Shown here: piece by piece, positions 1-64,000 of the stretch
Layout of the letters: every line of letters begins with the position of its first letter
How positions within the stretch are numbered: the stretch's first letter is position 1
Origin: Clusia tigrina
Lineage: Eukaryota; Arthropoda; Insecta; Diptera; Clusiidae
NCBI GenBank assembly: GCA_920105625.2
Contig: OV050030.1
Coordinates: 112,946,814 to 113,010,813 of the forward strand
Length of the DNA stretch: 64,000 nucleotides
Direction of reading: 5' to 3'
Made by a program: the position numbers and the translations under genes
The notes under the pieces: model-generated
Told to the model about the DNA's origin: nothing
What the model saw: the letters and a program-made list of their open reading frames with translations, nothing else
Databases searched by the model: none

Positions 1-614
1 TGCCCCTGGATCTGTCGTCTCATCTACGTGGCATATCCCGGCTTTCCCTCGCTGGCGAACACCTTGCGGAATAATTGGAAGATGCGCTGCTTGCCATGGT
101 CGTTTGACGCCTTAATGGAGTCATCTCACTACGATTTGGTGCGCCCGCATTCTTCTCTTGAGGGCCCCTGTGGTAAATCGTTTTTGGTTTTCCCTCGGCA
201 GAATCCGTGGCAAGTGAATGCGTTCGTGTGTGTAATACTTGTTCCTGGTGATGTATATTTGCTACCGCGTTGGCTTCCGCTGTATTCTCTGTTGTGTCTC
301 TGTTCCTTAGAATTTCTGACGTTAGTTGGCCTCTTGGAATGCATTGATGCATTTACCTGTGGGAAATTCTCCACACGGATTGTTGTGCACGTTGCAAAGT
401 CTCGTGGTTGCACACAACCGTTATGAGGTCCCAGCGTGATCTCCTGATCGCCGCACTTCAATGTCGTCCTCAGGCTTGTCATGAAATCCACTCCCAGAAG
501 TAGATCATAACTGGAGTCAGGCATGATAAGTAGTTCTATCTGGCATGCCTGCCCTCCAAACCTTACACTCGTCACAAATGTCTCTTTGACCCTCCTACCA
601 TTTCCGTCATTCAA
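1..614 (-). pseudogene. Gypsy-type element C, aspartic protease fragment
   Basis: An open stretch at 614-129 on the minus strand reads through a retropepsin-like segment. The LLLGVDF motif (near residue 40) followed by LKCGDQEITL is the second half of a retroviral-type aspartic protease. The catalytic DT/SG loop should lie upstream but is not legible in one frame. The next 130 bases continue as a frameshifted linker towards the reverse transcriptase, which lies outside the window. With the SAP-type gag and LTR at 1659-2838 it forms one minus-strand element. Assignment to Gypsy rather than BEL rests on the general layout and is moderately sure. Confidence 0.65.
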
Positions 615-1658
615 AAGCGCTGGATTTTTCTAATTTGCCGGTAGAGGCGCATAACTTGTGTGCTAGGTTTCTGTTCAACCGGGAAAAGTCCGGCTGTCGT
701 CAAACGCGTAGTAGTTGGAGCGGCACGTTATTGTTGTTGCAACCTTGGTTTTCTTCGTTGGCGGTTCGTAATATTTTAATTACGAAGAATCTTCTATGCA
801 GAACTATTACCAAAAGCACACTTCTTCAGAATAACATTTAAGATTCGTAACTGTTTAGCTTTGGGGTGACTTGTAGTAATTCATTCATGACACATGTGTG
901 CATTTATTAATAGAAATAACAATACTAACTTTTGCATATAATCTGTGGTACGGGAAGTGTTCCGTTCCATTATTCACCGCCTATACACTTATTGCATGGT
1001 TATGTTTACGATAAGGGCCATAATGCGGTTATTGTTAGTTAAATATATTTTCGTAAGAAACTTATGTTATGAAGTGCAAGTGAAGGCTGGTTCGCGCCAC
1101 AAGAACTGGTGCAGACCGGCTTCGTTTTCAGTTTACTTAATGCAGTGCAGTCTTAGCAGAGACCACAGAGACGCGACGCTTTAACGTCTCTTGTTTTGCG
1201 CACACTAACACATGCTCAAAACTGTAGTAGTGTGGCTGATTTTCTCCATAACCAATGATAAACAAACCTATACAGATTGCCAACTAATAATATTTAAGTG
1301 TCGCTTCTCTGTGTTCTCTGGTTTTAGTTCAGTAATTTGACTTTTGCAACGCGAACAGAAAGGTGCAGTTCATAATTTCAAGTTTGGTTTACAATTAACT
1401 GGTGTGAAGTTTAATTGGATTCGAAAGTATTATATTACAATTAACAAATGCATTTTAAATAATATTATTTAAGAAAGTGCATTCGCATCATTTTCAAAAC
1501 ATTAATGAGCAGAATTGTAAATGACAGCTCTAAATGATAAAACAGACTGAACTGCACTAGAAAAATTTTAGTGCAGCAAATTCATGAACTGATTCGAATT
1601 TTATGTAACACGAAAGTGCAAAAGAAATAGCAACGAGAACGACAGAATATCTAGTAAA
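615..1658. other. No recognisable gene; between gag and protease of element C
   Basis: About 1 kb separates the gag and protease pieces of element C. The part next to the protease (about 640-840, minus strand) has short asparagine- and threonine-rich reading frames that could be a decayed gag tail. From about 850 to 1650 I see no coding signal, terminal repeat or tail. It may be an unrecognised insertion or decayed element sequence. Confidence 0.4.
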
Positions 1659-2510
1659 CTAAAAAGGCGCACTACAATACATATGCAATTTTTTTGCAAT
1701 TGTCTGAACGACATTCATCATATTTTCATAACAATATTTCTCACCCTCTGCCATATTCAGCAGTACATCAGCTCCTTTCAATGACATAGCCAATGGTGCC
1801 AGTACTTTGCGATTACTCCAACAATCTGTATTGGCAGTAGCTTCAATTTCGTTCTGCCTTTCCTCATTCGCATTAGATTTTTTTTCCACAAATCCTTCGA
1901 ACGTCTCCTGCCATGTCCCAACCTCACAAACCTTCGTGTCCACCATCTCGGACATTTCATTCTTCTGCTGTGAGTTCTGTTCCGCTAGTTGAGTAGATCG
2001 CGCTTCACTCCGCTGTAATTGTTCATTGACAGCCTCTTTGACTGGTGGAGCATATTGCTTTAACCTCTGGTGTATATCCTCATCGTATTGCTGGAAGGGT
2101 TTCTGCATATCTTGTTTGAAGGATGCAACACTCTTTTTGAAGGATGCAACACTACTTTTGAGGGATGCAATACTCTTTTCGACTGATTCAGCATTTTGCT
2201 GTAACTGTTGCTACATCCTCTCTTCGGCTGCTTGAGAATTTTGTTGTAACTGCTGCTGCAGTTTGAAGGATTGCATTACCCCGATGAGTACGCTCATGTC
2301 AAAGTTACCCGTGTTAGTTTCTGGGGGTGTTTCTTCGTGTCGAGATGTCGTTGGCTCTTCACATTGGAATTCATGCTCATCGACATCTATACCCTCTAAA
2401 GCACTTCTTAGTCTCAACTGCAGCTCCGCTTTAAGCCCTTGTGTTTGCAAATTTAAACGCTCAAGCTCCTTCTTGAGCTGCTCCAATCTCAGTTTTTCAA
2501 ATTTAACCAT
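1659..2510 (-). pseudogene. Gypsy-type element C gag with SAP domain, one stop
   Basis: The gag frame starts at ATG 2510 on the minus strand, about 20 bases after the primer binding site. Residues 1-45 form a SAP-like helix-extension-helix (KFEKLRLEQLKKELERLNL...), a DNA-binding fold found in gag of some insect Gypsy-group elements. A Q-rich coiled-coil region follows. A TAG stop at 2211-2213 interrupts it, then the same frame continues to 1659 with a capsid-like stretch (LAPLAMSLKGADVLLNMAEG). Three short repeats code for VASFKKS-like heptads. No zinc knuckle is seen before the frame ends. It would form the virus-like particle if intact; here it is dead. Confidence 0.7.
2108..2190. repeat. 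Three 27-30 bp tandem repeats inside gag
   Basis: The unit containing GGATGCAACACTC with TTTGAA occurs three times in a row with small changes. On the minus strand it adds heptad-length repeats to the gag coiled coil. Confidence 0.75.
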
Positions 2511-2529
2511 TGTTTATTACAGATACACA

Positions 2530-2547
2530 ATCCCACTTCTGACACCA
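2530..2547 (-). promoter_or_regulatory. Primer binding site, tRNA-Leu type
   Basis: The plus strand reads ATCCCACTTCTGACACCA, which matches the 3' end plus CCA of an insect tRNA-Leu as I recall it. Read on the minus strand this is the complementary primer binding site two bases after the LTR end at 2550. It fixes the element's orientation and the LTR edge. Confidence 0.8.
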
Positions 2548-2549
2548 AT

Positions 2550-2838
2550 TGTTACGAAATTGCCCTCTTGACAATTTACTCTGTTACAAAATTGCCCTCC
2601 TGACAATTTCTCTAACTCCCTGTACTCTCGGACTCTTACCACTGGATTGTGTAGTAATCAAACAACTCTGGTTAAATTAAAATAATTAGCTTTATTTACT
2701 TATTGCTATTTACACATTTAATATTAGGCTTAAAGTTTACTTAGTTATTATTTGCACTTATATAAAATCACTCGAATCCACTAGCTAAATCCCTCGCAAA
2801 CCCCATAAGCCGATCCCGCCTGCGGAAGAGACTTTGCG
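2550..2838 (-). mobile_element. Truncated 5' LTR of Gypsy-type element C
   Basis: LTR sequence lies directly upstream (minus strand) of the primer binding site. It has a TATA-like TTTATATAAG (near 2760) and an AATAAA (near 2690), and ends ...GTAACA at 2550. The LTR start is missing: its sequence stops at 2838, exactly where the giant inverted repeat begins, so a rearrangement removed the 5' edge. A short direct repeat (GCCCTC.TGACAATTT twice, 2563-2609) lies near its 3' end. Confidence 0.65.
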
Positions 2839-2841
2839 ACC

Positions 2842-3072
2842 TGTTGGACGCAATGTTTTAAGTTTAGGAAAAGAGAAACACAGTTATTGTTTTAGATTTA
2901 AAAAAAAACGAAATCAGCGTTAGATCAGTACTAATACAGTACACATTTTGCAAATTACAAAAACGTAAGAAAATGAGTGTAATGACAAACTTCAAAAAAA
3001 AACTAAAAACAGAAATGCCTGTGTATATGTATGTATGTTTATATGCATATGAAGATAACGCTTATTTCAACA
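2842..3072 (-). mobile_element. Copia LTR, left-arm copy without internal region
   Basis: Reverse complement of the 5' LTR at 35943-36173 (TGTTGAAATAAG...GCGTCCAACA). The Copia internal region that follows the right-arm copy is absent. Only GGT follows before unrelated sequence, so this is a breakpoint product and not a normal solo LTR. Confidence 0.9.
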
Positions 3073-3684
3073 ATTTCTACTTCTATTAAAAGTGTTACTT
3101 TGATTGTAGTGTCTATTAGTTCTATTCCCTATGTAGGAGTTGTTTCCTCTGTAGGAATTATTTCCTCGACTCCTATATTTTCTATTTATATAATTTATTT
3201 GTAGGGTGCTTGAACTATCTGCCCCTAACTCAATAAATTTAGTGATTGAGTCGCTAGTTGTGTTAAATTGACCTGCTAGTGTTAGCATTTTTACCTCTTC
3301 TGATCTCGAATTTTTTTATGGCCTTGACCACAGACTGCGCTGAGTATGTTTTTGCGAACTGAGGTGTCATGCCATCACCTATGTATGCACTTTCGAGCTG
3401 GTGTGCAAGTGATTCAATTTCCATTGCATAGTCTACATCACTTTTATTTTGCTGTTTGCTAATAGCCTAATTGTAATATTTAGTGAAGATTCGCTATTCA
3501 CACTTGAAATTAGTGTTTTTTATTGTTTCAATAGTGTGCTCATTTGTTAACAATCTAGCTGTTTGTGTGAGTTTTGTTTTAATTAGAGAGATTGCTAAAT
3601 CTTCATGATCTTCCTTGATTGAGTTTAGCACATCTAAAGCATTAACGAACTTACTTAAATTTTCAACAATTTTTATAAACAAAA
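3073..3684 (-). pseudogene. Gypsy-A gag fragment, left-arm copy
   Basis: Mirror of the gag piece at 35331-35942: a helical N-terminal part (ENLSKFVNALDVLNSIKEDH), a frameshift near 3485, a capsid-like middle and the start of an N/R/Y-rich nucleocapsid. It meets the oppositely oriented pol at about 3665-3688. Confidence 0.75.
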
Positions 3685-3685
3685 A

Positions 3686-6440
3686 TTGCATTTAAAAGAT
3701 GAAACACCAGTCTATATTAAAAATTACAGCTTACCTCATAATCATAAACCTGAAATTAATAAACACATAGAAAAACTAATTAAAGATAACATAATTGAAC
3801 CATCATTATCAGAATACAATATTCCAATCCTCTTGGTTCCAAAGAAATCCTCACCAAATTCTTCAGAAAAGAAATGGAGACTTGTGATAGATTATTGACA
3901 TGTTAACAAAAAACTTGCGTCAGACAAATACCCACTACCAAGAATCGATGACATTCTCGATCAACTGGGTCTAATACTTTTCCTGTCTAGATTTAATCTC
4001 GGGTTTTCACCAAATTGAACTTGAAGAAGTTTCAAGAAATATAACATCCTTCTCATCCGATCAAGGGTCATTTAGATTCAAACGATAACCATTTGGATTA
4101 AAAATTGCACCCCATCATTTCAACGAATGATGAACGTTACATTCTCTGGCCTCGGGCCAGACAAAACATTCATTTATATGGATGATATAATAGTAATAGG
4201 CTGTTCCGAAATTCACACGATCGAAAATCTAAAAACAGTTTTTGAAATCTGTAGGGAAACAAATCTCAAACTTCACCCAGACAAATGCAAATTTTTTGAC
4301 TCTCAAGTAACATTTTTAGGTCACAAGTGTACAGATAAAGGCATCTTACCAGATGAATCAAAGTTTGAAAAAATTCTTTCATATCCAAGACCAGCAAATG
4401 CTGACGAATGCAAAAGGTTCATAACATTCTTTAATTATTACAGACGATTCATACCAAATTTCTTTAATCATGCAACACACATCACTAAATTAACAAGAAA
4501 GAAAGCTCCTTTCATTTGGACAAGTGATTGTGAGAACGCATTTGCATATCTTAAAAATTCTTTACTAGCTCCCAAAATATTAAAGTATCCAGGTTTTGCA
4601 AACCTTTCTGTATAACCACTAGTACAAGCAAAATAGCTTGTGGTGCTGTATTAAGCCAAAATTACAACGGTACACAATTACCCATTGCTTTTGCCTCGAA
4701 AACATTTACAAAAGGGAATCTAATAAGTCAGTCATAGAACAAGAGCTGACGGCAATTCATTGGGCTATAAATTTTTTCAAACCATATATTTAATGTACCA
4801 AATTCCTCATAAAAAACGATCATAAACCGCTAACATACCTTTTTGCAATGAAAAATCCTTTCTCTAAAATAACAAGAATGAGGCTTGACCTCGAGGAATT
4901 CGATTTTGAAATAGAATATATCAAAGGTAAAGATAATTGCGGCGCAGATGCATTATTTCGCATTGATTTCGGGCATATCAAGCGACTCAAAGAAGAAAAC
5001 TCTGCTATCATTCAAATGATCACAAGGTCCAAGTCTAAAAACACACCCCCTAACACTAAAACCACACAAACCGAACAAGACGTAACACAACATGTGTATA
5101 ACACAATTACAAGTCAAGAAGTGAAAAAGTTACCTCGCCTTACATTTACAACCAAACGGTGCACCATAAATAAAAAATTTAAAGAATCCTCAAAATTATT
5201 ATTATTCCATGGAAAGAAAAAAATATTTAAACTGATACAAAAGATTTTGTTGCTCATGAGAAAATTTCGCTAGATCAATTACTTCTCAAACTTGAAAAAG
5301 CAGGTGGCAATAATAACTTTAAATGTATAAAGATCGCGATCAATGGCAATTTGTTTAAACATATTGATATAGAGGAATTTAAAAAGGTAGGTAACAAAAT
5401 CTTAAAAAAGGTAACAATTGGTATTACACCACAGATAACCAAAATCACTTCACCAACACAAAAACTAGAAATACTTCAAAAATATCTAGACGACCCTACA
5501 TTCGGAGGACACCCAGGTGTCACAAGATTGTAATAAAAAATTAGACGACAATACACATGGATAAACATTGCTTCAGAGGTGAAGTCTTATATTAAGAATT
5601 GGGAAAATTGTAAAAAATAATTTGGTAAATATAGCAAAGAACCCTTAGTCATAACGGGTACACCAGCAACCGGTTTTGACGTTGTTCAAATCGATACTAT
5701 AGACCTTCTTCCTAAATCGTTTAACGGGAATGAATACGCTCTCACAATAATTTGTGACTTATCTAAATTTCTAATAACAGTAGCCATACCAGCAAGGCAG
5801 CAAACATAGTAGCTATAGTAGAAAACTGCATCTTAGTTCACGGACCCATTGAACAGATACTAACGGACATGGGTACCGAATATAAAAACAAACTCTTTGA
5901 AGAAATATGTAAATTATTAAAAATAGATAATAGAACATCCACCCCATATCACCACCAAACATTAGGTACGATAGAACGTTCACACAGAACATTTAATGAA
6001 TACATAAGGTCATATATTTCGAAAAACAAGCTAGACTGGGACCATTGGCGCAAATATTTCACGTATTGTTACAATACAACACCTTCAACAACTCATGGCT
6101 ACACACCTTTTGAGCTAGTTTTCGGTAAAACTCTTGCACCCTATGACTTCATATTAAATGGTAAACTGGATCCAATTTATAATATAGATGACAGAATTTA
6201 AATTCAAATTACAAACAGCTCAGAAACGAGCAGCAGAATTACTAGAAAAGGCAAAAGGAAAGACAAAAGAAATTTATGATAAATGAGACAAGCCACAGAA
6301 TATGAATCCAGCCACAAGCTGGACAGCAGCTTTAAAGGTCCATATAAAGTCCTAGAAGTAGATAATTTTGGAAATTGCAAAATCGATATAAACTCAAAAG
6401 CAACAATTGTACATAAAAATAGACTCAAATTAGCATAATA
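3686..6440 (+). pseudogene. Gypsy-B pol (RT, RNase H, integrase), left-arm copy
   Basis: Decayed pol of a 17.6/297-type Gypsy element. In order: RT fingers (3686-3898, ending WRLVIDY then a stop), a frameshifted RT palm, YMDD within FIYMDDIIVIG (near 4180), RT thumb to 4615, an RNase H/connection region with KDNCGADAL (near 4935), integrase zinc-finger remains (near 5510-5620), integrase core Asp (QIDTID near 5690), second Asp (TDMGTEY near 5875) and Glu (IERSHRTFNEY near 5970). Stops and frameshifts separate all blocks. It lacks its own gag, protease and 5' LTR because it begins at an inversion junction. No env gene follows. Confidence 0.88.
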
Positions 6441-6836
6441 AATTTTTAAAAATATATTTGTCCTGCGCAGAACAATAATATAAGAACAATAGTATAAGAA
6501 CAATAGTATAAGAACAATATTATAAGAACAATAATATACAAATATAAGAATTTACAAATATACAAATATACAAAATATGACTTTATAAATCTACAATATG
6601 ACAATTTATAAAATTTGACAAATACATGGAAAAAATTTTTAATATATTAAGATATAAGCAAAAGAACATAAAAGTGTACCTAATGTATATAAAAACTTAC
6701 ATACATTTTCAAATGCGTAAACATAAGCACATAAAAAAATTAACAAAAAATAAAGAATACCTACTTCATTTTATTGTACGGCATGATCATCCAAATCATT
6801 TCAATTTGCATGATCACGCTTTCTAAACGGGAAAGG
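6441..6836 (+). other. Gypsy-B 3' noncoding region with minisatellite and purine tract
   Basis: No env-like frame is visible. At 6474-6536 a unit of about 15 bp (TATAAGAACAATA) is repeated about five times. The stretch AAACGGGAAAGG just before 6837 is the likely polypurine tract that primes plus-strand DNA synthesis. Confidence 0.65.
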
Positions 6837-7216
6837 TGTAATGACCGTCAGTAAAAAGTAGGTAATCGTCAAAACACAACTAAACCGTGACTGTGACACA
6901 GATGCCAATCGGTAATTCTAAACCTTTTGGCATAATTCGGAAATATGTGTGACAGATGTGAATTGGTAATTCCAAACCTTTTGACATAATTCGGAAGTAT
7001 GTCAATAACACATTGCTCACACATTGCTCACATATGCGGTTACGGTTTGGTTTCTTCTCAATAGTATATAGGTAGAACATTTTCATAGTTTAAGACAATT
7101 GCAATTAAGTGTTCAAACATTAAAGGACACGGATGTCGGACACTGGCTTCATGGATGCCGGTCCGATCTTATAAATAAATAAAATACTACAATAAAGTAT
7201 CCGTATTTTAATAACA
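6837..7216 (+). mobile_element. Gypsy-B 3' LTR, left-arm copy
   Basis: Starts TGTAATGACC directly after the purine tract and ends TTTAATAACA, giving TG...CA ends and a length of 380 bp. It contains a duplicated motif (GGTAATTC.AAACCTTTTG.CATAATTCGGAA), a TATA-like stretch near 7063 and AATAAA signals near 7172. The 5' LTR of this element is not in the window. The bases after 7216 are Jockey RT, its insertion target. Confidence 0.75.
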
Positions 7217-7505
7217 CTATATGGAGGTACGGATTACAAATTTGGGACGCTGCATGGAGATCTAACAAATATCTTATTACGACTACTATCAAAAATACTA
7301 CGCACAATCACCAATGATGTATGGTATATACCCAAAGACGCTATTCACAGTGATCTCAACATTGACACTGTACAAGGAATTACCCGCACATGTAGAATAA
7401 GGCATACACACGGACTATCAATTCACTCAAATCTTGAGATACGAAAGCTGCCAATGAAGGACAGCGAGCAACCGAGACTCCAAACCGACACTCCCTACAC
7501 CAGCG
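7217..7505 (+). pseudogene. Jockey-clade RT C-terminal fragment, left-arm copy
   Basis: Translation gives WRYGLQIWDAAWRSNKYL, then in a second frame WYIPKDAIHSDLNIDTV. This matches the conserved C-terminal block of Jockey-clade ORF2 proteins (tyrosine-glycine-x-Q-x-W, then WY..ND..H.DL). One frameshift lies near 7300. It is the sequence Gypsy-B inserted into; the rest of this Jockey copy on that side is lost. Confidence 0.75.
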
Positions 7506-7830
7506 GATTTAATAACTCGAAAATTTATTGAAATTGTAAATTATTGTTATAAAATCCGCAATCGTAAATGTTGTTTTATTGTTAACCAATACCCCCATAC
7601 TGTAAGATAATTTACTTAGTGTCATCTGACAGGTGTAAAATTGATAAGGGGAATACAAAAACAAATCTTCTCCTAACCATTCAAACTCGCTCTGGGGTAA
7701 AAATTCATAAAAACTTAATCGTAAATATTGATTTTTTTGTTAACTAACACTCCCATACTGTAAGACAATTTTCAGGTGTAAAATTTATAAGAGAAATAAA
7801 AAAAGACAAAGACAAAGAATTTCGCCAACT
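7506..7830. repeat. Diverged tandem repeat, two units, left arm
   Basis: Two related units, about 7555-7707 and 7716-7820, share AATCGTAAAT, TTGTTAAC, the block CCCATACTGTAAGA and a CAGGTGTAAAATT block. The second is shorter and diverged. No coding signal; it probably belongs to the 3' or 5' untranslated part of a Jockey-type element. Confidence 0.6.
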
Positions 7831-8021
7831 CTCTACTATTATCATTACCGTACTCATCTTTTTCAGAATTCTCCGAGAGGTTACGAAAGTTGATATTTAT
7901 AAACACAAAAATTGTTTCAATTTAAATGCGTTAAAATCAGCAGCGGCGGTAAATTTACTACATACAATACTAAAACACGTGTTTGGATTGCCCTTCCTCT
8001 ATATTGTATCTGGGGGCAGTA
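7831..8021 (-). other. Jockey EN continuation and LOA-1 target repeat, left arm
   Basis: Mirror of 30994-31184. Positions 8009-8021 are one copy of the 13 bp target duplication of LOA-1 (TACTGCCCCCAGA on the minus strand). The adjoining bases continue the interrupted Jockey endonuclease (PRYNIEEGQ) for about 50 bases before the reading fades. Confidence 0.55.
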
Positions 8022-8163
8022 AGTAGGTAGGTAGGTAAAGCGGCCACCCGAAAAGGGCGCACTTAGGCCAACATTGACCCTTTGTGATACCGCATGGGAC
8101 AGCAGGTCCCATCCCTTTCAAAGGTCCAGCCATTTGCAGCTTTTAATGAAGCTGTTGATGGAG

Positions 8164-11100
8164 CTAATCTTTTTTTTTTTGAGATATCTCACAAGGAGTC
8201 CAAAAAGTAGTGCGCCTCCTTCTGGACAAAGCTGGACACGTGCACAACAGGTGAGCAGTAGACTCTTCCTCCTCCTCATCCATGCAACTCCTGCAGAAGT
8301 CATTAGAGGCGATCCCCAGCCTACACCCGTGTGTGCCTAGAGTCCAGTGTACCGTTAAGACGCTAATCACGGGACCTATGCTTTGTCTATTTAGAGCAAG
8401 TAGGTCCTTAGAGCGCTTGACATTTATCTCTGGCCAGGTTTGTCTAGCTATTTTACATCCTGAAAGTTCAGACCAGCGCCCGCCCGCTGTTCCTAAGGAT
8501 ATTGTATTTACTAAGAGCTTACATGTGGCAATAGGAATACCGAATTGCGACCTATCTGGTTCCATCGGTATGGTAGTACCCTCACGGGCAAGTTCATCCG
8601 CCTTGCAGTTCCCTGGAATATCTCTGTGACCGGGAACCCAGCACAGATGCAGACGGGTCTGCTTAGCTATCTCGTCTAAAGATTTGCGGCAGCACTTGAC
8701 GGCTTTTGAGGTGATAATAACCGAATCCAGGGAGCGCAAAGCAGCTTGGCTGTCGGACAGAATGCAAATATCAAGTCCAGATATCTTCTTCTTCCTTAGC
8801 CAAGACAGTGCTGCCTCTATAGCCGCGACCTCTGCCTGAAAAACACTGCAGTGGTCGGGCATCCTAAAGGACATGTTAATATCCAAATCTTCTGAGAATA
8901 CACCACCTCCCACCCTACTCTGTAGTTTGGATCCATCTGTGTAGATGTGAACCCCTTCTACATGAGTGGGGATGCCATCCTTCCATTCATCCCTGGAGGG
9001 AATGGAGATCTTGCACATACCATTGAATGCGTACATTGGTGTGATGCAGTCGAAAGAGTCAGGAATACCCTCAAAATGTCTTAAATTGGACGCATGACCT
9101 ATATTCCTGGCATCCCATTGATGCGTAGCTTTTAGTCTGATAGCTGAGTTTGCAGCCATTTTTACGCCAAACAGCAGATTGAGCATAATATCCAATGCTG
9201 CCGTTGGAGTCGTTCTAATGGCACTACTTATGAATACCTCTGCCGTTCTTTGTACCTTTGTTATCAGCCTATTGTATGTGGATTTACTTAGGGCTGTCCA
9301 CCAAGCAAGCACCCCATAGAAAAGGACTGGTCGTACCACAGCTGTATATATCCAATAGGCTACCTTAGGCTGTAACCCCCATTTTTTGCCTATGACTCTT
9401 TTGCAAGAGTACAGAGCTACCTGAGCCTTCCTAATGCGCTCGCTTATATTGGCCTTCCAATTCAGCTTCCTATCTAGGATCACGCCCAGATATTTAGCCT
9501 CCTCGACAAGGTCAATATCTACACCCACTAGTTTTGGAGCAATAAATTGAGGAATTTTATACTTCCTAGTGAAGAGTACCAGCTTAGTCTTGGTCGGATT
9601 AACCCCCAACCCACAGTCAGTAGTCCATTTAGAGAGAATGTTCAGCACGTTTTGCATCAAGTCCCTCAAAGTAGATATATATTTACCCGAGATACTAATA
9701 GCAACATCATCCGCATACGCAACCACCTTGCACCCTTCCCTCTCCAGTCGAACAAGCAGCTGATTTACCGCAAGATTCCAGAGTAGGGGTGAAAGAACTC
9801 CACCTTGAGGTGTGCCTCTGCACACGGACTTCTTGGCCGACGCCGCCCCCAGCTGTGAATTGATTATCCTGCTACTAAGCATGTTTTCAATCCACCTGCT
9901 AATGGCGGGTTCCACCTCCAAGTCTCGCATCGCACCGATTATTGCGTCTGATTTGATATTGTTAAAAGCTCCCTCAATGTCCAGGAAAGCCACTAGGGAG
10001 AACTCCTTGTTGTGCAGGGAGCACTCAATCCTAGAGACTAAGGAGTGTAAAGCGGTCTCCACCGATTTATCCTTAACGTAGGCATGCTGAGAGACTGACA
10101 GCTTCTGTCTGTCTATAGTGAGCCTCAGATGAATATCTAACAACCTTTCCAGGATTTTTAGACAGAAGGAGGACAGACTAATGGGTCTTATGTCCCCTGG
10201 AGCTGTGTGCGAGCTTTTGCCGGCCTTGGGTATAAAAATTACCCTCACATGCTTCCATGAGTCTGGAATATACGCTAATTCAAGGCAACTATTATAGATC
10301 TTTAACAGCCACTCTATTATAAGATTCTCTGACTGCTGAATTTCAATTGGAGCTACACCATCTGGGCCAGATGCTTTAAATGGTTTGAAGCTATGGATAG
10401 CCCATTGCAATTTTGGCTTCGTGACTATGTCTGAGTTGACTTCAACAACATTCCCGCTGGGATTCGTTCTCCGCGGAATGGTACTCGAGCAACCAGGGAA
10501 GTGAGTCTCCAGAAGAAGCTCTAGAGTCTCATTACTATTAGAAGTCCGGGATCCATCCTCCCTCCTCAGGTAACCAGGTACCATTGGAGCAGTTGATAGG
10601 ATCTTCCTCAACCTGGACGTCTCAGAGATATCTTCTACGTCACCGCAAAAGTTCCTCCACGATTCTCTCTGTGCTTTCCTAAGCTTACTTTTGAAGGCTC
10701 TGAGTGCTGCCTTATATAAAGCCCAGTCTGCACTATCTCTAGACTTCTTTGCGCTGTTGAAAAGTCTCCTACAGTTTTGTCTGAGTCCCCTAATTTCCTC
10801 CCCCCACCATGTGGGTTTTTGTTTCCCCCTGGGTCTACTGAGGGGGCAAGAGACCAATAGAGCCTTATTAAGAGCAACCGTTAGAACCTCCACAGACCTA
10901 TCAATTTCGTCACACGTGCTTGTGCTTGTGGGGTTCTGAGGTAGTAGTCTAGCTACAGTCACCTTGTAGAGGTCCCAGTTTACTTTCCTGACATTTCTAA
11001 AAGCCTTAGGGCTAGGTAGACTATCTAGAAGATCAAACTGAATTAACCTATGATCCGAAAAGGAATGTTCCTCTAGAACGCTCCATTTTGAGATCCGATC

Positions 11101-11682
11101 AAAAATTGATTCGGAGGCAAGGGTTAAGTCTAGGACTTATTGCCTATTAGCAGTAATAAAAGTGGGTTCTGACCCCTTATTGCATACAGAAAGGTTAGTC
11201 ATTACAATATATTCATATAATGACTCACCTCGTTCATTGACATCCGTGCTTCCCCAGATATCATGGTGCGCATTGGCATCGCATCCAATAATAACAGCCA
11301 CCCGTTGAGCCTTTGCATCCACAACAAGCTTCTGTAGGTTGGCTTCTGGAAGGATCTCATGGTCATGCGCCATATAGGCCGAGACCAACCAGTACCGTCC
11401 CTTGCCAGTTTCCAGGCAGACGGCCGTTAAATCCTTGTTGCTGTAATTGGGGAGAATAAATGAGCTAGCATTATTCCTAATGAGGATACAAGACCTAGGT
11501 CTTCCTTCACTTACGGTATACAGCAAGCTATAATTTTCAGTCCTGAGACCACATACCAAGTCCCCGTGTGTCCAGGGTTCGTGGATCAGGACAATGTCTA
11601 CTCCGCCTTTTGCAAGACGGAGCTGAAGGCTGGCAGACGCCGCCTTCGATTGATGGAGGTTAATCTGCACTATTCGTAGCAT
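8164..11682 (-). pseudogene. LOA-1 ORF2 (EN-RT-RNase H), left-arm copy
   Basis: Same protein as 27321-30851. It differs by a four-codon deletion near 9165 (the right arm has PVRL plus changes there). The single in-frame stop near 11136, in the endonuclease, is shared with the right arm, so it predates the duplication or was copied with it. Confidence 0.9.
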
Positions 11683-12028
11683 CTCTGCTACTTGTAGCGC
11701 TGGTCACCTCCACCACCGTGACATCAGCCTCAGACTCCGAGTCTGACTCCAGAAGGACTTCCTCCTCACTGAGTGTGGTTGTCCCTAGGAGACTCTCCAA
11801 ACCCCCCACAGTTGACATAGAGTCACTGCGTTTCGGGTATGTGGCGGAGTCCTCAGCAGTTACCCCTGAGGGATTCAATACCGCTTGATCCGTGTAAGAC
11901 GGTTGCTCGTCCTTTTTGTAGACCTTAAGGCTTGTGGATGAGAAGCCATAGCCCACGACCCAATTGGATTTCGCTAGAGTAGCCAGAGATTCGGCGTTCA
12001 CCACAAGGGTTATTGACCGGTAATCCCC
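11660..12028 (-). pseudogene. LOA-1 ORF1 C-terminal part, left-arm copy
   Basis: Mirror of 26975-27343: an acidic Ser/Glu-rich C-terminus overlapping the ORF2 start by 23 bases. The N-terminal part is missing through 5' truncation. Confidence 0.7.
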
Positions 12029-12344
12029 TCTGGGGGCAGTAGATCGTTGAAATTATTAGTCCACTTACATATTCTTCGAGTATAATAGTTGTTGCTTGTA
12101 TATAATCAGTGCCGAAATTTTGTATTATAATTGTTATGCCACCACGAGGTTTGTCACTAGAGTATTTGGTATCATAGATGGTATATCCATCTATATCGAA
12201 GCTATTTTTCTGAGTGAGATGGATTTCTGGAATAAGTATGAGATCAATAGAGTTCGAATTTAGAAAATGATGGAGCTCCAACTTTTGCTGGGTTACACTG
12301 CTAGTATTCCACAATGAAATTTTTATGGTGTTTTTGGTTTTCAC
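12029..12344 (-). pseudogene. Jockey endonuclease N-terminus, left-arm copy
   Basis: Mirror of 26659-26974. It reads IKISLWNTSS, a Jockey-clade apurinic-type endonuclease start, with IPEIHLT containing the metal-binding Glu. It is cut by LOA-1 at 12029. One difference from the right arm, at 12136, changes Thr to Ile. Confidence 0.8.
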
Positions 12345-12482
12345 AATATATATTGTAATATCATGTTTGTTGAAGGATTTCTTTTGAGTATATTAGATAT
12401 TAGCATAAGAATTTACCCACGTTCGGGTCGCTTATGGGAATAATACTGATTTTTGTAGGAGCTACTTTTTAATTCATCTTTG

Positions 12483-12701
12483 CTGTATTTGTTGGATATT
12501 TATATTCACAGGGTAGCGTCGATAGTTGACTGTATAGCTTTTTAAGCAATTACTGCATTTCTTAACATGTGTGTCTTCTTTTGTCTTTTGGCAGTTTTGA
12601 GATGAGTGCAGCTCACCACAAATAACATACACAGTCGGTAGTATGCAACATACTTTAGTGTGACTAAATTCTTGGGAATTCTGCCACTGAACTGGGGCAT
12701 A
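12483..12701 (-). pseudogene. Jockey ORF1 zinc-knuckle fragment, left-arm copy
   Basis: Mirror of 26302-26520; see that entry for residues. It lies upstream of the endonuclease in the order expected for ORF1 then ORF2. Confidence 0.7.
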
Positions 12702-13482
12702 CTGTTTTCGGTGTTAGTCGACTGTTATTTTTTATTAAAAAGATAGCGAAGGTCATAAATATGATGTGTTTCACCTTTCTTGAGCTTCGTGTTTGTCTGG
12801 TTGTAGTTCAATTCAGAAGAATGATTGTGAAAAATTATTTTTCTTGTGTAAATTGTACACGGATTTTATATGAAATTCTACTGGCGACAGTGCTTCCTGA
12901 AGTTAATTGGATACTACATAATATTCAATTACCGTTAAAATCATTGACAGGCCTTTACTACTTTTAAGTTGGTAAGTATATTATTATTTGGTTTTATGAT
13001 GTATTCCACAATTTTGGGGAGATTTTAGCAAAGTGAGATGCGCGTTAATAGCGCGTTGCAGTTTGCATATGACTGTTGGCTTTGTTTACAGTTGTTAGAG
13101 CGCTAATTGTCTATAGTTTCCCATGAAGGCAGGAGGAGCGTGTGTTCTAATAATAATATTCACAAAAATACATAGTAAGCGAAACTTAGTATGAAGTACT
13201 TATCTTAATGTGCACCAAAAAATAATTTATTTCAGCACATTATAAATTATTTACATTTTATAATCATGAAAAGTTTTTTTTTTACAATGCCATCAGTAAA
13301 ATTGTGTCTTGTAGTTATTGTGGAAAATTTCAAAAAAACCACATAATTTAATTTACTAAAACTAACATGTTTTCTTTAGACATCATTTATTTTATCCGCC
13401 AGTTGCAACAGGTAAGTTTAAATTTTCCACAGATGTCGATTTATGCTAGCTGATTACATAGTATTGCAAATTTGTATCTTTT
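12702..13482. other. Unassigned, left arm
   Basis: AT-rich sequence without a coding signal I can support. A 68-codon plus-strand frame at 12761-12967 has no recognisable features. Confidence 0.4.
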
Positions 13483-13798
13483 CATCAGTCGATATATCTT
13501 CCGTAAATGAAACGTACAATAAAGGCCCAAGAATACTCCTGGGGATATACCAGATGCTGTAAACGTTTGACAAGGACTAGCACTAGTTGCCTTTAACTAT
13601 AAATGTTCTGTCACGAATATTCGATTCTAGGCTCACCAATAAATTCAGCATGAAGCATTTCTTTCGACATATTCATCATGACAAACCTTATCGAATGCCT
13701 GCGGTACGTCTAAGAATATACTCAAAGGCTTTGCGAATTTCTTTTGTGATTCGGTGTACTGCCTCAATTATTCCATGTTTTCTTTGAAAGAAAAAATT
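13483..13798 (-). pseudogene. Jockey RT fragment, left-arm copy
   Basis: Mirror of 25205-25520: HGIIEAVHRITKEIRKAFE, the Jockey RT block before the FLDV catalytic motif, then decayed traces of the GVPQGSVLGPLLY region. Confidence 0.7.
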
Positions 13799-13937
13799 GG
13801 TGACTTCAGAATAACTAATCAAAAATGTAGTTTGAAACAGATTAGAAAGAACAGGTGCTACGCTGATATTCTTTCAAACTCTGCCTGGTTTGAGAAACTT
13901 TAAGATTTGTAATTGCGAAGTTATTATTTGCAGTTTT

Positions 13938-16440
13938 TATGTTATTTGGCACAACAAACTTTGGGGCAGTTCCAACAACAATACCAGAAGTGAATGCCCA
14001 AAAAGCTTTGCTTTATCTGAAAACTCACTTCCCAGAGTCCTGTGTTTGCAGAGAAGAAGAGGGTAGTGCTGGCACAGCACACAGACTCAGAAGTAAGGAC
14101 TGGCCTATAGTAAAATTTATATGCACTGGTCACCGGCTAAAACGGGCCATCTACAGCTTAAAACCATTCAAGTCACCAGGGGTTGTTGGAGTCTTTCTAG
14201 CCCTGCAACATAAGGGGATCGGTCTCATGTTCCAACCACCACTAAAAATTATTAGTAGTCTGGCACTGGAAGTCCATGGAGGAGGGCTAAGGTTGTTTTT
14301 ATTACGAATGCTGGAAAGAAGGATCCACTTCATCCCAAATCCTTTAGGCCAATATGCCTAACCTCATTTATCTTGAAAACAGCTGAAAAGGTCAGTGATA
14401 ACATCAGAACACAGATTCTGCCGTATGCACCCCTTCATCCGAACCAGCATGCATATAGGGCAGGCAGATCTACTGAATATGCTCAGTATCAGCTGAGAAC
14501 ACTCCAGCAACCCCTCGACGACAAGGAGGTGGCGTTAGGGGCCTTTTTGGATATTGAAGGAGCTTTTGACAACACCTCACACGAGGCAGTGAGTAGTGCT
14601 CTTGTTTGTAAGGGTGTAAACTCCACCCTATCTAATTGGATAGAACAAATGCTGAAAACCAAGACAGCCGAAGTATCCCTCACCTCAACAACCACAGTGG
14701 TTAATACTGTTCGAGGATGTCCGCAGGGCGGAGTACTATCCCCCCTGCTGTGGGGCCTTGTGGTGGATGAACTTCTCTGGGAATTAACGAGCATGGGGTT
14801 ATGCTGTCTGGGATACGCTGATGATATAGCGATTGCGTGCAGGGGAAAATTCGAGAGTATACTATAGGAACTACTCCAATGTGGTATAAGAATTACAGGT
14901 GATTGGTGCAACAGGGTGGGACTTAAAATAAACCCCATAAAGATTGCTGTTGTCCCTTTCACGAGGAAATATAAATTCAAAAACCTTAAACCTATTAAAC
15001 TTAAAAGAGTGGAGATCAATGTGCAATCTGAAATAAAATTTCTAGGTATCATACTAGATAGAAAACTATTATGGAGGTCTCACATCAATGAGACAATTAG
15101 TAAAGCGAAAAGATCTCTCATGATATGTAGATCAATCGCGGGGAAAAATTGGGGATGCAATCCCAAGATCCTGCGATGGATGTACATCAAGATAATACGC
15201 CCAATGATCACTTACGGAGCGGTTCTGTGGGCTAAGAATGCAAGACAACTAAACTTTGCGCAAGCACTGGCTAAGGTGCAAAGGCTTGCTGGCATCTGTA
15301 TAACTGGGGCTATGAGAACCTACAGCGGCCCTGAACGTCATACTGGACCTTACACCCCTGCACATATTTTTGGAAACCCAAGAGAAGAGGGCTCTGTATA
15401 GAACGACGAGGGCAGTAAACGGTCCTGAAAGTCTCATCGGGAGTCAGATGGTCGAAACATTATCAAAGGCCATTCCAGACATCTGTATACCGAAAGACTT
15501 TACAAACACCCGTTACAGTTTCACTAAGTTGTTTAAAATAGATTGGAGCTACAAAAATGCATGGAGAGGTCTAAGCGAAACCTACAGGTTAGATCAGTCC
15601 ACGATCACCTGGTATACCGAGCGGTCTCTCACAGAAGAGGGTTCCGGCACGAGGGTATTTGGACCTAGATACAAATACTATGAATCGCTAGGCAAATATA
15701 CTAGCATCTTCCAGCCTGAAATCCACACCATTGAGAGATGTGCACATTTCAACATTGAAAAAGGTTACGAGCGTAAGAAAATTGCTATCTTATCGGATAG
15801 CCAAGCGGCCATTAGGGCACTTACCTCATATCAGGTAAATTCGAAACTGGTATGGAAGTGCATCAAAAAACTTAATGCTCTTGGCTCACGCAACAAAGTT
15901 ACAATTCTATAGGTTCCAGGACATTCTGGCATAGAAGAGAGAGAGATTGCCGACGAACTTGCAAGGAAGGGGGCTGCAACACCTTTTATTGGCCCAGAAC
16001 CCTACTGTGGTGTAGGCAAGGGCAAGCTGTTCAGCCAGCTTAGGATCGATGAGGGACACCATAGGCACAAACACTGGGTTAACACACCAAAGAGTCTGCT
16101 AGGGACATACCACCTAAAAATATTCGAATCACTCACCAATCTCTCTAAGAATAATCTTTGGATGATGACAGGCCTACTCTCAGGACACTGTAAACTGAAC
16201 ACACATTTGGTGAGGATGGGGTTCCCCTCGGAAGGTTCCTGCAGATTCTGTGCGGAGGAAGAGGAGACGTCTTTGCATGTGTTGACGTAATGTCCGGCTC
16301 TCATGCACACCCGCAGGAAATACTTGGGATTCTTCCAGGGCTCTGCCAGTGATGTGAAACCTCTGGAGCTAAAACTTGTCATCCAAACTTGTTATCCAGA
16401 GGATAGGACTCAAAGATGTACTTTGAACCTCTCATAGGGG
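13938..16440 (+). pseudogene. LOA-2 ORF2 (RT-RNase H), left-arm copy
   Basis: Second LOA-clade family, decayed. Blocks in order: RT entry AIYSLKPFKSPG (near 14150); PLHPNQHAYRAGRSTE (14430); FLDIEGAFDNTS, the first catalytic Asp (14548); GCPQGGVLSPLLW (14720); YADDIAIA, the catalytic pair (14814); FLGIILDRKLLWRSH (15040); thumb region to 15400; and an RNase H with ILSDSQAAIRAL (15790), VPGHSG after a stop (15913) and a C-terminal cysteine cluster (CRFCAEEEETSLHVL, 16240). At least five frameshifts or stops. The endonuclease is absent; the copy begins at about 13938. Confidence 0.88.
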
Positions 16441-17467
16441 GCACAATAGATCAAAAGGTCGTGGTGCTTTCATCGCCTACACACAATAATACCTACACAT
16501 ATAGTTATACAAATTTATGCTAGCAAAACTGGTGCTACCGACAGCGAATTAAATTTGCAACACGAAAAAGGAACGATAATTGTAGTAACGTGCAATTGTT
16601 TGTGTGTGTTCTGTACTCGACCGGTTACTGGTAAGTATTCACACAAACAATTTTACATAAATACAAACATGAGGTTTTTGTATAAAAAATCCAAAAAAAT
16701 ATATACTCGTATGTATGTATGTACGAGTACATTGATAAATTTATGTTTTCTATAGGATTTACCTGTTCCTATCTGGCTCGAAGGACCAAATGTTTCATCT
16801 GTTCGATATTTGAATATATGCTTTTTTGTTCCAGTTTAATTATTTATTTTAATGATTACTAATAAATCTTCATTACATTACAAACAAAATGAGTTTTGCT
16901 TTACTTTTATATAATAACTGGAATATTATTTATGCTGCTAAAAATGGTGTTTGCCTAAAAAAATAATTGTTCCTTTGATGCTGTTGCCTCTCTGATTCAG
17001 ATCCAAATTGTGGTGTTGCGGATCCCTCGCTGGTTCAAATCCAAGTGGCCCAGCCAAGCGGTCAGATATACAGGTAAGCGATTGAGAGGTCCGATCGGCT
17101 GCAGAAATTAAAGATGGCTGTCGGCCTGCGCTCTCTACCCACAATCCGGAGGGACATGGTGCTGGGAATTCTCTCTGCAGCATGCCATACTCCGAATGGA
17201 GAGGTAGAAGATTGTCACAATCGCACCTGTTGGCAGCCATCGAATGGCAGGAATAACTCTTTTGCGACAAACAAATGAAATGGAAACGGTGAATACTAGC
17301 GTTAAAAGTCACTGTTCATAGAGATCTAATTTATAAATTGATTAACCATGTGTGCGCGTATAAGTAAACAAAATATTAGGACTCCGCAATTCCACAGAAT
17401 ATACCATATTTAAAAACAATTACATTTTTACTGGGAATTACTAATTATTTTTGAAATTTTAGTGACC
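16441..17467. other. Unassigned 1 kb, left arm
   Basis: The first 60 bases may be the LOA-2 3' untranslated tail. A higher-GC stretch at about 16980-17290 (rich in CCGATCGG, CCAGCCAAGCGG, CAATCCGGAGGG) has a 124-codon minus-strand frame but no family match that I recognise. The rest is AT-rich. Confidence 0.4.
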
Positions 17468-18000
17468 GAATTATATATGGGTGGTGACTTTAATAAGATC
17501 CCCACCTTTTGGGTCTCGAGACCCATCACTACAGAGGATAGATAATTGCATGAAGTACTCCAAATAACAGGATGTAGCACATTTTCTACTAGGACATTGA
17601 TTTCTTTATCGGAAGAAAGATTTCAGCCAATTACCAGTGCTTAAAATATGGGTTAAATATGAATTCTGACCATTCTCCAGTCTAGTTAATAATACATGAA
17701 ATTGTAGTTAATAAGGAATTACCACTAACAGTAGCAAATAAATACTCCATTTTGGAAGACTTTAATAAAAGCATGTCCTTGTACGAGTACCTCAAAGCTA
17801 GTCGACCAAATTCTGAACATGCCAACAACATACAACTCGCAGCCCGGCGTAGTACATCAGTCAAAAGGAAAGTTACAGTACGAAACAAGTATACCAAAGA
17901 AATAAAATAAATGATTACGGAAAAATGGGGAATACGTTGCTGGTGGCAAAAAAAACGGTCTCCATCTGACAAAAGCTGGATACAAAATATATATAATTAA
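17468..18000 (+). pseudogene. Jockey endonuclease/linker fragment, left-arm copy
   Basis: Reads MGGDFN, then WGSRDPSLQR after a frameshift, then LEDFNKSMSLYEYLKAS and KYTKEIK. This is the second half of a Jockey-clade endonuclease (GGDFNAKH..WGSR type) and the linker towards RT. Many stops. It is a different copy from the endonuclease at 12029-12344. Confidence 0.7.
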
Positions 18001-18025
18001 GAAATCTAAAGTGTGAGGTCGCGTT

Positions 18026-18565
18026 TTTTATTCGACATTGAAGGATCCTTTTACAACACTTCAATGTTTGTAAGGGGGTCGATTCTACTCTAACCAATTA
18101 GATAAAACAAATGCTGAAAACCAGAACTGCCGAAGTATCCCTCACCTCAACAACCACAATGGTTAATACTGTTCAAGGATGTCCGCAGGGTAGAGTATCT
18201 CCACTGCTGTGGTGCCTTCTCTGGAAATTAACAAACCTGGGTCTATGCTGTCAGGGATACGCTGACGAGCAGAGGCAAATTCGAGAGTACACTATTTGAA
18301 CTACTCCAATGTGGTTTAAGAAAGGCTTGCTGGCGTCTGTATAACTGGTGCTATGAGAACCTGTCCTACAACCGCCCTGAATATCATACTAGAATTTACA
18401 CCCCTGCACATATTTGTGGAAACACAAGAGAAGTAGGCTCTGTATAAAATGACGAGGACCGTAAACGGTCCTGAAAGTATCATCGGGCGTCAAATGGTCG
18501 AAACAGTATCAAAGGCCATTCCAGACATCTGCATACCGAAAGACTTTACAAACACGCGCTACAGC
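18026..18565 (+). pseudogene. Internally deleted LOA-2 copy, left-arm copy
   Basis: Joins pieces of the LOA-2 RT: DIEGSF, MLKTRTAEVSLTSTTTMVNT, GCPQG and a deleted YADD region (YADEQ), then jumps to the thumb and pre-RNase H segment (TRTVNGPESIIGRQMVETVS). Several internal deletions relative to 13938-16440; it diverges from that copy by many single-base changes. Confidence 0.8.
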
Positions 18566-18959
18566 GTTGTTTAAAACAGAGTGTTAATTCCTTTGTTTTT
18601 CGTTCCGCCTTTACAGTTGTAACTTTTTTAATTGTACACTTCAGTTTTGATTTTAAAGATCCATATGTAACAAGATCATAAACCAACTCTGTGATAACAT
18701 GCTTATTAATTAATAATTAATATACTCGATCAAAATGTTGCTTGTGAAAAAGTCAGATAATTGAATGGCAAATCAAATTGCATTGCCCTCTGTTGGCCTA
18801 TTCGTATTGCAATTTTAAATATGAATGGGATCGCCAGATGTGAAATCTTAGTAGTAAGTTAATTTAGACTGATACCCAAAGTTGTTCCTTTTGTTTGTAT
18901 ATTCCTAAGTAAGGCTTTATCCCAGGAAACCGAGAAATACCATAAACGGAGAATTTTTG
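18566..18959. other. AT-rich inner end of left arm, no gene
   Basis: No coding or terminal-repeat signal seen. It ends at the spacer boundary. Confidence 0.4.
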
Positions 18960-18960
18960 T

Positions 18961-18988
18961 TGGAAGGTGTCCAAAGAAATTATAAATA

Positions 18989-19056
<68 letters not shown>

Positions 19057-19084
19057 TATTTATAATTTCTTTGGACACCTTCCA
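18961..19084. repeat. Perfect 124 bp palindrome with (TA)n core
   Basis: A 33-base unique stem (GGAAGGTGTCCAAAGAAATT... to ...ACTGATA) on each side flanks an alternating TA run. Positions pair to a sum of 38045 and the pairing stops exactly at 18961/19084. It begins immediately at the inner edge of the left arm. Single-stranded, it would form a long perfect hairpin. Confidence 0.95.
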
Positions 19085-19356
19085 GCCATTTTTGCCTGCT
19101 ATTTTAGGAAGAGCATTCAAATGGCGGTATCTGGATTGAGCTTTCAGGAAAGTGTACACGCAGCAAAAAGGGAACGTTCGCCGAGAACGTTTCATCCTCA
19201 GATCTCAATCCCAGGTTTAATTCGACTGCTTTTCGCAAGAGCTCTATGGACTTGTGCTAATTCAGGAGTCGATTTAACACTTTCCCAAAAGGTCTGATCT
19301 CTTTGTTATAGATCGTCAAATCTTTTTTATATTCATCCCATCCTCCGTTTGTCAAG

Positions 19357-19635
19357 CTAGGTTGAATCGCTTACGCAATTTAGAACGTCTGGTAGACAGA
19401 TTATGATTCCACAAGGGAACATTCCTTCTGTTTTCCTTCCTTTAATTTCATTCAGCTCATTTACACCCTCCGCTAGCTTCACAGGATTTTTATATATCCC
19501 TCGGATGTTTGACGATGTGTGTAGTGTATGCACTGACCTATCGAAGAATTCCGTGTTAGTATACCTAGGATTTCTAAGAGCTATCATTTTGATAACAAAA
19601 CTTCCTATATCATTTGTCCGATACTTTCCAATTGC
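19357..19635 (-). CDS. Hypothetical reading frame in spacer
   Basis: A minus-strand frame open across about 90 codons (76 from the first ATG at 19587), reading ...SFVIKMIALRNPRYTNTEFF, then KLAEGVNELNEIKG and MFPCGIIICLP. The composition looks protein-like and it is the only such frame in the spacer. I recognise no family. It has no start context or partner gene that would confirm it and may be an exon or a remnant. Confidence 0.3.
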   Translation of the reverse strand, partial: AIGKYRTNDIGSFVIKMIALRNPRYTNTEFFDRSVHTLHTSSNIRGIYKNPVKLAEGVNELNEIKGRKTEGMFPCGIIICLPDVLNCVSDST

Positions 19636-19894
19636 TAAAAATAGCAGTCAGACTTGGACCACAGTCAAGAACTTAATCCCTATTTTTTTTCTAAATGTGG
19701 GTGTGTTCTCCTATTTAATATATATAAATTAATTGATAATGAAAATTATAGAATTAACTCACCCGTTTATTGGTGTTACTGCTGCAGCAGATGGTTTTGT
19801 GCGCATTGGAATCCTTTTAGATAGGCAATGCCTGCATTGACAAGATTAGGATATAGGGATTGACATAGTAACCGTAGGATTATTAGGTTTTTAT

Positions 19895-19972
19895 TAAAAT
19901 AAATCTCAACGTTCAACTTTAAAACAATCATTTGTTCAAAATAAATCTCAACGTTCAACTTTAAAACAATCA
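19895..19972. repeat. 40 bp tandem duplication in spacer
   Basis: AAAATAAATCTCAACGTTCA and the following TTTAAAACAATCAT occur twice head to tail (about 19895-19932 and 19938-19972). Confidence 0.85.
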
Positions 19973-20437
19973 TGTTACGAAAATGACGATGGTTTTCTTC
20001 GAAATATTTGATTTCAACATAATGGCCCTAGTTACCTTATCTGCAAAAATTCTCCGTTTATGGTATTTCTCGGTTTCCTGGGATAAAGCCTTACTTAGGA
20101 ATATACAAACAAAAGGAACAACTTTGGGTATCAGTCTAAATTAACTTACTACTAAGATTTCACATCTGGCGATCCCATTCATATTTAAAATTGCAATACG
20201 AATAGGCCAACAGAGGGCAATGCAATTTGATTTGCCATTCAATTATCTGACTTTTTCACAAGCAACATTTTGATCGAGTATATTAATTATTAATTAATAA
20301 GCATGTTATCACAGAGTTGGTTTATGATCTTGTTACATATGGATCTTTAAAATCAAAACTGAAGTGTACAATTAAAAAAGTTACAACTGTAAAGGCGGAA
20401 CGAAAAACAAAGGAATTAACACTCTGTTTTAAACAAC

Positions 20438-20977
20438 GCTGTAGCGCGTGTTTGTAAAGTCTTTCGGTATGCAGATGTCTGGAATGGCCTTTGATACTGT
20501 TTCGACCATTTGACGCCCGATGATACTTTCAGGACCGTTTACGGTCCTCGTCATTTTATACAGAGCCTACTTCTCTTGTGTTTCCACAAATATGTGCAGG
20601 GGTGTAAATTCTAGTATGATATTCAGGGCGGTTGTAGGACAGGTTCTCATAGCACCAGTTATACAGACGCCAGCAAGCCTTTCTTAAACCACATTGGAGT
20701 AGTTCAAATAGTGTACTCTCGAATTTGCCTCTGCTCGTCAGCGTATCCCTGACAGCATAGACCCAGGTTTGTTAATTTCCAGAGAAGGCACCACAGCAGT
20801 GGAGATACTCTACCCTGCGGACATCCTTGAACAGTATTAACCATTGTGGTTGTTGAGGTGAGGGATACTTCGGCAGTTCTGGTTTTCAGCATTTGTTTTA
20901 TCTAATTGGTTAGAGTAGAATCGACCCCCTTACAAACATTGAAGTGTTGTAAAAGGATCCTTCAATGTCGAATAAAA
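20438..20977 (-). pseudogene. Internally deleted LOA-2 copy, right-arm copy
   Basis: Mirror of 18026-18565 with no difference noticed. Confidence 0.8.
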
Positions 20978-21002
20978 AACGCGACCTCACACTTTAGATT
21001 TC

Positions 21003-21535
21003 TTAATTATATATATTTTGTATCCAGCTTTTGTCAGATGGAGACCGTTTTTTTTGCCACCAGCAACGTATTCCCCATTTTTCCGTAATCATTTATTTTA
21101 TTTCTTTGGTATACTTGTTTCGTACTGTAACTTTCCTTTTGACTGATGTACTACGCCGGGCTGCGAGTTGTATGTTGTTGGCATGTTCAGAATTTGGTCG
21201 ACTAGCTTTGAGGTACTCGTACAAGGACATGCTTTTATTAAAGTCTTCCAAAATGGAGTATTTATTTGCTACTGTTAGTGGTAATTCCTTATTAACTACA
21301 ATTTCATGTATTATTAACTAGACTGGAGAATGGTCAGAATTCATATTTAACCCATATTTTAAGCACTGGTAATTGGCTGAAATCTTTCTTCCGATAAAGA
21401 AATCAATGTCCTAGTAGAAAATGTGCTACATCCTGTTATTTGGAGTACTTCATGCAATTATCTATCCTCTGTAGTGATGGGTCTCGAGACCCAAAAGGTG
21501 GGGATCTTATTAAAGTCACCACCCATATATAATTC
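21003..21535 (-). pseudogene. Jockey endonuclease/linker fragment, right-arm copy
   Basis: Mirror of 17468-18000. Confidence 0.7.
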
Positions 21536-22562
21536 GGTCACTAAAATTTCAAAAATAATTAGTAATTCCCAGTAAAAATGTAATTGTTTTTAAATATGGT
21601 ATATTCTGTGGAATTGCGGAGTCCTAATATTTTGTTTACTTATACGCGCACACATGGTTAATCAATTTATAAATTAGATCTCTATGAACAGTGACTTTTA
21701 ACGCTAGTATTCACCGTTTCCATTTCATTTGTTTGTCGCAAAAGAGTTATTCCTGCCATTCGATGGCTGCCAACAGGTGCGATTGTGACAATCTTCTACC
21801 TCTCCATTCGGAGTATGGCATGCTGCAGAGAGAATTCCCAGCACCATGTCCCTCCGGATTGTGGGTAGAGAGCGCAGGCCGACAGCCATCTTTAATTTCT
21901 GCAGCCGATCGGACCTCTCAATCGCTTACCTGTATATCTGACCGCTTGGCTGGGCCACTTGGATTTGAACCAGCGAGGGATCCGCAACACCACAATTTGG
22001 ATCTGAATCAGAGAGGCAACAGCATCAAAGGAACAATTATTTTTTTAGGCAAACACCATTTTTAGCAGCATAAATAATATTCCAGTTATTATATAAAAGT
22101 AAAGCAAAACTCATTTTGTTTGTAATGTAATGAAGATTTATTAGTAATCATTAAAATAAATAATTAAACTGGAACAAAAAAGCATATATTCAAATATCGA
22201 ACAGATGAAACATTTGGTCCTTCGAGCCAGATAGGAACAGGTAAATCCTATAGAAAACATAAATTTATCAATGTACTCGTACATACATACATACGAGTAT
22301 ATATTTTTTTGGATTTTTTATACAAAAACCTCATGTTTGTATTTATGTAAAATTGTTTGTGTGAATACTTACCAGTAACCGGTCGAGTACAGAACACACA
22401 CAAACAATTGCACGTTACTACAATTATCGTTCCTTTTTCGTGTTGCAAATTTAATTCGCTGTCGGTAGCACCAGTTTTGCTAGCATAAATTTGTATAACT
22501 ATATGTGTAGGTATTATTGTGTGTAGGCGATGAAAGCACCACGACCTTTTGATCTATTGTGC
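21536..22562. other. Unassigned 1 kb, right arm
   Basis: Mirror of 16441-17467. The 124-codon frame here is on the plus strand at 21691-22065. I recognise nothing in it. Confidence 0.4.
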
Positions 22563-25065
22563 CCCCTATGAGAGGTTCAAAGTACATCTTTGAGTCCTAT
22601 CCTCTGGATAACAAGTTTGGATGACAAGTTTTAGCTCCAGAGGTTTCACATCACTGGCAGAGCCCTGGAAGAATCCCAAGTATTTCCTGCGGGTGTGCAT
22701 GAGAGCCGGACATTACGTCAACACATGCAAAGACGTCTCCTCTTCCTCCGCACAGAATCTGCAGGAACCTTCCGAGGGGAACCCCATCCTCACCAAATGT
22801 GTGTTCAGTTTACAGTGTCCTGAGAGTAGGCCTGTCATCATCCAAAGATTATTCTTAGAGAGATTGGTGAGTGATTCGAATCTTTTTAGGTGGTATGTCC
22901 CTAGCAGACTCTTTGGTGTGTTAACCCAGTGTTTGTGCCTATGGTGTCCCTCATCGATCCTAAGCTGGCTGAACAGCTTGCCCTTGCCTACACCACAGTA
23001 GGGTTCTGGGCCAATAAAAGGTGTTGCAGCCCCCTTCCTTGCAAGTTCGTCGGCAATCTCTCTCTCTTCTATGCCAGAATGTCCTGGAACCTATAGAATT
23101 GTAACTTTGTTGCGTGAGCCAAGAGCATTAAGTTTTTTGATGCACTTCCATACCAGTTTCGAATTTACCTGATATGAGGTAAGTGCCCTAATGGCCGCTT
23201 GGCTATCCGATAAGATAGCAATTTTCTTACGCTCGTAACCTTTTTCAATGTTGAAATGTGCACATCTCTCAATGGTGTGGATTTCAGGCTGGAAGATGCT
23301 AGTATATTTGCCTAGCGATTCATAGTATTTGTATCTAGGTCCAAATACCCTCGTGCCGGAACCCTCTTCTGTGAGAGACCGCTCGGTATACCAGGTGATC
23401 GTGGACTGATCTAACCTGTAGGTTTCGCTTAGACCTCTCCATGCATTTTTGTAGCTCCAATCTATTTTAAACAACTTAGTGAAACTGTAACGGGTGTTTG
23501 TAAAGTCTTTCGGTATACAGATGTCTGGAATGGCCTTTGATAATGTTTCGACCATCTGACTCCCGATGAGACTTTCAGGACCGTTTACTGCCCTCGTCGT
23601 TCTATACAGAGCCCTCTTCTCTTGGGTTTCCAAAAATATGTGCAGGGGTGTAAGGTCCAGTATGACGTTCAGGGCCGCTGTAGGTTCTCATAGCCCCAGT
23701 TATACAGATGCCAGCAAGCCTTTGCACCTTAGCCAGTGCTTGCGCAAAGTTTAGTTGTCTTGCATTCTTAGCCCACAGAACCGCTCCGTAAGTGATCATT
23801 GGGCGTATTATCTTGATGTACATCCATCGCAGGATCTTGGGATTGCATCCCCAATTTTTCCCCGCGATTGATCTACATATCATGAGAGATCTTTTCGCTT
23901 TACTAATTGTCTCATTGATGTGAGACCTCCATAATAGTTTTCTATCTAGTATGATACCTAGAAATTTTATTTCAGATTGCACATTGATCTCCACTCTTTT
24001 AAGTTTAATAGGTTTAAGGTTTTTGAATTTATATTTCCTCGTGAAAGGGACAACAGCAATCTTTATGGGGTTTATTTTAAGTCCCACCCTGTTGCACCAA
24101 TCACCTGTAATTCTTATACCACATTGGAGTAGTTCCTATAGTATACTCTCGAATTTTCCCCTGCACGCAATCGCTATATCATCAGCGTATCCCAGACAGC
24201 ATAACCCCATGCTCGTTAATTCCCAGAGAAGTTCATCCACCACAAGGCCCCACAGCAGGGGGGATAGTACTCCGCCCTGCGGACATCCTCGAACAGTATT
24301 AACCACTGTGGTTGTTGAGGTGAGGGATACTTCGGCTGTCTTGGTTTTCAGCATTTGTTCTATCCAATTAGATAGGGTGGAGTTTACACCCTTACAAACA
24401 AGAGCACTACTCACTGCCTCGTGTGAGGTGTTGTCAAAAGCTCCTTCAATATCCAAAAAGGCCCCTAACGCCACCTCCTTGTCGTCGAGGGGTTGCTGGA
24501 GTGTTCTCAGCTGATACTGAGCATATTCAGTAGATCTGCCTGCCCTATATGCATGCTGGTTCGGATGAAGGGGTGCATACGGCAGAATCTGTGTTCTGAT
24601 GTTATCACTGACCTTTTCAGCTGTTTTCAAGATAAATGAGGTTAGGCATATTGGCCTAAAGGATTTGGGATGAAGTGGATCCTTCTTTCCAGCATTCGTA
24701 ATAAAAACAACCTTAGCCCTCCTCCATGGACTTCCAGTGCCAGACTACTAATAATTTTTAGTGGTGGTTGGAACATGAGACCGATCCCCTTATGTTGCAG
24801 GGCTAGAAAGACTCCAACAACCCCTGGTGACTTGAATGGTTTTAAGCTGTAGATGGCCCGTTTTAGCCGGTGACCAGTGCATATAAATTTTACTATAGGC
24901 CAGTCCTTACTTCTGAGTCTGTGTGCTGTGCCAGCACTACCCTCTTCTTCTCTGCAAACACAGGACTCTGGGAAGTGAGTTTTCAGATAAAGCAAAGCTT
25001 TTTGGGCATTCACTTCTGGTATTGTTGTTGGAACTGCCCCAAAGTTTGTTGTGCCAAATAACATA
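22563..25065 (-). pseudogene. LOA-2 ORF2 (RT-RNase H), right-arm copy
   Basis: Mirror of 13938-16440 with the same stops and frameshifts. A single-base difference lies at 22882 (paired with 16121). Confidence 0.88.
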
Positions 25066-25204
25066 AAAACTGCAAATAATAACTTCGCAATTACAAATCT
25101 TAAAGTTTCTCAAACCAGGCAGAGTTTGAAAGAATATCAGCGTAGCACCTGTTCTTTCTAATCTGTTTCAAACTACATTTTTGATTAGTTATTCTGAAGT
25201 CACC

Positions 25205-25520
25205 AATTTTTTCTTTCAAAGAAAACATGGAATAATTGAGGCAGTACACCGAATCACAAAAGAAATTCGCAAAGCCTTTGAGTATATTCTTAGACGTACC
25301 GCAGGCATTCGATAAGGTTTGTCATGATGAATATGTCGAAAGAAATGCTTCATGCTGAATTTATTGGTGAGCCTAGAATCGAATATTCGTGACAGAACAT
25401 TTATAGTTAAAGGCAACTAGTGCTAGTCCTTGTCAAACGTTTACAGCATCTGGTATATCCCCAGGAGTATTCTTGGGCCTTTATTGTACGTTTCATTTAC
25501 GGAAGATATATCGACTGATG
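25205..25520 (+). pseudogene. Jockey-clade RT fragment, right-arm copy
   Basis: Reads HGIIEAVHRITKEIRKAFE and then IRDRTFIVKGN, followed by traces of the proline-glutamine-glycine turn (YPQEYSW). These align with the Jockey RT blocks around the first catalytic Asp, but the FLDV motif itself is lost to frameshifts. It lies upstream of the ORF1 and EN pieces at 26302 and 26659, so it belongs to another Jockey copy. Confidence 0.7.
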
Positions 25521-26301
25521 AAAAGATACAAATTTGCAATACTATGTAATCAGCTAGCATAAATCGACATCTGTGGAAAATTTAAACTTACCTGTTGCAA
25601 CTGGCGGATAAAATAAATGATGTCTAAAGAAAACATGTTAGTTTTAGTAAATTAAATTATGTGGTTTTTTTGAAATTTTCCACAATAACTACAAGACACA
25701 ATTTTACTGATGGCATTGTAAAAAAAAAACTTTTCATGATTATAAAATGTAAATAATTTATAATGTGCTGAAATAAATTATTTTTTGGTGCACATTAAGA
25801 TAAGTACTTCATACTAAGTTTCGCTTACTATGTATTTTTGTGAATATTATTATTAGAACACACGCTCCTCCTGCCTTCATGGGAAACTATAGACAATTAG
25901 CGCTCTAACAACTGTAAACAAAGCCAACAGTGATATGCAAACTGCAACGCGCTATTAACGCGCATCTCACTTTGCTAAAATCTCCCCAAAATTGTGGAAT
26001 ACATCATAAAACCAAATAATAATATACTTACCAACTTAAAAGTAGTAAAGGCCTGTCAATGATTTTAACGGTAATTGAATATTATGTAGTATCCAATTAA
26101 CTTCAGGAAGCACTGTCGCCAGTAGAATTTCATATAAAATCCGTGTACAATTTACACAAGAAAAATAATTTTTCACAATCATTCTTCTGAATTGAACTAC
26201 AACCAGACAAACACGAAGCTCAAGAAAGGTGAAACACATCATATTTATGACCTTCGCTATCTTTTTAATAAAAAATAACAGTCGACTAACACCGAAAACA
26301 G
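25521..26301. other. Unassigned, right arm
   Basis: Mirror of 12702-13482. AT-rich, no supported gene. A difference between the arms lies at 25932 (paired with 13071). Confidence 0.4.
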
Positions 26302-26520
26302 TATGCCCCAGTTCAGTGGCAGAATTCCCAAGAATTTAGTCACACTAAAGTATGTTGCATACTACCGACTGTGTATGTTATTTGTGGTGAGCTGCACTCA
26401 TCTCAAAACTGCCAAAAGACAAAAGAAGACACACATGTTAAGAAATGCAGTAATTGCTTAAAAAGCTATACAGTCAACTATCGACGCTACCCTGTGAATA
26501 TAAATATCCAACAAATACAG
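26302..26520 (+). pseudogene. Jockey ORF1 zinc-knuckle fragment, right-arm copy
   Basis: Reads QEFSHTKVCCILPTVYVICG, then ELHSSQNCQK and KKCSNCLKSYTVNYRRYPV. This is the C-terminal region of Jockey-clade ORF1, where three retroviral-type CCHC knuckles end in the C..C...H(S)...NYRGCPV form. Here the first Cys pair and the GCPV Cys are mutated, and a TGA closes the frame. ORF1 is an RNA-binding chaperone in live elements. The N-terminal part is absent. Confidence 0.72.
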
Positions 26521-26658
26521 CAAAGATGAATTAAAAAGTAGCTCCTACAAAAATCAGTATTATTCCCATAAGCGACCCGAACGTGGGTAAATTCTTATGC
26601 TAATATCTAATATACTCAAAAGAAATCCTTCAACAAACATGATATTACAATATATATT

Positions 26659-26974
26659 GTGAAAACCAAAAACACCATAAAAATTTCATTGTGGAATACT
26701 AGCAGTGTAACCCAGCAAAAGTTGGAGCTCCATCATTTTCTAAATTCGAACTCTATTGATCTCATACTTATTCCAGAAATCCATCTCACTCAGAAAAATA
26801 GCTTCGATATAGATGGATATACCATCTATGATACCAAATACTCTAGTGACAAACCTCGTGGTGGCACAACAATTATAATACAAAATTTCGGCACTGATTA
26901 TATACAAGCAACAACTATTATACTCGAAGAATATGTAAGTGGACTAATAATTTCAACGATCTACTGCCCCCAGA
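26659..26974 (+). pseudogene. Jockey endonuclease N-terminus, right-arm copy
   Basis: Starts KTKNTIKISLWNTSSVTQQK and continues with LILIPEIHLTQ (metal-binding Glu) and GYTIYDTKYS...RGGTTIII. These are the hallmark blocks of the Jockey-clade AP-type endonuclease that nicks target DNA. It is interrupted at YCPQ by LOA-1. The downstream continuation (PRYNIEEGQ) is on the other side of LOA-1 at about 31000-31060. It follows its ORF1 knuckles at 26302-26520 at the expected spacing. Confidence 0.8.
26962..26974. repeat. LOA-1 target site duplication, 5' copy
   Basis: TACTGCCCCCAGA here and again at 30994-31006 directly after the 3' tail. The 13 bp length is typical of target-primed reverse transcription. 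Confidence 0.92.
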
Positions 26975-27343
26975 GGGGATTACCGGTCAATAACCCTTGT
27001 GGTGAACGCCGAATCTCTGGCTACTCTAGCGAAATCCAATTGGGTCGTGGGCTATGGCTTCTCATCCACAAGCCTTAAGGTCTACAAAAAGGACGAGCAA
27101 CCGTCTTACACGGATCAAGCGGTATTGAATCCCTCAGGGGTAACTGCTGAGGACTCCGCCACATACCCGAAACGCAGTGACTCTATGTCAACTGTGGGGG
27201 GTTTGGAGAGTCTCCTAGGGACAACCACACTCAGTGAGGAGGAAGTCCTTCTGGAGTCAGACTCGGAGTCTGAGGCTGATGTCACGGTGGTGGAGGTGAC
27301 CAGCGCTACAAGTAGCAGAGATGCTACGAATAGTGCAGATTAA
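26975..27343 (+). pseudogene. LOA-1 ORF1 C-terminal part
   Basis: From 26999 the frame is open and ends at TAA 27343. The visible part (ESLATLAKSNWVVGYGFSST) ends in a very acidic Ser/Glu tail (EEEVLLESDSESEADV). Zinc knuckles, usual in ORF1 of this group, would lie in the missing N-terminal part or are absent. The overlap with the ORF2 start (ATG 27321) implies coupled or re-initiated translation. Confidence 0.7.
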
Positions 27344-30300
27344 CCTCCATCAATCGAAGGCGGCGTCTGCCAGCCTTCAGCTCCGTCTTGCAAAAGGCGG
27401 AGTAGACATTGTCCTGATCCACGAACCCTGGACACACGGGGACTTGGTATGTGGTCTCAGGACTGAAAATTATAGCTTGCTGTATACCGTAAGTGAAGGA
27501 AGACCTAGGTCTTGTATCCTCATTAGGAATAATGCTAGCTCATTTATTCTCCCCAATTACAGCAACAAGGATTTAACGGCCGTCTGCCTGGAAACTGGCA
27601 AGGGACGGTACTGGTTGGTCTCGGCCTATATGGCGCATGACCATGAGATCCTTCCAGAAGCCAACCTACAGAAGCTTGTTGTGGATGCAAAGGCTCAACG
27701 GGTGGCTGTTATTATTGGATGCGATGCCAATGCGCACCATGATATCTGGGGAAGCACGGATGTCAATGAACGAGGTGAGTCATTATATGAATATATTGTA
27801 ATGACTAACCTTTCTGTATGCAATAAGGGGTCAGAACCCACTTTTATTACTGCTAATAGGCAATAAGTCCTAGACTTAACCCTTGCCTCCGAATCAATTT
27901 TTGATCGGATCTCAAAATGGAGCGTTCTAGAGGAACATTCCTTTTCGGATCATAGGTTAATTCAGTTTGATCTTCTAGATAGTCTACCTAGCCCTAAGGC
28001 TTTTAGAAATGTCAGGAAAGTAAACTGGGACCTCTACAAGGTGACTGTAGCTAGACTACTACCTCAGAACCCCACAAGCACAAGCACGTGTGACGAAATT
28101 GATAGGTCTGTGGAGGTTCTAACGGTTGCTCTTAATAAGGCTCTATTGGTCTCTTGCCCCCTCAGTAGACCCAGGGGGAAACAAAAACCCACATGGTGGG
28201 GGGAGGAAATTAGGGGACTCAGACAAAACTGTAGGAGACTTTTCAACAGCGCAAAGAAGTCTAGAGATAGTGCAGACTGGGCTTTATATAAGGCAGCACT
28301 CAGAGCCTTCAAAAGTAAGCTTAGGAAAGCACAGAGAGAATCGTGGAGGAACTTTTGCGGTGACGTAGAAGATATCTCTGAGACGTCCAGGTTGAGGAAG
28401 ATCCTATCAACTGCTCCAATGGTACCTGGTTACCTGAGGAGGGAGGATGGATCCCGGACTTCTAATAGTAATGAGACTCTAGAGCTTCTTCTGGAGACTC
28501 ACTTCCCTGGTTGCTCGAGTACCATTCCGCGGAGAACGAATCCCAGCGGGAATGTTGTTGAAGTCAACTCAGACATAGTCACGAAGCCAAAATTGCAATG
28601 GGCTATCCATAGCTTCAAACCATTTAAAGCATCTGGCCCAGATGGTGTAGCTCCAATTGAAATTCAGCAGTCAGAGAATCTTATAATAGAGTGGCTGTTA
28701 AAGATCTATAATAGTTGCCTTGAATTAGCGTATATTCCAGACTCATGGAAGCATGTGAGGGTAATTTTTATACCCAAGGCCGGCAAAAGCTCGCACACAG
28801 CTCCAGGGGACATAAGACCCATTAGTCTGTCCTCCTTCTGTCTAAAAATCCTGGAAAGGTTGTTAGATATTCATCTGAGGCTCACTATAGACAGACAGAA
28901 GCTGTCAGTCTCTCAGCATGCCTACGTTAAGGATAAATCGGTGGAGACCGCTTTACACTCCTTAGTCTCTAGGATTGAGTGCTCCCTGCACAACAAGGAG
29001 TTCTCCCTAGTGGCTTTCCTGGACATTGAGGGAGCTTTTAACAATATCAAATCAGACGCAATAATCGGTGCGATGCGAGACTTGGAGGTGGAACCCGCCA
29101 TTAGCAGGTGGATTGAAAACATGCTTAGTAGCAGGATAATCAATTCACAGCTGGGGGCGGCGTCGGCCAAGAAGTCCGTGTGCAGAGGCACACCTCAAGG
29201 TGGAGTTCTTTCACCCCTACTCTGGAATCTTGCGGTAAATCAGCTGCTTGTTCGACTGGAGAGGGAAGGGTGCAAGGTGGTTGCGTATGCGGATGATGTT
29301 GCTATTAGTATCTCGGGTAAATATATATCTACTTTGAGGGACTTGATGCAAAACGTGCTGAACATTCTCTCTAAATGGACTACTGACTGTGGGTTGGGGG
29401 TTAATCCGACCAAGACTAAGCTGGTACTCTTCACTAGGAAGTATAAAATTCCTCAATTTATTGCTCCAAAACTAGTGGGTGTAGATATTGACCTTGTCGA
29501 GGAGGCTAAATATCTGGGCGTGATCCTAGATAGGAAGCTGAATTGGAAGGCCAATATAAGCGAGCGCATTAGGAAGGCTCAGGTAGCTCTGTACTCTTGC
29601 AAAAGAGTCATAGGCAAAAAATGGGGGTTACAGCCTAAGGTAGCCTATTGGATATATACAGCTGTGGTACGACCAGTCCTTTTCTATGGGGTGCTTGCTT
29701 GGTGGACAGCCCTAAGTAAATCCACATACAATAGGCTGATAACAAAGGTACAAAGAACGGCAGAGGTATTCATAAGTAGTGCCATTAGAACGACTCCAAC
29801 GGCAGCATTGGATATTATGCTCAATCTGCTGCCTGTTAGGCTTTTTGGCGAAAAAATGGCTGCAAACTCAGCTATCAGACTAAAAGCTACGCATCAATGG
29901 GATGCCAGGAATATAGGTCATGCGTCCAATTTAAGACATTTTGAGGGTATTCCTGACTCTTTCGACTGCATCACACCAATGTACGCATTCAATGGTATGT
30001 GCAAGATCTCCATTCCCTCCAGGGATGAATGGAAGGATGGCATCCCCACTCATGTAGAAGGGGTTCACATCTACACAGATGGATCCAAACTACAGAGTAG
30101 GGTGGGAGGTGGTGTATTCTCAGAAGATTTGGATATTAACATGTCCTTTAGGATGCCCGACCACTGCAGTGTTTTTCAGGCAGAGGTCGCGGCTATAGAG
30201 GCAGCACTGTCTTGGCTAAGGAAGAAGAAGATATCTGGACTTGATATTTGCATTCTGTCCGACAGCCAAGCTGCTTTGCGCTCCCTGGATTCGGTTATTA

Positions 30301-30851
30301 TCACCTCAAAAGCCGTCAAGTGCTGCCGCAAATCTTTAGACGAGATAGCTAAGCAGACCCGTCTGCATCTGTGCTGGGTTCCCGGTCACAGAGATATTCC
30401 AGGGAACTGCAAGGCGGATGAACTTGCCCGTGAGGGTACTACCATACCGATGGAACCAGATAGGTCGCAATTCGGTATTCCTATTGCCACATGTAAGCTC
30501 TTAGTAAATACAATATCCTTAGGAACAGCGGGCGGGCGCTGGTCTGAACTTTCAGGATGTAAAATAGCTAGACAAACCTGGCCAGAGATAAATGTCAAGC
30601 GCTCTAAGGACCTACTTGCTCTAAATAGACAAAGCATAGGTCCCGTGATTAGCGTCTTAACGGTACACTGGACTCTAGGCACACACGGGTGTAGGCTGGG
30701 GATCGCCTCTAATGACTTCTGCAGGAGTTGCATGGATGAGGAGGAGGAAGAGTCTACTGCTCACCTGTTGTGCACGTGTCCAGCTTTGTCCAGAAGGAGG
30801 CGCACTACTTTTTGGACTCCTTGTGAGATATCTCAAAAAAAAAAAGATTAG
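27321..30851 (+). pseudogene. LOA-1 ORF2: endonuclease-RT-RNase H, one premature stop
   Basis: Starts MLRIVQINLHQSKAASA, the LOA-clade endonuclease opening; Glu in LIHEPWTHG (near 27410); IIGCDANAHHDIWGS, the Asp-Asn pair (near 27715); then TAA at 27864-27866 inside NRQ*VLDLTLAS; SDHRLIQFD catalytic SDH (near 27950). RT: FKASGPDGVAP (28625), FLDIEGAFNN (29020), GTPQGGVLSPLLWN (29185), YADD (29286-29297), LGVILDRKLNWK (29515). RNase H: HIYTDGSK (30065), FQAEVAAIEAA (30175), ILSDSQAALRS (30250), WVPGHRDIPGNCKADELA (30375). A C-terminal Cys/His cluster (CRSCMDEEEEESTAHLLC) follows near 30720. All catalytic residues are present; the one stop disables it. It performs target nicking, reverse transcription and RNA removal. 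Confidence 0.93.
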
Positions 30852-30993
30852 CTCCATCAACAGCTTCATTAAAAGCTGCAAATGGCTGGACCTTTGAAAG
30901 GGATGGGACCTGCTGTCCCATGCGGTATCACAAAGGGTCAATGTTGGCCTAAGTGCGCCCTTTTCGGGTGGCCGCTTTACCTACCTACCTACT

Positions 30994-31184
30994 TACTGCC
31001 CCCAGATACAATATAGAGGAAGGGCAATCCAAACACGTGTTTTAGTATTGTATGTAGTAAATTTACCGCCGCTGCTGATTTTAACGCATTTAAATTGAAA
31101 CAATTTTTGTGTTTATAAATATCAACTTTCGTAACCTCTCGGAGAATTCTGAAAAAGATGAGTACGGTAATGATAATAGTAGAG
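30994..31184 (+). other. LOA-1 3' target repeat and Jockey EN continuation, right arm
   Basis: Positions 30994-31006 repeat TACTGCCCCCAGA. Immediately after, PRYNIEEGQ continues the Jockey endonuclease that was cut at 26974. The coding trace fades by about 31065; the rest is featureless. Confidence 0.65.
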
Positions 31185-31509
31185 AGTTGGCGAAATTCTT
31201 TGTCTTTGTCTTTTTTTATTTCTCTTATAAATTTTACACCTGAAAATTGTCTTACAGTATGGGAGTGTTAGTTAACAAAAAAATCAATATTTACGATTAA
31301 GTTTTTATGAATTTTTACCCCAGAGCGAGTTTGAATGGTTAGGAGAAGATTTGTTTTTGTATTCCCCTTATCAATTTTACACCTGTCAGATGACACTAAG
31401 TAAATTATCTTACAGTATGGGGGTATTGGTTAACAATAAAACAACATTTACGATTGCGGATTTTATAACAATAATTTACAATTTCAATAAATTTTCGAGT
31501 TATTAAATC
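31185..31509. repeat. Diverged tandem repeat, right arm
   Basis: Mirror of 7506-7830. Confidence 0.6.
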
Positions 31510-31798
31510 CGCTGGTGTAGGGAGTGTCGGTTTGGAGTCTCGGTTGCTCGCTGTCCTTCATTGGCAGCTTTCGTATCTCAAGATTTGAGTGAATTGATAG
31601 TCCGTGTGTATGCCTTATTCTACATGTGCGGGTAATTCCTTGTACAGTGTCAATGTTGAGATCACTGTGAATAGCGTCTTTGGGTATATACCATACATCA
31701 TTGGTGATTGTGCGTAGTATTTTTGATAGTAGTCGTAATAAGATATTTGTTAGATCTCCATGCAGCGTCCCAAATTTGTAATCCGTACCTCCATATAG
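31510..31798 (-). pseudogene. Jockey-clade RT C-terminal fragment, right-arm copy
   Basis: Mirror of 7217-7505. Confidence 0.75.
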
Positions 31799-32178
31799 TG
31801 TTATTAAAATACGGATACTTTATTGTAGTATTTTATTTATTTATAAGATCGGACCGGCATCCATGAAGCCAGTGTCCGACATCCGTGTCCTTTAATGTTT
31901 GAACACTTAATTGCAATTGTCTTAAACTATGAAAATGTTCTACCTATATACTATTGAGAAGAAACCAAACCGTAACCGCATATGTGAGCAATGTGTGAGC
32001 AATGTGTTATTGACATACTTCCGAATTATGTCAAAAGGTTTGGAATTACCAATTCACATCTGTCACACATATTTCCGAATTATGCCAAAAGGTTTAGAAT
32101 TACCGATTGGCATCTGTGTCACAGTCACGGTTTAGTTGTGTTTTGACGATTACCTACTTTTTACTGACGGTCATTACA
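31799..32178 (-). mobile_element. Gypsy-B 3' LTR, right-arm copy
   Basis: Mirror of 6837-7216; 380 bp, TG...CA ends in element orientation. Confidence 0.75.
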
Positions 32179-32574
32179 CCTTTCCCGTTTAGAAAGCGTG
32201 ATCATGCAAATTGAAATGATTTGGATGATCATGCCGTACAATAAAATGAAGTAGGTATTCTTTATTTTTTGTTAATTTTTTTATGTGCTTATGTTTACGC
32301 ATTTGAAAATGTATGTAAGTTTTTATATACATTAGGTACACTTTTATGTTCTTTTGCTTATATCTTAATATATTAAAAATTTTGTCCATGTATTTGTCAA
32401 ATTTTATAAATTGTCATATTGTAGATTTATAAAGTCATATTTTGTATATTTGTATATTTGTAAATTCTTATATTTGTATATTATTGTTCTTATAATATTG
32501 TTCTTATACTATTGTTCTTATACTATTGTTCTTATATTATTGTTCTGCGCAGGACAAATATATTTTTAAAAATT
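32179..32574 (-). other. Gypsy-B 3' noncoding region, right-arm copy
   Basis: Mirror of 6441-6836, with the approximately 15 bp minisatellite at 32479-32541. An arm difference lies at 32384 (paired with 6631). Confidence 0.6.
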
Positions 32575-35329
32575 TATTATGCTAATTTGAGTCTATTTTT
32601 ATGTACAATTGTTGCTTTTGAGTTTATATCGATTTTGCAATTTCCAAAATTATCTACTTCTAGGACTTTATATGGACCTTTAAAGCTGCTGTCCAGCTTG
32701 TGGCTGGATTCATATTCTGTGGCTTGTCTCATTTATCATAAATTTCTTTTGTCTTTCCTTTTGCCTTTTCTAGTAATTCTGCTGCTCGTTTCTGAGCTGT
32801 TTGTAATTTGAATTTAAATTCTGTCATCTATATTATAAATTGGATCCAGTTTACCATTTAATATGAAGTCATAGGGTGCAAGAGTTTTACCGAAAACTAG
32901 CTCAAAAGGTGTGTAGCCATGAGTTGTTGAAGGTGTTGTATTGTAACAATACGTGAAATATTTGCGCCAATGGTCCCAGTCTAGCTTGTTTTTCGAAATA
33001 TATGACCTTATGTATTCATTAAATGTTCTGTGTGAACGTTCTATCGTACCTAATGTTTGGTGGTGATATGGGGTGGATGTTCTATTATCTATTTTTAATA
33101 ATTTACATATTTCTTCAAAGAGTTTGTTTTTATATTCGGTACCCATGTCCGTTAGTATCTGTTCAATGGGTCCGTGAACTAAGATGCAGTTTTCTACTAT
33201 AGCTACTATGTTTGCTGCCTTGCTGGTATGGCTACTGTTATTAGAAATTTAGATAAGTCACAAATTATTGTGAGAGCGTATTCATTCCCGTTAAACGATT
33301 TAGGAAGAAGGTCTATAGTATCGATTTGAACAACGTCAAAACCGGTTGCTGGTGTACCCGTTATGACTAAGGGTTCTTTGCTATATTTACCAAATTATTT
33401 TTTACAATTTTCCCAATTCTTAATATAAGACTTCACCTCTGAAGCAATGTTTATCCATGTGTATTGTCGTCTAATTTTTTATTACAATCTTGTGACACCT
33501 GGGTGTCCTCCGAATGTAGGGTCGTCTAGATATTTTTGAAGTATTTCTAGTTTTTGTGTTGGTGAAGTGATTTTGGTTATCTGTGGTGTAATACCAATTG
33601 TTACCTTTTTTAAGATTTTGTTACCTACCTTTTTAAATTCCTCTATATCAATATGTTTAAACAAATTGCCATTGATCGCGATCTTTATACATTTAAAGTT
33701 ATTATTGCCACCTGCTTTTTCAAGTTTGAGAAGTAATTGATCTAGCGAAATTTTCTCATGAGCAACAAAATCTTTTGTATCAGTTTAAATATTTTTTTCT
33801 TTCCATGGAATAATAATAATTTTGAGGATTCTTTAAATTTTTTATTTATGGTGCACCGTTTGGTTGTAAATGTAAGGCGAGGTAACTTTTTCACTTCTTG
33901 ACTTGTAATTGTGTTATACACATGTTGTGTTACGTCTTGTTCGGTTTGTGTGGTTTTAGTGTTAGGGGGTGTGTTTTTAGACTTGGACCTTGTGATCATT
34001 TGAATGATAGCAGAGTTTTCTTCTTTGAGTCGCTTGATATGCCCGAAATCAATGCGAAATAATGCATCTGCGCCGCAATTATCTTTACCTTTGATATATT
34101 CTATTTCAAAATCGAATTCCTCGAGGTCAAGCCTCATTCTTGTTATTTTAGAGAAAGGATTTTTCATTGCAAAAAGGTATGTTAGCGGTTTATGATCGTT
34201 TTTTATGAGGAATTTGGTACATTAAATATATGGTTTGAAAAAATGTATAGCCCAATGAATTGCCGTCAGCTCTTGTTCTATGACTGACTTATTAGATTCC
34301 CTTTTGTAAATGTTTTCGAGGCAAAAGCAATGGGTAATTGTGTACCGTTGTAATTTTGGCTTAATACAGCACCACAAGCTATTTTGCTTGTACTAGTGGT
34401 TATACAGAAAGGTTTGCAAAACCTGGATACTTTAATATTTTGGGAGCTAGTAAAGAATTTTTAAGATATGCAAATGCGTTCTCACAATCACTTGTCCAAA
34501 TGAAAGGAGCTTTCTTTCTTGTTAATTTAGTGATGTGTGTTGCATGATTAAAGAAATTTGGTATGAATCGTCTGTAATAATTAAAGAATGTTATGAACCT
34601 TTTGCATTCGTCAGCATTTGCTGGTCTTGGATATGAAAGAATTTTTTCAAACTTTGATTCATCTGGTAAGATGCCTTTATCTGTACACTTGTGACCTAAA
34701 AATGTTACTTGAGAGTCAAAAAATTTGCATTTGTCTGGGTGAAGTTTGAGATTTGTTTCCCTACAGATTTCAAAAACTGTTTTTAGATTTTCGATCGTGT
34801 GAATTTCGGAACAGCCTATTACTATTATATCATCCATATAAATGAATGTTTTGTCTGGCCCGAGGCCAGAGAATGTAACGTTCATCATTCGTTGAAATGA
34901 TGGGGTGCAATTTTTAATCCAAATGGTTATCGTTTGAATCTAAATGACCCTTGATCGGATGAGAAGGATGTTATATTTCTTGAAACTTCTTCAAGTTCAA
35001 TTTGGTGAAAACCCGAGATTAAATCTAGACAGGAAAAGTATTAGACCCAGTTGATCGAGAATGTCATCGATTCTTGGTAGTGGGTATTTGTCTGACGCAA
35101 GTTTTTTGTTAACATGTCAATAATCTATCACAAGTCTCCATTTCTTTTCTGAAGAATTTGGTGAGGATTTCTTTGGAACCAAGAGGATTGGAATATTGTA
35201 TTCTGATAATGATGGTTCAATTATGTTATCTTTAATTAGTTTTTCTATGTGTTTATTAATTTCAGGTTTATGATTATGAGGTAAGCTGTAATTTTTAATA
35301 TAGACTGGTGTTTCATCTTTTAAATGCAA
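32575..35329 (-). pseudogene. Gypsy-B pol (RT, RNase H, integrase), right-arm copy
   Basis: Mirror of 3686-6440, same stops and frameshifts. It abuts Gypsy-A gag in the opposite orientation at about 35327-35350. Confidence 0.88.
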
Positions 35330-35350
35330 TTTTTGTTTATAAAAATTGTT
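35327..35350. other. Inversion junction between Gypsy-B pol and Gypsy-A gag
   Basis: Minus-strand pol changes to plus-strand gag at GCAATTTTTGTTTATAAAAA, itself a short imperfect palindrome (CAATTTTT/AAAAATTG). The uninterrupted pol order is seen at 47600-47620, which shows that the join is not native. The mirror junction lies at 3665-3688. Confidence 0.8.
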
Positions 35351-35942
35351 GAAAATTTAAGTAAGTTCGTTAATGCTTTAGATGTGCTAAACTCAATCAA
35401 GGAAGATCATGAAGATTTAGCAATCTCTCTAATTAAAACAAAACTCACACAAACAGCTAGATTGTTAACAAATGAGCACACTATTGAAACAATAAAAAAC
35501 ACTAATTTCAAGTGTGAATAGCGAATCTTCACTAAATATTACAATTAGGCTATTAGCAAACAGCAAAATAAAAGTGATGTAGACTATGCAATGGAAATTG
35601 AATCACTTGCACACCAGCTCGAAAGTGCATACATAGGTGATGGCATGACACCTCAGTTCGCAAAAACATACTCAGCGCAGTCTGTGGTCAAGGCCATAAA
35701 AAAATTCGAGATCAGAAGAGGTAAAAATGCTAACACTAGCAGGTCAATTTAACACAACTAGCGACTCAATCACTAAATTTATTGAGTTAGGGGCAGATAG
35801 TTCAAGCACCCTACAAATAAATTATATAAATAGAAAATATAGGAGTCGAGGAAATAATTCCTACAGAGGAAACAACTCCTACATAGGGAATAGAACTAAT
35901 AGACACTACAATCAAAGTAACACTTTTAATAGAAGTAGAAAT
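35331..35942 (+). pseudogene. Gypsy-A gag, first part
   Basis: Frames: 35324-35521 (ENLSKFVNALDVLNSIKEDH, helical capsid-like), a frameshift, DYAMEIESLAHQLESAY (about 35580), then 35727-35942, which is rich in N, R, G and Y (YRSRGNNSYRGNNSYIGNRT), the basic nucleocapsid-like end typical of 17.6/297-type gag. The N-terminus and 5' LTR are replaced by the inversion junction. Copia interrupts it at 35942; the same N/R-rich tract resumes at 40424. Confidence 0.78.
35938..35942. repeat. Copia target site duplication, 5' copy
   Basis: GAAAT here and at 40419-40423 directly after the 3' LTR; 5 bp is the normal length for Copia. Confidence 0.92.
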
Positions 35943-36173
35943 TGTTGAAATAAGCGTTATCTTCATATGCATATAAACATACATACATATACACAGGCAT
36001 TTCTGTTTTTAGTTTTTTTTTGAAGTTTGTCATTACACTCATTTTCTTACGTTTTTGTAATTTGCAAAATGTGTACTGTATTAGTACTGATCTAACGCTG
36101 ATTTCGTTTTTTTTTAAATCTAAAACAATAACTGTGTTTCTCTTTTCCTAAACTTAAAACATTGCGTCCAACA
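35943..36173 (+). repeat. Copia 5' LTR
   Basis: TGTTGAAATAAG...GCGTCCAACA. It lacks about 16 bases (TAAATAAACATTAAAT region) present in the 3' LTR and differs at several single bases, so the insertion is not brand new. Confidence 0.93.
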
Positions 36174-36189
36174 GGTTATGGGCCCAGTG
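36174..36189 (+). promoter_or_regulatory. Copia primer binding site, internal tRNA-iMet type
   Basis: GGTTATGGGCCCAGTG follows the LTR directly. From recall, Drosophila Copia uses nearly the same sequence, pairing with an internal (anticodon-stem) part of initiator tRNA-Met, a half-tRNA primer, instead of the 3' end. Confidence 0.8.
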
Positions 36190-36230
36190 TTCATGTGTCT
36201 TAAGTCGGTTTTTCGAGAATAAGTAATTTT

Positions 36231-39200
36231 ATGGACGATAAAAATATCGTTTTGATTGATTTAATTAAGCAAGAAGTCACTGAAGAAAATAAGCCGGTGA
36301 AAATGGCTGAAACTAAATCGTACCAAATCCATCGTTTCAATGGCACAAACTATCAGTTGTGGAGCCACAGATGGAGATTTATATGGCTGAGAATAAGTTA
36401 AAGCCATATATAATGGGAATAATTGCTCGTCCAGCTCAAAATGGTACAGATTGGGACGAAAAGGATGCTGAGGCTCAAGCTTTCCTTATGCGTAGTCTAG
36501 AATTGGATCAATTAAAATATTTAAGCGACTGTACGACGGTAGCTGAATTGTGGGCTAGGCTCAAAACTGTACATGCCGAAAAGAGTGAGCAATCAGCACA
36601 GGTACTCCTCTAGAAATTTATTAGCTTGAAAATGGACAACAGTGAAAGTGCGCCAGTTACATTGCCAGCATAACGTCGTTGGCGCAACGGCTGAAAGACA
36701 TCAACTTGGAGCTGAAGCCACTTATGATCATTGCGAAAATTCTGAGCAGTTTACCTGCAAGATTTGACCACGTGAGAACTGCATGGTATGCAGTGCCCCG
36801 CAATGAGCAGGCAATCGAGAAGTTAACGGATCATCTCATAAACGAAGAAGCAATAATAAATTTTCGAGAAGCAGACGTCGGCGCAGCAAAAGGCGCAGCA
36901 GACAGCGAAAATATTGAAACAGCGTATGCAGCAAGCAGAAACAAAAATAAAAACGTAAATGGCAACAGCAACAGCACAAAGAAGAGACCAGGCAAATGTA
37001 ATTATTGTTCAAAACCTGGACATTGGGCACGTGAATGTTATAAGAAACAGCGTGACAATGAAAGACATTCGAATGGCCAAACAAACAACAATAACACCAA
37101 CAGCAGAAATGGCGATCGACAAAATTTGATGATGGGAACATAGTCAACAACTTATGACAACGAAGCTGAACAGTTATTCACGCTGCAGTTGGTATTAATG
37201 ACATCGCCAAGCGGAAATATTAAAGATGACTGGTATGCTGACTCCGGTGCATCTGATCACATGAGTTTTCAGAAGGAGTTTTTCAAAAACTATTTACCTT
37301 TCCCGGAAGATTTTTGCAAAGTTCGTGTTGGCGACGGAAGACAACTGAATGCATCAGGTCAAGGTGATATTGACGTGAGTGTTATCGGTGCTGAACAGAC
37401 TGGCTCTGTGTATACACTCAAAAATGTACTATACGTTCCTGATTTAGACAGAAATTTTGTGTCAATTTCGCAAGCAACAGAAAAAGGTATCGATGTGGTC
37501 TTTATTAAAGGTGGTAATCGAGTTTTATTTAAGAAAGACAATCGAGTTTTGGCTGATGGTTATCGTGAAAAGAAACTTTATAAAATGAATATAAAGCCAA
37601 TACGTTTGTCTGAGCTGAATGTTGCAGCATCTATGAAGGCATGGCATGAGCGTTTAGGGCATGTTAATTTTGAAACTCTTCGAAAATGTTTAATCAACAA
37701 ATCGTCAATGGTATAAGCATTGCTAACGTCAACAATCAGAATCCATTCTGTGAGGGTTGCGCGCTTGGTAAGCAGCATCGCTTAAGTTTTGAGAAATCTG
37801 GAAAAGAGCAAAGATTCCTGGTGAGACGTTGCATGTTGATCTATGTGGCAAGATGAGCTCGCCTTCAATTGGCGGCGCTAATTATTTTATGTTATTGAAA
37901 GATGATTTTTCAAGATATTGTTTTGTCTATTTTTTTAAGGAGAAAAGTGACGTTTTACAGAAGCTGATGGAATTTTATGCTGTTGTGCAAGCAGATGGTC
38001 ATTTTATAAAAAGGCTGAGATCCGATGGTGGCATGGAGTTCAACAACACCACGGTCAAGCAATTCCTGTTATCAAAGGGTATTAAGCAAGAATTTTCTAC
38101 GCCCAGAGCACCAGAACAGAATGGTTTTATTGAGAGGCAAAACAGAACTATTGTAGAAGCAGCAAAAGCAATGTTACATTCGAGAAATTTGCCTTTATAT
38201 TTATGGGAAGAAGCTACGAACACAGCTGTATACCTCAGAAACCGTATTGCATCAGGTATTGCACACCTTACGAGCTATGGTATGGTCGCAAACCATGTGT
38301 ACAACATTTAAAAATTTTTGGCTGCGAAGTTTACGTTCATGTGCCGAAAGATCAAGGGAGAAGAACTCAGTTAAATGCATTATGTTTGGATATAAAAATG
38401 GCAGCAAAGCATATAGAGTATATGAGCCACTAATGAAGAAAATTTACGTGCGTCGTGACGTAATTTTTAATGAAGATCAAAAGCAGCCGAATGAAGTGGT
38501 GGAAACAAAAACTCGAAGTAATATTGAACAAGAAGGCGAAACTGAACAGCTGATAGACAGCGACACCGAGCAACAAAACAATAATAACAAGCTGTTGGTG
38601 CCTAGAAGTCCATATAATACACGTCAACGAAAGAAATCAAGCGAAGATACTACATCTGTGAATATCGCTGAGGTTTTTATGGCACAACTAGAACCAAATA
38701 CTCTCGATGAAGCAATGAGCAGTACAGATTCCAGTATCTTTACGGAAGAGTAACCCTTGGATTTTGGTCCCGCGCACATCAGACAAGCATGTTATTACAA
38801 ATCGTTGGGTTTTTAAACGAAAGCTGAATTCTAAATGAGAAGTTGATAAATATAAAGCACGACTAGTGGCGCGTGGCTGTTCCCAGAAATACAAAATTGA
38901 CTACGATGAAATATATGCGCCTGTAGTGCGCTATGAATCTATTCGAATTTTATTATCAATCGCTGCAGCAGAAGATCTAGAAGTTTACCAGTTCGACGTT
39001 AAAACTGCATTTTTGCATGGAGACTTAGAGGATCTGATATACATGGAAAAACCTTGTGGTTTAGCTGTAGACGATCAAGTGTGTATGCTGAAAAAGGGCA
39101 TATATGGCCTCAAGCAGGCGTCAAGCCAATGGAATAAAAAGATTGTTGAGTTCCTATTGCAACACAATTTCAAACAATCATCATCAGATAGTTGCGTATT

Positions 39201-40137
39201 TACGTACGCATCGCAGGGTTTTATTATACATCTAGCACTTTATGTAGATGATGGACTGTTTTGCGGTAACGACAAACATTTAGTAATGGACATTTTGAAT
39301 AAATTGAATAACGAGTTCAGCATCGCGTACAAAGAAGCAGAGTTTTTCGTCGGTATGCAGATTGAGAGGGAGAGAAAGCAGCGAAAACTTAAAATCGTCC
39401 AAACGGCATACAAAAATCCTGTACCTGGAATGATTTTTCCAAGAATGATGGTGCTGAAGACGAAAATTTTACTTACGGAGAAGCTATTGGGTCACTTATG
39501 TATCTTATGGTCTGTTCACGACCAGATATTGCATACACAGTTGGCGTTCTAAGTCGTTACATGGAAAACCCGAGCACAACTCATTGGAAAGGTGTCAAGC
39601 GTATTTTAAGATACCTCAAAGGCACTACTGACGTAGGCATAACATTTTCGTCGATACAAGGGACTGACAACAACATGGTAAGCTACTGCGATTCCGATTG
39701 GGCTGGAGACCCTGATACTAGAAAAAGCAACACCTGTCTGGCTTGTGTTGCTCAATGGTGGCGCCGTAGCATGGAGTTCTAAGAAGCAATCGATAATAGC
39801 GACATCAACTACCGAAGCCGAATTTGTTGCTTTATGTTCTGCAACCAAAGCTGTAATTTGCTTAAGAAAGCTTTTGTCGGATTTGAGTTTGGTGCAGCGT
39901 TTACCAACGGTTATCTACTGTGACAATCAACAAGCGATCTAGTGGCGAATCCACAGGCATCGAAACGTATTCGGCATATTGATGTACAATATTTTTATAC
40001 ATGCGATATGCAATCTAGAAATGAAATTTATACAATATACGCCTACTGAAACTCAGTTGGCAGACCAATTACCAAAAGCATTGTCAGTAGAGAAGCATAC
40101 TAACTTAATTTTGAAATTTGGATTGTATAAAGATTAA
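36231..40137 (+). pseudogene. Copia gag-pol polyprotein, frameshifted
   Basis: Starts ATG 36231. Gag: YQIHRFNGTNYQLW, then a frameshift near 36365, MEIYMAENKLKPYIMG, a stop at 36613; zinc knuckle CNYCSKPGHWARECY (37000-37044). Protease: WYADSGASDHM (37230). Pre-integrase HERLGHVNFETL (37650). Integrase D-D-E: LHVDLCG (37830), LRSDGGMEF (38018), PEQNGFIERQNRT (38110). A frameshift near 38250. RT: FDVKTAFLHGDLED (38990), LYVDDGLFCG with catalytic YVDD (39239). RNase H: YCDSDWAGDPDTRKS (39683), TSTTEAEFVAL, YCDNQQAI (39917), then TAG and a C-terminal tail to 40137. Integrase before RT is the defining Copia order. About six breaks. Confidence 0.93.
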
Positions 40138-40160
40138 CTTTCAATTTTGAAAAGAAGATA

Positions 40161-40171
40161 GCGAGAGGGAG
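40161..40171 (+). promoter_or_regulatory. Copia polypurine tract
   Basis: GCGAGAGGGAG sits directly before the 3' LTR start at 40172. Confidence 0.8.
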
Positions 40172-40418
40172 TGTTGAAATAAGCGTTATCTTCATATACA
40201 TATAAACATACATACATATACACATGCAGTTCTGTTTTTAGTTTTATTTTGAAGTTTGTCATTACACTCATTCTCTTACGTTTTTGTAATTTGCAAAATG
40301 TGTACTGAATTAGTACTGATCTAACGCTGATTAAATAAACATTAAATTTCGTTTTTTTTGTAATCGAAAAGAATAACGGTGTTTCTCTTTTCCTAAACTT
40401 AAAACACTGCGTCCAACA
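40172..40418 (+). repeat. Copia 3' LTR
   Basis: 247 bp, TGTTGAAATAAG...GCGTCCAACA, followed by the GAAAT duplication. It keeps an AATAAA-containing stretch deleted from the 5' LTR. Confidence 0.93.
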
Positions 40419-40423
40419 GAAAT

Positions 40424-41285
40424 AACAATTTCAACAATAACAATTATAACCAAAGTAACAATTTTAATCGAGGTAGAAATAACGGCTACAACAACGATAA
40501 TTATAAGGGCTGTAATAACCCAAATAGGAATGTCCGATACACAGAACCATCGGAAAAAGCAGCGCACCCCCAGAGTGCCCAATTGGGGATGCCCAAAACT
40601 AAATATTGCAACATTATTAAAGGTAAATCTCTCATTTAGTAATTTTGTCACCATCAACACATCACTAAATGATTATGAGTCAACGTTTTTGCTAGACACA
40701 GGCTCAGAAATAAGTATTTATAAAATATCAACAAATTGTAACATTCCAATACACAAAAATTACATTTACAATTTAAAAGGCATAGGAAACGGTACCATAA
40801 AAACATAAGGTCTTACTACAGCTACACTCTACATAAATAACTCAGAAATTTACCATAATTTTCAGATAGTCTACGAAAATTTCCTAATTCCATGCAAGAC
40901 TAGACTTCATAAAACAATTCAATTGTGTACGAGTATAAGATTACCAGAATAATGCTCCAAGTTGGTTGATAATACGACCACACTCTATAAAAAGCCAATT
41001 AGAACTATAAATTTCAGATTATCCTACAAAAGAAGTACTTAGCTTACCAGCAAGAACAGAAGTAATTAGGAAAATCCATATGGCTAAACTTGAAGAAGCA
41101 GATATACTAATCCCAAACCAAGAGCTAGAAGATGGTAATTTTATAATAGCAAACACAATAGTTAATATTAAAAACCCATATGTCAGAATAATTAACACTA
41201 CAGACAAAAACGTTGTTCTCAAACAAAATAACGTTAAAACTGAAACACTGAATGATTACTATGTGGTTAACATAAACAAGATAGA
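40424..41285 (+). pseudogene. Gypsy-A gag end and protease
   Basis: Continues the N/R/Y-rich nucleocapsid to about 40540, then a protease: FLLDTGSEISIYKI (near 40690) carries the catalytic DTG in an extended frame 40530-40808. A stop at 40809 and a frameshift follow. 41080-41285 reads MAKLEEADILIPNQELEDGN, the protease-RT linker of 17.6/297-type elements. It is cut by mariner at 41286. Confidence 0.8.
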
Positions 41286-41522
41286 TACCAGGTGTATAAG
41301 CTTAAATCCGCTGTTTTTTTGTAAAAAAAAAAAAAAAAACATTTTTTTTTTATAGAAAGCAAAAAAATAATTTAATCAAAGTATTTGCCCTCGCTAGCTA
41401 TACATTTTTCCCATCTCTCGGGCAATTTGTGTATACCACGCCAAAAGAATTTTTCACCTTTCGAGACAAACCACTCGTCAAGCCATTTTCTGACGTCTTC
41501 GTACGAATCGAAGTGCTGTTCT

Positions 41523-41532
41523 CCGAGCGCGT
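41523..41532. repeat. LOA-3 target site duplication
   Basis: CCGAGCGCGT at 41523-41532 and 46403-46412, within the mariner transposase. Confidence 0.9.
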
Positions 41533-41706
41533 AGGTAGGTAGGTAGGAGTGGCCGCCCAGTTTGCCAAAAGCACACTTGAGCACACATAATGGCCCATTG
41601 TGATACCACGGTGTGGCGCCGTTCAAGCACTGACTAAAAAGGTTCCCATACTTGGGATGGTGATAGTCAGCGCAAGGACAGCGCCTGGAAAGGCACGACT
41701 CCCCCG

Positions 41707-44700
41707 TCATGTTTCAGGAAACCATCCTGATACTCTGATGAACCTGGCTATGTCCCTTATATTAATGGATGACAGCTCTGTCATGCTTGTAAGAAATGGG
41801 GCACCAAAGGTGCGAATTCTTCTTCTGCTCAAGGATGGGCAGTGGCATAAGAGGTGGAAAACCGTCTCGTCCTCCTCCTCGAAGCCACAGCCTCGGCAAA
41901 AGTCATTTGAGGGTAGGCCCAGTCTTTCTGCGTGCTGTCCCATTATGCAGTGGCCGGTCAAAACCGACACAGTTGTCGACAGTGATACGCGATCAAGTCG
42001 AAGAAGTTGATTGGTTCTGTTTTTGTCCATGCTTGCCCAAGTTAGTCTAGTCGTGTGGCAGGATTCCTCGTTAGCCCAGGATTTGTAGGCGTCAGCCAGA
42101 TATTTCCGTTTGACTTCGAGCTTGGCTGTTGCCAGTGGAATGCCGATGTTTACAGAGGGGTGAATGTCGTACATTAGCGTGCCTGCCATGGCTAGCTCGT
42201 CCGCGTCGCAGTTTCCCGGGATTTCGCTGTGTCCGGGAACCCAGACTAGGTGCACCCGAGAGTAACTTGCGAGCTCATTTAAAGATCTTCGACATTCATG
42301 AACTAGTCTTGATATGGCCGTGGAGCCAAAAAGAGATTTAATGGCGGCCTGGCTGTCTGAGAAGATAGATACGTCAACTGCGCCGATATCACTACTCAGC
42401 ATCCATTTGGCTGCGTGGTAAATGGCCATGACCTCAGCTTGAAAAACGCTGCAATGGTCTGGGAGACGTAGGGAGATGTTTAAGTCCAGCTTGTCGGAAT
42501 AAATACCGCTGCCGACTCTACCTCCAAGCTTGGAACCGTCGGTGTAGATTTCGACTGTTTCACCGACGATTCGGTTTTCTGAGGTCCAGTCGCTTCGACT
42601 TGGAATAGTGAGGTCGAATTCCCTGTTCAAATCGGGATAGACCGACATATAATCGATAAAGTTGAGGACAGGTGGGTCCTGATTCAGAACTGAAGCATGG
42701 CTTGTCAGGGTTATGCGCCAGTGCGAAAGAGCATTAAGTCTAATCGCTGTCAGCTTGGCTTGTTGCTTAACCAGGATCCCCGAGGGGAGCCAGTGCAGCA
42801 TGGCAAAAAGGGCTTTCGTAGGTGTGCTACGAAGAGCGCCAGTGATCAGTAGAGCAATGGATCTTCTGATTTTATCAAGGGGTTTGATATTACAGGCTTT
42901 TTCGAGAGCTTGCCACCAGAAGACCGACCCGTATAACAGGTTTGGTTCAACGATGGCCGTGTAGAGCCAGAGCACGACTCGAGGACGAAGTCCCCATCGT
43001 GCACCAACTGCTCTTTTACAGCAGTATATAGCGCATGTTGCCTTACGTGCCCTCTCAGCTAGATTGGCTTTCCAATTAAGCTTTGGGTCGAGAATCAGGG
43101 CTAAGTACTTAACGTGTGTGCTCAAAGAGAGCGGAGTGCCGTTTAGACTAGGCATTGTAAACTTTGGAATTTTGTACTTCCTAGTGAAAAGCATAGTCTC
43201 GGTTTTGGATGGGTTAACCCCAAGTTCGAATTCGCGACACCAGTTCGACACAATAGAGAGTGAATAGTTCAGTTTTTCGGAAAGTGTTTGGGGGAATTCG
43301 CCGGATGCCGCGATTGCTATGTCGTCCGCATGGGCTATCACTTTGCATCCAGTAGATTCCAATCTCACCAGTAGTGTGTTAACTGCCAGGTTCCAGAGGA
43401 GGGGTTATAAAACACCCCCTTGTGGCGTGCCCCTGTTAACCACCCTCCTGGATTGGGCACTGCCCATCGTGGAAGTGATGATCCTAGATTTTAGTAGAAG
43501 CTCTATAAATTTAAGAAGACCTGAATTCAGGTTAAGATTATAGAGTGCGGAGATGACAGCGTTGGGGCATACATTGTTGAATGCTCCCTCGATGTCCAGA
43601 AATATGGCAAGTGTGAATTCCTTGTACGCCAAGGATTTGTCAACTTGAGAAATGAGAGAATGAAGTGCTGTTTCAACCGATTTGCCTTTAGAGTAAGCGT
43701 GCTGAGATACAGAGAGAAGAGAAGGGTTGATCGATGTCCTGATATGTAAGTCAAGAGCTCTTTCTAGAACCTTAAGAAGAAAGGATGTTAGACTTATGGG
43801 TCTGTAATCCTTAGGTTTGGTGTGCGAGGCCTTCCCAACTTTTGGTATGAAGACGACCCGAGCCGTGCGCCAGCGTAAGGGAATGTATTGCAATTTGAGG
43901 CTTGCATTATATATTTGAAGCAGCCATGGAAGGATAATCTCTTCCCCATTTTGGATATCGGCAGGAATGATGCCGTCCGGCCTGGTAGATTTGTATGGCT
44001 TAATGGTGCAAATATACCACTCAAGGTGATCTTTTGTCATTTGGAATGTAGGGAGGCTATCATGGGGAAACCTGATAGAGTACTTGACCCACTGAGGCTA
44101 CGCTCCCTGGGAATGGGTGTCCATTAGGATATCAAGGGTTTCGGCGCTTGAGTGAGTCCAGCTGCCATCTGGTTTTTGGATACAGTCACTGCTTTGTTAG
44201 AGGAGTGGAGAATTTTACGAAGAAGGCTAGCCTCGGACGTAGATTCAATGCTTTCGCAAAATTCCCTCCATGACGCTCGCTTCCCTCGCCTAATGGCGTA
44301 TTTAAACTTTTTTGTTAATTTTTGAAAGGGGCTCAATCAGCTGTAACTTTAGCTTTGTTGAAAAGCATTCTACAAGTTTTGCAAAGACTTGCAATTTCCG
44401 AGTTCCACCACGGAGGTTTAGGTTTGCCCCGTGGTTCGGGAGTGATGCAAAAAATATGAGTGGCTTTTTTAAAAGCTGTGGTCAGATCGTCGACCGCCCG
44501 ATCAATGTCGGGACAGTTGTGGATAATGGGGGGAGTCATTGCTAAGCATAACCCCAGTTTGAGCCGGAAAAGTGGCCAGATCGTGTTTTTTCTACTGACT
44601 GGTTTAAGAGATCCTGTATTGCCTGTAGTCTCCCTCGAGTCACTGTCAAAGGTGATATAGCAGTGGTCGGAAAAGGAGCATTCCTGTCATCGTGTTGGAG

Positions 44701-45020
44701 TAGTTATCGCTGACGAGGGTGACGTCAAGCACTTCCTTCCTGACGGATGTAAGGCAGGTCGGCTCATTTGCCCGGTTAGCAATGCCTAAATTATTTGAAA
44801 TGATAAAGTCGAAAAGACACTCACCTCGATCATTTGTGCCGGAGCTGCCCCATATTTCGTGATGGGCATTGGCATCGGCGCCGATAATTACCGGAATCTG
44901 TTTCTGGTGGGCTACCACAAACATTTGCTTTAGTATGTCTGGTGGCGGAGAGTCGCCATAGTCATGAGCCATGTAGTTAGAGGAGATCCAGAAGGTCCGT
45001 GGACCTACTTCAATGACCAT
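41707..45020 (-). pseudogene. LOA-3 ORF2 (EN-RT-RNase H)
   Basis: Endonuclease from 45020: FWISSNYMAHDYGD, VIIGADANAHHEIWGSSG. Frameshifts occur at 44646-44040. RT: PYKSTRPDGIIPADIQ (43980), IFLDIEGAFNNV (43600), RGTPQGGVL then a stop (43405), AHADDIAIA where the usual YADD Tyr is His (43330), LILDPKLNWK (43100). RNase H: EIYTDGSKLGG (42550), FQAEVMAIYHAA (42440), IFSDSQAAIKS (42350), WVPGHSEIPGNCDADELA (42240). A C-terminal cluster CRGCGFEEEDETVFHLLC lies near 41890. The endonuclease N-terminus is damaged around 45020-45100. Confidence 0.9.
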
Positions 45021-45122
45021 GGCAAGATCACACCTACACTATTGATTGCTACCTTATATAGATCCGCCGAGCGTTGGTCCGAGCAAGATATGATCTTAAT
45101 ATGTCCTTGATACCACCCTGCG

Positions 45123-45901
45123 TCACGGCAGCTGGGTGAGGTACATAACCTCAACGAAAATTGGAAACAGTGCCAATTCGACCAGTCTCCAATTGGCAGG
45201 AGTAATGGTCCCATCGACATTGGCAGAGTCGACCACAGCCCATGTGAGGCTCTCTTTCACAATCTCACTAAGCGGTTTCGAGATGTTTTGGGTGGATTGG
45301 CCCGGACGATCGGCTAATCTCTGCCTCTTGGGGTTTCCGGCTGCTTGTGGAGTGGAGGAGAGGACACTCACATCAGCGTGTGCCTTTGCCCACTCAAGCT
45401 TGCCCTTGTCGTATTCTGACATTTAGATGGTTCTGAAGCGTTGAGCCTCGTCAAAATACGGTAAGCCGCTCTAAGCGTCCTGTACGCCCTTGTACTCGGG
45501 TTCACGTTGGTAGGTGCACCTGAAGGAGGAGCGGTACGGGGAGCAGTTACCATCGACTTGTGAGGCAATATCGAGGCGTTTGCTGAAGAGGGCTTAGGCG
45601 GAGCGACTGCTGCTGGTTTGTGAGTCAATACCCTAGCAGCCGCTGAAGAGCCTGGGGACAGCGAAGAGCTCTTGGGTGGCTTATTAGCCGAAGCTGTGGT
45701 GCTTGTTGAAGGGGCAGTGCTTATGCTGCTTGTCTTCGAACCAAGGGCGGGGGTGTTGCTGGCGGGCATTTGCCTAGCCAGGGTTTTGCGCGTCCCTGAG
45801 GGGATATGCGCGGAAATTTTGTTTGTGTTTGTGTTTTTATTTTTTGTTGTGTCCATGCAATAAGCCGCTACTTTTTGTTGTGTCCATGCAATAAGCCCCA
45901 C
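45123..45901 (-). pseudogene. LOA-3 ORF1
   Basis: The first frame (45901-45368) is rich in Ser, Pro, Ala and Thr (low-complexity N-terminus), then AYRTLRAAYRILTRLNASEP. The second frame (45422-45123) carries EYDKGKLEWAKAHADVSVL and TWAVVDSANVDGTITPANWR. The latter resembles the conserved C-terminal domain of LOA/R1-type ORF1 proteins. A frameshift lies near 45420. It would bind element RNA. Confidence 0.7.
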
Positions 45902-46402
45902 TCAAAGCCGCTATCTCAGTCCGAACGTGTGGTCACTAAATATGGTCCCATGGTTATCTGTGCAAGCAGGGAGGCCATGCGAGGGTTGGCACAAGCCCTT
46001 ATGGGGTCAAGTGCTCAGAGCCAGACCAGTGCTAATCGGGAGTTCCACTCAACCGAACCCACACTACCGACCTAACGGTAACAGACGTCGAACGTACTTT
46101 GAGGCCTGCCAAGGTTTTAACGGGACGGGGGCAGCTGCAACCTTAGACTGGAGCCGTTCACACTCAAGTTTCACCTTGGTGCTACCGTGACAAAAGACAG
46201 CTAGGTCCAGAAAATTACAGCTACCAGCCCAGGGCAATCAGAACAGTTACATTGGTCCAAAGAGAAGTCCGGGGACGAAGGATGGGGGTCGTGCCAATTG
46301 GTGCTACTGAAATCCCGTGCAAGAAAACAGCAGCACCCGGGGGAGTGTAGACCATTTAGCGTAACCCAGGGTGCACCGCGTGGAGGCGGTCTACATTACA
46401 CC
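45902..46402 (-). other. LOA-3 5' leader
   Basis: GC-richer sequence without a clear reading frame, between ORF1 and the 5' target repeat. Consistent with an untranslated leader and internal promoter. Confidence 0.55.
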
Positions 46403-47462
46403 CCGAGCGCGTGACCCATCGATGAAAACAGATGATAATCGGAAGGGGCCAGGTCTGGTGAATAAGCGGGATGAGGTAGCACCTCCCAGTTGACTGTCTC
46501 CAAGTAGTTTTGGACCATTTTTGACTTGTACGATGGGGCATTGTCGTGGAGAAAAATCAGCTTCTCATGTCTTTGTTCATAACCTGGCCTTTTTTCACGC
46601 AAAGCACGGCGCAATTTGATTAGTTGTTGGTGGTAGCGGTGAGCATTGACAGTTTCACCAGGTTTCAACAGTTCATAGTAGACGACACCTTGCTGATCCC
46701 ACCATACGCACAGCATCGTCTTGCGTCCAAATCGATTTAGTCTTGGGGCAGAAGTTGATGGTTGGCCGGGATCGACCCATGATTTTCTTCGTTTAGGATT
46801 CTCAAAGTATATCCACTTTTCATCGCCAGTAACCACAAGATGCAGGAACGACTTTCTTTTTTGTCTAGCAAGCAATATTTCATATGTGTTTTGGCGTCGC
46901 TCCATCTGCCTATCGTTCCATTCATGGGCTACCCATTTTCCGATTTTTTTAACCTTTTCCATGGCACGTAAACGCATGGAAATGGCTGGATGAGCAACAT
47001 CTAACTGCTCGGCAAGCATTTTTTGCCATTGGGTATCCTCCTCATCCAAAAGAGCCTGTAATTCATGGTCCTCCACTTTTCAGGGTCGATTTTCACGCTT
47101 CTTGTCACTCAGGTCAAAATGGCCGTCTTTAAACCAACGAAACCAGTCTCTGCAAGTTGTTTCCAATAACGCACTGTCACTATAGGCCTCCACAAGCATT
47201 CGATGCGATTCGGCAGACGATTTCTTCAAATTAAAGCAAAAAAGTAGAGCTTCCCGCATATGCTCTTTTTGTGGCACAAAATTAGACATGATTACGCAAG
47301 TGAAAATGTATGTTGTTATAGGAAATTATTGATGGTGTGCAATGATTGATGTAAATAGGTGTCGAACTCACACAAAAAAAGTATGACGTTTCTATGGTAG
47401 CTAAATATGGTCACTAACGCCATCTATGAACAAACAGCGGATTTAAGCTTATACACCTGGTA

Positions 47463-48133
47463 ATACTGAAGATCGAAAGAATACTATACTAGATAAATTA
47501 ACCCACAATTGTCCATAATATCACAGAGACAAACTAAGTCAAAGATGTTCAAACTATACAGACATATTCGCATTAGAGACTGATACTTGCACTTTTAACA
47601 ATTTTTATAAACAAAAATTGCATTTAAAAGATGAAACACCAGTCTATATTAAAAGCTACAGGTTACCTCATAATCATAAACCTGAAATTAATAAACACAT
47701 AGAAAAACTAATTAAAGATAACATAATTGAACCATCATTATCAGAATACAATAGTCCAATCCTCTTGGTTCCAAAGAAATCCATACCAAATTCTTCAGAA
47801 AATAAATGGAGACTTGTGATACATTATAGACAGGTTAACAAAAAACTTGCGTCAGACAAATACCCCTACCAAGAATCGATGACATTCTCGATCAACTGGG
47901 TCGCGCTAAATACTTTTCCTGTCTAGATTTAATCTCGGGTTTTCACCAAATTGGACTTGAAGAAGTTTCAAGAAATATAAAATCATTCTCATTCGATCAA
48001 GGTTCATTTAGATTCAAACGATAACCATTTGGATTAAAAATTGCACCCAACTCATTTCAACGAATGATGAACGTTGCATTCTCTGGCCTCGGGCCAGACA
48101 AATCATTCATTTATATGGATGATATAATAGTAA
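47463..48133 (+). pseudogene. Gypsy-A RT, first part
   Basis: Continues pol after mariner: KQKLHLKDETPVYIKSYRLP, IIEPSLSEYNSPILLVPKKS, RQVNKKLASDKYP, then the palm with SGFHQIGLEEVSRNIKSF after a frameshift, and FIYMDDIIV, where the CR1-like element interrupts directly after the catalytic YMDD. It is less damaged than Gypsy-B here (SPILL intact, the VIDY stop absent). 48124-48133 (ATAATAGTAA) is the target duplication. Confidence 0.88.
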
Positions 48134-48617
48134 ACGCGATCTGACATCCTTTGCGTATAGACGGACATTTACTCGAGCTCGCGACTAAAATAATAAAATA
48201 AAGTCGAACGGCTGTTTTCGACCTAAGAATTAAGCGTGAATTGTATATTCTTTGAGCTTTCACACTCTGAGAGGGCTGGAGCTTGACTGCCGTTGAACTA
48301 AGAGGATCTGTGAGTAATATAAATTCATTACGCCATTTATATCGCCTTTTCTGATGCTGTTGTTGTTGGTGCAGACTGTCTCGCGCCCTTTTGCTGTTGT
48401 TGTTTTGTTGGTGCCAATTGAGACTGCTGCTGGGAGGCCCTGCTATTGCCCGTTCATCGTTGCTACGCAGGTGACTGACTTGGAAGGAGACGACCACCTA
48501 AAGACCTCCTCTGCTCCAGACCATTGTGTGTGCAAGCAAGCGGAACATATTTTCCCGCCCGAAATACTATAAACAAAGTGCACATTAAACACAGCTGCTG
48601 TCATATTTGGTGCTACC
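48134..48617 (+). other. CR1-like element 5' leader
   Basis: Starts ACGCGATCTGACATCC. Contains a CTG/GTT-rich run (48350-48440). No supported coding frame. Confidence 0.5.
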
Positions 48618-48819
48618 ATATGAGGAGCCGCAGAACAAAAGGGGACTTATCGCTCATTTAAAATTTTTGGGAAATTGAGGATCATTTTTTTGTCCCCTTT
48701 TAAAACAGCATGAACTTGGAAATAGTAAGAAGTTTTTTACTTATCATAAGATACATCAAACCGCAATAAGAATCCACAATAAATGTTAAGGATGTTTGAT
48801 ATCACATAACTTTTATGCT

Positions 48820-50085
48820 AAAAAAAGTACGTTTTGTTACAAAAAAAGTAAAAAAGGACGTTTTGTTAAAAAGAAGGGGGGAAAAGTACGTTTTGGTGTG
48901 CGTATTTTTTCATACGGTAATATTTTGACTGAATGTTTTTAAACCTGATCTAATGTATTAAAAAAACAATTTTATTGTTATTTATGACAATTTAATTTTT
49001 TTTTTTTACATGTTATATAAAATACGTAAATTTGTTCAAAATTAAACTGACAACTGACACATTTCATTCTAAAACGAGGTAAATACTTTAATATAGATAA
49101 GTTATAATAAATATAATACTTTTAAAACGGTTTAACTAAATTTTTGTTCCCATATCTTCTTCAAGGCAGTTGCATTCTATATGGTCTTCTACTATATCCT
49201 CAATATTTTCGTTTTGGTTATATAAAACTTCTTTGTACCAAAGTAATCCTTGGTTCTCAGTCCAATCTTCACCGAATTGTTTTTTTAAAAGATTTTCTAC
49301 ATCCTTTTTCTTGTCGGCCTTAATCCAACGTACTCTTGTAATTTCTTCAAGCCGAAAATTTGCAAATGGACTTTTTCCGCGTTTCAAGAGATCTAAACTG
49401 GTATTCCGTTCATCAGTTGATTCAAATTTAAAACTCTCGAAAGTTTTAATTAAACACTTTGCAGTTCCATTTTTCAAACAATTTTTATAAAATAATATGC
49501 GTTTTATATTTTGAATATTTTCAATCTTTTTATAAATTGATTCAAGATCTTTTATATTGAGGATACTCCAGTCTCTTTCCAGCATTAAAACTTGACCATG
49601 ATTTGAATAAATTTCAGAATATTCTTCTATTGTTGTTATGACAGCATGTTTTTTTAGTTCCTTTTCAATACGACCAAAAACTCTTATCAGCTGGTAAAAA
49701 ACTATGTCCTCTTACTGGGAATATTATAGTAATATTTTGGATGTGGGAGGGTGATTTCGTTTGGAGCCAAAACAAAATGGTTCGAGCTATATAAGAGTTC
49801 TTGTTTTGACCGCCACATCCATCACAAAAAAATCTGATAAAATGAATATCTTTTATATTTATACCATTTAAAAAGTGGATTATGGCAGAACCAATTTCCG
49901 TAGATCCACGAACAAAGAATAGTGTAATGTGTAAATAAAATAAATATAGAGGAGCCGCAGAACAAAACGAGCTTTTTCGATCATGTATAATTTTTGGGAA
50001 ATTAATTAATAAGTGACAAAGACTATGAAAAAAGTACGTTTTGGTAAAAAAGAATTGAAAAAGTACGTTTTGTTGGCATCAATTT
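48820..50085. repeat. Subterminal ACGTTTTG repeats of the TIR transposon
   Basis: AGTACGTTTTGTT or close variants occur at about 48825, 48860 and 48890 on one side and about 50032 and 50058 on the other, all on the plus strand. They resemble the inner edge of the terminal repeat read backwards (CGTTTTGTTCTGC). A likely protein-binding array; this is inferred. Confidence 0.65.
49136..49915 (-). pseudogene. DUF7869-like putative transposase, truncated
   Basis: Minus strand reads STEIGSAIIHFL, FFCDGCGGQNKNSYIARTIL (49829-49775), IIFPVRGHSFLPAD, then after one frameshift RVFGRIEKELKKH, and on to a 149-codon tail ending at 49136 in an acidic, Cys-containing end. The D-x-C-x-GQNKN and F(P/E).GHS...D..FG.IEK blocks are, from memory, the signature of uncharacterised proteins often labelled DUF7869, abundant in insects and cnidarians and suspected to be RNase-H-fold transposases. 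The N-terminal half is missing, cut at the internal terminal repeat. Confidence 0.65.
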
Positions 50086-50207
50086 TTAAAGAACGTATTT
50101 TCTCTGTGAAAAAAATAAAAATAAAATTTGACCCAAATAATATAAAAATAACATAAAATCAATTTTTTGAAAAATGCCAGAAATCCCCTTTTGTTCTGCG
50201 GCTCCTC
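49949..50207. mobile_element. Internal 259 bp segment bounded by the same TIRs
   Basis: At 49949 the sequence GAGGAGCCGCAGAACAAAAC starts again and, with the right terminus at 50207, forms a small TIR-bounded unit. Its first 60 bases resemble the start of the whole element (TTTTTGGGAAATT). It could be a nested miniature copy or a rearranged end. Confidence 0.55.
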
Positions 50208-50230
50208 ATATCTTTTAGCAAAAGCTTGGA

Positions 50231-50998
50231 ATGGATAATGCGCAAACCACCCCCGTGATTGCGCAAACCTCTGCTGAACGCAAGTTGGCACAAACATCTC
50301 CGGAGCCGTCGCTGGCGGATATTATGATGGCTATTAACAGCATGAAAGTAAATTTCGTAGACAAATTTTAAAAAGTTGCAACAAAACCCGATATCGAAAC
50401 AATTAAGACCTATATTGAAAGTCAAATATCTGAATTGAAGGCAGAGAATGCACAACTTAAGACTGAACTAGCACTGATGAAAAAAGACCGGGAATCTGAT
50501 CGAAAAGAACTTTCGCGCTTAATTGAGCAGAGTAAGAAGAGAAATGTAATAGTTAAAGGACTCACTAATGTTGGACCACCCCGAGATGCCTTTGAAAAAA
50601 TGTGCAAGGAAAAATTGCAATTGCCACAAGAAAAATTGAGAAAAGTTCGACAGCTATATGAGCATAATGGCAAAATGGTGGCTGAACTAGATTCAGATGA
50701 AATGGCTGAAAAAGTTTTGAATAACGCAAAAAAGTTGAGAGGTACTATGATTTTCATTGAAAAGGACTTAAGTGCGGAAAGACAACAGAATAAGGGGGCG
50801 CTGCTGCAACTGAAAGCAAAATTATCGACTATGGATAACACGAGGAAAATCTTTGTTCGCGATGACAGCATTAACATTGGCAATAAGTGGATGTCTTACA
50901 ATACAAGCAAAGTGCTAATGTGCAACGGACAGCGAGCGGATAATATATTGGAAGAAATGTATGGCAGTAAGGTAGATAGTAGTTATTTTAGTTTATAA
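50231..50998 (+). pseudogene. CR1-like ORF1, one stop
   Basis: ATG 50231 (MDNAQTTPVIAQTSAERKLA), a TAA stop at about 50370, then the same frame continues through a coiled coil (SELKAENAQLKTELALMKKD), an RRM-like block NVIVKGLTNVGPPRDAFEKM and a basic C-terminus to TAA 50998. The layout is that of coiled-coil plus L1-type RRM ORF1 proteins that bind element RNA. Confidence 0.75.
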
Positions 50999-51033
50999 GA
51001 AAATGTTAAGTCAAAAAACTTCATTTAAAATTT

Positions 51034-54000
51034 GTGAATTTACGAAAACTAGAATTAAGTGAACGAAAACAAGGAGCTTTAAATCAAAACATTCAGTGCA
51101 CCAGTGGTGTAGAAAGTAGCTCATCTGAAAGGACTCGTGAAATTAGCATCAAAGTACTGTCCTATAACATTAATGGATTGCAGAGTAAAATAATGTTTCC
51201 AAAATTTTTCAATTACATAAATGACTTTGACATAATAGTGTTAATAGAAACACATGTTGAAAAAGGCAAATTTGAAAATTTTAGTAAATACTTCACGAAT
51301 CAGAAAATAGAATGGAAAGGAGCAACAAGAAAAACACAATTTGGGGTAAAAAAAAGATTGCAAGATCAAGATGTGAGCGTCTCGTTTCAGCAAATAAATA
51401 CTCTAACTTTTATAGAAGTAAGAATGAAGGAAAGCGTCTTTCAAGTGTTTCCAATATATATCAGGGGTACGGAATGGAACAGGGATTTTGATATATTTAA
51501 AAATACTTATATAGAAAAATATTGGAATAATGTTATTGCGATTGGAGACTTAAATGTAAGAATCGGCGAAATACAACAAGAAATTGAAGAAATGTACATG
51601 AATCTATTTAAGGCAGGCTGTGGTCATCGACAATCAAGGGAGAAGACTGTAAATGCAAATGGGAAAAAAATATATAGATTTCTGCGACGACAATGGTTTG
51701 ATCGTTTTAAACGGAATAACAGATGGCGATAGAGAAGGTAATTTAACTTTCATAGGCAATATGGGCAGCTCTGTAAATGACATTTGCGCAGTGGATCAAA
51801 ACCTCTTGAGCTATGTAGATAATTTTAAAGTAGACAAACAGATCTGCTCGGATCACATGCCGATTATTTTATATATGAATTTTCCTTGTAATGACGTCAG
51901 AGAAAACAAAAATTGTTTAATTAGTAAATTAAAATGGAAGATTCAGAGACAGATGCATTTCACGCTAATATAAAAGGTAGTCTTGGTTGTGCAAAACAAA
52001 ATCATAAAGGATGGAGTTTAGACGATCTAGTGCAATTAATGATCAAATCGTTTCCACAGAAAAAAACGAGCAATCTAAATAGAAAGGAAGATTGGTTTAA
52101 CTATAAGGCGCGAAAAATCTCTTTTGATTGTCTTCGTATATTTAGCGCTACCCTTTATCCGAATTATAAAAATAAGTATACAGAAGCAAACAAGGAGTTC
52201 AAAAGAATATGTCGAGAAAGCAAGAAAGCTTATTACATAGATCTCGAAAGAAAAATTAATAACGTAAAAGACTCGAAACAGTGGTGGAACTTGGCTTCCA
52301 AAATAAGAGGGCGACAAAGAAATCTCGGTTCAAGTATTAGCGTTTCTGCCTTTAAGGCTATTTTGAGATATTGTTAAACCCTGTACACCATGCTAGAGAC
52401 GTGCTCTATGCTCCAAATAAAATTGATATATACGAATTGGATACGCCAATAACGTAATAAGTGATTGAAAAAATGTTAAAAAGTACTAAGCCAAATAAAG
52501 CCCCAGGAATAGATGGTGTATCATACGAATTTTTTAAAAATAGCCCGCGGGAGTTGCTAGACAAGTTAGCCGTAGAGTTTTCGCGCCTATACAATATGGG
52601 TGAAACAGGAAGTTCTTTTCAGACCAGCATGTCCGATATTTAAAAAGGGGAACAGAGAATTTGTATCAAATTATCGAGGAATTAGCTTCATGAACTGTGT
52701 GGCGAAAATAATGATGGGTGTCTTGAATGAAAGAATTGTTAGATGGGTGTCGGAGAATGAGATTCTGACCAAGTTTCAAGCCGGGTTTAGGCAAAAGTAT
52801 TCTACAGCCGACAATGTGTATAACTTTGCGTCAATAGTAAATTTGAAATTTAGTGAGAAAAAGAAGGTGTATGCTTTCTTTGTGGACTTTAGAGCAGCCT
52901 TCGATAAGGTACCGAGAAATCTGCTTTTCTACAAGCTGCATGAAATTGGTTTATCTACTAAATGTGTCAATTTTTTTAAGAAAGTGTACATGGATAGAAA
53001 ATGCGTGGTGAAGGAGAAGTGTCGGAAGAGTTTTATACCCTATCAGGGGTAAGACAAGGGTGTTTGATGTCGCCGCTTTTATTCGCATTGTATTTAAATG
53101 ACATAAATGAAGAGATAGGAGGTGGTCTATATATCGATGACATGAATATTACAGTGCTGTTATATGCGGATGACATAGTGATAATGGCAGATGAAGTTGA
53201 CGTGTTACAAAGTATGATACACAAGTTAGAGATTTACTGCAATAAGTGGAATATGGAGGTGAATTTAGATAAATCAGCGATAATGGTCTTTAGACAGGGC
53301 GGAAAATGATCGTGTAGGGAAAAATGGCAATTCAAAGATTTAAATATACCGATTTCAAATGAGTATTGTTATCTGGGTGTAGTACTGACCCCAAAAATGA
53401 ACTTCCTAAAACATCTTATTAAACGTAACATTTCAACAAAAACTAGTATAAATTAAGCTTGGACAAGCTTCTTTTCTAAAAAAGATATAAATCTCAGCTC
53501 GAAATGGCAAATGTTTCAAGCTGTATGCCGTGCCACTCAAAGTTATGCCGCTCAAGTATGGGGTCACACTCTTTTTGAAGACGTTGATAAGCTACAACTT
53601 TACTTTGTTAAAAAAATATTAAGACTACCGGAATGTTCGCCTACTTATGCCATAATGTTGGAATCGAATATGGAAAGTGGACACATTTATACTTTAGCTT
53701 TACATCTAAATTATATACAAAGAACAATATTTGAGTACAGCCACAAAAGACTACCACACAATCTGACACTGAAAGTTCTGCGAAAAAACATATTCTGGGG
53801 CTGAGTCACTAAATAAAATAGGAAGAGATTTCAATTTAAGATGGGATGATAGAGATCTAAACCCAAATATTTGGAAAATGAAAAGAAATACGCTTATAAT
53901 GATGAGAAATAACAAAATTCGAGATAGTATGTTGGAACGGTCCCAAAAAAGTGAAGGGAGAATATATAAACATTTAGATCTCAAAATAGGTCAAACTTAT

Positions 54001-54315
54001 TTCAGTGATAAAGTTGGTAGGTATAAAATCTCGGTAATATTTAAAGCAAGATGCAATCTTTTGAAATTAAATGGTATATATAATAAAAATTATACACTCT
54101 GCAATTTAAATGAGTTAGAAAACGTTGAACATTTTATCGGGAGATGCCCCATCTCAACAACAATCCGCGTTGCAAATTTCCAAAAAACAACTTTGACACA
54201 TCATGATATAGTGAATGTGTTGAACGGAAAAAATGATGATTCTTGGAAAAAGGTGGTTCCTTACATGACTGGTGCTCTGAAGTACAGAGAATTAATTGTA
54301 AATGAATTTACGTGA
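51034..54315 (+). pseudogene. CR1-like ORF2 (endonuclease-RT), frameshifted
   Basis: Endonuclease: IKVLSYNINGLQSK (51150), VLIETHVEKG (catalytic Glu, 51240), AIGDLNVRIGE (51537), then after a frameshift DICAVDQNLLSY and CSDHMPIILYM (catalytic His, 51845). RT: KPNKAPGIDGVSYEFF (52490), FVDFRAAFDKVP (52880), SGVRQGCLMSPLLFALYLND (53045), LLYADDIVIM (53160), NMEVNLDKSAIMVF (53255). A C-terminal region with NELENVEHFIGRCPI (54110) includes the usual Cys/His cluster. At least six frameshifts or stops. No RNase H. Confidence 0.87.
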
Positions 54316-54433
54316 TATGGAAAAATAGATCGCATATTCCGGCAGACGACCTTTAAGGCCATTGCCGTATATTCTTTATTTACTATTTACTATTGTAATT
54401 AATAAATAATAATAAAAATAATAATAATAGTAA

Positions 54434-55237
54434 TAGGCTGTTCCGAAATTCACACGATCGAAAATCTAAAAACAGTTTTTGAAATCTGTAGGGAAACAAA
54501 TCTCAAACTTCACCCAGACAAATGCAAATTTTTTGACTCTCAAGTAACATTTTTAGGTCACAAGTGTACAGATAAAGGCATCTTACCAGATGAATCAAAG
54601 TTTGAAAAAATTCTTTCATATCCAAGACCAGCAAATGCTGACGAATGCAAAAGGTTCATAACATTCTTTAATTATTACAGACGATTCATACCAAATTTCT
54701 TTAATCATGCAACACACATCACTAAATTAACAAGAAAGAAAGCTCCTTTCATTTGGACAAGTGATTGTGAGAACGCATTTGCATATCTTAAAAATTCTTT
54801 ACTAGCTCCCAAAATATTAAAGTATCCAGGTTTTGCAAATCTTTCTGTATAACCACTAGTACAAGCAAAATAGCTTGTGGTGCTGTATTAAGCCAAAATT
54901 ACAATGGTACACAATTACCCATTGCTTTCGCCTCGAAAACATTTACAAAAGGGAATCTAATAAGTCAGTCATAGAACAAGAGCTGACGGCAATTCATTGG
55001 GCTATAAATTTTTTCAAACCATATATTTAATGTACCAAATTCCTCATAAAAAGCGGTCATAAGATTTTGTTGCTCATGAGAAAATTGCGCTAGATCAATT
55101 ACTTCTCAAACTTGAAAAAGCAGGTGGCAATAATAACTTTAAATGTATAAAGATCGCGATCAATGGCAATTTGTTTAAACATATTGATATAGAGGAATTT
55201 AAAAAGGTAGGTAACAAAATCTTCAAAAAGGTAACAA
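54434..55237 (+). pseudogene. Gypsy-A RT end, RNase H start, integrase fragment
   Basis: Resumes one base after the CR1-like insertion with IGCSEIHTIENLKTVFEICR and runs through the RT thumb to a stop at about 54850, then RNase H traces (LPIAFASKTF). An internal deletion of about 400 bp joins 55060 to 55067 relative to Gypsy-B (4826 to 5238). The pre-integrase part ends at 55237, where hAT sequence begins. The integrase core and 3' LTR are missing. Confidence 0.85.
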
Positions 55238-55239
55238 TT

Positions 55240-56366
55240 GAAATCAAAAGATGACCTTTGGAAAATGGAAAAGAGAATTCACTTCTTTTGGACTGTAAAA
55301 CCAGGTGGAATAGTCTTTTAATCATGCTATCACGACTTCCTTTTGAAATGAAAGTCAGCATTCAAAAATCTCAAAGATCCTGATTTCGACTTGTTAAATA
55401 AAATCGTTGATGTGCTGACCCCAATTAAATTGAAGTTAGAAGCACTCTGCCGGCGAGATACTAATTTATGCACAGCTGATGCTGCGTTGAAATTTATTTT
55501 CAAACAATTGTCTACCAAAAACTGAGCACTCGCCAATAAAATGAAAACATCGTTAGTAAAACGTATGAAGTAACGACGAATTAATGAGTTAACATGTGTT
55601 TTGAATTATTTACAGAATCCATGAGGAGATGGTGAAAAAGAGGTATTATCGGATTTGGGGTAACTAGACGTATTTCCACCTTATTATTACCAGATTAAGT
55701 GAGGTTAAGATCAGGATCATAAACAGATGATGAACCAAGGCAACAACCCCATTTGCCACAAAAAAAAAGTTGCAGCCTCTCCTCCTGAAATACGTCGTGT
55801 ATCAGCTTTCGAGAATAACATTAGACGTGAAAAGGACCTATTTGAAAACGGAGGTGTTCGTGGATATCACTTAGAATTAGCATACAAATATCTAATGTCT
55901 ATTCCTCCCACCAGTGTAGAAACTGAGCGAGCATTATGAGCAGCTGTTATGTTGGCAATAAAATAAGAAGCAGGAATGGAAATAAATATTACGTGTTTTG
56001 ATATTTCTGCTCTTGTATATTCGGAATTCTAAATAGAATTTTTTATGTTTTGTCTTCGGATTATATTTGAGTATAACTATTGTGCAATAAATAAGTTTAA
56101 TTTTTATTTTGCTATGCTGAAATTTCTTAATTTTGTTCTTTTTCTAAGTGTCCTATTGCTACTCTAATTACTTAAGTTATACAAATTAAAAGATTTTTTA
56201 AAACTACAAAATTTTTTTTAATTTGATTCCAATTTAAACCATATAGTCATATCCCGGGATAATCTCGGGATCCCAGGATAATGCATAAAAAATCCCGTAA
56301 TATCGGAATTAATAAAGATACTCGGGATTGTATTGAATTAATAAAGATACTCGGGATTGTCATCTC
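55240..56366 (+). pseudogene. hAT transposase remnant and 3' terminus
   Basis: Frames read NLKDPDFDLLNKIVDVLTPI, LEALCRRDTNLCTADAALKF (55400-55500), and later YKYLMSIPPTSVETERAL (55885-55940), the hAT C-terminal dimerisation block where SVE.ERAFS is diagnostic. Many stops and frameshifts. The 3' end has copies of ACTCGGGATTGT and ends GATTGTCATCTCTAG at 56366, a plausible hAT-type terminus (CTAGAGATGACAATCCC inwards). The 5' half including the BED finger and catalytic Asp is missing. Confidence 0.75.
56300..56362. repeat. 33 bp tandem duplication near hAT 3' end
   Basis: AATTAATAAAGATACTCGGG plus ATTGTATTG is repeated twice head to tail. Confidence 0.85.
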
Positions 56367-57850
56367 TAGTCAAGGACACCTAGATATTTCACAATTCTGT
56401 CTCCTGTGGAATAGTTTTGTTGTTGAGTGTGATAGCATGGCACGTATTTTTATTGAGTATAAATGTTATATGCGCGCTTTTTTATTCTTTTACTGCGATG
56501 CGCCAGTTCAAAAGCCATTGTCAACTGCATGTAGATGTTCATCGAGATCACGCCATGCTATGTGATGGTGCTTGTGGCAAGATAAAATCGCAGTGTCATC
56601 GGCATAAGTTGAAGTGAGTAGGTATTTTTTTGTTGGTAGATCTAAGATGTATATTGTGTACAGTATCGGGCCAAGAACACTTCCTTGTGGTACTCCAGCC
56701 ATTATGTCCATTTGTGGCGAAAGGTAATCTTCACTTTTGACTTGAAATCGTCTATCCTTTAAGTATGATTTCAAGCCACTATGAATATTTGAAGGCAGAA
56801 GATTTTTAATTTTGTAAATAAGGCCCTCGTGCCAATCCTTGTCAAAGGTTTGTGCGACATCAAGGAACACTGCGGAGAAATACTGTTACTCTTCGAACGC
56901 CTTTCTGATTTGGGACACTAATCTATGAACTTGTTCAATAGTGGCATGCTCTTTTCGAAAGCCAAACTGGTGGTGGAATATTATTTTGAGCTGTACCAGA
57001 TATGGGGTTATGGGATTTCGAAAGGACGGATAGCAGGCTTATTGGTCTGTATGAAGAGACTTGTGTTCGAGTTTTGCCAGGTTTCCGTATCATAGTTATG
57101 TGGGATAGTTTCCAGACTTGTGGAAAGTATCTTAAAATTGAATTAAATATCATAGTTAAATGCTTTACTGAAAGAGTACGTAGCTCCGTTATAATCTTTG
57201 TGGTTATCAGGTCGTGTCCTGCCGCTTTCTTTTCGTATAAATGAAATGAGATAAAATGCTACACTTCTATCGGTCTCAACAGTAAGTCTATCTGTTGGAT
57301 TTCGTTGCATATTTTTGGTATTATAAAGCTATTACTAGTAGGGTTTGGTTGAAATACAGTTTTCAGATTTGAGCAAAAATTTCTCTTCACTGCTTCTTGC
57401 CTATCGTTCGTGAGTCTGCTTCTGATGGTTTGTTCATATTTTTGACTGCCTTCCATAAGGAGTAGTTTGTGGATTCTAGGGGATTCAGGTGTGAGATGTA
57501 GGCCTATATACCTCTTTCAGTTTCATCGCGCAGTGCATTTCGCAGTTTATTTTTTACTGTAGTGAATTTTTGCTATAGCGCTGGTGACCTGTACTCTTGA
57601 CACAATCGTCCGAGCCATTTCTTTGTCTTTCTCAATCGATTTCGAATGGGGTTTAGCGTGGATTGCTGCTGATACAAGCATACAATTGAATGTTTGTACT
57701 GCAAAATCTAATTCATCCCAGTTCTTAAGACCACATTTATTTCGAAGGTGGCTGCTATTATATTTTCGGAATTTTAGCCAATTTGTTTTGTTTGTTTTTA
57801 AGCAAAAGGTTGGTCTATGACTTCTGTGTATTTCCCTAAGTGTATTATGA
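56367..57850 (-). pseudogene. Jockey-E ORF2, RT region
   Basis: Linker: NWDELDFAVQTFNCMLVSAA (57720-57660), KYEQTIRSRLTNDRQEAVKR (about 57440). RT: QVWKLSHITMIRKPGK (57110), SSYRPISLLSVLSK (57050), FLDVAQTFDKDWHEGL (first catalytic Asp, 56868), MAGVPQGSVLGPILYTIY (56700), STYADDTAIL (catalytic YADD, 56612), then LNWRIAVKE and later frameshifts to 56367. At least three breaks. FLDVAQ and GVPQGSVLGP are Jockey hallmarks. Confidence 0.87.
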
Positions 57851-58436
57851 CTGCAGAAGAGACAATCAATTTTATTATGCCGTTTCGTCAGTGCATAATA
57901 TAAATGTTAACCCTTGGGATCTATAAGGCGCAAGCCCCAGTGAGTGTGCTTAGCGTTATATAATCCCCAGCTGCTATAAATTTTTCTCTTAACAAGATGA
58001 AAAAATGTTCAAACTGCCTCTAAATTTTGCGGTTGTTTATTGGTTTCTGAGTTCTCAGCTAAATTCAATTTCAGTGCATTAGAATAACCCATAATAGATG
58101 GACCATGGTTACGGCTGGATATAGTCTGGGTAATGTGTTGAGGCGCGTCGTTAATAACTTCGCGTCGACCTCTATCCTTCTGTTGGCGCATTTTATTTAT
58201 TGCTCTGCACACACTGGGTTACCTCTATAGTTAGCTGTATGACTTCCGCCGCTATTGTTGTATTTTTTAGTATTGTTATTTTTGTCTGCCGTACCAGGCA
58301 GAGGATGTGTGGAAGTCTCCACAACCAACGCAAATGGGGCGTACGGTACAATATGATTTGGTATGGACAAACTCCTGGCAGTTTGTGTATTGTACAGGGC
58401 CGTTTCGTTTGTGGGGTTCTTCAAAGGAAATTCGGC

Positions 58437-58510
58437 GGTACATGAGGTATCGCATATTTTAGATTATATGAGCGGTGCATGAGGTATCGCATATTTTAGA
58501 TTATATGAAT
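58437..58510. repeat. 37 bp tandem duplication in Jockey-E ORF1
   Basis: CATGAGGTATCGCATATTTT and the following AGATTATATGA occur twice in a row, breaking the ORF1 frame before the knuckles. Confidence 0.88.
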
Positions 58511-58744
58511 TTCGTTTTTTGCAGCTTTTTTGTTTCTGGTTCGAACTCCATTCGGAACATTGGTTGTGGGGTATTATTCTTATTTTTTATATTAGCTGTG
58601 TTTCTTTCAACGCGAGTGTAAATAAAACGCCAAAACGCTACCCGTAGCTTAATATTTTAGTATTTGGCAGCACTGGTTTTGACAATTAAAATGCTTATAC
58701 ATACACATTTGTAAACAAATTTTAAAAAACAGGAAAAATAGAAA

Positions 58745-59045
58745 ATGGCAAATTCGGATGAAGCATTGGTAATTTAACTTTAAATACTTATTAATTAATA
58801 CAAGATAATATTTTATATATGTGATTATTTAGGTTACAACTATTTTATTGGGGGACAACAGTACTTTGCGTCGACTCAAAGAGCAATTGGAAATAAAAGA
58901 ATTGCTTGACATGGTGTATGCGCAGAGTTCCAGTTCCAGCTCAAGCTCTGAAGGATCTGGCATAGACCAAGAGGAGCATATTAATGCGATGAGTTTGTGG
59001 CAACTATACAATCATATGGTGATGCGGCCTTCAGATCCCATATGA
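58745..59045 (+). CDS. Small spliced gene in TIR element, unknown function
   Basis: Exon 1 58745-58768 (MANSDEAL), GT-AG intron 58769-58832 (64 bp, ends TTATTTAG), exon 2 58833-59045 with TGA: 78 residues. Exon 1 ends on a codon boundary and the joined frame is open. The protein has a basic helix (STLRRLKEQLEIKELLDMVY), a run of eight Ser with an acidic patch, and a C-terminal SLWQLYNHMVM. No catalytic motif. It could be the N-terminal exon of a Harbinger-type transposase left by internal deletion, or a real small accessory protein. I do not recognise the family. Confidence 0.5.
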
Positions 59046-59349
59046 GGCTGCAGCGTACAACTGTGGAATATTTAATATGTATGTATGAATGTAAAAGGTT
59101 TAAAATTAAAACTAATTTTTGTTTGCATTTGCATTTTATTAAATTTGTTACCCATATGTTCGAATAGTAAGATATGCTTTGTTAGAAAACAAAATTAACC
59201 TATATTTGGCATTAAATAAATTTAAACGTTATTTAAAAAATGGTTCTCTTAATTTATTGAAAAATTTCTTTAATGAGAAAAACATTTCACTATAATATAA
59301 GCAATAAACAGGTACATTTTCAGTTACTTAAAATTAATAACATAAAATT
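59046..59349. other. AT-rich region between the two convergent genes
   Basis: No frame. Contains AATAAA (near 59215) usable as a polyadenylation signal for the plus-strand gene. This is where an internal deletion of an autonomous ancestor would be expected. Confidence 0.4.
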
Positions 59350-59565
59350 TTAAAATTCAAATTCCTCCTTGCGCACCTGGTAGCATCTCAGCAGCCCCAA
59401 TGTCTCCTCTCTACTCCATCGCTTCCGTTTGCTATTGAACACAAAAAACAACAATTTCAATTTATTTCAATAAATCAAAATATTTATAAGTTAGTTTCAC
59501 TTTCATTTTTAATTTAAATTAAAAGTTATTAAAATATTTACAAACCTATTTTCTTTGTTCTCCAT
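59350..59565 (-). CDS. 33-residue Myb/SANT-like spliced gene in TIR element
   Basis: Exon 1 59565-59546 (MENKEN plus two bases), GT-AG intron 59545-59432 (114 bp), exon 2 59431-59350 ending TAA. The joined frame gives KRKRWSREETLGLLRCYQVR after a short leader. RW(S/T).EE...LL is the first helix of Myb/SANT DNA-binding domains as in the accessory protein of PIF/Harbinger elements. Only one helix is present, so it probably lost its later exons or they lie in the deleted middle. Splice sites and frame are clean. Confidence 0.5.
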
Positions 59566-60640
59566 TTTATACGACAGCTTTTTATATAATTACAGCGGTT
59601 AATTCTTGGTTTACTCTGTTTCTCGTTCACAATAGACAACAAAATGGTTTTGGCAGCACTTCTGTTTGAGGTGCTAAACTTTAAGCGCATACAAGCACCT
59701 TGTCTTAACTAAGCGGTCCATTTGTATGGATAGGCGGGCGTTTTATTCAGACTCGCGTTGAAAGAAACACAGCTATTGTAAATGGATTTTGGGATGAAAC
59801 CGACTTCGATAATAGGCTTCCTTAATCTCGGCTTGATCTACATCTGATTATATACCTTTTAATACAACAGTTATTCCTTTACTGTTTTTCAGTTGGTAGG
59901 TATAATAATTTTGTTTACATCCGTCGAGGTAATTGGTTGCCAAGCGATAATTTTTTTCAGTATAGACCTGAATTTTTGTTTCGTGTAAATCTCCTTTCTT
60001 TAAAGCAATTACATGGAAGCTGTTTTGCCCTATCAAGCAAGCTATTGAGTTTAGTAACCTGCATAATTGAGCTACGTTCTTGCAGATAAATTGGGGGAGG
60101 TTTAACTTACTTACGTTTATCTGTCCTTTCATTTTTTTGGTCTGGACCTGTTTCGTTTTCGGCAAGCAAGGCGTAAGGATTTTCCTTTACAGTTGTGTTG
60201 GTGTATTCTCCATTTCTATTTATGGATATTCTGGTGTTATTTTTCGTGTTTTTTAACGGACTTAATTTACGCTTTATATTTATAAAGCGATTCATGCCAG
60301 TCTGAATTGCTAAACTATACATTTTTGTCTTTAGATTGATATTACCTTATAGTTTATTATTGCTGGCTGTAGCGGTTAGCGAGTTTGCTGTGGAGAGAGC
60401 AGATAATGAGTTAGCACGTTGGCGCTGAATAACATCATTTATTTGAGACATGCTGATTGGTTTGCTATTTAGTATGTGCTGAGCTTTCGTCACCGAACAT
60501 TCGGGCGACTGCTCAAACAACAAATTGTCTGTTTTGTCCGAGAGCATCAGACACGATGCTTACATTACACGATGTGTTATCTACCTTAGCGAGCTTTCGC
60601 TCCGGTTGGGGAAGGTGTAATGTGCTCATTAGCGAGATCT

Positions 60641-61156
60641 CGCAGCTGTTCTTAGTTTACGGTTTATGTCTGTGTATTTATGTTTTTACTATTGCTAATG
60701 CTTTCTTACTAGAAAATATTACTGCCCCAACACTTGGTTTATTTTTACTTTATAGTCTCTGTCTCGTATTTGGGGATATGTTGATTGCCAGATTTGGTTT
60801 GCCACCTTTTTAACACTTTTTTTTTACTAAAATTACACTTTTTCAAAAATTATGGAGCACTAACAATATACTTCCGCTCATCAAGAGTACCTTCAGAGTG
60901 TATGAAAAATGTATAAAGAATATTTTTCTTCGTTTTTCATTATTTTTATAGATAAAATATCATATTATTTATAATATTATATTATATTTATGTTTTTTAT
61001 ATATTTACATATTCATAAACTTTAAATATTACTTCTAGAAACTATTTTAGGGTTTCACACACACTGGAGAGGAGCAGAAATTCAAAAAAGAGAAAGTTAT
61101 TCAATTCTGCAATCCCTGAAAGATTTTGTCTAATTTGTATCGTCGTTTTTGTACTT
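60641..61156. other. Intergenic, Jockey-E 5' leader to CNOT11 upstream region
   Basis: 60641 to about 60830 may still be Jockey-E leader. 60830-61156 is AT-rich flank upstream of the CNOT11-like exon. No TATA or initiator can be called with confidence. Confidence 0.4.
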
Positions 61157-61615
61157 ATGGCCGATATTTTATCTATAACACCTCCGCTTATGGAGTTTGA
61201 AGACGAATTGATTTGGATCGATGCGTCACGCTATTATATACATACTATAAATTATGATAAAACCAATATCATGGATGCAAACGCAAAACATTTGATTGAA
61301 TTAGCTTTTATGCAGCCATTAAATTTACTAGATCAGCAACTACTTCTTGAAGAGCTGATTAAAAATAAGAATTTTATTTATCAAATAGGGTTAACTCCTA
61401 CTAAGGTAATGTCTTTATTAATGTTATTTAACATACTTGTTTTATATATAATATACTAATATACTTTAATTTTAGCTTCCGTATTTAGTAGAAAACAATC
61501 CTTTAATATCAATTGAAATTCTGTTAAAACTTATGAATTCAACGGAAATTCCAGAATATTTTCATATATTGGTTAATATGGATATAACACTTCATTCAAT
61601 GGAAGTAGTAAATAG
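61157..61615 (+). CDS. CNOT11: CNOT11 homologue (CCR4-NOT subunit 11), two exons, partial
   Basis: Exon A 61157-61405 ([14 protein letters not shown] ... [20 protein letters not shown]), GT-AG intron 61406-61475 (70 bp), exon B 61476-61615 ([20 protein letters not shown] ... [19 protein letters not shown]) ending at GTAAGT in phase 2. The blocks [24 protein letters not shown] and VLVNMD.(S/T)[10 protein letters not shown] are the C-terminal DUF2363 domain of CNOT11, which with CNOT10 docks on CNOT1 in the cytoplasmic deadenylase complex. ATG 61157 is the first in frame, but the family has a long N-terminal region not seen here, and the next exon is not in the window. It is either the 3' part of a gene with distant exons or a fragment. 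It is not a retrocopy, since it has introns. Confidence 0.85.
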
Positions 61616-62255
61616 GTAAGTGTAGTCAACGACACAACAATTGTATTATATATTTTTTATTGATTATCTTATGTTGACAGTTCCAAAAAAAAAGGCACAT
61701 TGGATATTAGGTTTAATAATAAAAATATATATTTCATTTTTATTAGATAAGTACCATAATATTCCCTTCCTACGTTGCTATATGGCATATTTATACTTAG
61801 AAAAAAAATACATTTAGATCAAATCAATTTTTAATCTTACCGGTTGATTCTCTTTGATTTTTCGTATATTATCGCTAGCAGACTTAATGGATATATGGTC
61901 GCCCTATTCACAAAAGATTGAGAGGTTTACACTTAATAATCGGTATTAATTTTAAAAAAACTTCTATGAACAAAATTAGTTTTGTACAAGAATGGTAATT
62001 TATTGTAAATTGCTGCCCTAGTGTAAATACGAGTATTATTTATTGCAGTATAATTCTAAATTGTGTACAACTACTATAAATACCTCCATTTTGATACCCA
62101 TATTGTCTACAATTTGAACTATATATTTTAACCTACTTCAAATATCCAAACAAAATGTGGCCTAGGACTCATTTCCCTCTCTTACAATAAAACATTGTAA
62201 AAAGACTAATCTAAAGGTGTAGTGTCCTATTCGGATCAATAATACATACTTTTAT

Positions 62256-62338
<83 letters not shown>

Positions 62339-62724
62339 TTTATGTAATTATAGAGCATTTCTAATTTAACAATTTTTGGCACATAAAATATTCTACATTA
62401 CATGAATCAAGAAGCTAATATAATGATTTATCCAATAGTTTTGTTTTTTTTATAAAACAAGTTTTTTGATGAATGCTAGTATTTTGTCAGCTACTGGCCA
62501 AAATGTGAGCTTCGGAATTTCTCATTGCGCAACAATTTTTTTACTTGGTTTTTTTCGCCCATAAACATACATAAATGGACTACTGCAAATCGTTTTGAAA
62601 CTCTGAGTTGATGAAAATGACATGACATGAATGAATGAAATGAAATGAAGTTACTAAAAAGGGACAGAAAAGAAAAAGTCTCCTAAATGTCCATCTATAC
62701 AATGTATTATATACATATATCATA
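61616..62724. other. Noncoding, probable CNOT11 intron
   Basis: AT-rich, no exon found. Contains the TA microsatellite at 62258-62336 and a short run of ATGAATGAATGAAATGAAATGA-type repeats near 62625. Confidence 0.5.
62258..62336. repeat. (TA)n microsatellite
   Basis: An uninterrupted TA run of about 39 units. Confidence 0.95.
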
Positions 62725-62995
62725 TTATAAACATATATCATTTAATGAGTAGAGTGATTTGGGCGCGTGTCGGGTTGCTCCGTGAAGTTTTCTAAAAAGT
62801 GTAAAAATTACTATTTAATAAAACGTTAAAACTTCTGCGTACCTGTAGTGAGTTCCGCCCTGTTGAGTGCTGGTCCAGGGGTCGGTATACCTGGTGGTAA
62901 CCAGGGTCTTCCTCAGGCACTAAAAGTAAAATTTTATTAACAGTTAAAGGGTTTTATTTATATACATATTACCTTGATTAACTCAAAAGAGAGAT
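62725..62995 (-). CDS. Candidate 3' exons of an unknown minus-strand gene
   Basis: Three exons with canonical sites: 62995-62973 (23 bp, after TTATTTATTTGCAG), intron 62972-62920 (53 bp, GTAATATG...TTTTAG), exon 62919-62843 (77 bp), intron 62842-62792 (51 bp, GTACGC...TTTTTAG), exon 62791-62725 ending TAA. One phase is open across all joins: LSFELIK, CLRKTLVTTRYTDPWTSTQQ, GGTHYR, KLHGATRHAPKSLYSL, stop. Both introns contain TTTAAC-like branch sites and have the usual fly size. Upstream exons would lie beyond 63000, now partly occupied by a Jockey ORF1. I do not recognise the protein. Confidence 0.45.
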
Positions 62996-63163
62996 CTGCA
63001 AATAAATAAAATTTAAAAAAAACAACAGCATATGCTTCACAGCAGCTGTCTCATTGACATAAACAGTTCAATCTATTTCTTTGTAAATCTCAGTATAGTT
63101 GGTTTGTGTATGCACTAAGTTTTTTTTTTTTTTTGCTTAAGCCCGCCCCCTACACTTAGCAGT
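62996..63163. other. Noncoding flank and Jockey-F leader
   Basis: Contains a T-run at 63121-63134 and GC-rich GCCCGCCCCC just before the ORF1 start. Probably the 5' untranslated part of the element that follows; no terminal mark seen. Confidence 0.45.
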
Positions 63164-64000
63164 ATGAGTGTTATCCGCTCCCCCAAAGGAGGTTCTAAAA
63201 ATGTTAACACACAAGCGGAAACAATCGCCAAAAATACTGATTGTGATCAGAGCAGTACCGTAGAACCAGGAAAAAATAAAAGCGAAGGTGAAAACATCAC
63301 TGGTATGGTGGCTTCAACGAGCCTTAAACTCCCACAATTGGGAGTGGAGGCATCTGGAATATGGCAGAAAGCACCAAACTCGAAGAGGAATAGATCTAGC
63401 CCAGGTGCAACATCGCGTCCCATTACAAAGGCTCTAACCGAAAAGAACACCGAGTTTCATACTTTTAAATTGAAGCAGGAAAGAGACTTTAATATAGTAC
63501 TAAGGGGTATGCACTGTTCAACCCCAATCGACGAAATACGAGAAGCAATAGAGGAGTTGGGTTATACAGTTGTTAACGTTTGCAATATTAGGCAAAGAAC
63601 TACAAAAAAGCCGCTTCCTATGTTTCACATCAGTCTGAAGTACATACACACGAATTAAAATTGAGCCACCTAGGAAGAAACGTGAAATTCCCCAATGTGT
63701 CCGATGCCAACGTTACAGACACACCAAGCAACTGTAGCCCACGATGCGTTAAATGTACAGGAAATCACCTTACTTCCGAATGTTCCCGCAAACTCATCGC
63801 ACAAGACGTTCGATGTGTGCTCTGCGAAGGCAATCATCCCGCTAATCCCGCACTGTCTATAAGGAACTGCAACAAAAGTCGTTCCTAGCACTCAGAAACA
63901 GAGAAGCGAGGAACATTAACCAGGAAGCGCCTCAAAGATCCGCTCCACGAACCACAACGTCGTATGCAAATGTAGTACGAAAAAATACTCCGGTAGAAAC
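63164..64000 (+). pseudogene. Jockey-clade element F ORF1, frameshifted, runs off window
   Basis: ATG 63164 (MSVIRSPKGGSKNVNTQAET), a low-complexity N-terminus, then the RNA-binding core ERDFNIVLRGMHCSTPIDEI, EAIEELGYTVVNVCNIRQRT and PLPMFHISLKY. A frameshift at about 63650, then IPQCVRCQRYRHTKQL, an in-frame stop, and knuckles CVKCTGNHLTSEC (63749) and CVLCEGNHPANP (63817) in other frames. The order is standard for Jockey-clade ORF1. ORF2 would lie beyond 64000. Diverged from Jockey-E. Confidence 0.8.

Follow-up and report, generated by a model that had tools for sequence, protein, structure and literature searches.

A giant near-perfect palindrome in the Clusia tigrina assembly is consistent with fold-back inverted duplication followed by one-sided stabilisation

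How did two near-identical arms of more than 16 kb come to face each other around a short spacer, and how could such a structure survive? Large palindromes usually lose the traces of their beginnings. We analysed a window of 64,000 nucleotides from Clusia tigrina (contig OV050030.1, positions 112,946,814 to 113,010,813; coordinates below are those of the window), for which the original prediction, made from the letters alone, had proposed a giant inverted repeat. The locus is most probably (we estimate roughly 0.65, judging from the sequence) a fold-back inverted duplication, about 17.1 kb in size and asymmetrically stabilised, and rearrangements of this class are already known.

Results

Alignment of the window with itself (BLASTN) located the inverted repeat exactly where it had been predicted, with the proposed position sums of 39015 and 39003.

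2839..18959, minus strand: left arm, derived inverted copy of the right arm (16,121 bp; BLASTN and MAFFT)
18960..20043, no strand: spacer (1084 bp)
20044..36176, plus strand: right arm, source copy (16,133 bp; BLASTN and MAFFT)

The identity of 20044-36176 to 18959-2839 was 99.888% over 16,133 columns, and a 16-kb match of such identity cannot have arisen by chance. The MAFFT alignment of the arms (16,121 versus 16,133 bp) agreed with the predicted scarcity of differences (a 12-bp indel and isolated bases), as the 18 differing columns comprised six substitutions (left/right: 4770/34245, 6631/32384, 9164/29851, 12136/26867, 13071/25932 and 16121/22882) and one 12-bp gap at left 9171 / right 29843-29832. 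There were no single-base indels in this alignment, and 36 of the 37 left-arm homopolymers of at least 6 bp were unchanged between the arms, the remaining one being broken by a substitution. When the inner arm end (18000-18960) was searched in the 1.214-Gb assembly, it matched two places at 100%, namely the two arms, both on one contig (C1); the search scored 40 of its 554 candidates, and further copies may therefore exist elsewhere. The other places listed were 73-90% matches to repeats within the query, with the exception of a 40-bp match to the central palindrome of the locus itself.

The arms were a patchwork whose outer edge is an LTR end, which upholds the view that the structure is not a fold-back transposon. 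All 26 left-arm ORFs of at least 90 aa were scanned with Pfam. Four exceeded the curated cut-off, all with retroelement-type domains and one also matching the viral polymerase model RdRP_1; matches of the other 22 were weak or absent. Thus, nothing beyond polymerase or retroelement domains was found above the cut-off in the 26 ORFs, and the Rfam scan of the whole window gave no hits.

8164..11703, minus strand: LINE-type ORFs of the left arm (endonuclease, RVT_1, RNase H), with an in-frame gap of 12 bp at 9171 that we interpret as a deletion
27300..30851, plus strand: LINE-type ORFs in the right arm, with no such gap

The very high arm identity would also suit an old palindrome homogenised by gene conversion, as on sex chromosomes, whose palindromes are likewise described as having arms more than 99% alike and a spacer between them. 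We regard this explanation as very improbable, given that conversion is not needed: six substitutions in 16.1 kb are consistent with a young duplication. The Pfam results for the left-arm ORFs also argue against it and, unlike in sex-chromosome palindromes, no host gene was recognised in the arms.

The prediction of two arms around a 1.08-kb spacer was borne out, but it had overlooked that the outer edges carry LTR ends and that the spacer has a perfect 124-bp palindrome at its left edge.

18961..19084, no strand: perfect 124-bp palindrome, probable original centre of the giant palindrome
18992..19053, no strand: (AT)31 tract, centre of the 124-bp palindrome
19053..19813, plus strand: old transposon fragment, 71-74% identical to 11 genomic copies and cut at the AT tract
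19085-20043: block of 959 bp without a left-hand partner
18960..18961, no strand: putative joint left by the one-sided loss of about 958 bp, with homology of 0-1 bp or a 1-bp insertion

The 124-bp palindrome lay 1 nt from the inner edge of the left arm. Uniformly random placement in the spacer would bring it this near to one edge or the other in 4 of 961 positions (a post hoc estimate), and given this position an independent origin is unlikely. The symmetry centre of the present arms was 479 bp away from the (AT)31 centre. The right half counted from that centre (19023-36176, 17,154 bp) had inverted partners throughout, except for the contiguous 959-bp block and the 12-bp indel, and a self-complementary sequence, the 124-bp palindrome on (AT)31, sits at the symmetry centre so defined. 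In the simplest reading, the arms and the small palindrome together tile the 17.15-kb right half, the giant palindrome would have been born at the AT tract, and approximately 958 bp would have been lost on the left. In all 11 genomic copies examined (the best 11 among the matches listed, besides the locus), the transposon extended beyond the palindrome half into different sequence. The half is therefore internal sequence and not a transposon end, which rules out a MITE or fold-back transposon as the source of the 124-bp palindrome.

The inner junction showed no clear inverted microhomology, with 0-1 bp of homology and perhaps 1 bp inserted. This bears on a one-step alternative, in which a resected end paired with sequence about 1.1 kb further in, with the spacer as the loop and the 124-bp AT palindrome already present. 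The spacer length is within the human series of Hermetz et al. 2014 (PMC3907307; 766-70,466 bp, median 3,428), and the small palindrome, as a breakage-prone site at the spacer end, could explain the position of the break. The series resembles the locus in its inverted arms, single-copy spacer of about 1 kb and microhomology at the far junction. Among the 21 junctions described there, however, 13 had 2-8 bp of microhomology, three had repeat homology of about 300 bp and five had insertions, whereas here the inner junction lacks clear microhomology and a second, smaller palindrome lies at the spacer edge. A large-loop event would also leave the 124-bp palindrome, which is not a transposon end, to be explained by some other origin, and we consider such an event unlikely.

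The outer edges revealed the direction of copying.

35938..40423, plus strand: full-length copia-type element across the right outer edge (TSDs, LTRs and domains)
35938-35942 and 40419-40423: its GAAAT TSDs
35943-36173 and 40172-40418: its 5' and 3' LTRs
from 36174: its PBS-like sequence GGTTATGGGCCC
36317-39552: its gag, integrase and RVT_2 domains
2842..3072, minus strand: truncated copia-type LTR copy in the left arm (inner flank GAAAT, outer flank foreign)
1..2838, minus strand: left flank, comprising the LTR and 5' region of one repeat family and a fragment of another
2764-2838: fragment of this second repeat family, cut at the junction
2839..2842, no strand: outer junction of the derived copy, with CCT microhomology

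The right element had matching GAAAT TSDs, and the left LTR copy had no outer TSD. The LTR family of the left flank, which we take to be gypsy-like, was 97-98% identical (2450-2759) to other places among the matches listed, and the left-flank family cut at the junction continued beyond that point in all six other copies read. The TSDs and the truncated flank family indicate that one side is ancestral and the other was joined to foreign sequence. Since the TSD-flanked copia-type element crosses the right edge and the left arm ends at its LTR, the right side is ancestral, and the left arm is ruled out as the original. A solo LTR formed by LTR-LTR recombination at the left edge was likewise ruled out, as GAAAT would flank it on both sides. 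The microhomology at the outer junction was 3-4 bp, and would extend to ACCT only if the flank copy once had an A (G in six other copies). The arm terminated within 3 bp of the LTR end; joining of that end by integrase was considered for this reason, but the CCT microhomology with the flank family suffices, though it leaves the closeness to the LTR end unaccounted for. The two LTRs of the copia-type element were 88.7% identical, compared with six substitutions per 16.1 kb between the arms.

Each arm carried a private change, the polarity resting on one comparison sequence in each case. At site 4770, a third copy (99%) matched the left arm, which places the change on the right arm. A LINE relative (37% at the protein level) aligned without gaps only to the right-arm version, which places the 12-bp change on the left arm, as a deletion. 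The flanks outside the palindrome (22.8 kb left, 47.8 kb right) shared one match of at least 100 bp (173 bp, 78%, direct orientation), and their longest inverted match, 37 bp, appeared only with the low-complexity filter off.

These data bear on whether the locus is an assembly or library artefact, whether as a chimera produced by fold-back or as a head-to-head joining of two haplotypes of one locus at the AT tract. AT tracts are self-complementary, and chimeras formed by fold-back and amplification have been described (PMC6218980, PMC12870357). Yet the private changes, the absence of single-base indels, the 36 of 37 unchanged homopolymers, the left outer junction, a microhomology joint into a truncated foreign transposon, and the inner arm end at two near-identical places on C1 all speak against an artefact, making it quite unlikely. 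The two-haplotype mis-join is further weakened, as the flanks are not mirrored within the 104 kb examined.

Discussion

Both symmetries can be read directly from the sequence, as can the one large gap, the copying direction, the microhomology at the outer junction and one private change per arm. These features support the proposal of a recent segmental inverted duplication and allow it to be assigned a right-to-left direction, a centre and a pair of junctions. From this one sequence we infer the following order of events. The self-complementary (AT)31 tract would have allowed one strand to fold back where a fork had stalled or a break had been resected, and the right-hand sequence would have been copied again in reverse, as far as the 5' LTR of the old copia-type element. 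The new strand would then have been joined through the 3-4 bp microhomology (CCT) to another transposon, the present left flank, giving a near-perfect palindrome with (AT)31 at its centre. The left half would have lost about 958 bp, either subsequently or because the template switched a second time during the original event; this loss would have spared the 124-bp centre and formed the 1.08-kb spacer. With such a spacer, the structure would be harder to extrude or break, and the palindrome probably survived through this one-sided loss.

The proposed course is in line with the inverted copy-number variants of Brewer et al. 2024 (PMC10766186), in which a short self-complementary site gave rise to a near-perfect palindrome, one-sided loss widened the spacing to about 1 kb and a second junction had a few bp of microhomology. 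According to that report, one-sided loss at palindromic junctions improves stability, and in roughly 5-10% of the yeast cases the spacing grew from 40-80 bp to between 1.1 and 34.9 kb. In contrast to those variants, described from yeast or patients, the present evidence is a genome assembly with a single inverted extra copy and no inverted triplication within 104 kb. An inverted triplication by ODIRA was rejected on the basis of these two copies in 104 kb and the truncated left-flank family, although a third copy may have been lost later. The fold-back inversions described in yeast (PMC7467729, PMC10622511), primed by hairpins or natural inverted repeats, similarly involve copy-back from a short inverted sequence and secondary joining; their products are translocations or dicentric-derived chromosomes, whereas the present locus is interstitial.

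Approximately 31 kb beyond the right edge of the palindrome, we found an array of five identical 115-bp units in strictly alternating orientation (+ - + - +), with AT-rich, mostly (AT)n tracts between them. In 213,768 bases of non-random, partly overlapping loci (L001-L054), 42 AT runs of at least 12 bp were present, and four had a perfect inverted flank of at least 6 bp directly at the run: three were the palindrome locus seen three times, and one was the array in L053. It is conceivable, though rather doubtful, that (AT)n tracts in this genome repeatedly drive inverted duplication and are responsible for both the 17-kb palindrome and the 115-bp array, and that the resulting palindromes could feed small-RNA silencing. 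If so, AT-born palindromes filled with transposons could be transcribed into long hairpin RNA, silencing the elements they contain; silencing of a hairpin-RNA type has been proposed for maize Mu killer (PMC3440606).

The limited human survey reported in PMC10766186 included no case with unambiguously intact palindromic arms. At the locus described here, one sequence shows the putative initiating site, the direction of copying, the terminal joint and the apparent one-sided loss. Because all four traces can be read together, the rescue of a newborn palindrome by central asymmetry becomes testable in a natural locus and its relatives.

Structure and content of the arms

The original prediction of a giant, near-perfect inverted repeat was borne out. 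Self-BLAST of the window aligned the right arm (20044-36176) in inverted orientation with the left arm (18959-2839) at 99.888% identity, and the arms differed by six substitutions and one 12-bp indel. Five of the six substitutions were transversions, a number too small for interpretation. The assembly itself (1,214,047,780 bases in 666 contigs, the window being C1:112946814-113010813) was searched with the query 18000-19000, and 40 of 554 candidates were scored. Among the places listed, two had 100% identity, and these were the arms; the others were 73-90% matches to repeats within the query, which also matched 40 bp of the central palindrome of the same locus. All 26 left-arm ORFs (stop to stop, at least 90 aa) were scanned with Pfam-A, and four gave matches over the curated cut-off, while the remainder gave sub-threshold matches or nothing.

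Left-arm ORFs with Pfam-A matches above the curated cut-off
4076-4615, RVT_1, also RdRP_1
8164-11136, RVT_1 and RNase_H
11137-11703, endonuclease
14259-14867, RVT_1

The centre and the inner joint

The spacer measures 1084 bp and contains, one nucleotide inside its left edge, a perfect 124-bp palindrome (18961-19084) composed of 31 bp, (AT)31 and the same 31 bp reversed. Paired positions in this palindrome add up to 38045, as against 39003 in the inner arms. Given this difference of 958, a giant palindrome centred on the AT tract would be approximately 958 bp short in its left half, and the loss would be located precisely where the left arm (18959) meets the small palindrome (18961). Counted outward from the middle of the AT tract to 36176, the right half comprises 17,154 bp and has inverted left partners in unbroken order; the exceptions are the 12-bp indel and a single uninterrupted stretch of 959 bp (19085-20043). 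Under uniform placement, 4 of 961 positions would bring a random spacer palindrome to no more than 1 nt from one arm or the other. Homology at the inner joint is 0-1 bp, or one base was inserted. The spacer length fits the one-step loop fold-back modelled in PMC3907307, as outlined there; that route is nevertheless unlikely, as clear inner microhomology is absent and the 124-bp palindrome is left unaccounted for.

Part of the spacer (19053-19813) belongs to an old repeated element, whose longer genomic matches reached 70-75% (40 of 576 candidates scored). In all 11 copies read (L010-L020, the best 11 fetched loci among the matches listed besides the own locus), the element runs on beyond the palindrome half into other, mutually similar sequence. 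The half is thus internal sequence, and its reading as a transposon end or terminal repeat was ruled out. A second AT run in the window, (TA)39 at 62259-62336, is not notable, its inverted flanks matching exactly over 1 bp and at 8 of 11 bp with mismatches allowed.

The outer edges

A full-length copia-type element (labelled from the Pfam domains Retrotran_gag_2 and RVT_2), flanked on both sides by GAAAT target duplications, crosses the right outer edge; the arm ends at 36176, three bases beyond the element's 5' LTR.

Features of the copia-type element
35943-36173, 5' LTR
GGTTATGGGCCC, primer-binding-like stretch
internal domains (Pfam): gag, integrase, RVT_2
40172-40418, 3' LTR

The left arm has the LTR only (2842-3072), with GAAAT at the inner side and foreign sequence at the outer side. 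An ordinary solo LTR was ruled out by this foreign sequence in place of GAAAT. The foreign stretch (2764-2838) represents a repeat family present at 39 other places among 40 scored (of 606 candidates), and the family extends past the junction point in the six other copies read (window-relative -5825 and five fetched). Since the full element stands at the right and the left-flank family runs on elsewhere, the left junction is a breakpoint in both partners. The right side has the ancestral arrangement. CCT is common to both partners at the left outer joint, preceded by A here versus G in the six other copies. The outer breakpoint (2842, 36173) lies at most 3 bp from the LTR end; microhomology accounts for the joint, not for its location.

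Changes since the duplication

Identity between the two LTRs of that copia-type element is 88.7%, and the element's insertion therefore long predates the separation of the arms. Two of the arm differences, site 4770 (of the six substitutions) and the 12-bp indel, were assigned to an arm. At site 4770, a third copy of one segment of the arm (54424-55062, 99%) has the base of the left arm, and the change there therefore probably occurred on the right arm. The right flank supplied one LINE relative (37% at the protein level), which aligned ungapped with the right arm's protein (60.1 bits) and needed gaps against that of the left arm (51.6 bits); hence, the 12-bp change is probably a left-arm deletion. 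With one change per arm, both arms would have been altered after duplication. Assuming the Drosophila mutation rate (~3e-9 per site and generation), six substitutions over 16,121 sites would correspond to some 60,000 generations, if there was no conversion.

An assembly or library artefact is conceivable, as AT tracts are able to fold and fold-back chimeras exist (PMC6218980, in outline), but we consider it unlikely here. Each arm carries a probable private change, and there are no single-base indels between the arms despite 37 left-arm homopolymers of at least 6 bp, one of which differs, through a substitution. The left outer joint is a microhomology joint, and mirrored flanks are absent: comparison of 22.8 kb of left with 47.8 kb of right flank gave one match of at least 100 bp (173 bp, 78%, direct orientation), and the longest inverted match (37 bp) appeared only with the low-complexity filter off.

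Proposed history

The likeliest history, as the most economical one, would begin with the self-complementary AT tract folding back on itself, after which 17.1 kb would have been copied back and the new end joined to the left flank through microhomology. Some 958 bp would have been lost one-sidedly, either later or by a second template switch. This history falls in the class of inverted copy-number variants outlined in PMC10766186. According to the same source, deletion of one arm of a palindrome increases the spacing and makes for better stability; in yeast, widening was reported in roughly 5-10% of cases and took the spacing from 40-80 bp to 1.1-34.9 kb. Further background on fold-backs and palindrome fragility is outlined in PMC7467729, PMC10622511, PMC10164571 and PMC7999016. 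Judged by titles and the opening of abstracts, none of the papers listed describes a natural locus keeping both centre and scar.

The neighbourhood

We examined 40 kb around the window. Left of it (L051/L052, window-relative -19999 to -5897) there are direct repeats in tandem, offset by 6.3-6.7 kb and 99.5-99.7% identical, which extend to the edge of the sequence examined. In the right flank, part of the gypsy-like region of the arm (3639-5420) occurs once more at 47570-55240; this copy is split by a 6.3-kb insert (48134-54423) and lacks a 412-bp insert present in the arm. The 10-bp direct repeat of the 6.3-kb insert (ATAATAGTAA) and its AAT-rich 3' end are features that a LINE insertion would give. 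A transposase fragment, presumably of mariner type, lies at 46396-47079 on the minus strand (Pfam Transposase_1 and DDE_3).

Right of the window, the locus L053 (2818-4358; window-relative 66818-68358) holds five 115-bp units, 100% identical and oriented + - + - +, with AT-rich tracts, for the most part (AT)n, between them. This array looks like the product of repeated fold-back copying and, as far as its sequence indicates, fold-back at AT tracts may be more than a single accident here.
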